Assembly: GCA_964017045.1 (NCBI GenBank)
Contig: OZ024804.1
Location: forward strand, 27,940,348-28,004,347
Reading direction: 5' to 3'
Length of the DNA: 64,000 nt
From: Omphiscola glabra
Taxonomy: Eukaryota > Mollusca > Gastropoda > Lymnaeidae
Part shown: in pieces, positions 1-64,000 of the stretch
How the letters are laid out: the number at the start of each line of letters is the position of its first letter
How positions within the stretch are numbered: position 1 is the stretch's first letter
The notes under the pieces: model-generated
What the model was told of the DNA's origin: nothing
Seen by the model: the letters and a program-made list of their open reading frames with translations, nothing else
The model's database searches: none
Program-made: the position numbers and the translations under genes

Positions 1-3000
1 CCAACACTTATGTGAAGCCCAACACTTATGTCACACCCAACACTTATTTCACGTCCAACACTTATGTCACACCCAACACTTATGTCACACCCAACACTTA
101 TGTCACACCCAACACTTATGTCACACCCAACACTTATGTCACACCCAACACTTATGTCACACCCAACACTTATGTCACACCCAACACTTATGTCACACCC
201 AACACTTATGTCACACCCAACACTTATGTCAAACCCAACACTTATGTCACACCCAACACTTATGTCACACCCAACACTTATGTCACACCCAACACTTATG
301 TGAAGCCCAACACTTATGTCATGCCCAACACTTATGTCACACCCAACACTTATGTCACGCCCAACACTTATGTCACACCCAACACTTATGTCACACCCAA
401 CACTTATGTCACACCCAACACTTATGTGAAGCCCAACACTTATGTCACACCCAACACTTATGTCACACCCAACACTTATGTCATGCCCAACACTTATGTC
501 ACACCCAACACTTATGTCATGCCCAACACTTATGTCACACCCAACACTTATGTCACACCCAACACTTATGTCACACCCAACACTTATGTGAAGCCCAACA
601 CTTATGTCACACCCAACACTTATGTGAAGCCCAACACTTATGTCACGCCCAACACTCATGTCACGCCCAACACTTATGTCACACCCAACACTTATGTCAC
701 ACCCAACACTTATGTGAAGCCCAAAACTTATGTCACGCCCAACACTTATGTCACGCCCAACACTTATGTCACACCCAACACTTATGTCACACCCAACACT
801 TATGTCACACCCAACACTTATGTCACACCCAACACTTATGTCACGCCCAACACTTATGTCACGCCCAACACTTAGGTCACGCCCAACACTTATGTCACGC
901 CCAACACTTATGTAAAGCCCAACACTTATGTCACACCCAACACTTATGTGAAGCCCAACACTTATGTCACACCCAACACTTATGTCACACCCAACACTTA
1001 TGTGAAGCCCAACACTTATGTCACACCCAACACTTATGTCACACCCAACACTTATGTCACGCCCAACACTTATGTCACACCCAACACTTATGTCACACCC
1101 AACACTTATGTCACACCCAACACTTATGTCACACCCAACACTTATGTCACACCCAACACTTATGTCACACCCAACACTTATGTCACACCCAACACTTATG
1201 TCACACCCAACACTTATGTCACACCCAACACTTATGTCACACTTAACACTTATGTCACACCCAGCACTTATGTGAAGCCCAACACTTATGTCACGCCCAA
1301 CACTTATGTCACGCCCAACACTTATGTCACACCCAACACTTATGTCACACCCAACACTTATGTCACACCCAACACTTATGTCACACCCAACACTTATGTC
1401 ACGCCCAACACTTATGTCACGCCGAACACTTAGGTCACGCCCAACACTTATGTCACGCCCAACACTTATGTGAAGCCCAACACTTATGTCACACCCAACA
1501 CTTATGTGAAGCCCAACACTTATGTGAAGCCCAACACTTATGTGAAGCCCAACACTTATGTGAAGCCCAACACTTATGTCACACCCAACACTTATGTGAA
1601 GCCCAACACTTATGTCACACCCAACACTTATGTCACACCCAACACTTATGTCACGCCCAACACTTATGTCACACCCAACAATTATGTCACACCCAACACT
1701 TATGTCACACCCAACACTTATGTCACACCCAACACTTATGTCACACCCAACACTTATGTGAAGCCCAACACTTATGTCACACCCAACACTTATGTCACAC
1801 CCAACACTTATGTCACACCCAACACTTATGTCACACCCAACACTTATGTCACACCCAACACTTATGTCACACCCAACACTTATGTCACACCCAACACTTA
1901 TGTCACACCCAACACTTATGTCACACCCAACACTTATGTCACACCCAACACTTATGTCACACCCAACACTTATGTCACACCCAACACTTATGTCACACCC
2001 AACACTTATGTCACACCCAACACTTATGTCACACCCAACACTTATGTGACACCCAACACTTATGTCACGCCCAACACTTATGTGAAGCCCAACACTTATG
2101 TCACGCCCAACACTTATGTCACACCCAACACTTATGTCACACCCAACACTTATGTCACACCCAACACTTATGTCACGCCCAACACTTATGTGAAGCCCAA
2201 CACTTATGTCACACCCAACACTTATGTCACGCCCAACACTTATGTGAAGCCCAACACTTATGTCACACCCAACACTTATGTCACACCCAACACTTATGTG
2301 AAGCCCAACACTTATGTCACGCCCAACACTTATGTCACGCCCAACACTTATGTCACACCCAACACTTATGTCACACCCAACACTTATGTCACACCCAACA
2401 CTTATATCACACCCAACACTTATGTCACGCCCAACACTTATGTCACGCCCAACACTTAGGTCACGCCCAACACTTATGTCACGCCCAACACTTATGTGAA
2501 GCCCAACACTTATGTCACACCCAACACTTATGTGAAGCCCAACACTTATGTCACGCCCAACACTTATGCTAAGCCCAACACTTATGTCACACCCAACACT
2601 TATGTCACACCCAACATTTATGTCACACCCAACACTTATGTGAAGCCCAACACTTATGTCACACCCAACACTTATGTCACACCCAACACTTATGTCACAC
2701 CCAACACTTATGTCACACCCAACACTTATGTCACACCCAACACTTATGTCACACCCAACACTTATGTCACACCCAACACTTATGTCACACACAACACTTA
2801 TGTCACACTCAACACTTATGTCACACCCAACACTTATGTCACACCCAACACTTATGTCACACTTAACACTTATGTCACACCCAACACTTATGTGAAGCCC
2901 AACACTTATGTCACGCCCAACACTTATGTCACGCCCAACACTTATGTCACACCCAACACTTATGTCACACCCAACACTTATGTCACACCCAACACTTATG

Positions 3001-4835
3001 TCACACCCAACACTTATGTCACACCCAACACTTATGTCACACCCAACACTTATGTCAAACCCAACACTTATGTCACACCCAACACTTATGTCACACCCAA
3101 CACTTATGTCACACCCAACACTTATGTGAAGCCCAACACTTATGTCATGCCCAACACTTATGTCACACCCAACACTTATGTCACGCCCAACACTTATGTC
3201 ACACCCAACACTTATGTCACACCCAACACTTATGTCACACCCAACACTTATGTGAAGCCCAACACTTATGTCACACCCAACACTTATGTCACACCCAACA
3301 CTTATGTCATGCCCAACACTTATGTCACACCCAACACTTATGTCATGCCCAACACTTATGTCACACCCAACACTTATGTCACACCCAACACTTATGTCAC
3401 ACCCAACACTTATGTGAAGCCCAACACTTATGTCACACCCAACACTTATGTGAAGCCCAACACTTATGTCACGCCCAACACTCATGTCACGCCCAACACT
3501 TATGTCACACCCAACACTTATGTCACACCCAACACTTATGTGAAGCCCAACACTTATGTCACGCCCAACACTTATGTCACGCCCAACACTTATGTCACAC
3601 CCAACACTTATGTCACACCCAACACTTATGTCACACCCAACACTTATGTCACACCCAACACTTATGTGAAGCCCAACACTTATGTGAAGCCCAACACTTA
3701 TGTCACACCCAACACTTATGTCACGCCCAACACTTATGTCACGCCGAACACTTATGTCACACCCAACACTTATGTCACACCCAACACTTATGTCACGCCC
3801 AACACTTATGTCACGCCGAACACTTATGTCACGCCCAACACTTATGTCACGCCCAACACTTATGTGAAGCCCAACACTTATGTCACACCCAACACTTATG
3901 TGAAGCCCAACACTTATGTGAAGCCCAACACTTATGTGAAGCCCAACACTTATGTGAAGCCCAACACTTATGTCACACCCAACACTTATGTGAAGCCCAA
4001 CACTTATGTGAAGCCCAACACTTATGTGAAGCCCAACACTTATGTGAAGCCCAACACTTATGTGAAGCCCAACACTTATGTCACGCCCAACACTTATGTG
4101 AAGCCCAACACTTATGTCACACCCAACACTTATGTCACACCCAACACTTATGTGAAGCCCAACACTTATGTCACACCCAACACTTATGTCACACCCAACA
4201 CTTATGTCACACCCAACACTTATGTCACACCCAACACTTATGTCACACCCAACACTTATGTCACACCCAACACTTATGTCACACCCAACACTTATGTCAC
4301 ACCCAACACTTATGTCACACCCAACACTTATGTCACACCCAACACTTATGTCAAACCCAACACTTATGTCACACCCAACACTTATGTCACACCCAACACT
4401 TATGTCACACCCAACACTTATGTGACACCCAACACTTATGTCACGCCCAACACTTATGTGAAGCCCAACACTTATGTCACGCCCAACACTTATGTCACAC
4501 CCAACACTTATGTCACACCCAACACTTATGTCACACCCAACACTTATGTCACGCCCAACACTTATGTGAAGCCCAACACTTATGTCACACCCAACACTTA
4601 TGTCACGCCCAACACTTATGTGAAGCCCAACACTTATGTCACACCCAACACTTATGTCACACCCAACACTTATGTGAAGCCCAACACTTATGTCACGCCC
4701 AACACTTATGTCACGCCCAACACTTATGTCACACCCAACACTTATGTCACACCCAACACTTATGTCACACCCAACACTTATGTCACACCCAACACTTATG
4801 TCACGCCCAACACTTATGTCACGCCCAACACTTAG

Positions 4836-6221
4836 GTCACGCCCAACACTTATGTCACGCCCAACACTTATGTGAAGCCCAACACTTATGTCACACCCAA
4901 CACTTATGTGAAGCCCAACACTTATGTCACGCCCAACACTTATGCTAAGCCCAACACTTATGTCACACCCAACACTTATGTCACACCCAACACTTATGTC
5001 ACACCCAACACTTATGTGAAGCCCAACACTTATGTCACACCCAACACTTATGTCACACCCAACACTTATGTCACACCCAACACTTATGTCACACCCAACA
5101 CTTATGTCACACCCAACACTTATGTCACACCCAACACTTATGTCACACCCAACACTTATGTCACACCCAACACTTATGTCACACCCAACACTTATGTCAC
5201 ACTTAACACTTATGTCACACCCAACACTTATGTGAAGCCCAACACTTATGTCACGCCCAACACATATGTCACGCCCAACACTTATGTCACACCCAACACT
5301 TATGTCACACCCAACACTTATGTCACACCCAACACTTATGTCACACCCAACACTTATGTCACACCCAACACTTATGTCACGCCCAACACTTATGTGAAGC
5401 CCAACACTTATGTCACACCCAACACTTATGTCACGCCCAACACTTATGTGAAGCCCAACACTTATGTCACACCCAACACTTATGTCACACCCAACACTTA
5501 TGTGAAGCCCAACACTTATGTCACGCCCAACACTTATGTCACGCCCAACACTTATGTCACACCCAACACTTATATCACACTTAACACTTATGTCACACCC
5601 AACACTTATGTCACACCCAACACTTATGTCACGCCCAACACTTATGTCACGCCCAACACTTAGGTCACGCCCAACACTTATGTCACGCCCAACACTTATG
5701 TGAAGCCCAACACTTATGTCACACCCAACACTTATGTGAAGCCCAACACTTATGTCACGCCCAACACTTATGCTAAGCCCAACACTTATGTCACACCCAA
5801 CACTTATGTCACACCCAACACTTATGTCACACCCAACACTTATGTGAAGCCCAACACTTATGTCACACCCAACACTTATGTCACACCCAACACTTATGTC
5901 ACACCCAACACTTATGTCACACCCAACACTTATGTCACACCCAACACTTATGTCACACCCAACACTTATGTCACACCCAACACTTATGTCACACCCAACA
6001 CTTATGTCACACCCAACACTTATGTCACACTTAACACTTATGTCACACCCAACACTTATGTGAAGCCCAACACTTATGTCACGCCCAACACTTATGTCAC
6101 GCCCAACACTTATGTCACACCCAACACTTATGTCACACCCAACACTTATGTCACACCCAACACTTATGTCACACCCAACACTTATGTCACGCCCAACACT
6201 TATGTCACACCCAACACTTAG
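4836..6221. repeat. Higher-order duplication in the satellite, offset 828 bp
   Basis: Two consecutive blocks begin after TAG-variant units ending at 4,835 and 5,663 (offset 828 bp, 46 units). They share the same opening order of variants, including the rare tatgctaagccc unit near 4,942 and 5,770. That marker recurs near 2,568 and 8,778, so this block type exists at least four times in the array. Confidence 0.8.
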
Positions 6222-9200
6222 GTCACGCCCAACACTTATGTCACGCCCAACACTTATGTGAAGCCCAACACTTATGTCACACCCAACACTTATGTGAAGC
6301 CCAACACTTATGTGAAGCCCAACACTTATGTGAAGCCCAACACTTATGTGAAGCCCAACACTTATGTCACACCCAACACTTATGTGAAGCCCAACACTTA
6401 TGTGAAGCCCAACACTTATGTGAAGCCCAACACTTATGTGAAGCCCAACACTTATGTGAAGCCCAACACTTTTGTCACGCCCAACACTTATGTGAAGCCC
6501 AACACTTATGTCACACCCAACACTTATGTCACACCCAAAACTTATGTGAAGCCCAACACTTATGTCACACCCAACACTTATGTCACACCCAACACTCATG
6601 TCACGCCCAACACTTATGTCACACCCAACACTTATGTCACACCCAAAACTTATGTGAAGCCCAACACTTATGTCACGCCCAACACTAATGTCACGCCCAA
6701 CACTTATGTCACACCCAACACTTATGTCACACCCAACACTTATGTCACACCCAACACTTATGTCACACCCAACACTTATGTCACACCCAACACTTATGTC
6801 ACGCCCAACACTTATGTGAAGCCCAACACTTATGTCACACCCAACACTTATGTCACGCCCAACACTTATGTGAAGCCCAACACTTATGTCACACCCAACA
6901 CTTATGTCACACCCAACACTTATGTGAAGCCCAACACTTATGTCACGCCCAACACTTATGTCACGCCCAACACTTATGTCACACCCAACACTTATGTCAC
7001 ACCCAACACTTATGTCACACCCAACACTTATGTCACACCCAACACTTATGTCACACCCAACACTTATGTCACACCCAACACTTATGTCACGCCCAACACT
7101 TATGTCACGCCCAACACTTATGTCACGCCCAACACTTATGTCACGCCCAACACTTATGTGAAGCCCAACACTTATGTCACACCCAACACTTATGTGAAGC
7201 CCAACACTTATGTCACACCCAACACTTATGTCACACCCAACACTTATGTCACACCCAACACTTATGTGAAGCCCAACACTTATGTCACACCCAACACTTA
7301 TGTCACACCCAACACTTATGTCACACCCAACACTTATGTCACACCCAACACTTATGTCACACCCAACACTTATGTCACACCCAACACTTATGTCACACCC
7401 AACACTTATGTCACACCCAACACTTATGTCACACCCAACACTTATGTCACACCCAACACTTATGTCACACTTAACACTTATGTCACACCCAACACTTATG
7501 TGAAGCCCAACACTTATGTCACGCCCAACACTTATGTCACGCCCAACACTTATGTCACACCCAACACTTATGTCACACCCAACACTTATGTCACACCCAA
7601 CACTTATGTCACACCCAACACTTATGTCACGCCCAACACTTATGTCACGCCGAACACTTAGGTCACGCCCAACACTTATGTCACGCCCAACACTTATGTG
7701 AAGCCCAACACTTATGTCACACCCAACACTTATGTGAAGCCCAACACTTATGTGAAGCCCAACACTTATGTGAAGCCCAACACTTATGTCACACCCAACA
7801 CTTATGTGAAGCCCAACACTTATGTGAAGCCCAACACTTATGTGAAGCCCAACACTTATGTGAAGCCCAACACTTATGTGAAGCCCAACACTTATGTCAC
7901 GCCCAACACTTATGTGAAGCCCAACACTTATGTCACACCCAACACTTATGTCACACCCAACACTTATGTCACACCCAACACTTATGTCACGCCCAACACT
8001 TATGTCACGCCGAACACTTATGTCACACCCAACACTTATGTCACACCCAACACTTATGTCACACCCAACACTTATGTCACACCCAACACTTATGTCACAC
8101 CCAACACTTATGTCACACCCAACACTTATGTCACACCCAACACTTATGTCACACCCAACACTTATGTCACACCCAACACTTATGTCACACCCAACACTTA
8201 TGTCACACCCAACACTTATGTCACACCCAACACTTATGTCACACCCAACACTTATGTGACACCCAACACTTATGTCACGCCCAACACTTATGTGAAGCCC
8301 AACACTTATGTCACGCCCAACACTTATGTCACACCCAACACTTATGTCACACCCAACACTTATGTCACACCCAACACTTATGTCACGCCCAACACTTATG
8401 TGAAGCCCAACACTTATGTCACACCCAACACTTATGTCACGCCCAACACTTATGTGAAGCCCAACACTTATGTCACACCCAACACTTATGTCACACCCAA
8501 CACTTATGTGAAGCCCAACACTTATGTCACGCCCAACACTTATGTCACGCCCAACACTTATGTCACACCCAACACTTATGTCACACCCAACACTTATGTC
8601 ACACCCAACACTTATGTCACACCCAACACTTATGTCACGCCCAACACTTATGTCACGCCCAACACTTAGGTCACGCCCAACACTTATGTCACGCCCAACA
8701 CTTATGTGAAGCCCAACACTTATGTCACACCCAACACTTATGTGAAGCCCAACACTTATGTCACGCCCAACACTTATGCTAAGCCCAACACTTATGTCAC
8801 ACCCAACACTTATGTCACACCCAACACTTATGTCACACCCAACACTTATGTGAAGCCCAACACTTATGTCACACCCAACACTTATGTCACACCCAACACT
8901 TATGTCACACCCAACACTTATGTCACACCCAACACTTATGTCACACCCAACACTTATGTCACACCCAACACTTATGTCACACCCAACACTTATGTCACAC
9001 CCAACACTTATGTCACACCCAACACTTATGTCACACTTAACACTTATGTCACACCCAACACTTATGTGAAGTCCAACACTTATGTCACGCCCAACACTTA
9101 TGTCACGCCCAACACTTATGTCACACCCAACACTTATGTCACACCCAACACTTATGTGAAGCCCAACACTTATGTGAAGCCCAACACTTATGTGAAGAGC

Positions 9201-12179
9201 AACACTTATGTGAAGCCCAACACTTATGTGAAGCCCAACACTTATGTCACACCCAACACTTATGTCACACTTAACACTTATGTCACGCCCAACACTTATG
9301 TGAAGCCCAACACTTATGTCACGCCCAACACTTATGTGAAGCCCAACACTTATGTCACACCCAACACTTATGTGAAGCCCAACACTTATGTGAAGCCCAA
9401 CACTTATGTGAAGCCCAACACTTATGTGAAGCCCAACACTTATGTGAAGCCCAACACTTATGTCACACCCAACACTTATGTCACACCCAACACTTATGTC
9501 ACACTTAACACTTATGTCACGCCCAACACTTATGTGAAGCCCAACACTTATGTCACGCCCAACACTTATGTCACGCCCAACACTTATGTCAAGCCCAACA
9601 CTTATGTCACACCCAACACTTATGTCACACCCAACACTTATGTGAAGCCCAACACTTATGTGAAGCCCAACACTTATGTCACACCCAACACTTATGTGAA
9701 GCCCAACACTTATGTGAAGCCCAACACTTATGTGAAGCCCAACACTTATGTGAAGCCCAACACTTATGTCACACCCAACACTTATGTGAAGCCCAACACT
9801 TATGTGAAGCCCAACACTTATGTGAAGCCCAACACTTATGTGAAGCCCAACACTTATGTGAAGCCCAACACTTATGTCACGCCCAACACTTATGTGAAGC
9901 CCAACACTTATGTCACACCCAACACTTATGTCACACCCAACACTTATGTGAAGCCCAACACTTATGTCACACCCAACACTTATGTCACACCCAACACTTA
10001 TGTCACACCCAACACTTATGTGAAGCCCAACACTTATGTCACACCCAACACTTATGTCACACCCAACACTTATGTCACACCCAACACTTATGTCACACCC
10101 AACACTTATGTCACACCCAACACTTATGTCACACCCAACACTTATGTAACACCCAACACTTATGTCACGCCCAACACTTATGTGAAGCCCAACACTTATG
10201 TCACACCCAACACTTATGTCACACCCAACACTTATGTCACACCCAACACTTATGTCACACCCAACACTTATGTCACGCCCAACACTTATGTCACGCCGAA
10301 CACTTAGGTCACGCCCAACACTTATGTCACGCCCAACACTTATGTGAAGCCCAACACTTATGTCACACCCAACACTTATGTCAAGCCCAACACTTATGTC
10401 ACACCCAACACTTATGTCACACCCAACACTTATGTGAAGCCCAACACTTATGTGAAGCCCAACACTTATGTCACACCCAACACTTATGTGAAGCCCAACA
10501 CTTATGTGAAGCCCAACACTTATGTGAAGCCCAACACTTATGTGAAGCCCAACACTTATGTCACACCCAACACTTATGTGAAGCCCAACACTTATGTGAA
10601 GCCCAACACTTATGTGAAGCCCAACACTTATGTGAAGCCCAACACTTATGTGAAGCCCAACACTTATGTCACGCCCAACACTTATGTGAAGCCCAACACT
10701 TATGTCACACCCAACACTTATGTCACACCCAACACTTATGTGAAGCCCAACACTTATGTCACACCCAACACTTATGTCACACCCAACACTTATGTCACAC
10801 CCAACACTTATGTGAAGCCCAACACTTATGTAAAGCCCAACACTTATGTCACGCCCAACACTTATGTGAAGCCCAACACTTATGTCACGCCCAACACTTA
10901 TGTCATGCCCAACACTTATGTCACGCCCAACACTTATGTGAAGCCCAACACTTATGTGAAGCCCAACACTTATGTCACGCCCAACACTTATATGAAGCCC
11001 AACACTTATGTCACGCCCAACACTTATGTCACGCCCAACACTTATGTAACGCCCAACACTTATGTCACGCCCAACACTTATGTCACACCCAACACTTATG
11101 TGAAGCCCAACACTTATGTCACGCCCAACACTTATGTGAAGCCCAACACTTATGTCACGCCCAACACTTATGTCACACCCAACAATTATGTGAAGCCCAA
11201 CACTTATGTCACGCCCAACACTTATGTCACGCTTAACACTTATGTCACGCCCAACACTTATGTCACACCCAACACTTATGTCACGACCAACACTTATGTC
11301 ACGCCCAACACTTATGTCACGCCCAACACTTATGTCACGCCCAACACTTATGTGAAGTCCAACACTTATGTGAAGCCCAACACTTATGTCACACCCAACA
11401 CTTATTTCACGTCCAACACTTATGTCACACCCAACACTTATGTCACACCCAACACTTATGTCACACCCAACACTTATGTCACACCCAACACTTATGTCAC
11501 ACCCAAAACTTATGTCACACCCAACACTTATGTCACACCCAATACTTATGTCACACCCAACACTTATGTCACACCCAACACTTATGTCAAACCCAACACT
11601 TATGTCACACCCAACACTTATGTCACACCCAACACTTATGTCACACCCAACACTTATGTGAAGCCCAACACTTATGTCATGCCCAACACTTATGTCACAC
11701 CCAACACTTATGTCACGCCCAACACTTATGTCACACCCAACACTTATGTCACACCCAACACTTATGTCACACCCAACACTTATGTGAAGCCCAACACTTA
11801 TGTCACACCCAACACTTATGTCACACCCAACACTTATGTCATGCCCAACACTTATGTCACACCCAACACTTATGTCATGCCCAACACTTATGTCACACCC
11901 AACACTTATGTCACACCCAACACTCATGTCACACCCAACACTTATGTGACACCCAACACTTATGTCACACCCAACACTTATGTAAAGCCCAACACTTATG
12001 TCACACCCAACACTTATGTGAAGCCCAACACTTATGTCACGCCCAACACTTATGTGAAGCCCAACACTTATGTCACACCCAACACTTATGTCACACCCAA
12101 CACTTATGTCACACCCAACACTTATGTCACACCCAACACTTATGTCACGCCCAACACTTATGTCACGCCGAACACTTAG

Positions 12180-15100
12180 GTCACGCCCAACACTTATGTC
12201 ACGCCCAACACTTATGTGAAGCCCAACACTTATGTCACACCCAAGACTTATGTGAAGCCCAACACTTATGTGAAGCCCAACACTTATGTGAAGCCCAACA
12301 CTTATGTGAAGCCCAACACTTATGTCACACCCAACACTTATGTGAAGCCCAACACTTATGTGAAGCCCAACACTTATGTGAAGAGCAACACTTATGTGAA
12401 GCCCAACACTTATGTGAAGCCCAACACTTATGTCACACCCAACACTTATGTCACACTTAACACTTATGTCACGCCCAACACTTATGTGAAGCCCAACACT
12501 TATGTCACGCCCAACACTTATGTGAAGCCCAACACTTATGTCACACCCAACACTTATGTGAAGCCCAACACTTATGTGAAGCCCAACACTTATGTGAAGC
12601 CCAACACTTATGTGAAGCCCAACACTTATGTGAAGCCCAACACTTATGTCACACCCAACACTTATGTCACACCCAACACTTATGTCACACTTAACACTTA
12701 TGTCACGCCCAACACTTATGTGAAGCCCAACACTTATGTCACGCCCAACACTTATGTCACGCCCAACACTTATGTCAAGCCCAACACTTATGTCACACCC
12801 AACACTTATGTCACACCCAACACTTATGTGAAGCCCAACACTTATGTGAAGCCCAACACTTATGTCACACCCAACACTTATGTGAAGCCCAACACTTATG
12901 TGAAGCCCAACACTTATGTGAAGCCCAACACTTATGTGAAGCCCAACACTTATGTCACACCCAACACTTATGTGAAGCCCAACACTTATGTGAAGCCCAA
13001 CACTTATGTGAAGCCCAACACTTATGTGAAGCCCAACACTTATGTGAAGCCCAACACTTATGTCACGCCCAACACTTATGTGAAGCCCAACACTTATGTC
13101 ACACCCAACACTTATGTCACACCCAACACTTATGTGAAGCCCAACACTTATGTCACACCCAACACTTATGTCACACCCAACACTTATGTCACACCCAACA
13201 CTTATGTGAAGCCCAACACTTATGTCACACCCAACACTTATGTCACACCCAACACTTATGTCACACCCAACACTTATGTCACACCCAACACTTATGTCAC
13301 ACCCAACACTTATGTCACACCCAACACTTATGTAACACCCAACACTTATGTCACGCCCAACACTTATGTGAAGCCCAACACTTATGTCACGCCCAACACT
13401 TATGTCACGCCCAACACTTATGTCAAGCCCAACACTTATGTCACACCCAACACTTATGTCACACCCAACACTTATGTGAAGCCCAACACTTATGTCACAC
13501 CCAACACTTATATGAAGCCCAACACTTATGTCACACCCAACACTTATGTCACGCCCAACACTTATGTGAAGCCCAACACTTATGTAAAGCCCAACACTTA
13601 TGTCACGCCCAACACTTATGTGAAGCCCAACACTTATGTCACGCCCAACACTTATGTCATGCCCAACACTTATGTCACGCCCAACACTTATGTGAAGCCC
13701 AACACTTATGTGAAGCCCAACACTTATGTCACGCCCAACACTTATATGAAGCCCAACACTTATGTCACGCCCAACACTTATGTCACGCCCAACACTTATG
13801 TAACGCCCAACACTTATGTCACGCCCAACACTTATGTCACACCCAACACTTATGTCACACCCAACACTTATGTGAAGCCCAACACTTATGTCACACCCAA
13901 CACTTATGTCACACCCAACACTTATGTCATGCCCAACACTTATGTCACACCCAACACTTATGTCATGCCCAACACTTATGTCACACCCAACACTTATGTC
14001 ACACCCAACACTCATGTCACACCCAACACTTATGTGACACCCAACACTTATGTCACACCCAACACTTATGTAAAGCCCAACACTTATGTCACACCCAACA
14101 CTTATGTGAAGCCCAACACTTATGTCACGCCCAACACTTATGTGAAGCCAAACACTTATGTCACACCCAACACTTATGTCACACCCAACACTTATGTCAC
14201 ACCCAACACTTATGTCACACCCAACACTTATGTCACGCCCAACACTTATGTCACGCCGAACACTTAGGTCACGCCCAACACTTATGTCACGCCCAACACT
14301 TATGTGAAGCCCAACACTTATGTCACACCCAAGACTTATGTGAAGCCCAACACTTATGTGAAGCCCAACACTTATGTGAAGCCCAACACTTATGTGAAGC
14401 CCAACACTTATGTCACACCCAACACTTATGTGAAGCCCAACACTTATGTGAAGCCCAACACTTATGTGAAGAGCAACACTTATGTGAAGCCCAACACTTA
14501 TGTGAAGCCCAACACTTATGTCACACCCAACACTTATGTCACACTTAACACTTATGTCACGCCCAACACTTATGTGAAGCCCAACACTTATGTCACGCCC
14601 AACACTTATGTGAAGCCCAACACTTATGTCACACCCAACACTTATGTGAAGCCCAACACTTATGTGAAGCCCAACACTTATGTGAAGCCCAACACTTATG
14701 TGAAGCCCAACACTTATGTGAAGCCCAACACTTATGTCACACCCAACACTTATGTCACACCCAACACTTATGTCACACTTAACACTTATGTCACGCCCAA
14801 CACTTATGTGAAGCCCAACACTTATGTCACGCCCAACACTTATGTCACGCCCAACACTTATGTCAAGCCCAACACTTATGTCACACCCAACACTTATGTC
14901 ACACCCAACACTTATGTGAAGCCCAACACTTATGTGAAGCCCAACACTTATGTCACACCCAACACTTATGTGAAGCCCAACACTTATGTGAAGCCCAACA
15001 CTTATGTGAAGCCCAACACTTATGTGAAGCCCAACACTTATGTCACACCCAACACTTATGTGAAGCCCAACACTTATGTGAAGCCCAACACTTATGTGAA

Positions 15101-15943
15101 GCCCAACACTTATGTGAAGCCCAACACTTATGTGAAGCCCAACACTTATGTCACGCCCAACACTTATGTGAAGCCCAACACTTATGTCACACCCAACACT
15201 TATGTCACACCCAACACTTATGTGAAGCCCAACACTTATGTCACACCCAACACTTATGTCACACCCAACACTTATGTCACACCCAACACTTATGTGAAGC
15301 CCAACACTTATGTCACACCCAACACTTATGTCACACCCAACACTTATGTCACACCCAACACTTATGTCACACCCAACACTTATGTCACACCCAACACTTA
15401 TGTCACACCCAACACTTATGTAACACCCAACACTTATGTCACGCCCAACACTTATGTGAAGCCCAACACTTATGTCACGCCCAACACTTATGTCACGCCC
15501 AACACTTATGTCAAGCCCAACACTTATGTCACACCCAACACTTATGTCACACCCAACACTTATGTGAAGCCCAACACTTATGTCACACCCAACACTTATG
15601 TGAAGCCCAACACTTATGTCACACCCAACACTTATGTCACGCCCAACACTTATGTGAAGCCCAACACTTATGTAAAGCCCAACACTTATGTCACGCCCAA
15701 CACTTATGTGAAGCCCAACACTTATGTCACGCCCAACACTTATGTCATGCCCAACACTTATGTCACGCCCAACACTTATGTGAAGCCCAACACTTATGTG
15801 AAGCCCAACACTTATGTCACGCCCAACACTTATATGAAGCCCAACACTTATGTCACGCCCAACACTTATGTCACGCCCAACACTTATGTAACGCCCAACA
15901 CTTATGTCACGCCCAACACTTATGTCACACCCAACACTTATGT
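12180..15943. repeat. Higher-order duplication in the satellite, offset 2,088 bp
   Basis: The block starting just after the TAG-variant unit at 12,177 and the block starting after the one at 14,265 have the same order of unit variants for about 1.67 kb (roughly 12,180-13,855 against 14,268-15,943). The spacing is 2,088 bp, or 116 units. The one difference I noticed is tatatgaag near 13,510 against tatgtgaag near 15,598. Beyond about 13,855 the two blocks diverge. This is a recent duplication of a block of more than 90 units, as expected from unequal exchange or replication-based amplification. Confidence 0.85.
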
Positions 15944-16139
15944 GAAGCCCAACACTTATGTCACGCCCAACACTTATGTGAAGCCCAACACTTATGTCAC
16001 GCCCAACACTTATGTCACACCCAACAATTATGTGAAGCCCAACACTTATGTCACGCCCAACACTTATGTCACGCTTAACACTTATGTCACGCCCAACACT
16101 TATGTCACACCCAACACTTATGTCACGACCAACACTTAG

Positions 16140-18994
16140 GTCACGCCCAACACTTATGTCACGCCCAACACTTATGTCACGCCCAACACTTATGTGAAGT
16201 CCAACACTTATGTGAAGCCCAACACTTATGTCACACCCAACACTTATTTCACGTCCAACACTTATGTCACACCCAACACTTATGTCACACCCAACACTTA
16301 TGTCACACCCAACACTTATGTCACACCCAACACTTATGTCACACCCAACACTTATGTCACACCCAACACTTATGTCACACCCAACACTTATGTCACACCC
16401 AACACTTATGTCAAACCCAACACTTATGTCACACCCAACACTTATGTCACACCCAACACTTATGTCACACCCAACACTTATGTGAAGCCCAACACTTATG
16501 TCATGCCCAACACTTATGTCACACCCAACACTTATGTCACGCCCAACACTTATGTCACACCCAACACTTATGTCACACCCAACACTTATGTCACACCCAA
16601 CACTTATGTGAAGCCCAACACTTATGTCACACCCAACACTTATGTCACACCCAACACTTATGTCATGCCCAACACTTATGTCACACCCAACACTTATGTC
16701 ATGCCCAACACTTATGTCACACCCAACACTTATGTCACACCCAACACTCATGTCACACCCAACACTTATGTGACACCCAACACTTATGTCACACCCAACA
16801 CTTATGTAAAGCCCAACACTTATGTCACACCCAACACTTATGTGAAGCCCAACACTTATGTCACGCCCAACACTCATGTCACGCCCAACACTTATGTCAC
16901 ACCCAACACTTATGTCACACCCAACACTTATGTGAAGCCCAACACTTATGTCACGCCCAACACTTATGTCACGCCCAACACTTATGTCACACCCAACACT
17001 TATGTCACACCCAACACTTATGTCACACCCAACACTTATGTCACACCCAACACTTATGTCACGCCCAACACTTATGTCACGCCCAACACTTAGGTCACGC
17101 CCAACACTTATGTCACGCCCAACACTTATGTGAAGCCCAACACTTATGTCACACCCAACACTTATGTGAAGCCCAACACTTATGTCACGCCCAACACTTA
17201 TGTGAAGCCCAACACTTATGTCACACCCAACACTTATGTCACACCCAACACTTATGTGAAGCCCAACACTTATGTCACACCCAACACTTATGTCACACCC
17301 AACACTTATGTCACACCCAACACTTATGTCACACCCAACACTTATGTCACACCCAAAACTTATGTCACACCCAACACTTATGTCACACCCAACACTTATG
17401 TCACACCCAACACTTATGTCACACTTAACACTTATGTCACGCCCAACACTTATGTGAAGCCCAACACTTATGTAACGCCCAACACTTATGTCACGCCCAA
17501 CACTTATGTCACACCCAACACTTATGTGAAGCCCAACACTTATGTCACGCCCAACACTTATGTGAAGCCCAACACTTATGTCACGCCCAACACTTATGTC
17601 ACACCCAACAATTATGTGAAGCCCAACACTTATGTCACGCCCAACACTTATGTCACGCTTAACACTTATGTCACGCCCAACACTTATGTCACACCCAACA
17701 CTTATGTCACGACCAACACTTAGGTCACGCCCAACACTTATGTCACGCCCAACACTTATGTCACGCCCAACACTTATGTGAAGTCCAACACTTATGTGAA
17801 GCCCAACACTTATGTCACACCCAACACTTATTTCACGTCCAACACTTATGTCACACCCAACACTTATGTCACACCCAACACTTATGTCACACCCAACACT
17901 TATGTCACACCCAACACTTATGTCACACCCAACACTTATGTCACACCCAACACTTATGTCACACCCAACACTTATGTCACACCCAACACTTATGTCAAAC
18001 CCAACACTTATGTCACACCCAACACTTATGTCACACCCAACACTTATGTCACACCCAACACTTATGTGAAGCCCAACACTTATGTCATGCCCAACACTTA
18101 TGTCACACCCAACACTTATGTCACGCCCAACACTTATGTCACACCCAACACTTATGTCACACCCAACACTTATGTCACACCCAACACTTATGTGAAGCCC
18201 AACACTTATGTCACACCCAACACTTATGTCACACCCAACACTTATGTCATGCCCAACACTTATGTCACACCCAACACTTATGTCATGCCCAACACTTATG
18301 TCACACCCAACACTTATGTCACACCCAACACTCATGTCACACCCAACACTTATGTGACACCCAACACTTATGTCACACCCAACACTTATGTAAAGCCCAA
18401 CACTTATGTCACACCCAACACTTATGTGAAGCCCAACACTTATGTCACGCCCAACACTCATGTCACGCCCAACACTTATGTCACACCCAACACTTATGTC
18501 ACACCCAACACTTATGTGAAGCCCAACACTTATGTCACGCCCAACACTTATGTCACGCCCAACACTTATGTCACACCCAACACTTATGTCACACCCAACA
18601 CTTATGTCACACCCAACACTTATGTCACACCCAACACTTATGTCACGCCCAACACTTATGTCACGCCCAACACTTAGGTCACGCCCAACACTTATGTCAC
18701 GCCCAACACTTATGTGAAGCCCAACACTTATGTCACACCCAACACTTATGTGAAGCCCAACACTTATGTCACGCCCAACACTTATGTGAAGCCCAACACT
18801 TATGTCACACCCAACACTTATGTCACACCCAACACTTATGTGAAGCCCAACACTTATGTCACACCCAACACTTATGTAACACCCAACACTTATGTCACAC
18901 CCAACACTTATGTCACACCCAACACTTATGTCACACCCAAAACTTATGTCACACCCAACACTTATGTCACACCCAACACTTATGTCACACCCAA
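16140..18994. repeat. Higher-order duplication in the satellite, offset 1,584 bp
   Basis: Bases 16,140-17,410 and 17,724-18,994 carry the same variant order at an offset of 1,584 bp (88 units). The 299-codon stretches at 16,194-17,093 and 17,778-18,677 translate identically. A single tgtcac to tgtaac change near 18,877 is among the few differences. Both copies carry the rare tatttcacgtcc marker (near 16,246 and 17,830), which also occurs near 46 and 11,402. Confidence 0.87.
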
Positions 18995-19271
18995 CACTTA
19001 TGTCACACCCAACACTTATGTCACACCCAACACTTATGTCACACCCAACACTTATGTCACACCCAACACTTATGTCACACTTAACACTTATGTCACACCC
19101 AACACTTATGTGAAGCCCAACACTTATGTCACGCCCAACACTTATGTCACGCCCAACACTTATGTCACACCCAACACTTATGTCACACCCAACACTTATG
19201 TCACACGCAACACTTATGTCACACCCAACACTTATGTCACGCCCAACACTTATGTCACGCCGAACACTTAG

Positions 19272-22200
19272 GTCACGCCCAACACTTATGTCACGCCCAA
19301 CACTTATGTGAAGCCCAACACTTATGTCACACCCAACACTTATGTGAAGCCCACCACTTATGTGAAGCCCAACACTTATGTGAAGCCCAACACTTATGTG
19401 AAGCCCAACACTTATGTCACACCCAACACTTATGTGAAGCCCAACACTTATGTGAAGCCCAACACTTATGTCACACCCAACACTTATGTGAAGCCCAACA
19501 CTTATGTGAAGCCCAACACTTATGTCACGCCCAACACTTATGTGAAGCCCAACACTTATGTCACACCCAACACTTATGTCACACCCAACACTTATGTGAA
19601 GCCCAACACTTATGTCACACCCAACACTTATGTCACACCCAACACTTATGTCACACCCAACACTTATGTCACACCCAACACTTATGTCACACCCAACACT
19701 TATGTCACACCCAACACTTATGTCACACCCAACACTTATGTCACACCCAACACTTATGTCACACCCAACACTTATGTCACACCCAACACTTATGTCACAC
19801 CCAACACTTATGTCACACCCAACACTTATGTCACACCCAACACTTATGTCACACCCAACACTTATGTCACACCCAACACTTATGTCACACCCAACACTTA
19901 TGTCACACCCAACACTTATGTCACACCCAACACTTATGTCACGCCCAACACTTATGTGAAGCCCAACACTTATGTCACGCCCAACACTTATGTCACACCC
20001 AACACTTATGTCACACCCAACACTTATGTCACACCCAACACTTATGTCACGCCCAACACTTATGTGAAGCCCAACACTTATGTCACACCCAACACTTATG
20101 TCACGCCCAACACTTATGTGAAGCCCAACACTTATGTCACACCCAACACTTATGTCACACCCAACACTTATGTCACACCCAACACTTATGTCACACCCAA
20201 CACTTATGTCACACCCAACACTTATGTCACACCCAACACTTATGTCACACCCAACACTTATGTCACGCCCAACACTTATGTGAAGCCCAACACTTATGTC
20301 ACACCCAACACTTATGTCACACCCAACACTTATGTCACACCCAACACTTATGTCACACCCAACACTTATGTCACGCCCAACACTTATGTCACACCCAACA
20401 CTTATGTGAAGCCCAACACTTATGTGAAGCCCAACACTTATGTCACACCCAACACTTATGTCACACCCAACACTTATGTCACGCCAAACACTTATGTCAC
20501 ACACAACACTTATGTCACACCCAACACTTATGTCACACCCAACACTTATGTCACACCCAACACTTATGTCACACCCAACACTTATGTCACACCCAACACT
20601 TATGTCACACCCAACACTTATGTCACACCCAACACTTATGTCACACCCAACACTTATGTCACACCCAACACTTATGTCACGCCCAACACTTATGTCACAC
20701 CCAACACTTATGTCACACCCAACACTTATGTCACACCCAACACTTATGTCACACCCAACACTTATGTCACACCCAACACTTATGTCACACCCAACACTTA
20801 TGTGACACCCAACACTTATGTCACGCCCAACACTTATGTGAAGCCCAACACTTATGTGACACCCAACACTTATGTCACGCCCAACACTTATGTGAAGCCC
20901 AACACTTATGTCACGCCCAACACTTATGTCACACCCAACACTTATGTCACACCCAACACTTATGTCACACCCAACACTTATGTCACACCCAACACTTATG
21001 TCACGCCCAACACTTATGTGAAGCCCAACACTTATGTCACACCCAACACTTATGTCACGCCCAACACTTATGTGAAGCCCAACACTTATGTCACACCCAA
21101 CAGTTATGTCACACCCAACACTTATGTCACACCCAACACTTATGTCACACCCAACACTTATGTCACACCCAACACTTATGTCACACCCAACACTTATGTG
21201 AAGCCCAACACTTATGTCACACCCAACACTTATGTCACACCCAACACTTATGTCACACCCAACACTTATGTCACACCCAACACTTATGTCACACCCAACA
21301 CTTATGTGAAGCCCAACACTTATGTCACACCCAACACTTATGTCACACCCAACACTTATGTCACACCCAGCACTTATGTGAAGCCCAACACTTATGTCAC
21401 ACCCAACACTTATGTCACACCCAACACTTATGTCACACCCAACACTTATGTCACACCCAACACTTATGTCACACCCAACACTTATGTCACACCCAACACT
21501 TATGTCACACCCAACACTTATGTCACACCCAACACTTATGTCACACCCAACACTTATGTCACACCCAACACTTATGTCACACCCAACACTTATTTGAAGC
21601 CCAACACTTATGTCACACCCAACACTTATGTCACACCCAACACTTATGTCACACCCAACACTTATGTGACACCCAACACTTATGTCACACCCAACACTTA
21701 TGTCACACCCAACACTTATGTCACACCCAACACTTATGTCACACCCAACACTTATGTGAAGCCCAACACTTATGTCACACCCAACACTTATGTGAAGCCC
21801 AACACTTATGTCACACCCAACACTTATGTCACACCCAACACTTATGTGAAGCCCAACACTTATGTCACACCCAACACTTATGTCACACCCAACACTTATG
21901 TCACACCCAACACTTATGTCACACCCAACACTTATGTCACACCCAACACTTATGTCACACCCAACACTTATGTCACACCCAACACTTATGTCACACCCAA
22001 CACTTATGTCACACCCAACACTTATGTCACACCCAACACTTATTTGAAGCCCAACACTTATGTCACACCCAACACTTATGTCACACCCAACACTTATGTC
22101 ACACCCAACACTTATGTCACACCCAACACTTATGTGAAGCCCAACACTTATGTCACACCCAACACTTATGTCACACCCAACACTTATGTCACACCCAACA

Positions 22201-24278
22201 CTTATGTGAAGCCCAACACTTATGTCACACCCAACACTTATGTGAAGCCCAACACTTATGTGAAGCCCAACACTTATGTCACACCCAACACTTATGTGAA
22301 GCCCAACACTTATGTCACACCCAACACTTATGTGAAGCCCAACACTTATGTCACACCCAACACTTATGTGAAGCCCAACACTTATGTGAAGCCCAACACT
22401 TATGTCACACCCAACACTTATGTCACACCCAACACTTATGTGAAGCCCAACACTTATGTCACACCCAACACTTATGTGAAGCCCAACACTTATGTCACAC
22501 CCAACACTTATGTCACACCCAACACTTATGTGAAGCCCAACACTTATGTCACACCCAACACTTATGTGAAGCCCAACACTTATGTCACACCCAACACTTA
22601 TGTGAAGCCCAACACTTATGTCACACCCAACACTTATGTCACACCCAACACTTATGTCACACCCAACACTTATGTGAAGCCCAACACTTATGTCACACCC
22701 AACACTTATGTCACACCCAACACTTATGTCACACCCAACACTTATGTCACACCCAACACTTATGTCACACCCAACACTTATGTCACACCCAACACTTATG
22801 TCACACCCAACACTTATGTCACACCCAACCATTATGTCACACCCAACACTTATGTCACACCCAACACTTATGTCACACCCAACACTTATTTGAAGCCCAA
22901 CACTTATGTCACACCCAACACTTATGTCACACCCAACACTTATGTCACACCCAACACTTATGTCACACCCAACACTTATGTGAAGCCCAACACTTATGTG
23001 AAGCCCAACACTTATGTGAAGCCCAACACTTATGTGAAGCCCAACACTTATGTGAAGCCCAACACTTATGTGAAGCCCAACACTTATGTGAAGCCCAACA
23101 CTTATGTGAAGCCCAACACTTATGTGAAGCCCAACACTTATGTCACACCCAACACTTATGTCACACCCAACACTTATGTGAAGCCCAACACTTATGTCAC
23201 ACCCAACACTTATGTGAAGCCCAACACTTATGTCACGCCCAACACTTATGTCACACCCAACACTTATGTCACACCCAACACTTATGTCACACCCAACACT
23301 TATGTCACACCCAACACTTATGTCACACCCAACACTTATGTCACACCCAACACTTATGTCACACCCAACACTTATGTCACACCCAACACTTATGTCACAC
23401 CCAACACTTATGTCACACCCAACACTTATGTCACACCCAACACTTATGTCACACCCAACACTTATGTCACACCCAACACTTATGTCACACCCAACACTTA
23501 TGTCACACCCAACACTTATGTCACACCCAACACTTATGTCACACCCAACACTTATGTCACACCCAACACTTATTTGAAGCCCAACACTTATGTCACACCC
23601 AACACTTATGTCACACCCAACACTTATGTCACACCCAACACTTATGTGACACCCAACACTTATGTCACGCCCAACACTTATGTGAAGCCCAACACTTATG
23701 TCACGCCCAACACTTATGTCACACCCAACACTTATGTCACACCCAACACTTATGTCACACCCAACACTTATGTCACACCCAACACTTATGTCACACCCAA
23801 CACTTATGTGAAGCCCAACACTTATGTCACACCCAACACTTATGTCACACCCAACACTTATGTCACGCCCAACACTTATGTCACGCCCAACACTTATGTC
23901 ACACCCAACACTTATGTCACACCCAACACTTATGTCACACCCAACACTTATGTCACACCCAACACTTATGTGAAGCCCAACACTTATGTCACACCCAACA
24001 CTTATGTCACACCCAACACTTATGTCACACCCAACACTTATGTCATACCCAACACTTATGTCACACCCAACACTTATGTCACACCCAACACTTATGTCAC
24101 ACCCAACACTTATGTCATACCCAACACTTATGTCACACCCAACACTTATGTCACACCCAACACTTATGTCACACCCAACACTTATGTCACACCCAACACT
24201 TATGTCACGCCCAACACATATTTGACGGCAGACACTTGTGTGACGCCTAAAACTTATGTGATACACAGCACAATATGA
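19272..24278. repeat. Satellite subdomain lacking the TAG variant
   Basis: From 19,272 to the end of the array there is no cttaggtc unit, although 16 such units lie between 1 and 19,271. This subdomain instead carries its own marker, tatttgaagccc, near 21,590, 22,040, 22,887 and 23,572. The plus-strand frame is consequently open for 1,656 codons (19,308-24,278). The difference marks an independently homogenised part of the array. The last units near 24,220-24,278 are degenerate, as expected at an array edge. Confidence 0.8.
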
Positions 24279-24338
24279 GTGCTGACATCAAACAAATATC
24301 TCCCCCTCCATTCCACACCCTTTTATGTCAAAGATTAC

Positions 24339-24517
24339 CATGGAGTAATGGGTTCTGTCCTCACTTGTGTGCGACAGGTCAATGACGTGAGAGTAAAACT
24401 TCCAGTAGTACACGGCGTCTAGGACGCTCTGGTCAAACGAAGCTTTACAGCGAAGGACGGCTGTTTCGTTCTGGTTTATGGTCTGATGGGACGGAACTTC
24501 AGTGAAAACTGTTTGCT
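24339..24517 (-). CDS. Cont: Contactin exon 16: first half of Ig6
   Basis: After acceptor tgactttcag the split codon gives Glu, then QTVFTEVPSHQTINQNET, AVLRCKASFDQSVLDAVYYW and KFYSHVIDLSHTSEDRTHYS. The YYWKFxxHVIDL segment is the contactin Ig6 signature, with LRC as first cysteine and a shifted tryptophan. It ends in phase 0 after Met at donor GTAATC (24,333-24,338). The next exon must lie beyond the satellite, more than 24.3 kb away. Confidence 0.93.
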
Positions 24518-24576
24518 CTGAAAGTCACATATGTTATCACTTGGTTAACAAAAGAATCTGATGTGATAATACAAAT

Positions 24577-24834
24577 CGTATCCGGAAATTTGTTTGAAAG
24601 AAATTTCGTCGACGGAAAATTGATCGACGGAAGTTTGATCGAACGGAAATTTTGCGTCAAATTTCTTTTTTGAACGCATTATTTTGTTTTACTATATAGT
24701 ATAGTGCGTTCAAAAAGAAATTTGAGGAAAATTTGATCGTGTGAACTGTATAAAAATTCGACCAAACTTCATTAAACTTCCGTTCGATCTAACTTTCGCT
24801 GATCAATTTTCCATCAACGAAATTTCCGGTAACC
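24577..24834. mobile_element. 258-bp palindromic MITE with 9-bp target duplication (Mutator-like)
   Basis: The two halves are imperfect inverted copies: the left end tatccggaaattt and the right end aaatttccggtaac match as reverse complements, as do the inner gtcgacggaaaattgatc and gatcaattttccatcaac and the central ttgaacgca and tgcgttcaa. The element is flanked by a perfect 9-bp duplication, aatacaaat (24,568-24,576 and 24,835-24,843). Nine-base duplications are usual for Mutator-like transposons. It lacks coding capacity and lies in intron 15. Confidence 0.8.
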
Positions 24835-24929
24835 AATACAAATTAAAATATACCAGGGCTTAACGAGGTGCAGGTGGGTCCAAAAAAAAAAAAAAGAGTT
24901 GACTTCTAATTTTTTTATAATAGGTGCTG

Positions 24930-25105
24930 GCCTTTAAACAATAAGCCTACCGACAGTCCTTTAATCTCCCTGCCTGCCTTTAAAAAATAGTCCTATATGA
25001 CAGTCCTCCATCCTGGCTTCAGGCCTTTAAACAATAGGCCTAAAGACAGGCCTACACCCTACCTGCCAGCCTTTAAACAATAGTCCTACAGACAGTCCTA
25101 CACCA
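24930..25105. repeat. 46-bp minisatellite, 4 copies
   Basis: The phrase gcctttaaacaata recurs at about 24,930, 24,976, 25,023 and 25,069, each followed by gcctac or tcctac and gacagtcct. Located in intron 15. Confidence 0.8.
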
Positions 25106-25437
25106 AGCCCGTAGCTCTTTATTGGTTAGTATAATCATTGCCCCCCACTAAAGGAAAACAAAAATCAAACTATTTACTGGAGTTCCACCGTCACACATAA
25201 GGCTCACTGCGTGACATCCTTTTTTTTCCATTTCAGTGCCATTAATATAAAAAGTTGGGAGAGTGAATGGGGGGGGGGGGGCGCGGCGAGAGCGGCTTTG
25301 AAGAGGAAGCATAACTAAAATATATAAGAGAAGATATTGTGATCAAATCAATTTGTTCAATGTACACTTTATTATTTTTAATTTTTTAAGTAAACAAAAC
25401 CCACGTAACATTCGACAGCTTTATAATGGGGCTGTAA

Positions 25438-25572
25438 TGAAGGGGGTGGCGTTGTAACTTCAATGCTGTAAGAAGGGGGTGGCATTGTAACTTCAATGCT
25501 GTAAGAAGGGGGTGGCATTGTAACTTCAATGCTGTAAGAAGGGGGTGGCATTGTAACTTCAATGCTGTAAGA
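25438..25572. repeat. 33-bp minisatellite, 4 copies
   Basis: Units share gggggtggcattgtaacttc then aatgctgtaagaa. The minus-strand translation SIEVTMPPPSY is an artefact of the 33-bp period in intron 15. Confidence 0.85.
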
Positions 25573-25852
25573 AGGGGAGATGTGGTGACAAGGTTGTAAG
25601 GAAGGGACGGGGCTGTAGAAAAGATGTAAGGAGGGGACAGTGTTTGCCTTAGCTGACAAGACTACAACCGTAACGCGTCCACAGACCGCTGATCAGGGTT
25701 GACTTATAATGTCTTTAAAAATACCGGCTGTTGAATGAAGGACGCACATTTTAGGGACAGTTTGACACATTTAAAATTAATGTCAAAATAGTTCTTAAAG
25801 CGCTTGCAATTTTATGAAACAATTACTTTGGTGAACTGAATGTGTCACACAC

Positions 25853-26116
25853 CTTGCACGCTCAACAGGCATGTCGCCCGCGCCTCGCCCAGCACATTGC
25901 TCGCCACACATGTGTAGTTGCCGGAGTCAGCAATCGTTAGGCTGGAAAGTTGTAGGGCGCCGCCGGGTAGGACGCTGCCCACTTCCACGCCATTTTTCAA
26001 CCACGTGATCTGTGCGCTTGGTGCAGCCTGGGGTTGACAGGAAATGGTGATGTTGCCTCCCTTCGATGCCAACTTTGACCTCTCCACGGGACTTCCGGTA
26101 AAGGTTGGCGCGAAGT
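25853..26116 (-). CDS. Cont: Contactin exon 15: complete Ig5
   Basis: The only Ig domain encoded by one exon here. After acceptor aaatcacacag the split codon gives Tyr, then FAPTFTGSPVERSKLASKGG, NITISCQPQAAPSAQITWLK and NGVEVGSVLPGGALQ. It finishes with LTIADSGNYTCVASNVLG and ARATCLLSVQ. The framework cysteines and tryptophan are present; an extra cysteine (ATC) lies near the end. N-glycosylation motifs NIT and NYT are visible. It ends one base into a codon at donor GTGTGT. Confidence 0.95.
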
Positions 26117-26462
26117 CTGTGTGATTTAGTAAGAGAAATAAAGAGTTGAATTTAAAATGTATCTTTGTGCCCACCCCCCCCCCCTTTTTTTTCTAAAGAA
26201 AGGAATCTGTGAATAATCTCCCACATTGTAAAAAATGTCTTTTTGTTGCCCCCTCACACTGTTATCCCAAGTTTTTAAAAGATGTCTTTTGTGGCACCCC
26301 ATACACACACGCATTGTTACCCCAAGTTTGTTTAAAATGTCTTTTTGTTTCACACGATCCAATTTTCCTTCAAGCATTTGATGCAATTCGTTTATGAAGC
26401 CTTGTCACAACTTTCAAATTACTATTAGATCAAATTCCCCAAAAAAAGGAACCACGCACAAA

Positions 26463-26515
26463 ATAGTGCGTTCATACAACAATTTGACGCGAAATTTGAT
26501 CGTGTGAACTGACGC
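26463..26515. mobile_element. Fragment related to the 258-bp MITE
   Basis: Contains agtgcgttca followed by aaatttgatcgtgtgaactg, both also in the right half of the MITE at 24,577-24,834 (near 24,703-24,750). It is a partial, diverged copy in intron 14 with no clear ends, so the family is present more than once in this gene. Confidence 0.6.
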
Positions 26516-26853
26516 CAAGTGGTTGACCAAATAATAACTCGTAAAATTGGAAAAGTGCAACAGTCTCAAAGGAGCTGGGATATTTATCGGCTGAGCAGAA
26601 TTGACCGAAATGTTACAACAGACCTGAGAAAATGGAACACACAGTAGAACAAAACTGAATCCATTCAAAGATGTTGATACATCCTTTCCTTCTTATGTGT
26701 ACAATCGAATCACATGTGCTCTTTAAATATTTAAATTACCAAAAACAGACCGAAATTTTGAAAACACTGACACACCCGTTCACACACACATACACAAACA
26801 CATTTATGCTTTGATCGCACAAACCTACTGAATTCTATGACACACCGACTCAC

Positions 26854-26974
26854 AGAGTGCCCTAAGTTGCGCTGCTGTCCTGGCAAGACCCATGACGTTG
26901 TTAGCCTCACACTCGTACATCCCATCGTGACGCCCAGGCTCCACCCTGTCAATAACCAGCATGTTCCTTTGGAC
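26854..26974 (-). CDS. Cont: Contactin exon 14: second half of Ig4
   Basis: After acceptor tcatatctgcag it reads VQRNMLVIDRVEPGRH, DGMYECEANNVMGLAR and TAAQLRAL. DGMYECEANN holds the second Ig4 cysteine. It ends one base into a codon at donor GTGAGT (26,848-26,853). The acceptor region is repeated about 25 times in the upstream intron as a 24-bp minisatellite. Confidence 0.94.
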
Positions 26975-26984
26975 CTGCAGATAT

Positions 26985-27600
26985 GACAGCATGAGTACTT
27001 AGAAATATGACAACATGAGTACTTACAGAAATGACAGCATGAGTACTTAGAAATATGACAACATGAGTACTTAGAAATATGACTATACTTACAGAAATGA
27101 CAGCATGAGTACTTATAAATATGACAACATGAGTACTTACAGAAATGACAGCACGAGTACTTAGAAATATGACAACATGAGTACTTAGAAATATGACTAT
27201 ACTTACAGAAATGACAGCATGAGTACTTAGAAATATGACAACATGAGTACTTACAGAAATGACAGCATGAGTACTTACATATACAACAACATGAGTGATT
27301 AGAAATATGGCAACATGAGTACTTTGAAATATGACTATACTTACAGAAATGACAGCATGAGTACTTAGAAATATGGCAACATGAGTACTTAGAAATATGA
27401 CAACATGAGTACTTACAGAAATGACAGCATGAGTACTTAGAAATATGGCAACATGAGTACTTACAGATATGACAACATGAGTGCTTACAGATACGACAGT
27501 ATGAGTACTTACATATATGGCAACATGTGTTCTTACATATATGCCAACATGAGTACTTAAAGATATGACAACATGAGTACTTACATATACAGCAACATGA
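26985..27600. repeat. 24-bp minisatellite copying the exon 14 acceptor region
   Basis: About 25 units. Minus-strand unit form: catgctgtcatttctgtaag; the true acceptor context is tcatgctgtcatatctgcag. The array lies in intron 13 directly upstream of exon 14 in gene orientation, so the last unit is the functional 3' splice site region. Variants end in tttctaag. Confidence 0.88.
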
Positions 27601-27704
27601 GTACGTTGTTTGAAATGTTTGATTTTGTGTTTCAGGAAGTTAGGAACAAAGTTCACGGTTTATAATGATAAATGCTCCATCACTTTCAATAGCCACATGT
27701 ATAG

Positions 27705-27835
27705 CCTCCGTATAAACATATCAATGTATCCATATAAACATATCAATGTATCCATATAAACATATCAATGTCTCCATATAAACTTATCAATGTCTCCGTA
27801 TAAACATATATGTCTCTATATAAACGTATCAATCT
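27705..27835. repeat. 22-bp minisatellite, about 6 copies
   Basis: Units with ccatataaacatatcaatgt, in intron 13, unrelated to the neighbouring 24-bp array. Confidence 0.8.
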
Positions 27836-28048
27836 CTTGATACGAATGTTTCAATACTTGGCTCCTGACGGTTCTTGTTGTTTAGTTAACTGAGTTTTAT
27901 CACAATCGCATGAATGACATTTCATACAAAGTTAAGCAACAAATGACACACCGATGCTGACATAAGGCAAGTTGCGGAGTGACATCTTGAAAACCCGATA
28001 CTTGGAGTAGGTGTAAAATAATACATTTTACTCCAACAAATCGCATAC

Positions 28049-28197
28049 CTTAATGCCTTCCTCAGACATAAGGATCCGGCCATTTTTATACCAGGTGTAT
28101 GTAGGTTTGGGGACACCAATGGCGGCGCACGTCCAGGTCAAGGTCGCTCCTGCATCCACGTGCTGATTCTGTAAAGGGAAAGGAAAGCTGGGCGGGG
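28049..28197 (-). CDS. Cont: Contactin exon 13: first half of Ig4
   Basis: After a T-rich acceptor (ttttttttag) the split codon gives Ser, then PPSFPFPLQNQHVDAG, ATLTWTCAAIGVPKPTY and TWYKNGRILMSEEGIK. LTWTC with TWYKNG is diagnostic of contactin Ig4. It ends in phase 0 at donor GTATGC. Confidence 0.94.
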
Positions 28198-28369
28198 CTA
28201 AAAAAAAAAGGTCAAGAAAAGTAGAAGTGAAAACTGAACTTTGAACTCTGAATAAGATGACGTCATGGTTTGAGATAGGAAATACTGATATTGTTATATA
28301 TCAATTATGGAATCTTTGTATTAATAATCAATAATCATGACACATGTCAATAAAATAAGGCTGCACCTA

Positions 28370-28777
28370 TTTGTACACGGGTACCCGAATTGAGATGTTG
28401 GGATTAAAAAAACGATTAAAAATAGTATTGTTGGGTTTGTAAGACCAAATGAGGTATCAAATGAAAGATAATTGAATGTACTATACGTTTGTAAACTTAA
28501 TTCTTCATTTTAACTAAAATAAACTACTACAAACGACATCCGAATAGCATTAGTCAAAATGGATCCGGACACGCAGCGTCGCCATTCGCACCCGGGTACC
28601 ATTAGGCTCAATGCTATTGGTGGAAGTTTATTTTAGTAAAACTGAAGAATTAAGATTTCAAACGTAGTCCATTCAATTATCTTTCATTTGATACCTCATT
28701 TGGTCTTACAAACCCAACCATAATATTTTAAATCGTTTTTTAATGCCAACCTCTCAATTCTGGTATACGTGTACCAA
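28370..28777. mobile_element. 408-bp MITE with long inverted arms and TA duplication
   Basis: Left arm (from tttgtacacgggtacc) and right arm (ending cgtgtaccaa) are reverse complements over about 180 bp with moderate divergence. Both hold the inner gtaagaccaaatgaggtatc and atgaaagataattgaatg. Flanking TA dinucleotides (28,368-28,369 and 28,778-28,779) fit a Tc1/mariner-type element. The loop between the arms (about 28,550-28,610) is short and non-coding. Located in intron 12. Confidence 0.82.
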
Positions 28778-28853
28778 TAGCCACTTCGATAAAATAATTT
28801 GGAGCGATGATTTCATCTACACACCATCCAAATGTTTTCGTTGAACGGCTTAC

Positions 28854-29035
28854 ATTTCAAACTAAGCACAACTGTTTTGTTGACAGTGTTGCGATCCCCT
28901 CTGACCACACACGTGTAGATCCCCGTGTCTTCCAGTCGGGCTGAAGGTATCACAAGGACTCGGTTGTGGTCCTTGGTGTACGCCTGGGGATGTAGGGGGC
29001 CATCTTCTCTAACCCAGGAGTAGTACAGCGGGAGT
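28854..29035 (-). CDS. Cont: Contactin exon 12: second half of Ig3
   Basis: After acceptor cttctgcccag the first base completes AGA (Arg), then LPLYYSWVREDGPLHP, AYTKDHNRVLVIPSARLEDT and GIYTCVVRGDRN, ending VVLSLK. The tryptophan in YSWVR and the DTGIYTC motif complete the Ig fold. It ends one base into a codon at donor GTAAGC. Intron 12 carries a 408-bp inverted-repeat transposon. Confidence 0.94.
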
Positions 29036-29249
29036 CTGGGCAGAAGACAATATTTTTTTTTATGATTGTTGATTAATTTTATGTTTTTGAGCTGAGATAA
29101 GGGTGCTATTAACTAAAGTTTTTTTGTTTTCCCGTAATTATTCTGAAATCAGTCTTTTACACAACATTAGTAACAATTTATTTTATTTCCCCGCACATAT
29201 CAATTTTTTTATTGAGATTCTTCCGTTAAAAAAAAACAATAATCATTAC

Positions 29250-29803
29250 TATGACATGGCTATAACAAGATTACCTTTATGACATGGCTAAACAAGATTA
29301 CATTCATGACATTGCTATAACAAGATTACCTTCATGAAGTTGCTATAACAAGATTACCTTCATGACATTGCTATAACAAGATGACTATGACATGGCTATA
29401 ACAAGATTACCTTCATGACATTGCTATAACAAGATTACCTTCATGACATTGCTATAACAAGATTACCTTTATGACATTGCTATAACAAGATTACCTTCAT
29501 GACGTTGATATAACAAGATTAACTTCATGACATTGCTATAACAAGATTACCTTCATGACATTACTATAACAAGATTACCTTTATGACATTGCTATGACAA
29601 GATTACCTTCATGACATTGCTATAACAAGATTACCTTTATGACATTGCTATAACAAGATTACCTTCATGACGTTGATATAACAAGATTACCTTCATGACA
29701 TTGCTATAACAAGATTACCTTCATGACATTACTATAACAAGATTACCTTTATGACATTGCTATGACAAGATTACCTTTATGACATTACTATAACAAGCTT
29801 ACC
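29250..29803. repeat. 28-bp minisatellite copying the exon 11 donor
   Basis: About 20 units in intron 11. On the gene strand the unit contains tgaaggtaatcttgttatag; the real exon-intron boundary reads ggaaggtaagcttgttatag and passes straight into the array. Each unit thus carries AAG followed by GTAATC, a usable-looking 5' splice site. Confidence 0.93.
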
Positions 29804-29908
29804 TTCCATAAGCGAGGCATTCGATCTCCACGCCATCACCAACTATTGGCACAGCAGGGAAATATTGAGGGAACTTGTCTTGTATGTCAGGACCATATGT
29901 GTTGGCGT
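29803..29908 (-). CDS. Cont: Contactin exon 11: first half of Ig3
   Basis: After acceptor tctctccctcgtag the split codon A|AC gives Asn, then ANTYGPDIQDKFPQYF and VGDGVEIECLAYG. YGPDIxxKFPQ is the classic start of contactin Ig3, and IECLAYG carries its first cysteine. It ends two bases into a codon at donor GTAAGC (29,797-29,802). Reading on gives AGG TAA, an immediate stop. The following intron is mostly a 28-bp minisatellite that repeats this boundary. Confidence 0.94.
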
Positions 29909-30711
29909 CTACGAGGGAGAGACATTGGCAGAGTTTAGTGCAGTTTTATTAAATAATGAACAATTTCAAAGTGCATACAAAACACTTGCACTTATTATGA
30001 GCGCCATCTTTAGAGCTCTTTTTGCGAATTGTAACATTGAGCCTAATAATAATTGCATTTTTGAGTAACTGCGGGAGCGTCTCCGAAAAACTTGGGTGAG
30101 CCCACATGAGGTTCGCCTCAACGTGGCAGACTAGTAGGAAGCAACTGTTCTTCCGAAGAAAAAAACCCCGACCGACCGCATGATTCCCACCGAAACGGGA
30201 GTAGTAACGTCGTAATATGATTACTCGTTGCCGTTGATGGATATGAGGCTTGGGCGACGGTTAAAACCCATGCCGATGATTTTAGCTACGCGGCCCCGAG
30301 AAAGCCGCCCCTAGGCAACCGTTTCGCTCCAGCTTTCCGTCCCGACCAAAAGATTCCCTGAGCGGTGGGGAATGGTAACGCAACACTTTTCCTCCGGAGT
30401 AGAAGAAAACCCGACGAGACCCAAGGAGAGTGGACTGCGAACGCTTTAAACGCAGCATTCTCGGTCGACCGGACGTCCCCCAGGCCAGGGGGGGGGAAGG
30501 TTCCCGGCTTGTCTCCGCGCGGTCTGTTGGCGGGGAAATCCGCGTCTGGTCCATGTGGAGGTGTGGAGGGGGACATTAAGAGCTCACTCTCGACGGTCCA
30601 CCGACGCCGTTTCACACTGTGATGTTTCAGCAGAATGATTCCCCGCACCTCGTCCACACATACACCCAAGTCCTTTGGTCGGCATGTTTTTAGTTGCATG
30701 CTGACTATGCA

Positions 30712-30912
30712 GGCTGGGTGGTCCAGCGGTCTAAACTGACTCAATCTAAATAGTGTGGAGTTCAATCCCCACCAAAGCCAAGACAAGTAAAGACATCCCA
30801 AGCACCGGGTTGATGGGGTTCGTAAGCCTTGCACGGCAAATCATCTAAGAGAAGGTAAACTCTGAATTGAAAACAAGAGCCAGAATAATCAATAAATTGA
30901 TCGTGGGTCCTC
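30712..30912 (+). mobile_element. tRNA-derived SINE, copy 1
   Basis: Begins ggctgggtggtccagcggtc (A-box-like) and continues to gtggagttcaatccccacc, with a B box (gttcaatcc). It then shares aaagcc, catcccaagca, aatcatctaagagaaggtaa and actctgaattgaaaac with the copy near 53,897. The tRNA-like head and a common body in two distant places identify a SINE family; its ends are not defined. Confidence 0.72.
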
Positions 30913-31544
30913 AAATATAGGAATATAGGAAAGGAAGGAGGTCCTGCCACCTACCCCTTGGCGCTATACCCAGGGAACGTAACAACCATTTCGTGGGCCT
31001 ATTTGAGCAGACAAAGATGTATGGTATATGCCGAAATTGTAGCAACTACAGACAGTGGTACTGCCAGTTGTGGACATATCTGCAATTGAAATTATGGTAG
31101 AAACAGTGCAGGGATCATGCTTACTATATTGAAAATAATGGATATAAGCCATGAAGTGGGTAGTGGCAGCATCATGCTAATGATTCGTAGTTCCAGCTAC
31201 CTCGCGAACAATTTATGAAATAAAAATCTCACTGTTGAAAACCCCATAGGAGGGCGTCCACTGATTCCCCGGGATGGGCAGTGGAGGTTATTAGGACGTC
31301 CCCATCCCGACCCCTGGGAAAATAGATGGCTAGTACTGTAAGAAAGCAGCACTATCGAACGACCGGATGTCCGAAAGTCGAGATGGGTCTCGTAAAACTT
31401 ATCAGTTCCTAATGTAATTTTTAACTGGATTCCCTCGCAAAGAGCGCTCACCTTTGCGGTGCGAGAGACTAGCGGGCTTTGAGCGCAACTGAAGTGTATG
31501 ACCGAGCTAATAATTCGGCACCCTCACCAAGGCCGAATGACTCC

Positions 31545-31628
31545 TGGACAAGAGAACGAATGACTCCTGGACAAGAGACCGAATGACTCATGGACAAGAG
31601 ACCGAATGACTCCTGGACAAGAGACCTA
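31545..31628. repeat. 22-bp tandem repeat, 4 copies
   Basis: gaatgactcctggacaagag recurs four times with single changes, inside the transposon-derived block of intron 10. Confidence 0.85.
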
Positions 31629-31662
31629 AGGGACGCGACGCTGCGTTCATTTCTTTCTGTTC

Positions 31663-31778
31663 TAACGGCTTGCACAATCGATACCTTTAACCTAAGTCTG
31701 GATGAACGTCTAGACCCCTAACGGCTTGCACGATCGATACCTTTAACCTAAGTCTGGATGAACGTCTAGACCCCTGTG
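31663..31778. repeat. 58-bp tandem duplication
   Basis: Two adjacent, nearly identical 58-bp copies beginning aacggcttgcac and ending gtctagacccct; I see one difference (caatcgat against cgatcgat). Confidence 0.9.
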
Positions 31779-31939
31779 CGTCGTTGTTGGGGAACTGGTT
31801 GGCGCATGGGATTGCTACTGTCGGAGATGGCTTGAGGAGTGGGGGGGGGGGGGCTATCTCTCTCCTTGCCGGGGACTAAGATCAGTCCGAAATGTAGTGA
31901 ATAAGTGACTGATCGTGATAGAAGTGGGTACGATGACTG

Positions 31940-32250
31940 ATGGTCCTGCAACTGAATATGTGTGGTATTGAGACAGAAAGCGCACAAAATAACCAAACTA
32001 CTCAATGAACAAGAAGTGCACGTAGCCTTACTCCAAGAAACGCTGCTATATGGCGAACTGTTTCAATTAACTGGTTATTCGCTATACCATTGCCTATGCA
32101 CCCGATGTCGACGTCTTGCTACATCTGTTCGAAACGATCTCACTGTTGAAGAGCTGCAACAAAACGGATACTCTAACCTTGAGAGTATTCAAGAAGGTCA
32201 TCGCTTTTATAGTAACGAGCTGCAGGCTGAGCCTTATTTTGTAGAATACT
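31940..32250 (+). pseudogene. Non-LTR retrotransposon fragment, endonuclease start
   Basis: The translation LRQKAHKITKLLNEQEVH then VALLQETLLYGELFQL and GYSLYHCLC matches the start of the AP-type endonuclease of LINEs; the conserved ALLQET carries the catalytic Glu. The preceding QLNINGI-type motif is frameshifted (tgtggtattgagacag has an extra base). The rest of the endonuclease and the reverse transcriptase are absent, so the copy is dead. It sits in plus orientation in intron 10, opposite to the contactin gene. Confidence 0.78.
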
Positions 32251-32359
32251 CGTTAACAGTCATTGTTTTTTTTAAAAACAAAAACAGCCACGGCCAATAA
32301 GTAATTGTGAAATGAAAAATATTATTAATGATGATTTTTTTTCTGCACCCCCACCCCCG

Positions 32360-32461
32360 GTAAGTTTTCCCTAGTTTTTGTCAGTTGTGTTCACTGTTCA
32401 CACCCCTCCTGTAAGTTTTCCCTAGTTTTTGTCAGTTGTGTCCACTGTTCACACCCCGCCG
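32360..32461. repeat. 51-bp direct duplication
   Basis: gtaagttttccctagttttt occurs at 32,360 and 32,411 with matching downstream bases to cactgttcacacccc. Located in intron 10 just beyond the exon 10 donor. Confidence 0.85.
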
Positions 32462-32483
32462 AGTTCATAAATGAAACGCTTAC

Positions 32484-32596
32484 TCTCTCCCGTGACAACC
32501 AGTTGTATTCCCATGGATGTCCTTGAAGGGGGCTGCTCCCCGGCCAAAACGTGACCACTTCTTGGTGCCATAAAAACCATACAATAATACTCGTCC
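32484..32596 (-). CDS. Cont: Contactin exon 10: end of Ig2
   Basis: After acceptor tcaattccag the first base completes CAG (Gln), then DEYYCMVFMAPRSG with the second Ig2 cysteine, HVLAGEQPPSRTSMGIQ and LVVTGE. The QPPSRTSMGI stretch is typical of the invertebrate contactin Ig2-Ig3 junction. It ends one base into a codon at donor GTAAGC. The same bases also read as HPWEYNWLSRER in another frame, which looks Ig-like but does not fit the phase. Confidence 0.92.
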
Positions 32597-32869
32597 CTGG
32601 AATTGATGAAAAAAAAAAGTTTTTATTCCTCATAACTTGTGAATATAATTTAATTATCATTCATAACAAATATTCCCAAATCTTTATGCCTAACCATTAA
32701 AATGAAGTAAAATTGAAATCCATTAAATAAGTTGTCAAGTATAAATTTAGGAGATGTCTAACTCAAAAAAAAAAAAAAAAAAAGGTCGTAGTCCATAACC
32801 TTCTACACCCTAAATCGAAATCTGATCCTTTGATAATCCTTATCCATAATTCCAAAGCCCCTGAAAAGT

Positions 32870-33415
32870 CTCCTCATAACACCCCTTACCCATTAAATCC
32901 TCACCTCAACAAAGTACACCCTCTCAACTTAACACACCCTCGAGTCAACAAAATACACCCTCACCTCAATAGGAAACACCCTCACCTCAACAAAATACAC
33001 CCTCACCTCAACAATATAACCCTCTCAACTTAACACACCCTCACCTCATCCAAAAAACACCCTCACCTCAACAAAATACACCCTCACCTCAACAATATAA
33101 CCCTCTCAACTTAACACACCATCACCTCATCCAAAAAACACCCTCACCTCAACAAAATACACCCTCACCTCAACAAAATACACTCTCAATTCAACAAAAC
33201 AAATCCCCACCTCAACAAAACCCACTCTCACCTCAACAAAATACACCCTCACCTCAACAAAATACACCCTCACCTCAACAAAATACACTCTCAATTCAAC
33301 AAAACACATCCCAACCTCAACAAAACACACCCTCACCTCAACAAAATACAGCTTCACCTCAACAAAATACACTCTCACCTCAACAAAACACACTCTCACA
33401 CCCTCACCTCAACAG
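32870..33415. repeat. 21-bp minisatellite
   Basis: About 25 units related to ctcaacaaaatacaccctca, some longer by insertion of ttaacacaccctc. Located in intron 9. On the gene strand the unit reads gaggtgagg, which also resembles a donor. Confidence 0.88.
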
Positions 33416-33524
33416 TATTTACCCCTACTTCAATATTAACCATCATCCCACCCCACACGATATCCTAGTAAGAAAAAGGAAATATAATTGCTAATACTGT
33501 AGGTTGATTCTGGTTGTTTACCAA

Positions 33525-34381
33525 CCAATTGTTGAATTACTGGATGTTGACCAACCCATTGTTGACCTACTGGATGTTGACCAACCCATTTTTGACCTAC
33601 TGGATGTTGACCAACCCATTGTTGACCTACTGGATGTTGACCAACCCATTGTTGACCTACTGGATGTTAACCAACCCATTGTTGACCTACTGGATGTTGA
33701 ACAACCCATTGTTGACCTACTGGATGTTGACCAACCCATTGTTGACCTACTGGATGTTGACCAACCCATTGTTGACCTACTAGATGTTGACCAACCCATT
33801 GTTGACCTACTGGATGTTGACCAACCCATTGTTGACCTACTGGATGTTGACCAACCCATTGTTGACCTACTGGATGTTGACCAACCCATTGTTGACCTAC
33901 TGGATGTTGACCAACCCATTGTTGACCTACTGGATGTTGACCAACCCATTGTTGACCTACTGGATGTTGACCAACCCATTGTTGAACTACTGGATATTGA
34001 CCAACCCATTGTTGACCTACTGGATGTTGACCAACCCATTGTTGACCTACTGGATGTTGACCAACCCATTGTTGACCTACTGGATGTTGACCAACCCATT
34101 GTTGACCTACTAGATGTTGACCAACCCATTGTTGACCTACTGGATGTTGACCAACCCATTGTTGACCTACTGGATGTTGACCAACCCATTGTTGACCTAC
34201 TGGATGTTGACCAACCCATTGTTGACCTACTGGATGTTGACCAACCCATTGTTGACCTACTGGATGTTGACCAACCCATTGTTGAACTACTGGATATTGA
34301 CCAACCCATTGTTGACCTACTGGATGTTGACCAATCTATTTTTAACCTACTGGATGTTGACCAACCTATCGTTCGACTTAC
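33525..34381. repeat. 30-bp minisatellite related to the exon 9 donor
   Basis: About 28 units, very homogeneous, beginning at the exon 9 donor. Gene-strand boundary: gatcagtaagtcgaacga; array unit: catccagtaggtcaacaa. Every unit thus keeps a GTAGGT in place of GTAAGT. Open frames on both strands (for example 33,504-34,460) result from the 30-bp period. Confidence 0.88.
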
Positions 34382-34499
34382 TGATCAGCTGCCTGAACCT
34401 CAGATATATACAGCCCGCCATTTCTGGAAAGGAAATATTGCGCGTTTAGTTCCGGCCTGATGAAGTTAAAATTGGACTTGTACCAGCTGTACCGGAGAT
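34382..34499 (-). CDS. Cont: Contactin exon 9: middle of Ig2
   Basis: After acceptor ctttcttccacag the split codon gives Asp, then LRYSWYKSNFNFIRPEL and NAQYFLSRNGGLYISEVQAAD. RYSWYK holds the Ig tryptophan and GGLYISEVQAAD is the strand before the second cysteine. It ends two bases into a codon (CA) at donor GTAAGT (34,376-34,381); reading on gives CAG TAA, a stop. A 30-bp minisatellite of about 28 units, related to this boundary, starts directly at the donor. Confidence 0.92.
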
Positions 34500-34534
34500 C
34501 TGTGGAAGAAAGATGTCGGGTTTACTGGAGGAGA

Positions 34535-34745
34535 TAGGTGAGGAATGAAATAGTGGGCAATACAGTGATGGGGAAGGAAATGGTGGTGAAAGAAAGTTAG
34601 GGAATGAAATGTCGGAAAATGAATTGATGTAAATGAAATGGTGAGGAATGAAATGGTGGAAAATGAAATGGTGGGGAAACTGGTGGGAAATGAAATTATG
34701 AGAAATGAGATGGTGGGGAAGAAAATGGTGAGATTTAGAGGATAG
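34535..34745. repeat. GGAAATGAAATGGTG-type minisatellite in intron 8
   Basis: Degenerate units around gaatgaaatggtgggaaat fill most of intron 8. The phrase tggggaaactggtgggaaat also occurs in intron 3 (near 38,528), so the two arrays share sequence. Confidence 0.75.
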
Positions 34746-34862
34746 CGGTTATAAGGAATGGCTTTAGTGGATGGGGAGATATATTTTTTAAATAAAGGGG
34801 GGATGATCAATTTATTCCTCGTAATTAAATAAATAGGTAATTTTATTTAGACTGAAAGTTAC

Positions 34863-34958
34863 CTGTGTTGTGAGTTGGTGCCTGGCAGATCACGTCCTTC
34901 CCCATGTACATAGTGGCCTGGACGGGGCTTGGTCGGACATTAGGAAACTGACCCAGGT
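34863..34958 (-). CDS. Cont: Contactin exon 8: first part of Ig2
   Basis: After acceptor ctctatcag the split codon gives Tyr, then LGQFPNVRPSPVQ and MYMGKDVICQAPTHNT. YLGQFP is the standard Ig1-Ig2 junction in contactins, and VIC carries the first Ig2 cysteine. It ends one base into a codon at donor GTAACT. Intron 8 is short (363 bp) and mostly a GGAAATGAAATGGTG-type minisatellite. Confidence 0.92.
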
Positions 34959-35124
34959 CTGATAGAGGTAATGTTAATACATGGCATTAAAATCAGTTTT
35001 AAATGAACAAAAACATCTTTTTGTATCAAGTTATTGTATTATGAAGAAACAATTCACACATCTCAGTGTCCAAATATCTCGCTTTCCACATTTGACACAA
35101 CACAACGACCAATCACAACCATAC

Positions 35125-35451
35125 TACCAGCCACAAGACTACTCACAGCCATAAGATTACTCACAGCCATAAGATTACTCACAGCCATAAGATTACTCAC
35201 AGCCATAAGATTACTCATAGCCATAAGATTACTCACAGCCATAAGACCACTCACAGCCATAAGACTACTCACAGCCATAAGAATACTCACAGCCATAAGA
35301 CTACTCACAGCCATAAGACTACTCACAGCCATAAGACTACTCACAGCCATAAGACTACTCACAGCCGTAAGACTACTCACAGCCATAAGACTACTCACAG
35401 CCATAAGACTACTCACAGCCGTAAGACTACTCACAGCCATAAGACAGCTCT
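35125..35451. repeat. 18-bp minisatellite copying the exon 7 donor
   Basis: About 18 units. On the gene strand the exon 7 boundary gtcttatggctgtgagta is identical to the array unit, so a perfect 5' splice site (GTGAGT) with its exonic flank is repeated every 18 bp. Some units vary (tcttatgg, gtcttacgg). Confidence 0.94.
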
Positions 35452-35528
35452 ACAGGTGCAGACATGACTGTCCCTAGCTTGTTGGATACCACGCACGTGT
35501 AAGATCTGACGTCCTTGTCCGGATCTGG
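35435..35528 (-). CDS. Cont: Contactin exon 7: end of Ig1
   Basis: After acceptor attcattcag it reads PDPDKDVRSYTCVVSNKLG, with the DxxxYxC motif and second Ig1 cysteine, then TVMSAPVELSYG. It ends one base into a codon at donor GTGAGT (35,429-35,434). The donor is the first of a run of about 18 near-identical exon-end-plus-donor copies in the intron. Reading past the true donor gives TGT GAG TAG, an immediate stop, so only the first site preserves the frame. Confidence 0.93.
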
Positions 35529-35564
35529 CTGAATGAATAATCAAACATGAACTGATTAAACCTA

Positions 35565-35832
35565 TACAGGTTGACCTATACTTGTTGATCTATACAGGTT
35601 GACCTATACATGTTGACCTATACTGGTTGACCTATACAGGTTGACCTATACAGGTTGACCTATACAGGTTGACCTATAATGGTTGACCTATACTGGTTGA
35701 CCTATACAGATTGACCTATACAGGATAATCTTTCAGGTTGATCTATACAGGTTGACCTATACAGGTTGACCTATACAGGTTAATCTTTACAGGTTGATCT
35801 TTACAGGTTGATCTATACAGGTTGACCTGCAC
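35565..35832. repeat. 14-bp minisatellite in intron 6
   Basis: About 19 units of gttgacctatacag with small variations, between exons 6 and 7. Confidence 0.9.
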
Positions 35833-35897
35833 AAATTGCATAAAGCGCCCGTAACAAGTTAGACTAAAATTAGGTCCACCAATATCTTTTCACTCAC

Positions 35898-35973
35898 GTT
35901 ATGGATTGTCAGCCGCCCATTGGTCACGTCATAGCGAGGGTCAAGGTCAGAGTTGACCTCCTCGTCTTGCTGC
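35898..35973 (-). CDS. Cont: Contactin exon 6: middle of Ig1
   Basis: A 76-bp exon. After acceptor aatgcag the first base completes AGG (Arg), then QQDEEVNSDLDP, RYDVTNGRLTIHN. The GRLTIHN strand is the usual E strand before the second Ig cysteine. It ends in phase 0 at a strong donor (GTGAGT). An AG four bases further in (gcag inside gcaggcag) would break phase. Small exons that cut through Ig folds are the rule in this gene. Confidence 0.9.
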
Positions 35974-36291
35974 CTGCATTTCAAGCAATACATTACGCAA
36001 AGTACTTTCAATATTATGTCTTGACAAGATTGACGGCCAAAAGAATAATGACATACCGAATAAATTTAAATAAATATTATGAGAATATTAAATCAAACGG
36101 CTTATTAAATGTTAACTGATACATTATTGCTATGTAGAAGTTATCTTTGAAAAAAAAAATTGTACTAAATTGTTTCAGTAAATTTTAAACCACACCACCC
36201 ATGCCAACTAACGTAATGTGTTCGTAAATAGGCAACAATAAGTTCTTGCAATTATGTACAAACAAAACACAAAGAAAGGCTCTGAAGTCAC

Positions 36292-36469
36292 CTGTTTGTT
36301 GATTGTCTGACCCACTTGTATGTCGGACGGGGGTTGCCTGATGCCACACACTCCAACACGACGGTAGACGTCCGACCGGCCAACTCATAGAACATGGTGT
36401 CCGGTGAGATGAATGAGATGCCTGGACCCCGCTCCCATTGGTTGGGGTCACTGGTGTTTGTACCGTACG
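36292..36469 (-). CDS. Cont: Contactin exon 5: lectin-Ig linker and first half of Ig1
   Basis: Acceptor gatttcccag; the split codon gives Ser in RDFSYGTNTSDPNQWERGPG. The segment then enters Ig1 with ISFISPDTMFYELAG, VVLECVASG (first Ig cysteine), NPRPTYKWVR (Ig tryptophan) and QSTN. It ends two bases into a codon at donor GTGACT (plus 36,286-36,291). The RDF-Y linker followed by a GPxF-like strand is characteristic of contactins after the lectin domain. Confidence 0.93.
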
Positions 36470-36544
36470 CTGGGAAATCGTAGAAAAATAAATATCGTGT
36501 TTGTATCATTCCACCGTAGATTGGAGTTTCTAATATTTGGAATA

Positions 36545-36783
36545 TTTTTTAAAAAAAAGTCACCCCCACCCAAAAAAAAAAATAAAAAAAATAAATAAAC
36601 AAGAAACACCAAACAAATAAAAAACAAACAAACAAAAGAAAAAACAAAAAACAAAAAAAAACAACAACAAACAAACAAAAATACAAACAAAAAACAAACA
36701 AACAAACAAACAAAAATGAACAATTTAAAAAAACAACAAACAAACAAACAAACAAAAAAACGAACAATTTAAAAAAACAACAA

Positions 36784-36825
<42 letters not shown>
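36545..36825. repeat. A-rich (CAAA)n and poly-A tract
   Basis: Low-complexity stretch in intron 4 immediately upstream of exon 5 in gene orientation. On the gene strand it is pyrimidine-rich (T and GTTT). Confidence 0.9.
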
Positions 36826-36849
36826 AACACGGAGTTGCTCTAATTTAGA

Positions 36850-36967
36850 CGCAGTTCTACCAACAAGTTCCCAGATTGTGGACCTCAGTTAGTTCTACCA
36901 ACGAGTTCCCAGATTGTGGACCTCAGTTAGTTCTACAAAAGAGTTCCCAGATTGTGGACGTCAGTTC
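36850..36967. repeat. 38-bp tandem repeat, 3 copies
   Basis: gttcccagattgtggac recurs three times with gttctac spacers, in intron 4. Confidence 0.85.
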
Positions 36968-36999
36968 CACAGGGCCGTGTCTCAATTAGACTAAAAATA

Positions 37000-37405
37000 A
37001 TATTGGAAGTAATGCACTTTATATCCAAATTATTGCACCCCCCCCCCCCCCAAAGTATGTTATGCAAAAAAAAAAATTTAATTATATAAATGTTCTAATG
37101 ACCCACCCTCTTTTACACCGCATATTAATTTCACCAACTATTTCAGAATAAACCAAAGCAAATATTATGCATCAAACGCGTTTGCGATATTTTTAAAAAA
37201 GAATCTACTTTAGCGCAGTTATCGGGAATTTCATTTTATCTTCCCTTTGAAACACAGGAAAAACTGAATTTTGGAGGGGGGGGGGGGCAAGTTTCAGCTC
37301 GATAGCATGAAGGAAAGTTGGTCAAATAGCCGTCCGAATATTTAGTCCCCCAGCCAGTCAGCCAGCCACAGACAAAGCGAAGTTAATTTAAAAGATTTAC
37401 AAATT
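37000..37405 (+). repeat. Dispersed ~440-bp repeat, copy A
   Basis: Shares with the copies at 48,470 and 63,380 a poly-C tract, ttttacaccgca, a poly-G tract, gtttcagctcgata, tcaaatagccgtccgaatat and a closing caaagcgaagttaa. The order is the same in all three. It lies in intron 4, in the same orientation as the others. Confidence 0.75.
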
Positions 37406-37551
37406 AAACCGGTCGCGATAAAGGTGATTCTGGAATGAAGCCACTTGCTCACGTCGGGTTTTCTGTGTGCCCATTTTAAGCAAGAAGTTTGGGGAATTCG
37501 ATTTATACTAACTTTTCTGTAATCCTGATCACAAAAAAACTTAAAAACTAA

Positions 37552-37626
37552 CTTACAGAAATCTCTCATCCCAACTTACAGAAATCTCTCATCCCAACAT
37601 ACAGAAATTTATCATCACAACTTACA
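37552..37626. repeat. 23-bp tandem copies of the exon 4 donor
   Basis: The exon 4 boundary agagatttctgtaagttg is followed by three further 23-bp copies, with donors at 37,597 (GTATGT), 37,574 and 37,551 (both GTAAGT). Copies 3 and 4 keep the full core. Confidence 0.93.
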
Positions 37627-37739
37627 GAAATCTCTCTGTTGTTGATAGAGTTTCCACACATCTGACTTGTCCATCTCACAAACAAAGGACCCTGTCTTCA
37701 TCAGTCTATTCCATGCCCACATGTAACTGTTGGCTGAAG
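37626..37739 (-). CDS. Cont: Contactin exon 4: end of C-type lectin-like domain
   Basis: Starts after acceptor ctaattacag; the split codon gives Ala, then SANSYMWAWNRLMKTG and SFVCEMDKSD and on to QQQRDF. FVCE is the canonical last strand with the terminal domain cysteine. The WND calcium-ligand triplet is replaced by WAWN, so classical calcium-dependent sugar binding is doubtful (inference). An alternative acceptor 10 bp downstream (gccaacag) was rejected because it breaks phase and opens onto a stop. It ends one base into a codon at GTAAGT (37,620-37,625). Three further copies of exon end plus donor follow in the intron. Confidence 0.9.
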
Positions 37740-38279
37740 CTGTAATTAGAACCACAGCGAATGTTACAGTTTTTTTACATTGGGGTGTGGGTGGTGAGCT
37801 CCAAAAACCTGAACATTAACACGTGCAACTTGAACATTAGCACATATAATAATTTGAACGTTAAAATACAAAACTTGAGCATCTAAATCTATATGTTTTA
37901 ACTATATAAAAAAGTGGGATTGAAATTTCAACAATATGTCTGTGTAAAGTCAGGAGGTATCAAACACGACTCATGAAGCTCTATGAATTGTAGCGTGAGC
38001 CCCACATTGTGATATGTGTCATACAATTTTTGGTGCAAGCCCCATATCTACTCTGGTCAAAAATGAGATAAATAATAAACAAATAGATATTATACTAATT
38101 AATTTTAAAAAATTAAGCATTTGTTTTATACATAAGGTATAATCAATAACAACAATGTCAAGTGTAAATGAGAAAATTAAATGGAGATAATTTTTTAACA
38201 AATTACAATGAATTATTTCCCTTCATTTGCAGCACCAAGACAATTTTTCCATGATGACTCGAAGAATTATTGGAAATAA

Positions 38280-38540
38280 AGGGGAGAGAAATGAAACGCT
38301 GGGAAATGAAATGATATGAAACAATGGGAAATGAAACAATGGGAAATGAAACAATGGGAAATGGAACAATGGGAAATGAAACAATGGGAAATGAAACAAT
38401 GGGAAATGAAATAATGGGAAATGAAACGGTGGGAAATGAAATAATGGGAAAAGAAATGATGTGAAATGAAATGATGTGGTACGAAATGAAACGGTGGGAA
38501 ACAAAAAAAAACGTGGGAAATGACAAGTGGGGAAACTGGT
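38280..38540. repeat. 15-bp minisatellite in intron 3
   Basis: About 16 units of ggaaatgaaacaatg with drift. The edge phrase tggggaaactggtgggaaat is shared with the intron 8 array. Confidence 0.9.
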
Positions 38541-38719
38541 GGGAAATGAAATGTCCACTACATAAACACCCAGCTTGAAATGCTACACACCACCAAAGCC
38601 GTCACGTGACTTTCTAAAAGTTGAAAGTTGCTATATTTTCCACAGCACACCATTGTCCTTGAATAGCCAAGAAACGCTGCAGCCACAGGCGTTGCTACGC
38701 CCATGAGACAGTAATGCAA

Positions 38720-39117
38720 CCACTAAACTTGTATACAATCACTTTATGTTACATACCCCTAAACTTGTATACAATCACTTTATGTTACATACCCCTAAAC
38801 TTGTATACAATCACTTTCTGTTAAATACCACTAAACTTGTATACAATCACTTTATGTTACATACCCCTAAACTTGTATACAATCACTTTCTGTTAAATAC
38901 CACTAAACTTGTATACAATCACTTTATGTAATATACCACTATACTTGCATACAATCACTCTCTGTCACATACCGCTATACTTGTATACAATCACTTTATG
39001 TTACATACCCCTAAACTTGTATACAATCACTTTTTGTTAAATACCACTAAACCTGTATACAATCACTTTATGTAATATAACACTATACTTGTATACAATC
39101 ACTCTAAGTCACATACC
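38720..39117. repeat. 36-bp minisatellite copying the exon 3 donor
   Basis: About 11 units. Exon 3 boundary on the gene strand: tacaagtatagtggtatgtg; typical unit: tacaagtttaggggtatgta. Each unit keeps a GTATGT donor and roughly ten exonic bases. Confidence 0.92.
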
Positions 39118-39286
39118 ACTATACTTGTATACAATGACGTTATTTTCCAGCCCTGTCAGGACATCCACCAATGTGTCCTCCTTGCTTCTCTCATCATCAA
39201 AATAAGTTGCATCTGCTTGGCTACCATCAGAGTCCCACAATATGGAGCCCCCAGTCTCTCGTAGACCACTAGTGAACCACTGCAAT
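39117..39286 (-). CDS. Cont: Contactin exon 3: middle of C-type lectin-like domain
   Basis: Begins after acceptor ttgtaag, completing AGA (Arg), and reads LQWFTSGLRETGGSILWDSD then GSQADATYFDDERS and onward, ending ...NNVIVYKYS. The WFTSG and WDSDGSQ segments match the core of contactin lectin domains. No cysteine occurs in this exon, so the usual inner C2-C3 disulfide of such domains seems absent, and no EPN or QPD sugar-binding triplet is visible. It ends one base into a codon at donor GTATGT (plus 39,111-39,116). The 36-bp minisatellite that follows in the intron is built from this exon end and donor. Confidence 0.9.
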
Positions 39287-39864
39287 CTTACAACAGATAA
39301 AACAATGTAAACATAATTTTATAATATATATTCCAAAAAATATGCTAAAACGTATAAAATAAATTATGTTATCCAAAACTTCAGAGCTGTTAAAATCTTG
39401 TGACTACAAAAAGCGTTGGGAATTTTTTAGAAAGTGTGTATTTAAATTATTTTTTTTTAAAACTTCGTTTTAATTTCTTCCTATTTAGACTTTGGAGATG
39501 TTAAAAAAAAAAGATATTGGAATATGATTTAAAGAAGCTGAGTGAACACGCGATGTCCCTTGGGTTTCCCCTTTCCTTAGATATCCGAGGAGGTCATTCA
39601 AGGGTCATTGAAGGTCACTGGTGACATACTGATCATGAAAGGTTGTATTACCACCAGGGGTGGGTATGTGTACAGAATATTCAGTTGAATTGTAGATCAG
39701 GAAGTGGGTCAAAATTGAGATGCTAAATTGACCATACACAAACTTACAAACGGAGAGCCCAATCTAAGAAACTAAGAACAAGTGTATAATAATAAAATAG
39801 ACGAGTTTTCTAAGGCTTAGGTTCAGCAATGAGGGCCGAGGTTGTGTCACAGGATTTGGAATAG

Positions 39865-39970
39865 TTTTCATAGTTTTCATAGTTTTTATAGTTTTCATAG
39901 TATTCATTGTTTTCATAGTTTTCATAGTTTTCATAGTATTCATTGTTTTCATAGTTTTCATAGTTTTCAG
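39865..39970. repeat. 9-bp simple repeat
   Basis: About 12 copies of gttttcata, in intron 2. Confidence 0.9.
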
Positions 39971-40009
39971 CTAAACGTCAGATTACAACAGCTTTCCACT
40001 AAGTGACTG

Positions 40010-40432
40010 AACTGACCTGTGTCCTCTAACTGACTTGTGTCCTCTAACTGACCTGTGTCCTCTAACTGACCTGTGTCCTCTAACTGACTTGTGTCTTCTA
40101 ACTGACCTGTATCCTCTAACTGACCTGTGTCCTCTAACTGACCTGTGTCCTCTAACTGACCTGTGTTCTAACTGACATGTGTCCTCTAAGTGACCTGTGT
40201 CCTCTAACTGACATGTGTCCTCTCACTGACTTGTGTCCTCTAACTGACCTGTGCCCTCTAACTGACCTGTGACCTCTAACTGACCTGTGTCCTCTAAGTG
40301 ACCTGTGTCCTCTAACTGACATGTGTCCTCTCACTGACCTGTGTCCTCTAACTGACATGTTACCTCTAACTGACCTGCGTCCTCTAACTGACCTGTGTCC
40401 TCTAACTGACCTGTGTCCTTTAAGTTAACTGA
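40010..40432. repeat. 18-bp minisatellite resembling the exon 2 donor
   Basis: About 23 units in intron 2. Gene-strand unit core acaggtcagttagagg against the exon 2 boundary ataggtcagttaaaag (13 of 16 bases). The array begins about 260 bp past the donor, so the link is less direct than for exons 3, 4, 7, 9 and 11. Confidence 0.85.
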
Positions 40433-40696
40433 TTTGACTTCAACCCTTTAAGTGCTAACAATAAACATCGATTAAAAAAATATATAAATAACAAACAATG
40501 TGTTCAATCAATCAAATGGCGGGGACCAGGGGACCAGGTGACCAGGGACCAGGGGACGAGGGGACCAGAGTCAAATTTTATCAGTGGAAGGAAAAAAGAG
40601 GGGGTGGGGTAGAAAATCGGGGCAATCGAAAATGGAATGAATTAGCCATAATAAATGTGCACCATACAAATAGTTTCCTAAACTCTTTTAACTGAC

Positions 40697-40877
40697 CTAT
40701 TTCCGTCATGAGTATTAAGCCAGTTCTGCAGGAAGCCGTGTTCCCCGGCAGAGTTTACGCTGACCAGCGACGACATGTCCTGCTGACATACGATGGCCGC
40801 CTCCTGGAACGTCTTCTCAGGACTCAAGACAAATTTGTAACAATGTCCAAAATATTCGAACCAGGCAGGCGGGCAGG
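40697..40877 (-). CDS. Cont: Contactin exon 2: first half of C-type lectin-like domain
   Basis: Starts after acceptor catacacag and encodes ACPPAWFEYFGHCYKF and onward through residue 89. The CPxxW...CY start is the usual opening of a long-form C-type lectin-like domain. It is followed by the helix with AAIVC, whose cysteine is the one that normally pairs with the last domain cysteine, and by LVSVNSAGEH and FLQNWL. It ends two bases into a codon at donor GTCAGT (plus 40,691-40,696). The domain would face outside the cell. Intron 1 (4.6 kb) separates it from the signal peptide. Confidence 0.92.
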
Positions 40878-41205
40878 CTGTGTATGTTGGGGGGGTGTGG
40901 GAGTAGGTAACAAAATAAAATAGCCTCATTTAATAAATCTGACAGGAAAGAAAAGTTTCAAACATTCCCAAAGCCTGATCTAATCCCATTCCAATAGGAC
41001 AAAAAGTTATTATTTGTAACAATAGGCTCCATTGTACACTGATCGACTTCAGTCAAGGGCCGCTAGTAATAGCAATCAAATTTGTTATACAAGGCAATAA
41101 GCCAAAATAGAAATCAATGGATGGGGGATCATCGAAGAGCACTATTCCAGCTGGCAAACAGACGGAGTAAAGAAGGCAGAACATGCGCGAAGCGAAGCCC
41201 TTGCC

Positions 41206-41390
41206 CAGTGGCGTAGTGAGGGGGGGCAAGGGGGGCATCATGCCCCCGGGCGCTACTCACAAAGGGGCGCCAAATGGTATATTTTACTATAATATTGTTT
41301 GGTTTTCGAATAGGGTGGGCGCTAAAAAGTTATTAGGGGCGCTAAAAAGGTATTGTGCCCCGGGCGCGAGTTAAGCTCGCTACGCCACTG
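41206..41390. mobile_element. 185-bp hAT-type MITE
   Basis: Ends cagtggcgtagtgag and ctcgctacgccactg form inverted repeats. The flanking 8 bases are cccttgcc (41,198-41,205) and cctttgcc (41,391-41,398), an 8-bp target duplication with one change. Both features are typical of hAT transposons. Non-coding; intron 1. Confidence 0.85.
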
Positions 41391-41564
41391 CCTTTGCCCC
41401 AACAAAAAGAGAATTATGGAAGGCAAAATTTAACCAGGAGTCAAGGTTCTCCTGCGATCGGCCAATCGTGAGCCATTTGATCAAGTGTCAATAGCTGCTC
41501 CAGAAGGATGCCGTATATCATAAATATATATACCATGAAAATGTTTTGCTTTGTTTGTGGATTT

Positions 41565-42120
41565 GTTTTTCCCCACAAAGGCTTCCAGTTGGATAGATGG
41601 ATCTTGACTAAACTTGGCAGATATATCCATCATTATCTGGAAGGAGCTCTTTAGGGATTTTTAATTTTTTTTTAACATTCCTTTTGGGGCCGGGGGCCCT
41701 GAATTCTTTTTTTTTATATGAGCTATATAAATAAAATGGCCAACAAATACTCCTACATTAAGGATGGATCTTGACCAAACTTAGTACACATAAACTTTAT
41801 TATCCATACTCAAATTCAAAGGGTACTGACCTCATAATATCCATTCCGCTGGGATCGTCCATGTAGTTTTTCCTTATATAAGCTTTATAAATATCAATAG
41901 GCTTAGACAATGCTATAGTTTCTATGTGAATTTATGGATCTAGGCAGTGGCGTAGCAGCATGATGTCCCCCTTGCCCCCCCCCATCCTCGCTACGCCACT
42001 GGATCTAGGCCTAGCTTGGTAGTAATGCACTTCATTGTCCGTATTGAAATATCGGTCGATTTAAAACTAATAAAATCCTACCCATTCAAGGTCGATCTAG
42101 AATTTCCATGGAAGTTTGAT
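41565..42120. repeat. Three diverged ~165-bp tandem copies
   Basis: gatggatcttgac(t/c)aaactt recurs near 41,601 and 41,763, and a related ggatctaggcctagcttggt near 42,001, each followed by an att(a)tcc phrase. The third copy is split by the small hAT element. The family is unidentified; intron 1. Confidence 0.55.
41945..42001. mobile_element. 57-bp hAT-type MITE with perfect 8-bp duplication
   Basis: cagtggcgtagcagc at one end and cgctacgccactg at the other. The flanks are identical gatctagg octamers (41,937-41,944 and 42,002-42,009). It is among the shortest possible forms of the element at 41,206 and interrupts an older repeat. Confidence 0.87.
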
Positions 42121-42139
42121 AATTAAAAAACACAAAACT

Positions 42140-42300
42140 TTATTATTATAATTAGATGTCTTTTTCTATAGCGCAATACCCCAGCCTAGCGCTAGGCTCA
42201 CTTCTATAGCCCACTACCCCAGCCTAGGGCTAAGCTCACTTCTATAGCCCACTACCCCAGCCTAGGACTAGGCTCACTTCTATAGCCCACTACCCCGGTA
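42140..42300. repeat. LINE-tail fragment amplified as 38-bp repeat
   Basis: caataccccagcctagcgct at 42,173 resembles the tail of the LINE near 46,490 (gataccccagcctagggct). Its end is followed by three more copies at a 38-bp period containing cacttctatagcccactacc. Confidence 0.7.
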
Positions 42301-42580
42301 AGAATCCTAACGGGATCGGGATCCCACCTGCAAACTTGATCTAACTGGGATCGGGGTCCCACCGGGATCTGGTTCAAACTAGGATCGGGATTTAACGGGA
42401 TCGGGTTCCCATCGGGATCGGGATACCGACGGGATCGGGAAACCACCGGGATTGGGATCCCATGGAGAAACGGGATCCCATCAGGAAACGAGGTGCCGCC
42501 AGGATTCGGATCCAAAGTAATCGGGATCCAACCGGAATTGGGATGCCATCGGTAAACGAGAGACCATCGGGAACGAGTGG
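42300..42580. repeat. Degenerate ~18-bp gggatcgg minisatellite
   Basis: Imperfect units around cgggatcgggatcccac, in intron 1. Confidence 0.75.
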
Positions 42581-43639
42581 TTTACTAAAGTTATTATAAA
42601 TATGTTTTTATAGGAGACAAAAAGAGTTATTTTATTATTCTACTATACCGGTGTTTTTAAATATTTTTTTAACATAGTTCTTAATTTCAATGTTGATTAA
42701 AAGGCTGTAGAAGTAGGTTTTTTCTTCTTCTGAATGCTATCCCGGGAAACGCCCGGTAGATTGGCTAGTATATTAAAAAATAGAAATGGGATTTTCAAGA
42801 TGATAATTTTATGTCCAAATCATTATCATAAAGCCAAATTCCGTTTTGTTGGCCCATTATTTCTATCGCCCATATTCCCCCAATTCCACGTTGGCTCGCA
42901 GGGCTTGATTGACAAAGATCATAAAACCATTTAAGTTTGAATTCGATTTAAATAAACGTATCGTGTAAGTTTACTACGTTTAAACAGATCAACCGAGTTC
43001 GACATAAGATAAACAGTTCACGTGAGTTTGTCATTAAAGAAACAAGTCATAGCATTTGAGAATCGTCCAGTTTTCGTCCAAATTATAATCGAATAAGAGA
43101 AATGTCAACTTTAAGAAAGTATAATACATACACGAGTCAAAATTATATTTAAAAAAAAGAAAAACTTTGTTTGAAACATATAATTTAATATTTCAAAGTA
43201 CCAGTGCCTTCGGTTCGAAGTGATTATTTATGATCCTGTTGTCTCAGGCACCATTTACTCTTCTGACCCTAAAAAAACTGGTTGTGTCAACCCCCCTTCC
43301 CCTTTTTTCCCCCTTTTTTTGTCCGCCCCTTTTGAAATCTAACAATGGCATGATTCATTGACAACCCGCAATTTGTTTTGTGTACTACAAGTCACGAGCT
43401 TATTGTATTACTGTAGGATTATCTAAAAGCCAACAAAATAATCATACAAAAACCCCTTCATTATTTCAGCAGAACGTAACATTGAATGATATACAACTAA
43501 CATTTTACTTCCATTGAGATTTTAAAAAAAATATATTAAGTTCTGGAAAAAAATCTGGTTCATCCGGTGGCAACTAATTATTAACTCATCTCCCAACAAA
43601 AAAAAAGCATTGACTCGTAAATGAATTTAAAAATCTGCA
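42581..43639. other. Part of intron 1 without recognised features
   Basis: AT-rich sequence with short homopolymer runs. No exon-like, RNA-like or transposon-like signal was seen on either strand. Confidence 0.5.
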
Positions 43640-44805
43640 GAGTTTCTTTTTTGTTTAGAATTCCTTGCATTAAAAGTTGATAGTTTCTTTTTGCTTAGTA
43701 TTCCCTGCATTAAAAGTTAATAGTTTCTTTTTGTTTAGTATTCCCTGCATTCAAAGTTGATAGTTTCTTTTTGTTAAGTATTCCCTGCATTAAAAGTTGA
43801 TAGTTTCTTTTCGTTTAGTATTCCCTGCATAAAAGTTGATAGTTTCTTTTTGTTTAGTATTCCTTGCATTAAAAGTTGATAGTTTCTTGTTGTTTAGTAT
43901 TCCCTGCATTCAAAGTTGATAGTTTCTTTTTGTTTAGTATTCCTTGCTTTAAAAGTTGATAGTTTCTTTTTGTTTAGTATTCCCTGCATTCAAATTTGAT
44001 AGTTTCTTTTTGTTTAGTATTCCCTGCATAAAAGTTGATAGTTTCTTTTTGTTTAGTATTCCTTGCATTAAAAGTTGATAGTTTCTTTTTCTTTAGTATT
44101 CCTTGCATTAAAAGTTGATAGTTTCTTGTTGTTTAGTATTCCCTGCATTCAAAGTTGATAGTTTCTTGTTGTTTAGTATTCCCTGCATTAAAAGTTGATA
44201 GTTTCTTGTTGTTTAGTATTCCCTGCATTCAAAGTTGATAGTTTCTTTTTGTTTAGTATTCCCTGCATTAAAAGTTGATAGTTTCTTTTTGTTTAGTATT
44301 CCTTGCATTAAAAGTTGATAGTTTCTTTTTGTTTAGTATTCCCTGCATTCAAATTTGATAGTTTCTTTTTGTTTAGTATTCCTTGCATTAAAAGTTGATA
44401 GTTTATTTTTGTTTAGTATTCCCAGCATTCAAATTTGATAGTTTCTTGTTGTTTAGTATTCCATGCATTAAAAGTTGATAGTTTCTTTTTGTTTAGTATT
44501 CTTTGCATTAAAAGTTGATAGTTTCTTTTTGTTTAGTATTCCTTGCATTAAAAGTTAATAGTTTATTTTTGTTTAGTATTCCCTGCATTCAAATTTGATA
44601 GTTTCTTGTTGTTTAGTATTCCCTGCATTAAAAGTTGATAGTTTCTTTTTGTTTAGTATTCTTTGCATTAAAAGTTGATAGTTTCTTTTTGTTTAGTATT
44701 CACTGCATTCAAATTTGATAGTTTATTTTTGTTTAGTATTCCCTGCATTAAAAGTTAATAGTTTCTTTTTGTTTAGTATTCCCTGCATTAAAAGTTGATA
44801 TTGGG
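43640..44805. repeat. 40-bp minisatellite, about 29 copies
   Basis: Units contain gtttagtattccctgcatt and aaagttgatagtttctt. On the gene strand each unit reads ttttaatgcaggg, acceptor-like, but no adjacent exon provides a matching seed. Intron 1. Confidence 0.92.
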
Positions 44806-45344
44806 GAGCTCATAAGTGAAACTAATATTGTTATCAGCTTAAATATAAGAAGAGTATTGTGGCATAAGGGCAGAACTTAAAGGGGAGGCAATTTTATTTT
44901 TTGTGTACTGGAATGCACTCATACATTTTCAGCCAGATCGGGTAATTTATTTAACCCCCCAAAAATATATATACATATAATTTTTTAAAAGTAAGTAACG
45001 CGAAGATGTGATAATCTCCCCTTGGCATATCATTTCATCAGTGGGGTAAGAATGATTTAAAAAAAAAATGTTTTATATTATTTGTGAGGGAGGGGCGTTA
45101 AACGCTATTACCGCTCCGGAGTCAAAATGTGTAATTACGCCACCGATTATCCTTGCTTTGCTGTATTCAATGTGTGGTTGATATAGGAAATTTATCTTAT
45201 CATTATATCATCGGTTGATTTCATACATTTATTGTTTTAATGCAGCTGTTTTCATGCACTAACCTATAGATTGGAACGTCAGCCTTTAAGATTAACATAC
45301 CCTAGATTCTAGAAATAAAGACCAAATGATCTAAATGTAAGGCG

Positions 45345-45486
45345 ATACACTGAATGTAAGGGAATACACTAAATGTAAGGTAACACACTAAATGTAAGGT
45401 GACACACTAAATGTAAGGTAACACACTAAATGTAAGGTGACACACTAAATGTAAGGTAACACACTAAATGTAAAGTGATACACTAA
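45345..45486. repeat. 18-bp minisatellite, about 8 copies
   Basis: acacactaaatgtaaggt repeated, starting about 30 bp past the exon 1 donor. Same unit length as the main satellite but unrelated sequence, and without the donor. Confidence 0.88.
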
Positions 45487-45516
45487 ATTTTTTCGTTGTC
45501 GGAACAAAGCACTTAC

Positions 45517-45604
45517 CAATATCATGTTGCCCAGTTATACAGTGTATAATGATAATGCCATGTACCAGAATGATGATCAATGTCTTCAGAATTGTTCTGC
45601 ACAT
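45517..45604 (-). CDS. Cont: Contactin exon 1: start codon and signal peptide
   Basis: The 88-bp coding part reads MCRTILKTLIIILVHG then IIIIHCITGQHDI, a short basic start followed by a long hydrophobic stretch, typical of a secretory signal peptide. It ends one base into a codon at a perfect donor (GTAAGT, plus 45,511-45,516). An in-frame TGA 18 bases upstream of the ATG supports this start. The split codon G|CC joins exactly to exon 2. Cleavage probably falls near residues 22-25 (inference). Any 5' UTR exon or promoter upstream was not identified; just upstream are four short agaagactaa-like repeats. Confidence 0.82.
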
Positions 45605-46465
45605 TTGGATGTTAGTCTTCTTTCAGTCTTCTTTTAGTCTTCTTTTAGACTTCTGTTGCGGTGTAAATGCATTCAGAAAAAAAAACACTTGATGAAATCC
45701 AGGGCCACAAAAACAGAAAATTATAAAAAGATGAATCCTACGGCTTGCGGTGCATGAGAATTTAGGCTTATGATAGTTCGATGCAAAAACACTTTCAAAC
45801 ATTGAAAGAAAATATGTTTAGGATTTCATACAATCAACACAATTACACAACCGTCGTTTTAAAACACGGGAAAAAAAACTTTTTGGCCGTCCATTCATAA
45901 TGAAACAACGCCATGATTATTCATTATATGAAACAATACTCACTGAAGCAACCAACAGAAACGCTTGAAGAGAGAAGTCCGACAAGCCTGCAGCGTACGC
46001 CCTGTAACACTATGATGGCTTTAATCACAAGTAAAATAAAACTAGACAAGAGTGACCGCCCTTCTCGACTTGTGACGCAATGTCTTTGTTTGCTCGCCAA
46101 AATACTGGTGATAAACCCATTGGAGGTGAAATAACGGCCGGCTAGTTGTTTATTGTGTTTATGGTGGCCGGGGGGTTAGTGGGAACACCTCATGGCGTGT
46201 AAGAGGGGTGTGTGGTGTTGTAGTGGGCGAGGGCTGATAAATGTGAGTCGGCTTATAAGTGACGTTTCATTAAAAATATAATATGACATAATTTTTAGTA
46301 CACCCTTTATATCAGAAGAGGATCCCATTGTGATTTTAATTATTTTTTGTTACTTCTTTGCTCTTTCAACTCCCAGCGGAGCATAGCCCATTAACAATTT
46401 CTTTTCAGCCCTTCCGGTCTCCAGCTCTCGTCTCCAACTCTTTCAGTCTTTATTACATCTTTCTT
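45605..46465. other. 5' flank of the contactin gene, nothing definite
   Basis: The immediate upstream sequence of the contactin start; promoter and 5' UTR presumably lie here or further right. No convincing TATA box, initiator or splice acceptor could be assigned. The small frame at 45,913-46,134 (plus) resembles no family I know. Confidence 0.4.
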
Positions 46466-48000
46466 GAATTATTATTATTATTAGTTGTGTTATATAGCAC
46501 GATACCCCAGCCTAGGGCTGGGCTCACCGCGCTGTACATAAAAATATTAGCAAAAGAGACATAATCGTGACAATAAAATAAAATACATTTATGTAATAAA
46601 GAACAGCTGTATAGAAACCAAACAAAAACAAATGCATATTCACCCCACCCACGCCAGAACTTTTACATGTCAAGCCATGGACGGCGGCCAGCAGCATCGT
46701 TTATCTGTCATAGGGGGAATCATTCGGGGTAGTAGAGTTTAAAGAGATGTGTTTTGAGTAGAGTTTTGAAGGTCTGGGTGGTTGGTATATTGCGGATGTG
46801 TAGTGGCAGAGAATTGTTTGGGGGCGCAGAAAGAGAAAGATACGTTCACCATATATTTTAGTACGTGTCTTAGCAACGGACAGAATACGCGTGTCTACGG
46901 GTAAGCGAAGCTGTCGAAGGGGTGAATAGACAGAAAGAAGTTCGGTTAGATAGGAAAGGCAGGAATCTGAAAAAAAGTTGTGACAGAGAACAGACAGTTT
47001 GTAATGAGTGCGTGTCTGTATAGGAAGTCAAATGAAGTGAGTGGACTAGTGGAGTGACGTGATCACGCTTTTTTGTCTTTAGAACTAGCGAAGCAGCTGA
47101 ATTTTGAACCTATTGTAGTTTTTCTATGAAGTGTTTTGGTGAACCTGATAGAAGAGAGTTGCAATAATCAAGACGAGAGAGAACAAGAGCACAGACTAGT
47201 GTTTTTGTTGCGCTAACCGTTAGGTAGTGGCAGATGGAGCTGATCTGACGGATAGCGGTGTATGCAGAACGACAAATGTGAGAGATATGATTATCGAGAG
47301 TCATGTTGTTAAAAAGAATATAACCAAGATTCCTAGCAGAGGACGTAAACTGTGTCCCGGAGTTCCCTACTTGAAATGAGTTGGAGTGAGTTGAGGTAGC
47401 AGTTGATTTGTGATTGTGAATGAGGAGTGCTTCCGTTTTGTCATCATTAAGCTTCAACTTGCTGAGTGTCATCCAAGAATTGACATCACCAATGAAATCC
47501 CGCACAGTCTGGACAGCGGAATCCACAAGAGAGCGATGGATATGCTTGTATAGTTGCGTGTAATCTGCGAATGACTGGCTCTCAACAGCATGCCTTCCAA
47601 GCAAGATCAGCAGTGGCCTGTTATACAATGTGAATAGAAACTGACCCCTGTGGCACTCCGTACATGAAATCAGCAATCCCGGAGAGGCAGTCATCAACAG
47701 AGACCGCCTGAGTTCTATCGGAGAGGAACGACCTAAATCAAGCCAAAACTGAACCAGAAATTCCAAAATAATTTTCAAGGGTTTTGTAAAGGGTTCCATG
47801 GTCAACAGTCTCAAAGACCGCACTGAGATCTAAGAGGATCAGGATGGAGACATTACCACTGCCCAATGCAAGCAAGAGGTCATTGGTGACTCTCAAGAAA
47901 GCTGTCTCTGTGCTGTGGAAATGTCTCTTCTCCAGGTGGTATAGGGCGTTCCTCGACCCCCTGATCCTTGGGGGTTCCATACCAGTGCTTGTCTTGATAA
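46466..48000 (-). pseudogene. Decayed CR1/L2-like LINE, reverse transcriptase 3' part
   Basis: Minus-strand frames carry reverse transcriptase blocks in order: FHSTETAFLRVTNDLLLAL, ILLDLSAVFETVDHGTL, FLFTLYNRPL, FADYTQLY, LSKLKLNDDKTEALLI, LGYILFNNMTLDNHIS, LVLSRLDYCNSLLSGSP. This is the order in Jockey/CR1/L2-type elements. The catalytic YADD is FADY and there is at least one frameshift (frames switch near 47,650-47,760), so the copy is inactive. The 3' UTR runs to a (TAA)n-type tail (taataataataa on the minus strand) near 46,466-46,480. The 5' end is truncated near 48,000 next to a minisatellite. Confidence 0.88.
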
Positions 48001-48002
48001 AT

Positions 48003-48292
48003 TTGTATGGTTTTTTCAAGGTATGACCTATCCATTTTAAGGTATGACCTATTTGCTCAAGATGTGACCTATCCATCTCAAAATATGACCTATTTTTCGC
48101 AAGGTATGACCTATCCATATCAAGGTATGACCTATCCATCTCAAGGTATGACGTATTTTTCTCAAGGTATGACCTATCCATCTCAAGGTATAACCTATCC
48201 ATCTCAAGATATGACCTATCCATCTCAAGGTAGGGCGTATCCATCTCAAGGTACGACCTATCCATCTCAAGGTATGACCTATCCATCTCCAA
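48003..48292. repeat. 21-bp minisatellite, about 14 copies
   Basis: Units of ctatccatctcaaggtatga plus one base. It abuts the truncated 5' end of the LINE; the minus-strand LEMDRSY frame is a by-product. Confidence 0.9.
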
Positions 48293-48469
48293 CTTCTTAT
48301 TGCAGATTTCTTGCTCCACTGTGATTCTTGCTCTCATAGCCCCCACTGCTGTGTTTAAGATTCTTGCTATCATACCCCACTGCTGTGTTTGAGATTCTTG
48401 CGCAGTTTTTGTTTGCAATCTTTTCCAATCTTTCTAGAAAAAAACACACACCAAAAAACAACGTTTATA

Positions 48470-48910
48470 AATCCTTTATGAAATGTAATGTCGAGCAATG
48501 AGGGTTGGGCTAAAAATTTTACAAAACATGGATACCGCTAAACACTTCATAAGAATCCCAATTAGGGCCCCCCAATTAGGACCCCCCACCCCCATCCCAA
48601 GGCTCACATTTTTTCGCGTCCCTGAATATTAATGTATTTTTTTTCAAAAGAATCTTATTTAGCTTATCGGGGAGTTTTCACTCATGTTCCCTAGGAAAAA
48701 CAAGGGGGTAGGGATGGTTAGTTGGGGGGGGGGTTTAGGGATGGGGTTGGGGGGGGGGCGCAAAATTTCTGTTAGAATGTGTTCTCATCGGCAACAAGTC
48801 TATGTGTCAAGTGTCAGCTCGATCACTAGATAGGAAGTGGGTCAATTAGCCGTCCGAAGATTTTTCCTGCCTGCCAGCCACGAACAAAAGCAAAGTTAAT
48901 AGAAAGGATT
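48470..48910 (+). mobile_element. Dispersed ~440-bp repeat, copy B, with short inverted ends
   Basis: Starts aatccttta and ends agaaaggatt, a short inverted repeat suggesting a non-autonomous DNA element. Inside it are the poly-C and poly-G tracts, gttctcatcggcaacaagtc, gtgtcagctcgat and gtcaattagccgtccgaaga shared with the other two copies. Non-coding. Confidence 0.65.
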
Positions 48911-49419
48911 AAAAAAAGAATTTATTTCTATTACCTGCTTGATTCTTTCAATATCATTCAGTTGCAGACATTTTTTTCAATGTGATTTTCAATGGTTTCA
49001 ATTTTAAATTATTCTTGGGGTCGTCTATCAAGAGATTGAACTCTGCTGACGGCACGATACGCGAGATAAAGAAGAAAATATTTTTTATTCAATAATTGAT
49101 GACTGAGCAATCAACTGTATTACTTTTCAAGTTTAGAGCTGGTGAGGACGAACCTTAGTATAAACATGATTGAATAACACATTGATTGAAGTACGTTAGA
49201 TCACCATCTTTCTGTATTTGTTTAGAATTAAGGATGGATTCACAACGTGATTGACATCATCATAAAAAGTGCGAAAAGGGTTATGCATGAGAGAAAGGTC
49301 ATCGCCTCGGTGATGTGTTCGGAGAGCACATATACAACATCAAAAGGAAGAAAAGATCGTAGTCCCATTTCTAATGGTTTTATAGTGGTAACCTCAATGG
49401 CATATCAGACATTTCATAT
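48911..49419. other. AT-rich sequence without recognised features
   Basis: No repeat, RNA or coding signal recognised. The 68-codon frame at 49,247 is not family-like. Confidence 0.45.
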
Positions 49420-50752
49420 ACTGGTATATTGTGTGGTACTCGAACTGGTATAACGTGTGGTTATAGTACTGGTAAATTGTGTGGTAGTAGTACTTGTATA
49501 TTGTGTGGTAGTAGTACTGGTGTAATGTGTGGTACTAGAACTGGTATAATGTGTGGTTATAGTACTTGTAAATTGTGTGGTAGCAGCACTTGTATATTGT
49601 GGCGTAGTAGTACTGGTAAATTGTGTGGTAGTAGTACTGGTAAATTGTGTGGTAGTAGTACTGATATACTGTGGGGTACTAGAACTGGTATATTATGTGG
49701 TAGTAGTACTTGTATATTGTGTGGTAGTAGTACTGGTATATTGTGTGGTAGTAGAACTGGTATATTGTGTGGTAGTAGTATTGGTATATTGTGTGGTAGT
49801 AGTACTGGTATATTGTGTGATACTAGAACTGGTATAATGTGTGATTATAGTACTGGTATATTGCGTGGTAGTAGTACTGGTATATTGTGTGGTAGTAGTA
49901 CTGGTATATTGTGTGGTAGTAGTACTGGTATATTGTGTGGTAGTAGAACTGGTATATTGTGTGGTAGTAGTATTGGTATATTGTGTGGTAGTAGTACTGG
50001 TATATTGTGTGATACTAGAACTGGTATAATGTGTGATTATAGTACTGGTATATTGCGTGGTAGTAGTACTGGTATATTGTGTGGTAGTAGCACTGGTATA
50101 TTGTGTGGTAGTAGTACTGGTATATTATGTGGTATTAGTACTGGTATAATGTGAGGTAGTAGAAATGGAATATTGTGTTTATAGAACTGGTAAATTGTGT
50201 GGTAGTAGTACTGGTATAATGTGTGGTATTAGAACTGGTATATTGTGTGGTAGTATTACTGTTATATTGTTGGGTAGTAGTACTGATATATTGTGTGGTA
50301 GTAGTACTGGCATATTGTGTGGTATTAGTACTGGTATATTATGTGGTAGTATTACTGGTATAAAGTGAGGTATTAGAACTGGTATATTTTGTGGTTATAG
50401 TACTGGTAAATTGTGGGGTAGTAGTACTGGTATATTGTGTGGTAGTGGTACTGGTATATTGTGCGGTAGTAGAACTGGTATATTGTGTGGTTATAGTACT
50501 GTTAAATTGCGGGGAAGTAGTACTGGTATATTGTGTGGTAGTAGAACTGGTATATTGTGTGGTTATAGTACTGGTAAATTGCGGGATAGTAGTACTGGTA
50601 TATTGTGTGGTAGTAGTTGTACTGGTATATTGTGCGGTAGTAGAACTGGTATATTGTGTGGTTATAGTACTGTTAAATTGCGGGGAAGTAGTACTGGTAT
50701 ATTGTGTGGTAGTAGTACTGGTATATTGTGCGGTAGTAGTACACATGTCAGG
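49420..50752. repeat. 24-bp minisatellite, about 55 copies
   Basis: Units of ggtatattgtgtggtagtag plus tact. The 24-bp length gives an 8-residue CGSSTGIL frame (49,429-50,154) and long frames in other phases. Variant blocks (tgtgatactagaac, tgtgattatagtac) recur, indicating higher-order duplication of about 192 bp. Confidence 0.93.
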
Positions 50753-51350
50753 ATTTATAGGGAAATCAATCAATCCAAAAATTTGGTACGTTCAATCCTT
50801 ACGAAGTAAACCAAATTCACCATTTTAAAATGCTACACTATCTTATCATCTTTAGTTTTTCTCTGTATTTCGACCATTTCCTTTCTTTCCTTAAACGTTT
50901 TCTGATGGATGCCCAGCCGCTTTCATTTCTTTCCTCTAACATATTTAGTTCGTAGGAAATATGCCTTGTAAAGTTTAAATTGATTTTTTTGCAATTTAGT
51001 ATTAGTTTTTACTAATGGCGAGACGTATACATTTGTTATAGATTTCTTTTCATTGAAGCATTGCCATGCTGTTTTATTTACTTTAATTTGAGACTTCCAA
51101 GCTTGTTCGTGACGTAGGTAAATATAAGCCAAGATGACTTAGTCCCTCATTGAACATAAACACTGGACTCATAGATATTGTGGGTTGATTAAAAAAAAGT
51201 TGAGGGATCAAAGTGGGTTTATATGGAACATTGGGAATGTCAGAGAAACTGAGAAAACGGGTTTGTCACGTAAAGACTTTAATCATGATGCACACATAGA
51301 TTATTGGGGGATAGAAAGAGAAAATTAATGATGAGCAAGGGCGTCTCTTC
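50753..51350. other. AT-rich sequence without recognised features
   Basis: The minus-strand frame at 50,923-51,132 is short and resembles nothing I know. No repeat structure seen. Confidence 0.45.
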
Positions 51351-51354
51351 AGAT

Positions 51355-52330
51355 AAGGTAACATTTTTTGTTCATATATTTAGGAAACATTGCTGGGTCA
51401 TATATTTAGGAAACATGTCTGGGTCATTTATTTAGGAAACATGTCTGGGTCATATATTTAGGAAACATGTCTGGTTCATAGATTAGGGAACAATGCTGGA
51501 TCACATATTTTGGGAGCATTGCAGGGTCAGAGATTAAGGAACATTGCTGTGTTATAGATAAGGGAACATAGCTGGGTCATGAAATAGATTTAGGGAACAT
51601 TTCTTGGTCAAAGATTTAGGGAACATTACTAGGTTATAGATTTAGGGAGCATTGCTGGGTCATAGATTTATGAAAAAATACTTGGTCATGTCATATATTT
51701 AGGGAACATTGCTGGTTCATATATTTAGGGAAAATTACTTGGTCATATATTTAGAGAACATTTATGGGTCATAGATTTAGGTAACATTGCTGGGTCATAC
51801 ATTTAGGGAACATTGCTGGGTCATACATTTAGGGAACATTGCTGGGTCATACTTTTAGGGAACATTGCTGGGTCATACATTTAGGGAACATTGCTAATTT
51901 ATAAACTGAAGGAACGTTGTTTGAACATAGATTAAGGGGAAACTGCTGGGTTACATTTTTATGGAACATTAACGGTTCGTAGAATTAAGGAAAACTAATG
52001 GGTCATAGATTTGGGGAACATTGCTGAATCATAGATTTGGGGAACATTGCTGGATCATAGATTTGGGGAACATTGCTGGGTCATAGATTTGGGGAACATT
52101 GCTGGATCATAGATTTGGGGAACTTTGATGTATCATAGATTTGGGGAACATTGATGGATCATAGATTTGAGGAACATTGCTGAGTCATAGATCCGGGGAA
52201 CATTGCTGAGTCATAAATTTGGGGAACATTGCTGAGTCATAAATTTGGGGAACATTGCTGGGTCATAGATTTGGGGAACATTGCTGGATCATAGATTTGG
52301 GGAACATTGCTGGGTCATAGATGTAGGGAA
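51355..52330. repeat. 26-bp minisatellite, about 37 copies
   Basis: Units of catagatttggggaacattg plus ctgggt. The left third is more diverged (atatttaggaaacatgtctg), the right part homogeneous. Confidence 0.93.
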
Positions 52331-53520
52331 CATAATGGTAATGAATGTGAATATCAAAATATCACATGAGTTATGAGACGGAATTAACTTGTCGGGCTCA
52401 CATGAGATTTAGATATCATGGCTGGGGCACGTGATATCAAGGAATGGGGACGGTTTATAATACATTAAATAAACATATCAAGGTCCAACAGCGTGGTCAT
52501 TTGAGATGTACGGGACATGGCTGCACACGCGCTACTCTAAGTCGGTCACGTTAGATTTAAAGATACGGCTGAATGAAATGAGATTTACGCAACAAAATTG
52601 TGTCACATGTATTTTTTTTCTTCTGGGTCGGGGGAAGGGAAACTTTTCTGGATGATATTCCATTAATAAACGTAGATGATTTACAGTTGTATTTAATTAA
52701 CATGTTTTAATTCCATTTTCATGCAACAAGGATAATGGAAGACATTGTTTGTTCTTTACAAAATATGCTGATATGGAAGAAAAAGTCCATTCATTTATTC
52801 TGAGAAAGCAATTTAAAAAAAAAAAAAACAGACGAGGTGTGGACTTGCCCACATATTTGTGTACGCTTTTGTGAATGGGAAATGAAATAAATAGCCCCTG
52901 GGGAAACTACTTGATTGGCGTGACGTAAATAGTTGAAGGCAGCTGTACGTACAAACGTCTGCTCCAGTACTTGAGACATTTATTGGATAGCGCGAAGTAC
53001 GGGTAACGTTATGGTTCAATTCATCGACGTATACTGAAGGTACAGATATATTTTAGATGGTGGGTGACATGAATGAGATGGCCGGGTGTGGATGGTTGTG
53101 AATGGGTGTGGATTAGTGGAGATGACAGGTCAGTTGTGTAAGTTTTAAGTGACCATCCATAAATGTCGTCATGGTATTGCGGATTATTCAACACCACCCT
53201 CACCCTACAAAGGTAAAAAAATCTGTCCACAATGTCAAGATACACTCACAAATTTGAGACGCCCCCTTTTAAAAAAAAATAGACGTCATTTATGAATGGT
53301 CCCCTTCTACAGTGTGGGGAGGGTGTTCATGTGAACAGTTCATGCTCAAATGCTCTGTGTGATATGTACACGAGCCTGTGCCCACCACACATTTCTGTGG
53401 GCGTGCAAAACTTTATGACCAGGATGTGTACAGCGTTTATGTATAATATGAGTGTACATCATGGGTAACACATTTCGGTTGTATAAGGTGTTTTTCTTTT
53501 AATTTGCAGGTATCGGGAAT
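52331..53520. other. Intergenic sequence without recognised features
   Basis: No exon-like or RNA-like signal. Small minus frames at 52,791-53,245 are not family-like. Confidence 0.45.
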
Positions 53521-53524
53521 GACA

Positions 53525-53697
53525 CGGGGGGTGAGTGATGGTTAAATAGACTGTTACAATGGAACGGTCTGGACAGTGTGGAAGCTGAGTGATGGTTAAA
53601 TAGACTGTTAAAATGGAACGGTCTGGACAGTGTGGAAGCTGAGTGATGGTTAAATAGACTGTTACAATGGAACGGTCTGGACAGTGTGGAAGCTATC
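53525..53697. repeat. 54-bp tandem repeat, 3 copies
   Basis: gagtgatggttaaatagact starts near 53,533, 53,587 and 53,641; copies end in gacagtgtggaagct. Very similar to each other. Confidence 0.9.
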
Positions 53698-53896
53698 TCT
53701 GGGGATGACGTCATGTTGATTTCAAAATTAAAAGATTATACTGAATTTTAAATTTTTAAAAAATACTTCAACCATAAAAGTCGGTACACAGTCTCATAAT
53801 TCATATGGGATTAATTACAGTCTCATAGTTCATATGGGATTAATTACAGTCATATAATTCTCAAGGGATCGAATCCAGTATCATAGTTCTCATATG

Positions 53897-54095
53897 GGTG
53901 GCTGAGTGGTCTAAACTGGGCAAATCTCAAGTTGATGGTCTGGAGTTCAATCCCCACCAAAGCCCAGTCAAGCAAAAACATCACCAGCATCCTTGTGGAT
54001 GGGACTCGTTAACCTTGGACGGCAACTCATCTAAGAGAAGGAAACTCTGAATTCAAACCCGGAGATGGAGTCCCGTGGGTCGATAACATTGGTAC
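53897..54095 (+). mobile_element. tRNA-derived SINE, copy 2
   Basis: Head ggtggctgagtggtctaaac has a good A box (tggctgagtgg), and ctggagttcaatccccacc carries the B box; this recalls class II tRNAs (Leu or Ser). The body after the head matches the copy at 30,712 (aaagcccagtcaag, aactcatctaagagaaggaa, actctgaattcaaa). It is not a functional tRNA gene: the arm pairings are incomplete and the body continues about 130 bp beyond. Confidence 0.75.
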
Positions 54096-54890
54096 AAAGA
54101 AACACTCCGACAAGCTGTATCAACCACACAATGTTCCCTTGGGGCCTATCCAGCGGCGTGGAGAGAGGCGATTTGCTGTTGGGAACCAGCTTATAATCCC
54201 AGGCCTTGTAGAATTCGTCCTGCGAAGTCCATACCATCGTCTTCTTGTGATGGATGGATGCCCGCAAAACACAAAAGATGGAATTGAATACAATAGTTCT
54301 CACAGGATTAAATACAATCACATGGTTCTCATAGGGCAATCTGGAACAAGAACTTTATTTTAAACTTTAAGCGAAAATTGAGGAGTTTACTTACAAAAGC
54401 CACTAGGTCACACCAAACTCATGTGCCAGGTAAGTGACTTTTCTAATACAACTTTAAAAAAACTAACAATTTGTAAGAAATTATGTCATATAGAATGTCT
54501 TAAAGTGTTTCTTTAAACTCTGTTCTTATTGCAAATTTTTAAAACTCTATTTCCTTACAAATGAACTATCTTTTTATGAACAAAAGATGAACATAATAAT
54601 GCTGCTAATGAAAATTGGCAAAATTTTACGTGGTAACTATTAATTGTGTTTTGAGTTGGATTTTACCTTTTTCAACTTTTAAGTAAACAACATTATCCAA
54701 CATTACCCAACATTACACAACATTACCCAGCATTTCTCAGCATTACCCAACATTACCAACATTACCAACATTCTTGTACGTCCATTGCGGCTTAAGTTAT
54801 GTAATAACAAAGCAACAAAAGATTAGCAATACAAAAGACATTTCCAAAAAGTCTTTTTAATTTTGAACAAATCGGATAAAGAAACTCACA
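54096..54890. other. Intergenic; short cattacccaa repeat near 54,690
   Basis: About eight 10-12 bp units of cattacccaa lie at 54,690-54,775. Otherwise no feature was recognised; the 54,031-54,363 frames overlap the SINE edge and are not family-like. Confidence 0.45.
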
Positions 54891-54894
54891 TCTT

Positions 54895-56625
54895 TCTAAA
54901 ACACATATCCTTCTAAAACCCACATCTTTCTAAAACACATATCCTTCTAAAACCCTCATCTTTCCGAAATCCTGATCTTTCCTAATCCCACATCTTTCCT
55001 ATTCCCACATCTTTCCAAATCCCACATCTTTCCAAAACCCACATCTTTCCTAATCCCACATCTTTCCAAATCCCACATCTTTCCAAATCCCACATCTTTC
55101 CAAAACCCACATCTTTCCTAATCTCACATCTTTCCAAATCCCACATCTTTCCAAATCCCATATCTTTCCAAATCCCACAACTTTCCAAATCCCATATCTT
55201 TCCAAAACCCACATCTTTCCGAATCCCACATCTTTCCAAATCCCACATCTTTCCAAATCCCACATCTTTCCTAAACCCACATCTTTCCGAATCCCATATC
55301 TTTCCAAATCCCACATCTTTCCAAATCCCATATCTTTCCAAATCCCACAACTTTCCAAATCCCATATCTTTCCAAAACCCACATCTTTCCGAATCCCACA
55401 TCTTTCCAAATCCCACATCTTTCCAAAACCCACATCTTTCCGAATCCCACATCTTACCAAATCCCACATCTTACCAAATCCCACATCTTACCAAATCCCA
55501 CATCTTACCAAATCCCACATCTTTCCAAAACCCACATCTTTCCGAATCCCACATCTTACCAAATCCCACATCTTACCAAATCCCACATCTTACCAAATCC
55601 CATATCTTACCAAATCCCACATCTTACCAAATCCCACATCTTACCAAATCCCACATCTTACCAAATCCCACAACTTACCAAATCCCACATCTTACCAAAT
55701 CCCATATGTTTCCAAAACCCACATCTTTCCGAATCCCACATCTTTCCAAATCCCACATCTTTCCAAAACCCACATCTTTCCGAATCCCACATCTTACCAA
55801 ATCCCACATCTTACCAAATCCCATATCTTACCAAATCCCACATCTTACCAAATCCCACATCTTACCAAATCCCACATCTTACCAAATCCCACATCTTACC
55901 AAATCCCACATCTTTCCAAAATCCACATCTTTCCGAATCCCACATCTTACCAAATCCCACATCTTACCAAATCCCACATCTTACCAAATCCCATATCTTA
56001 CCAAATCCCACATCTTACCAAATCCCACATCTTACCAAATCCCACATCTTACCAAATCCCACAACTTACCAAATCCCACATCTTACCAAATCCCATATGT
56101 TTCCAAAACCCACATCTTTCCGAATCCCACATCTTTCCAAATCCCACATCTTTCCAAAACCCACATCTTTCCGAATCCCACATCTTACCAAATCCCACAT
56201 CTTACCAAATCCCATATCTTACCAAATCCCACATCTTACCAAATCCCACATCTTACCAAATCCCACATCTTACCAAATCCCACATCTTACCAAATCCCAC
56301 ATCTTACCAAATCCCACATCTTACCAAATCCCACATCTTACCAAATCCCACATCTTACCAAATCCCACATCTTACCAAATCCCACATCTTACCAAATCCC
56401 ACATCTTACCAAATCCCACATCTTACCAAATCCCACATCTTACCAAATCCCACATCTTACCAAATCCCACATCTTACCAAATCCCACATCTTACCAAATC
56501 CCACATCTTACCAAATCCCACATCTTACCAAATCCCACATCTTACCAAATCCCACATCTTACCAAATCCCACATCTTACCAAATCCCACATCTTACCAAA
56601 TCCCACATCTTACCAAATCCAACAT
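54895..56625. repeat. 17-bp minisatellite, about 100 copies
   Basis: Units ccaaatcccacatctta (right part) and ccaaatcccacatcttt (left part). Because 17 is not a multiple of three, a read-through frame passes through all three phases of the unit, giving a 335-codon plus-strand frame (55,706-56,713) with a 17-residue period. A block of about 391 bp (23 units) near 55,705 is repeated near 56,096. The left half is also open on the minus strand. Confidence 0.94.
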
Positions 56626-56649
56626 TCGTATCTATTTCATTATTTTAAT

Positions 56650-57650
56650 GATTTTTTTCATTCACACAGATGTCTGTAAGATCAAAAATGTTGAGCGGCT
56701 TTCTAAAGGCTGAGAACCACTCTCCTAGATTCTTAGAAAGTTGACATTTTACACGACAACTATAATCGCGAAAAGTTCTGACGTTGATCAGAAACGTTTT
56801 TATTATATGGAACACTAAAAGAAAATGTCCATTCTGTGATGAGATAACACTAAAAGAGCATGTCTATTCTGTGGCGAGATCCGCTAGCGCAAGGGTTAAC
56901 AATGGCTGTATTGTGGACCAGGCAATCTACGTGTGCATGAGTTTGTTGTATGTACGTGACGGGTACTTAGCTGAAAGCAGCTTGACAATAACGTAGGTGA
57001 CCTTGTTGACGGTGTAAGTCGGCCAGCGTTTGGAAGTAACAGCACAGTTATAGAAATTCATTGTCCCCACCTGTCGTGTGCAATTCTGATGATAGCTTTC
57101 TCAGTTCACAAAAAGACATCAATTGTTCGGCCAAAACCTTTTGTGTCCATACCTTGCACTTGAGAAGAAAAAAAAGGTGAGTGGGGGACGGGTTGCGATT
57201 CAACCACTAAAAAGCCCCTCAGACAGGTAGAATTTAGTTATGGCTAAGTGTACTTAACTCCCAAACAATTGTGACTCACCGCCCCGCCCACCCCCCTAAT
57301 CAGCCCAGTAGCGAGGGCACAGGTCAACGTAACCTGGCTAATGACACTTGACTGTCATCCCCCGACCAACCCAAGTTTGAGGTCACGGCGATGCCTGGGT
57401 CAAAGACCGTGTCAAAGTAACAGTCAGACAGGTACGATAGAGATACATTCGTTTGGTACAAGACAATCTAAATATTTGGGCGTCACCACTGGGGTCGTAC
57501 ATTTTAAAGGGCGTTTCCGTTGTTTTTTTTGTTTACCTCCAGTGTGATTAATATTTGGCTGACACGGTAGGGCAGGGCTTTTTAGGTTTGAGAATCGCCA
57601 TCTATTCACAATGATTAAGATAAAGATGTTAAAATTGCTTGCAAATTTCA
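56650..57650. other. Intergenic sequence without recognised features
   Basis: Near 56,810-56,880 the phrase acactaaaagaaaatgtcca recurs once in modified form. No gene-like signal otherwise. Confidence 0.45.
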
Positions 57651-57654
57651 TCGC

Positions 57655-57960
57655 ATTTCACACAGGAGTCACTGTTTGATGGCATTTTATATAGGAGTCA
57701 CTGTTTGATGGCATTTTATATAGGAGTCACTGTTTGATGGCATTTTATATAGGGGCCACTGTTTGATGGCTTTTATATAGGAGCCACAGTTTGATGGCTT
57801 TTATATAGGAGCCACTGTTTGGTGGCATTTTATATAGGAGCCAATGTTTGATGGCATTTTATATTGGAGCCACTGTTTGATGGCATTTTATATAGGAGCC
57901 ACTGTTTGATGGCATTTTATACAGGAGCCACTGTTTGATGATATTTCGTCTAGAGGTCAC
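57655..57960. repeat. 29-bp minisatellite, about 10 copies
   Basis: Units of tttgatggcattttatatag plus gagccactg, decaying toward 58,030. Confidence 0.92.
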
Positions 57961-58407
57961 TTTTTTGTGACATTTCGTCTAGAAGTCAAAGTTTGATTGT
58001 ATTTCGTCTAGGAGTTACTGATTAATAGTATTTCTTTTAGCAGTCAATTCTATGTTCTTTTTTTTAAATTTTTAGATAGCCCTTGTTATGGGTAACATAA
58101 ATGATGTAAACTGGGACCATGTGAGAAAAATGATATAAATATCCCAGAGTCCTTCATCTTTTGAACAACGGATTGTTATATAAGAAGCCTTCTCTGGACC
58201 AATACATTACCTCATCTGAGACACGTGTCGTGCTTTCATTAGAATTCCATTCTGACGTCATGGAGTCTACTTTTTTTGTGTAACAAATTTGTCCACGCCA
58301 AATATCGAGTAAACGGCTTTTGCGTCTCCCTCGTTCTTGGCAAAACTCGTACCTTGAAATCTGAACGGTTTGTCTTATACTAAATACATCATATGGTTTC
58401 TTTTCAT

Positions 58408-59235
58408 GGCTTTTTGGAGGAAACTAGTGGCTTTTTGGAGGGAAAACTAGTGGCTTTTTGGAGGAAACTAGTGGCTTTTTGGAGAAAAAACTAGTGGCTT
58501 TTTGGAGGAAAAACTAGTGGCTTTTTGGAGGAAACTAGTGGCTTTTTGGGGGAAAAACTAGTGGCTTTTTGGAGGGGAAACTAGTGGCTTTTTGGAGGAA
58601 ACTAGTGGCTTTTTGGAGGAAAAACTAGTGGCTTTTTGGAGGAAACTATTGGCTTTTTGGAGGAAAAACTAGTGGCTTTTTGGAGGAAAAACTAGTGGCT
58701 TTTTGGAGGAAACTACTGGCTTTTTGGAGGAAACTAGTGGCTTTTTGGAGGAAAAACTAGTGGCTTTTTGGAGGAAACTAGTGGCTTTTTGGAGGAAACT
58801 AGTGGCTTTTTGGAGGAAAAACTAGTGGCTTTTTGGAGGAAACTAGTGGCTTTTTGGAGGAAAAACTAGTGGCTTTTTGGAGGAAAAACTAGTGGCTTTT
58901 TGGAGGAAACTAGTGGCTTTTTGGAGGAAACTATTGGCTTTTTGGAGGAAACTAGTGGCTTTTTGGAGGAAACTAGTGGCTTTTTGGAGGAAACTAGTGG
59001 CTTTTTGGACGAAAGACTAGTGGCTTTTTGGAGGAAACTAGTGGCTTTTTGGAGGAAACTAGTGGCTTTTTGGAGGAAAAACTAGTGGCTTTTTGGAGGA
59101 AAAAACTAGTGGCTTTTTGGAGGAAACTAGTGGCTTTTTGGGGAAAATACTAGTGGCTTTTTGGAGGAAACTATTGGCTTTTTGGATGAAACTAGTTGCT
59201 TTTTGGAGGAAACTAGTGGCTTTTTGGAGAAAATG
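58408..59235. repeat. 21-24 bp minisatellite, about 37 copies
   Basis: Units of ggctttttggaggaaactag, some with two or three extra A. Mixed unit lengths break any long frame. Confidence 0.93.
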
Positions 59236-60519
59236 GGTCTACTTGTCTTTGTTTACAAAGGGTTTCACGAAATTGAAGTCAGACATTCAGGCGGGAGGGG
59301 GTCACATGTTTGAGACTTTATGTGACGAGTGTGTGGTGAGGGTGCAGTGAGGGTGTGGTGAGGGTGCGGGGGTGTAGCTAGCGTTGGTGCCGATCGGGGA
59401 GGTCCAAGTTTCATGCCACCACTACCTTGAAAAATATTCTGCAGCTTCCCGAGAGTGGGGTGAAAGTAAATTGGGGTGGGGGATAGGGTAAAACAAATCT
59501 TCCCAAATGGTGTGACGTCGTTAATTGTATAGCCCCATATAGAATAGCATGCCTTTAAAGGATGTGTCTATAAATCTGACTTATCCCTAAGACTGAGGCT
59601 GTCTGCTGAACCCTGGCCAAATTTACTTTTAAATTGTCTGTCTTAAAACAAGTCTAAAAGGGGTAATGTCCTACTTGTAGGTCCAAAACAGTATGGTCCA
59701 AAAATAGACTATAGACGTTTTCTGTTAGAATATAAGCGAAGTTGGCGCTTAACAAATAACTGGTGAATAGCAGCAATCTTTATTGAAATCATCGTAACAG
59801 AGCCTTTAAAAGAATGAACGAATACATTTAAAAAAAGTGTTTGTTGCTATCTTTAAGTGCTTACAATAAAACTCGAAAAACGTTTTGAAACTTATCTTAG
59901 TGGGGAGAAGTATGCAGGTGAATGTCAAAGGTCAGCCTTATTTAAGCTTATGTCCCATAATGTCCACCCGTTCGCAAAGGTTAAGTTCGTCAAAGCGCCG
60001 TCACCAGAGTGACGTCACGAGTTCAAGTGAAGCCTGGCCACAGTCACCGTTCACCGCCAACCAGTTCATGTTTGCATACTAGAATTTTTGGACTTTCAGA
60101 TTGGTTATAGAGTCACATCTACTACATGAGATTCGCGCTCATTCTGTTCATTTCTAGGTAATATAACGAGCGTACTGGTTTATTTTCATTTCTCCCATCA
60201 GGGCAGATATAAATGTCAAAGTCGATGTCGTAAGTCCTGAAGTTAGGGACATTTTTTTAAAAAAAATCCCTGGCGCGATTCAAGGGTTTGGTTTAAAAAT
60301 TTGGCAGATTATCGGTAATCGACCTAGTCAGCCCTTTTTTTCTTTAATCGTGAATGGATTTTTTGAAAAATTAATCGATTAATCGACCTACTTCTTCTTC
60401 TATATATAAAGGGCTTACGATAAATGTATTGATAATTCTGGCTCCTATTTATGTAGAGGGGACTCGCGATGTTTCTATGCCTGGTATTGAGGAGGAAAAT
60501 ATAAGACGTATCTCTTGAA
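59236..60519. other. Intergenic sequence without recognised features
   Basis: A (gaggtc/gagggtg)-rich stretch near 59,325-59,375 and a possible decayed hAT-type end near 59,378. No gene-like signal. Confidence 0.4.
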
Positions 60520-60658
60520 TGTTTTAGTATTACATTTTAACTAATTGGTTAGTATTACATTTGAACTAATTGGGTTTGTATTACATTTGAACTAATTGGG
60601 TTTGTATTACATTTGAACTAATTGGGTTTGTATTACATTTGAACTAATTGGGTTTGTC
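60520..60658. repeat. 26-bp minisatellite, about 5 copies
   Basis: Units of tattacatttgaactaattg plus ggtttg. Confidence 0.92.
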
Positions 60659-61119
60659 CAAAGCTCCGAGAGTGATACAACAGTTAAAAATGGGGGGGGG
60701 GTGGCGGGCAATGCCAGTTGCCAGACGCAAAGCTAAGGGATGGTAGATGGCCCAGACGTCCCCGGGTGTCAGACTAACGAAGGGGGGGGGCAAAAATAGG
60801 CTTTGGTTGTATTTAATGGTTAAAGTAATGGGTTTCAAGATTGAAAAAGGGGGGGGGGCGTAAAAATGAATCTTGTCCCCAGATGCCAACACTCTATATA
60901 CGCCCCTGCCAGTGGTGTACAAAGGGGGTTCTTGGGGTGGTCCACCCAGGTGTCACTTTTTCCTTTACATGGAGGTGTTGCATTTTCGGACAGCTGCAGT
61001 GTTTGTATCGTGAAAAAAGGGACGCGGCAAAAAATACTATCTATGCCACTAGGCAATGTATTTATCGGCACCGAAATGGCAATCATTTTCATCGGAAAGT
61101 ATGACAGAAATGGAGGATG

Positions 61120-61615
61120 CCGATGAGTCTTGAGCAAAGTATGGGTCTGAAAATTTCCCAGAAAATTTTTAATTATTTAAAAATAAAGAGTTGCATTTTG
61201 AATTGTACTTGAATTCAATATTTTTTTTTGATCGCGGAAGGAAATTTTTTAGCGTCTGATACAAGCATTGTGGCACCCAGTGCCATATATCAACTGAATT
61301 CACTCCGGTTGTGGCGTGCTATATGATAATCGTTTGGCACAATCTTAAATTCAACCACATATTGTAACATTGATTAGCGTGAGCCAAGGTGTTGCAGAAA
61401 TTGAGCGGGCTGAGGGCACTTGAGCAAATTCAAAATCAAGGGCTGCATTTTGATGCATATTTGAATTTAGTGTTTCTTCAGACAATTTTGAGGGGAGAAT
61501 TTAAAACCTTCGTGTGGGAAGCGCCAAAATTAGCCACAATAATGATCGAAAACATCTCTAGCTCTGGACCAGCGGGACATGAACTAAATTCATTCTAGTT
61601 GTGTCGCTCTTGGGA
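61120..61615. repeat. Diverged direct repeat, about 255-bp spacing
   Basis: gttgcattttgaattgtac near 61,183 against gctgcattttgatgcatat near 61,441, and ctgaattcactccggttgtg near 61,294 against ctaaattcattctagttgtg near 61,585. An old tandem duplication of an unidentified sequence. Confidence 0.6.
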
Positions 61616-62610
61616 ATATGTCTTTGCCCTAGCTTATTCTCCACACTTAAATCGTTATAGTCCCAAGAAGATGTTTGATAAATTCAAAATTCAAAATACA
61701 ATAATGCATTTTAGCACAAAGTTGAAGCTAGCTTTTCAAATTGGAGAGGAACGGAAGAGATTCTAGTTAATAAAATTAGGTGTCACTTAATCTAAGAACC
61801 ATTGTGTGAGACCAACAAATCCAACGACTGCAGGGGGTCCTCGTATATTTAAGAGGCCTTAAGATGTGATGTGGACAATTATTTAATTATCATCTTTCAA
61901 TGCAAGGTGGGTTAGAGAAAGCCGAAAAGTCGCAGAGGGCCACGAAAAGACGAGCAACTTCTTTGCTTACCTGCTTGTGTTAAGCAAATAATTTTAATAT
62001 TACTAAATAGTAATGTTGCTTTTATTAGATTTAAACTTTTTTACGGGGTTAATTACTTCATTAATAAATCACAGAAAAGCATAGCTAAAATTATTGAACA
62101 CAAATGAAAAAAAATATTTTAAAAACTTACTAATATCATTACATTTTCTAAATATTTTCACGTTTAACCAGAGTTAAAAAGACCTGTTAATTAGAAGGTC
62201 TATACATTTTTATGGATTTTGAATGATGATCATCTTTATAAATTTATGAATGACATAATTATGTTAAGAAGGCATGCGTTGTTTACGAAATACCATACAT
62301 ATTTATTACTGAGTTATTTAATCTGACTGAAATCCTACAAAAAATAAAGTTTAAATCATTCCATATTCAGTTGATTGAAATTTTTATTTGGAATTTCAAA
62401 CCACTAAAACTTTCTTTAGATACATTACACATTGCCCCTTCGATATCATTTAAAACATTTTTTAACAACCAATTCCACAGAATGAAATTTAAAAATGACG
62501 ATTTAGTAATAAATATTTTTTTCAAACAAAAAGCGGTGGGGGAATTGGCAGAATGATAGAAGTGCTACTTCATATATAATATTTTTATTTTTTAGCTTTC
62601 TACTTAATTC
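61616..62610. other. AT-rich intergenic sequence, nothing recognised
   Basis: No gene, RNA or repeat signal. The frame at 62,371-62,556 is AT-rich and not family-like. Confidence 0.45.
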
Positions 62611-62613
62611 TCG

Positions 62614-62790
62614 TGTAATAATAATAATAATAAAGTTCATTTGAAAAATCACGCTTCATCCCCAAAGGCTCGAAGCGCGGTACAAAGTCAAATCTAGGAG
62701 ATAATAAACTAGCTTGAAAAGATGGTAGACAACATCACCCCATCCGGTGTTTGCGAAATAGATGAGTTTTCAAATCGTTTTTGTAGGAAG
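62614..62790 (-). mobile_element. LINE 3' tail remnant
   Basis: An (aat)n run at 62,617-62,632 followed by a conserved-looking tail (ccaaaggctcgaagcgcggt, gatgagttttcaaatcgttt). It is laid out like the 3' end of the LINE at 46,466, where gatgtgttttgagtagagtt plays the same part. Minus orientation; the body is absent. Confidence 0.6.
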
Positions 62791-63379
62791 AAATACAATG
62801 GAAAAAAAATGCTTGGAAATAGTTGGGGCAGTTTTTTTAATATTCTGATTTTAAAATGACAAACGCAGTTAGGAATTTAAGAAATATAGGGTAAGTATTT
62901 TTTTTAAAAAACTCTGGTATTCAGGAAACTTTGTTTATAAAGGAGAACATTTAATTGGTAATCACTGATGAAACGTGCACTAGAAATCTATTTGTATGTG
63001 CCCGTTAAATTATTAATTAAAAAAAAATATATATTAATTTTTGTAAAGTTTTCTTTTCATATAGCTCAACATACATCGAATCAAGTACACTTAAAATTAT
63101 GCTATTAATTATTTTTTTAAAAAAAGAATCATGTCGTTATACAGTTTACAACTAAAACCTATCCCTACATTAAAAGTCTTGCTTTCATGACGAAATATAA
63201 GTTGAAAACAGATTGCACACGTTTGATACTTAGCAAGAGCAGTTATTAAAATTGTAGACCTTTATATTGATGTAAAGGTATTTTAATACTAGTTATTAAA
63301 GTCTTTAAACTTGCGAAGTTGTAAAAAATTAAGCACTACAATTAAACAGCACTTAAAACAAAACAAATATTTTCGTACA

Positions 63380-63870
63380 AATCCTTTCTAAAATGTAATA
63401 TCAAGGAATGGGGGTGGGGGGGTAGGTGGGGCTAAGTTTTTTTTTACAAAACATTCAAACAAGTAACCAGTAACGCAATTTATAAGAATCCCAGTTAGTG
63501 CCCCCCCCCCCCCCAAAGGCTCACAACCGCACATTTTCACGCCCTTAAATATTATATTATTTTAATTCGGACCGCTTTTACACCGCAGATTTATTTTGCC
63601 AACTATTTTACAAAAAAAATAAATAAATTAATAACCGAACGCAATTGCGATGAAAAGAAAACACATTTATCAAAGTTATCAGGAATTTCATTTGATCTTA
63701 CAATAGAAAAACAGGGCAAAAAATGATTAGGGGGGGGGGAGAGGGGGTTCAAAATTTGATATAATGTGTTATCATCGGCAACGAGTTTATGTGTCGAGTT
63801 TCAGCTCGATAAGTAGACGGGAAGTAGGTCAATTAGCCGCCCAAATATTTTTCCAGTTCGCCACTCCCGA
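63380..63870 (+). mobile_element. Dispersed ~440-bp repeat, copy C
   Basis: Begins aatcctttctaaaatgtaat like copy B. It contains poly-C, ttttacaccgca, poly-G, gttatcatcggcaacgagtt, gtttcagctcgata and gtcaattagccgcccaaata. The right end is less clear. Confidence 0.7.
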
Positions 63871-64000
63871 AGAGATGTCTGTAAGAAATACTGGTTTTTA
63901 CGAGAGGCTAATTTTCCCATCTAGGCAACAGTCGCTTTTATACTCGTGAACTCGTTATTTTCATTCATAATAAATTATTACCTTTATTCCCGTGACCTAT

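Follow-up and report, generated by a model that had tools for sequence, protein, structure and literature searches.

Minisatellites spanning 5′ splice sites of a contactin gene in the snail Omphiscola glabra probably belong with the mirages of amphioxus

In a contactin gene of the snail Omphiscola glabra, found in a 64,000-nucleotide stretch of DNA that was analysed as a whole (the window), several introns begin inside tandem arrays, which raises the question of how the 5′ splice sites of one gene came to be repeated and whether the copies play any part in splicing. The exon model was chosen by the analyst and joined at exon-proximal donors, and the gene runs beyond the left edge of the window via an intron with a 24 kb array (Table 1). 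Its product shows 92% identity with 0 gaps over 743 aa to the predicted contactin P0001 of L. stagnalis; as a comparison of proteins, this gap-free alignment bears on intron gain at the protein level only. A Pfam search of the product returned immunoglobulin families, with Ig_3 in five stretches; the N-terminus is weakly C-type-lectin-like (Lectin_C, under the Pfam cut-off), with the immunoglobulin regions downstream of it, and the top PDB match is contactin-2. No Rfam family reached the gathering score in positions 24222–64000, and no Pfam family was detected in five open reading frames at E 0.001.

The array set comprised 27 arrays, obtained by manual merging of the TRF hits in the gene; it did not include the array at 1–24221 or the one at 45612–45654, which lies 5′ to the start codon, but the donor of exon 16 was kept among the 16 donors. 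At 5/16 donors, those of exons 3, 4, 7, 9, and 11, positions +1 to +6 fall within a TRF array. All five of the donor arrays named in the original prediction were thus recovered, but the last exonic bases that it placed within the units are solidly included for exons 3, 4, and 7 and marginally for exons 9 and 11 (2 and 4 bases).

Table 1. The contactin gene and its arrays at or near exon–intron boundaries (positions in the window; exonic bases are those inside the array)
Feature	Position	Strand	Exon border	Exonic bases	Copies	Remarks
Contactin gene, exons 1–16 in window	24339..45604	(-)				Stop-free exon model, 743 aa
18-bp array, intron 2	40010..40423	(-)				Starts 273 bp inside intron; cag/GTCAGT in 14/23 copies
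36-bp array, exon 3/intron 3 boundary	38719..39143	(-)	Exon 3 end 39117	27	11.8	
23-bp array, exon 4/intron 4 boundary	37550..37636	(-)	Exon 4 end 37626	11	3.8	
18-bp array, exon 7/intron 7 boundary	35128..35445	(-)	Exon 7 end 35435	11	17.7	
30-bp array, exon 9/intron 9 boundary	33510..34383	(-)	Exon 9 end 34382	2	29.1	
28-bp array, exon 11/intron 11 boundary	29251..29806	(-)	Exon 11 end 29803	4	20	
24-bp array, intron 13	26978..27604	(-)	Exon 14 start 26974	0		Ends 3 bp before exon 14

The units of these boundary arrays measure 18–36 bp, and GT is present in the donor columns of most copies. With the authentic site counted, gct/GTGAGT occurs in 16/18 donor columns of the exon 7 array and tct/GTAAGT in 3/4 of those of exon 4; at exon 9 the authentic donor is GTAAGT and the array copies are mostly GTAGGT, and at exon 11 the corresponding sequences are GTAAGC and GTAATC. 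The first full unit departs further from the consensus than the internal units do in 5/5 boundary arrays (similarity 0.87–0.94 vs 0.93–0.98; the exon 4 array has one internal unit only), and the far-end units are mixed in this respect (1.00, 1.00, 0.94, 0.83, and 0.96 for exons 3, 4, 7, 9, and 11). The divergence of the boundary unit may reflect constraint on the working donor. The direction of copying was tested at exon 3 alone, the end of which encodes VYKYS, a motif that is unchanged in L. stagnalis and has similar counterparts in other gastropods; the stretch encoding it recurs through the intron 3 array in 11 matches including the exon's own, three of which are still exact VYKYS, and therefore the exon end is the source there.

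Array units were also compared with the donors of the gene (20 of the 27 arrays and the 24 kb array, against 1000 random non-array 45-mers). The unit in intron 2, which the original prediction had named as a probable carrier of the exon 2 donor, matches that boundary at 14/16 positions and ranks it first of 16 donors (P = 0.004 against the random 45-mers, which came from non-array parts of the gene; no correction for 21 arrays), but it lies 273 bp from the donor, and its relation to exon 2 is probable rather than certain. The array of intron 13 had been said to include the 3′ splice site of exon 14; a 27-bp alignment does link its unit to the intron end, but the array stops 3 bp short of the exon, and among the TRF arrays of the gene none contains an acceptor (0/15). 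Derivation of the 24 kb, 18-bp array (1–24221) from the exon 16 donor found no support, the best match being 8 bp (rank 2/16, P = 0.017, uncorrected for 21 arrays). The arrays in introns 1 and 10 lie close to their donors, at distances of 28 and 26 bp, and show no resemblance to them (P = 0.97 and 0.82). A 9-bp array in intron 2 (39861) has a 7-bp match (P = 0.034, uncorrected).

Spread of one invading repeat is rejected as the source of these arrays. As the original prediction held, the units of introns 2, 3, 4, 7, 9, 11, and 13 are mutually unrelated; in 21/21 pairs the alignment does not surpass that of shuffled units (lowest P 0.12). Every boundary array places its own donor first of 16, although for these five the result carries some circularity, the intron side of each boundary being array sequence itself. 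The comparison of units supports separate local duplications as the probable origin of the boundary arrays.

The reading we favor, with a probability of about 0.7, is that the arrays are minisatellites of the type termed mirages, which grew from boundary duplications tolerated on the intron side. The genome is taken to be one in which tandem duplication is frequent; short duplications would have arisen across the end of an exon together with its 5′ splice site and would then have expanded intron-ward by slippage or unequal exchange. They would be tolerated because the exon-adjacent copy preserves the reading frame and remains the working donor, the other copies presumably leaving with the intron. 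Acceptor-spanning duplications would leave decoys 5′ of the authentic acceptor and would be likelier to be purged, which may explain the preponderance of donors over acceptors. Tolerance accounts for donors over acceptors and not for donors over the intron interior, where duplications are neutral too; under it, the apparent donor excess would have to come from chance, from seeds that escaped detection, or from a genuine bias.

Whether placement needs any explanation depends on how the arrays are counted, and all placement P values come from one gene that was picked post hoc as striking. Arrays occupy 39% of intronic bases, and by plain base coverage 5/16 donors are no excess (P = 0.81), as expected if dense minisatellites struck some donors by pure coincidence and nothing further were involved; this explanation, which is compatible and overlaps with the mirage reading, is a serious though tentative candidate. 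Plain coverage, however, also predicts that several acceptors are covered, and 0/15 is a deficit (P = 0.0006). Furthermore, the coverage stems from the growth of few seeds: with each array reduced to one unit, arrays make up 5.6% of the collapsed intron, and at one seed per array 0.9 donors are expected compared with the 5/16 observed (binomial, P = 0.0015).

The same excess is what would be expected if tandem repeats were born at donors by an active process, such as one involving RNA:DNA structures that form there during transcription or microhomology in donor-like motifs. Simulated placement with exon overlaps of up to 27 nt yielded P = 0.0002 to 0.00085 for at least five donors, and with overlaps of at most 10 nt, which is less than the overlap seen at exons 3, 4, and 7, the outcome was 0/20,000; comparable arrays in several amphioxus genes point the same way. 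Against this, the gene was selected for its striking look, the excess weakens to P = 0.027 at twice and 0.12 at three times the number of seeds, pooling of all 31 splice sites gives P = 0.028, and 21/27 intronic arrays are neither over a donor nor within 3 bp of an acceptor. The contrast between donors (5/16) and acceptors (0/15) is likewise sensitive to counting (Fisher P = 0.04, or P = 0.17 if the array abutting exon 14 is counted). On the evidence of one gene, a donor-targeting process is possible, and active seeding by donors is unlikely. It is also rather doubtful that lymnaeid 5′ splice sites are hot spots of minisatellite birth, with arrays genome-wide in many genes and a process common to amphioxus; if donors were such genome-wide seeds, a connection of splicing or transcription with the birth of tandem repeats would be suggested, as would a source of raw material for intron gain.

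It is very improbable that the arrays regulate the gene as a splicing sink or NMD switch, in which decoys rival the authentic donor and reduce productive mRNA. GTs with a U1 duplex energy at least equal to the authentic one, as computed by a duplex program without a splice-site model, do occur in 5/6 arrays (15 for exon 2, 6 for exon 3, 2 for exon 4, 14 for exon 7, and 27, mostly out of donor phase, for exon 9), but the exon 11 array has none. The early stops noted in the original prediction are present at +2 to +17 after exons 2, 3, 4, 7, 9, and 11, but they are not special, since all 16 introns meet a stop by +51. Conservation of the decoy hexamer does not consistently exceed that of the remaining unit: the fraction of cyclic shifts with equal or higher conservation is 0.78, 1.00, 0.28, 0.73, and 0.32 for exons 3, 4, 7, 9, and 11, and lowest, 0.06, for exon 2. 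The decoy donors of the six arrays show neither consistent conservation nor consistent weakening, and selection on them is unsupported by the conservation or U1 strength of the decoy columns. Mirages in amphioxus are reported or suggested to leave splicing undisturbed (PMC3087553, PMC3902484). The arrays offer a dense natural set for studying how the spliceosome selects the exon-proximal donor among near-identical ones.

The structure had been put forward as undescribed, which it is not. In mirages, an exon/intron boundary of an amphioxus gene is duplicated in tandem in the manner of a minisatellite; the genes concerned are Adh3, the globins BflGb6 and BflGb9, TnC, and PGBD5 (PMC3087553, PMC3902484), with units of 10–72 bp in Adh3 and 150–160 bp in the globins (PMC3087553) and of 60 and 108 bp in PGBD5 (PMC3902484). 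They share with the snail arrays the tandem duplication of a boundary, many units bearing GT or AG, and a boundary unit outside homogenization, the boundary units of the globins being divergent (PMC3087553). The snail boundary arrays probably belong to this kind, here unusually dense in one gene; they differ in occurring in a mollusc, as five donor arrays of 18- to 36-bp units in a single gene, and are known from one sequence. Turri et al. (1995) reportedly described a minisatellite in a human interferon-induced transcript, said to be that of 6-16/IFI6, which supplies multiple splice donor sites; it likewise places repeated donors in a transcript and differs as a single locus. Human paralogues in segmental duplications carry internal tandem repeats at exon–intron boundaries, which resemble the snail minisatellites in position and can alter splicing and create new introns; these are primate paralogues with transcript evidence, whereas the snail arrays are known from DNA alone (PMC2812944). 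A potato RdRp duplication similarly spans an intron–exon boundary and copies splice signals, but there a single duplication created a new intron, whereas the snail arrays sit within introns (PMC4974935). The portion available of an earthworm metallothionein paper reports intronic minisatellites, and boundary arrays were not found in it. Five boundary arrays in one mollusc gene would carry mirages beyond the amphioxus cases described in these reports.

The contactin gene lies on the minus strand, and the 16 exons of it in the window form an uninterrupted reading frame of 743 codons. Its product matches immunoglobulin families in Pfam, together with a C-type-lectin match slightly under the cut-off; contactin-2 is the top solved-structure match, and the closest protein relative is the predicted contactin of Lymnaea stagnalis (P0001), to which it aligns without gaps and with identity at 681 of 743 residues. 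This suggests that the window comes from a snail close to Lymnaea. The intron after exon 16 enters an 18-bp tandem repeat, a TRF array of 24 kb that extends as far as the left edge of the window.

Donor bases +1 to +6 are located inside TRF arrays at 5 of the 16 donors (exons 3, 4, 7, 9, and 11; hereafter boundary arrays), and acceptor bases −1 to −6 at none of the 15 acceptors. The original observation that arrays include the exon end and its donor holds for these five exons, marginally so for exons 9 and 11, and is weaker for intron 2, the array of which lies 273 bp away from the exon 2 donor; on alignment, its unit agrees with the exon-2 boundary in 14 of 16 bases (uncorrected P = 0.004), which makes a common origin probable, not certain. 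The intron-13 array, proposed as the same kind of case at the exon 14 acceptor, ends 3 bp upstream of that exon and contains no exonic bases, and is therefore not an exon-including case; its unit can be aligned to the intron end across 27 bp. The noted lack of relatedness among units was borne out: none of the 21 pairs from the five boundary arrays and introns 2 and 13 did better than shuffled ones (lowest P = 0.12).

Arrays and other features in the window
Feature	Coordinates	Donor-phased unit	Exonic bases in array	Observations
Contactin gene	45604 to 24339			
Exon 3 array		36 bp, clear	27	
Exon 4 array		23 bp, clear	11	
Exon 7 array		18 bp, clear	11	
Exon 9 array		30 bp, clear	2	
Exon 11 array		28 bp, clear	4	
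Intron 1 array	45331-45488			starts 28 bp inside intron; donor not resembled
Intron 10 array	32360-32457			starts 26 bp inside intron; donor not resembled
Intron 12 foldback element	28367-28780			near-palindromic; nested inverted arms of 77, 55, and 50 nt
Intron 13 array stretch	26978-27604			donor-like GTAAGTA 11 (GTAAGT also 11), AG 29 (authentic included), branch-point-like yTnAy 24, all together; no conclusion drawn from the GTAAGT and AG counts
Intron 16 array	1-24221			18-bp unit, ~1,345 copies, 92% matches; two frames open > 1,600 codons
Frame, minus strand	47110-47829			239 codons; presumably reverse-transcriptase-like, by eye; no Pfam family at E 0.001

The end of exon 3 encodes VYKYS, which is identical in P0001 and similar in other gastropods, and the stretch encoding it is repeated along the exon-3 array at 36-bp spacing, with one step absent. 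Eleven matches to the searched pattern were found, including the exon's own, of which three encode VYKYS exactly and eight are near variants. This conservation and recurrence make the exon the source and the array the copy at exon 3, the only boundary exon at which direction was examined. At each of the five boundaries, agreement with the array consensus is lower for the first full unit (0.87 to 0.94) than for internal units (0.93 to 0.98). Exon 4 offers a single internal unit, far-end units give mixed values (0.83 to 1.00), and part of the first unit's divergence may stem from constraint on the working donor.

Early stops on reading into the introns, as originally noted, are present but not special to the array introns, since an in-frame stop occurs by +51 after all 16 donors. 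GTs at least equal to the authentic donor in U1 duplex energy number 15, 6, 2, 14, 27, and 0 for exons 2, 3, 4, 7, 9, and 11, respectively, and the 27 of exon 9 are mostly off the donor phase. Across these exons, conservation of the six donor bases is not consistently above that of the remaining unit positions: the share of cyclic shifts that equal or exceed it is 0.78, 1.00, 0.28, 0.73, and 0.32 for exons 3, 4, 7, 9, and 11, with exon 2 at 0.06. These results show neither a clearly kept function of decoy donors nor their consistent removal.

Whether donors are covered more often than by chance depends on the yardstick. When each array counts as a single seed as long as its unit, the seeds take up 693 of the 12,298 bp of collapsed intron (5.6%), and five donors are covered against 0.9 expected (P = 0.0015); placement simulations allowing exon overlap up to 27 nt gave P = 0.0002 to 0.00085, and those allowing at most 10 nt, a limit exceeded by exons 3, 4, and 7, gave 0 of 20,000. 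By plain coverage, in contrast, with 39% of intronic bases in arrays, the five covered donors among 16 are no excess (P = 0.81), and the lack of any covered acceptor among 15 is a deficit (P = 0.0006). The seed view is, we think, closer to how arrays arise. With all 31 sites pooled, P = 0.028, or 0.007 with the abutting exon-14 array counted. The donor excess weakens with two-fold (P = 0.027) and three-fold (P = 0.12) seeds, and the gene was picked for its striking look; the excess is a lead rather than a result.

A human minisatellite reportedly contains multiple splice donor sites. The boundary arrays are a real feature of a known kind, the mirages (tandem duplications of exon/intron boundaries) of amphioxus genes, and why donors in particular are affected is a testable question that they raise. 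No molluscan mirage was found among the titles and abstract openings searched, and one may nevertheless be in print. Lancelet PGBD5 is reported to carry similar imperfect repeats, with Adh and TnC cited as further cases (PMC3902484), and the seeding of mirages is called unclear (PMC3087553). The original remark that no such process had been described is therefore wrong for the structure: besides the amphioxus mirages, the tandem repeats at exon-intron boundaries of human paralogues (PMC2812944) and intron gain through duplication across a boundary (PMC4974935) are close to the snail arrays.
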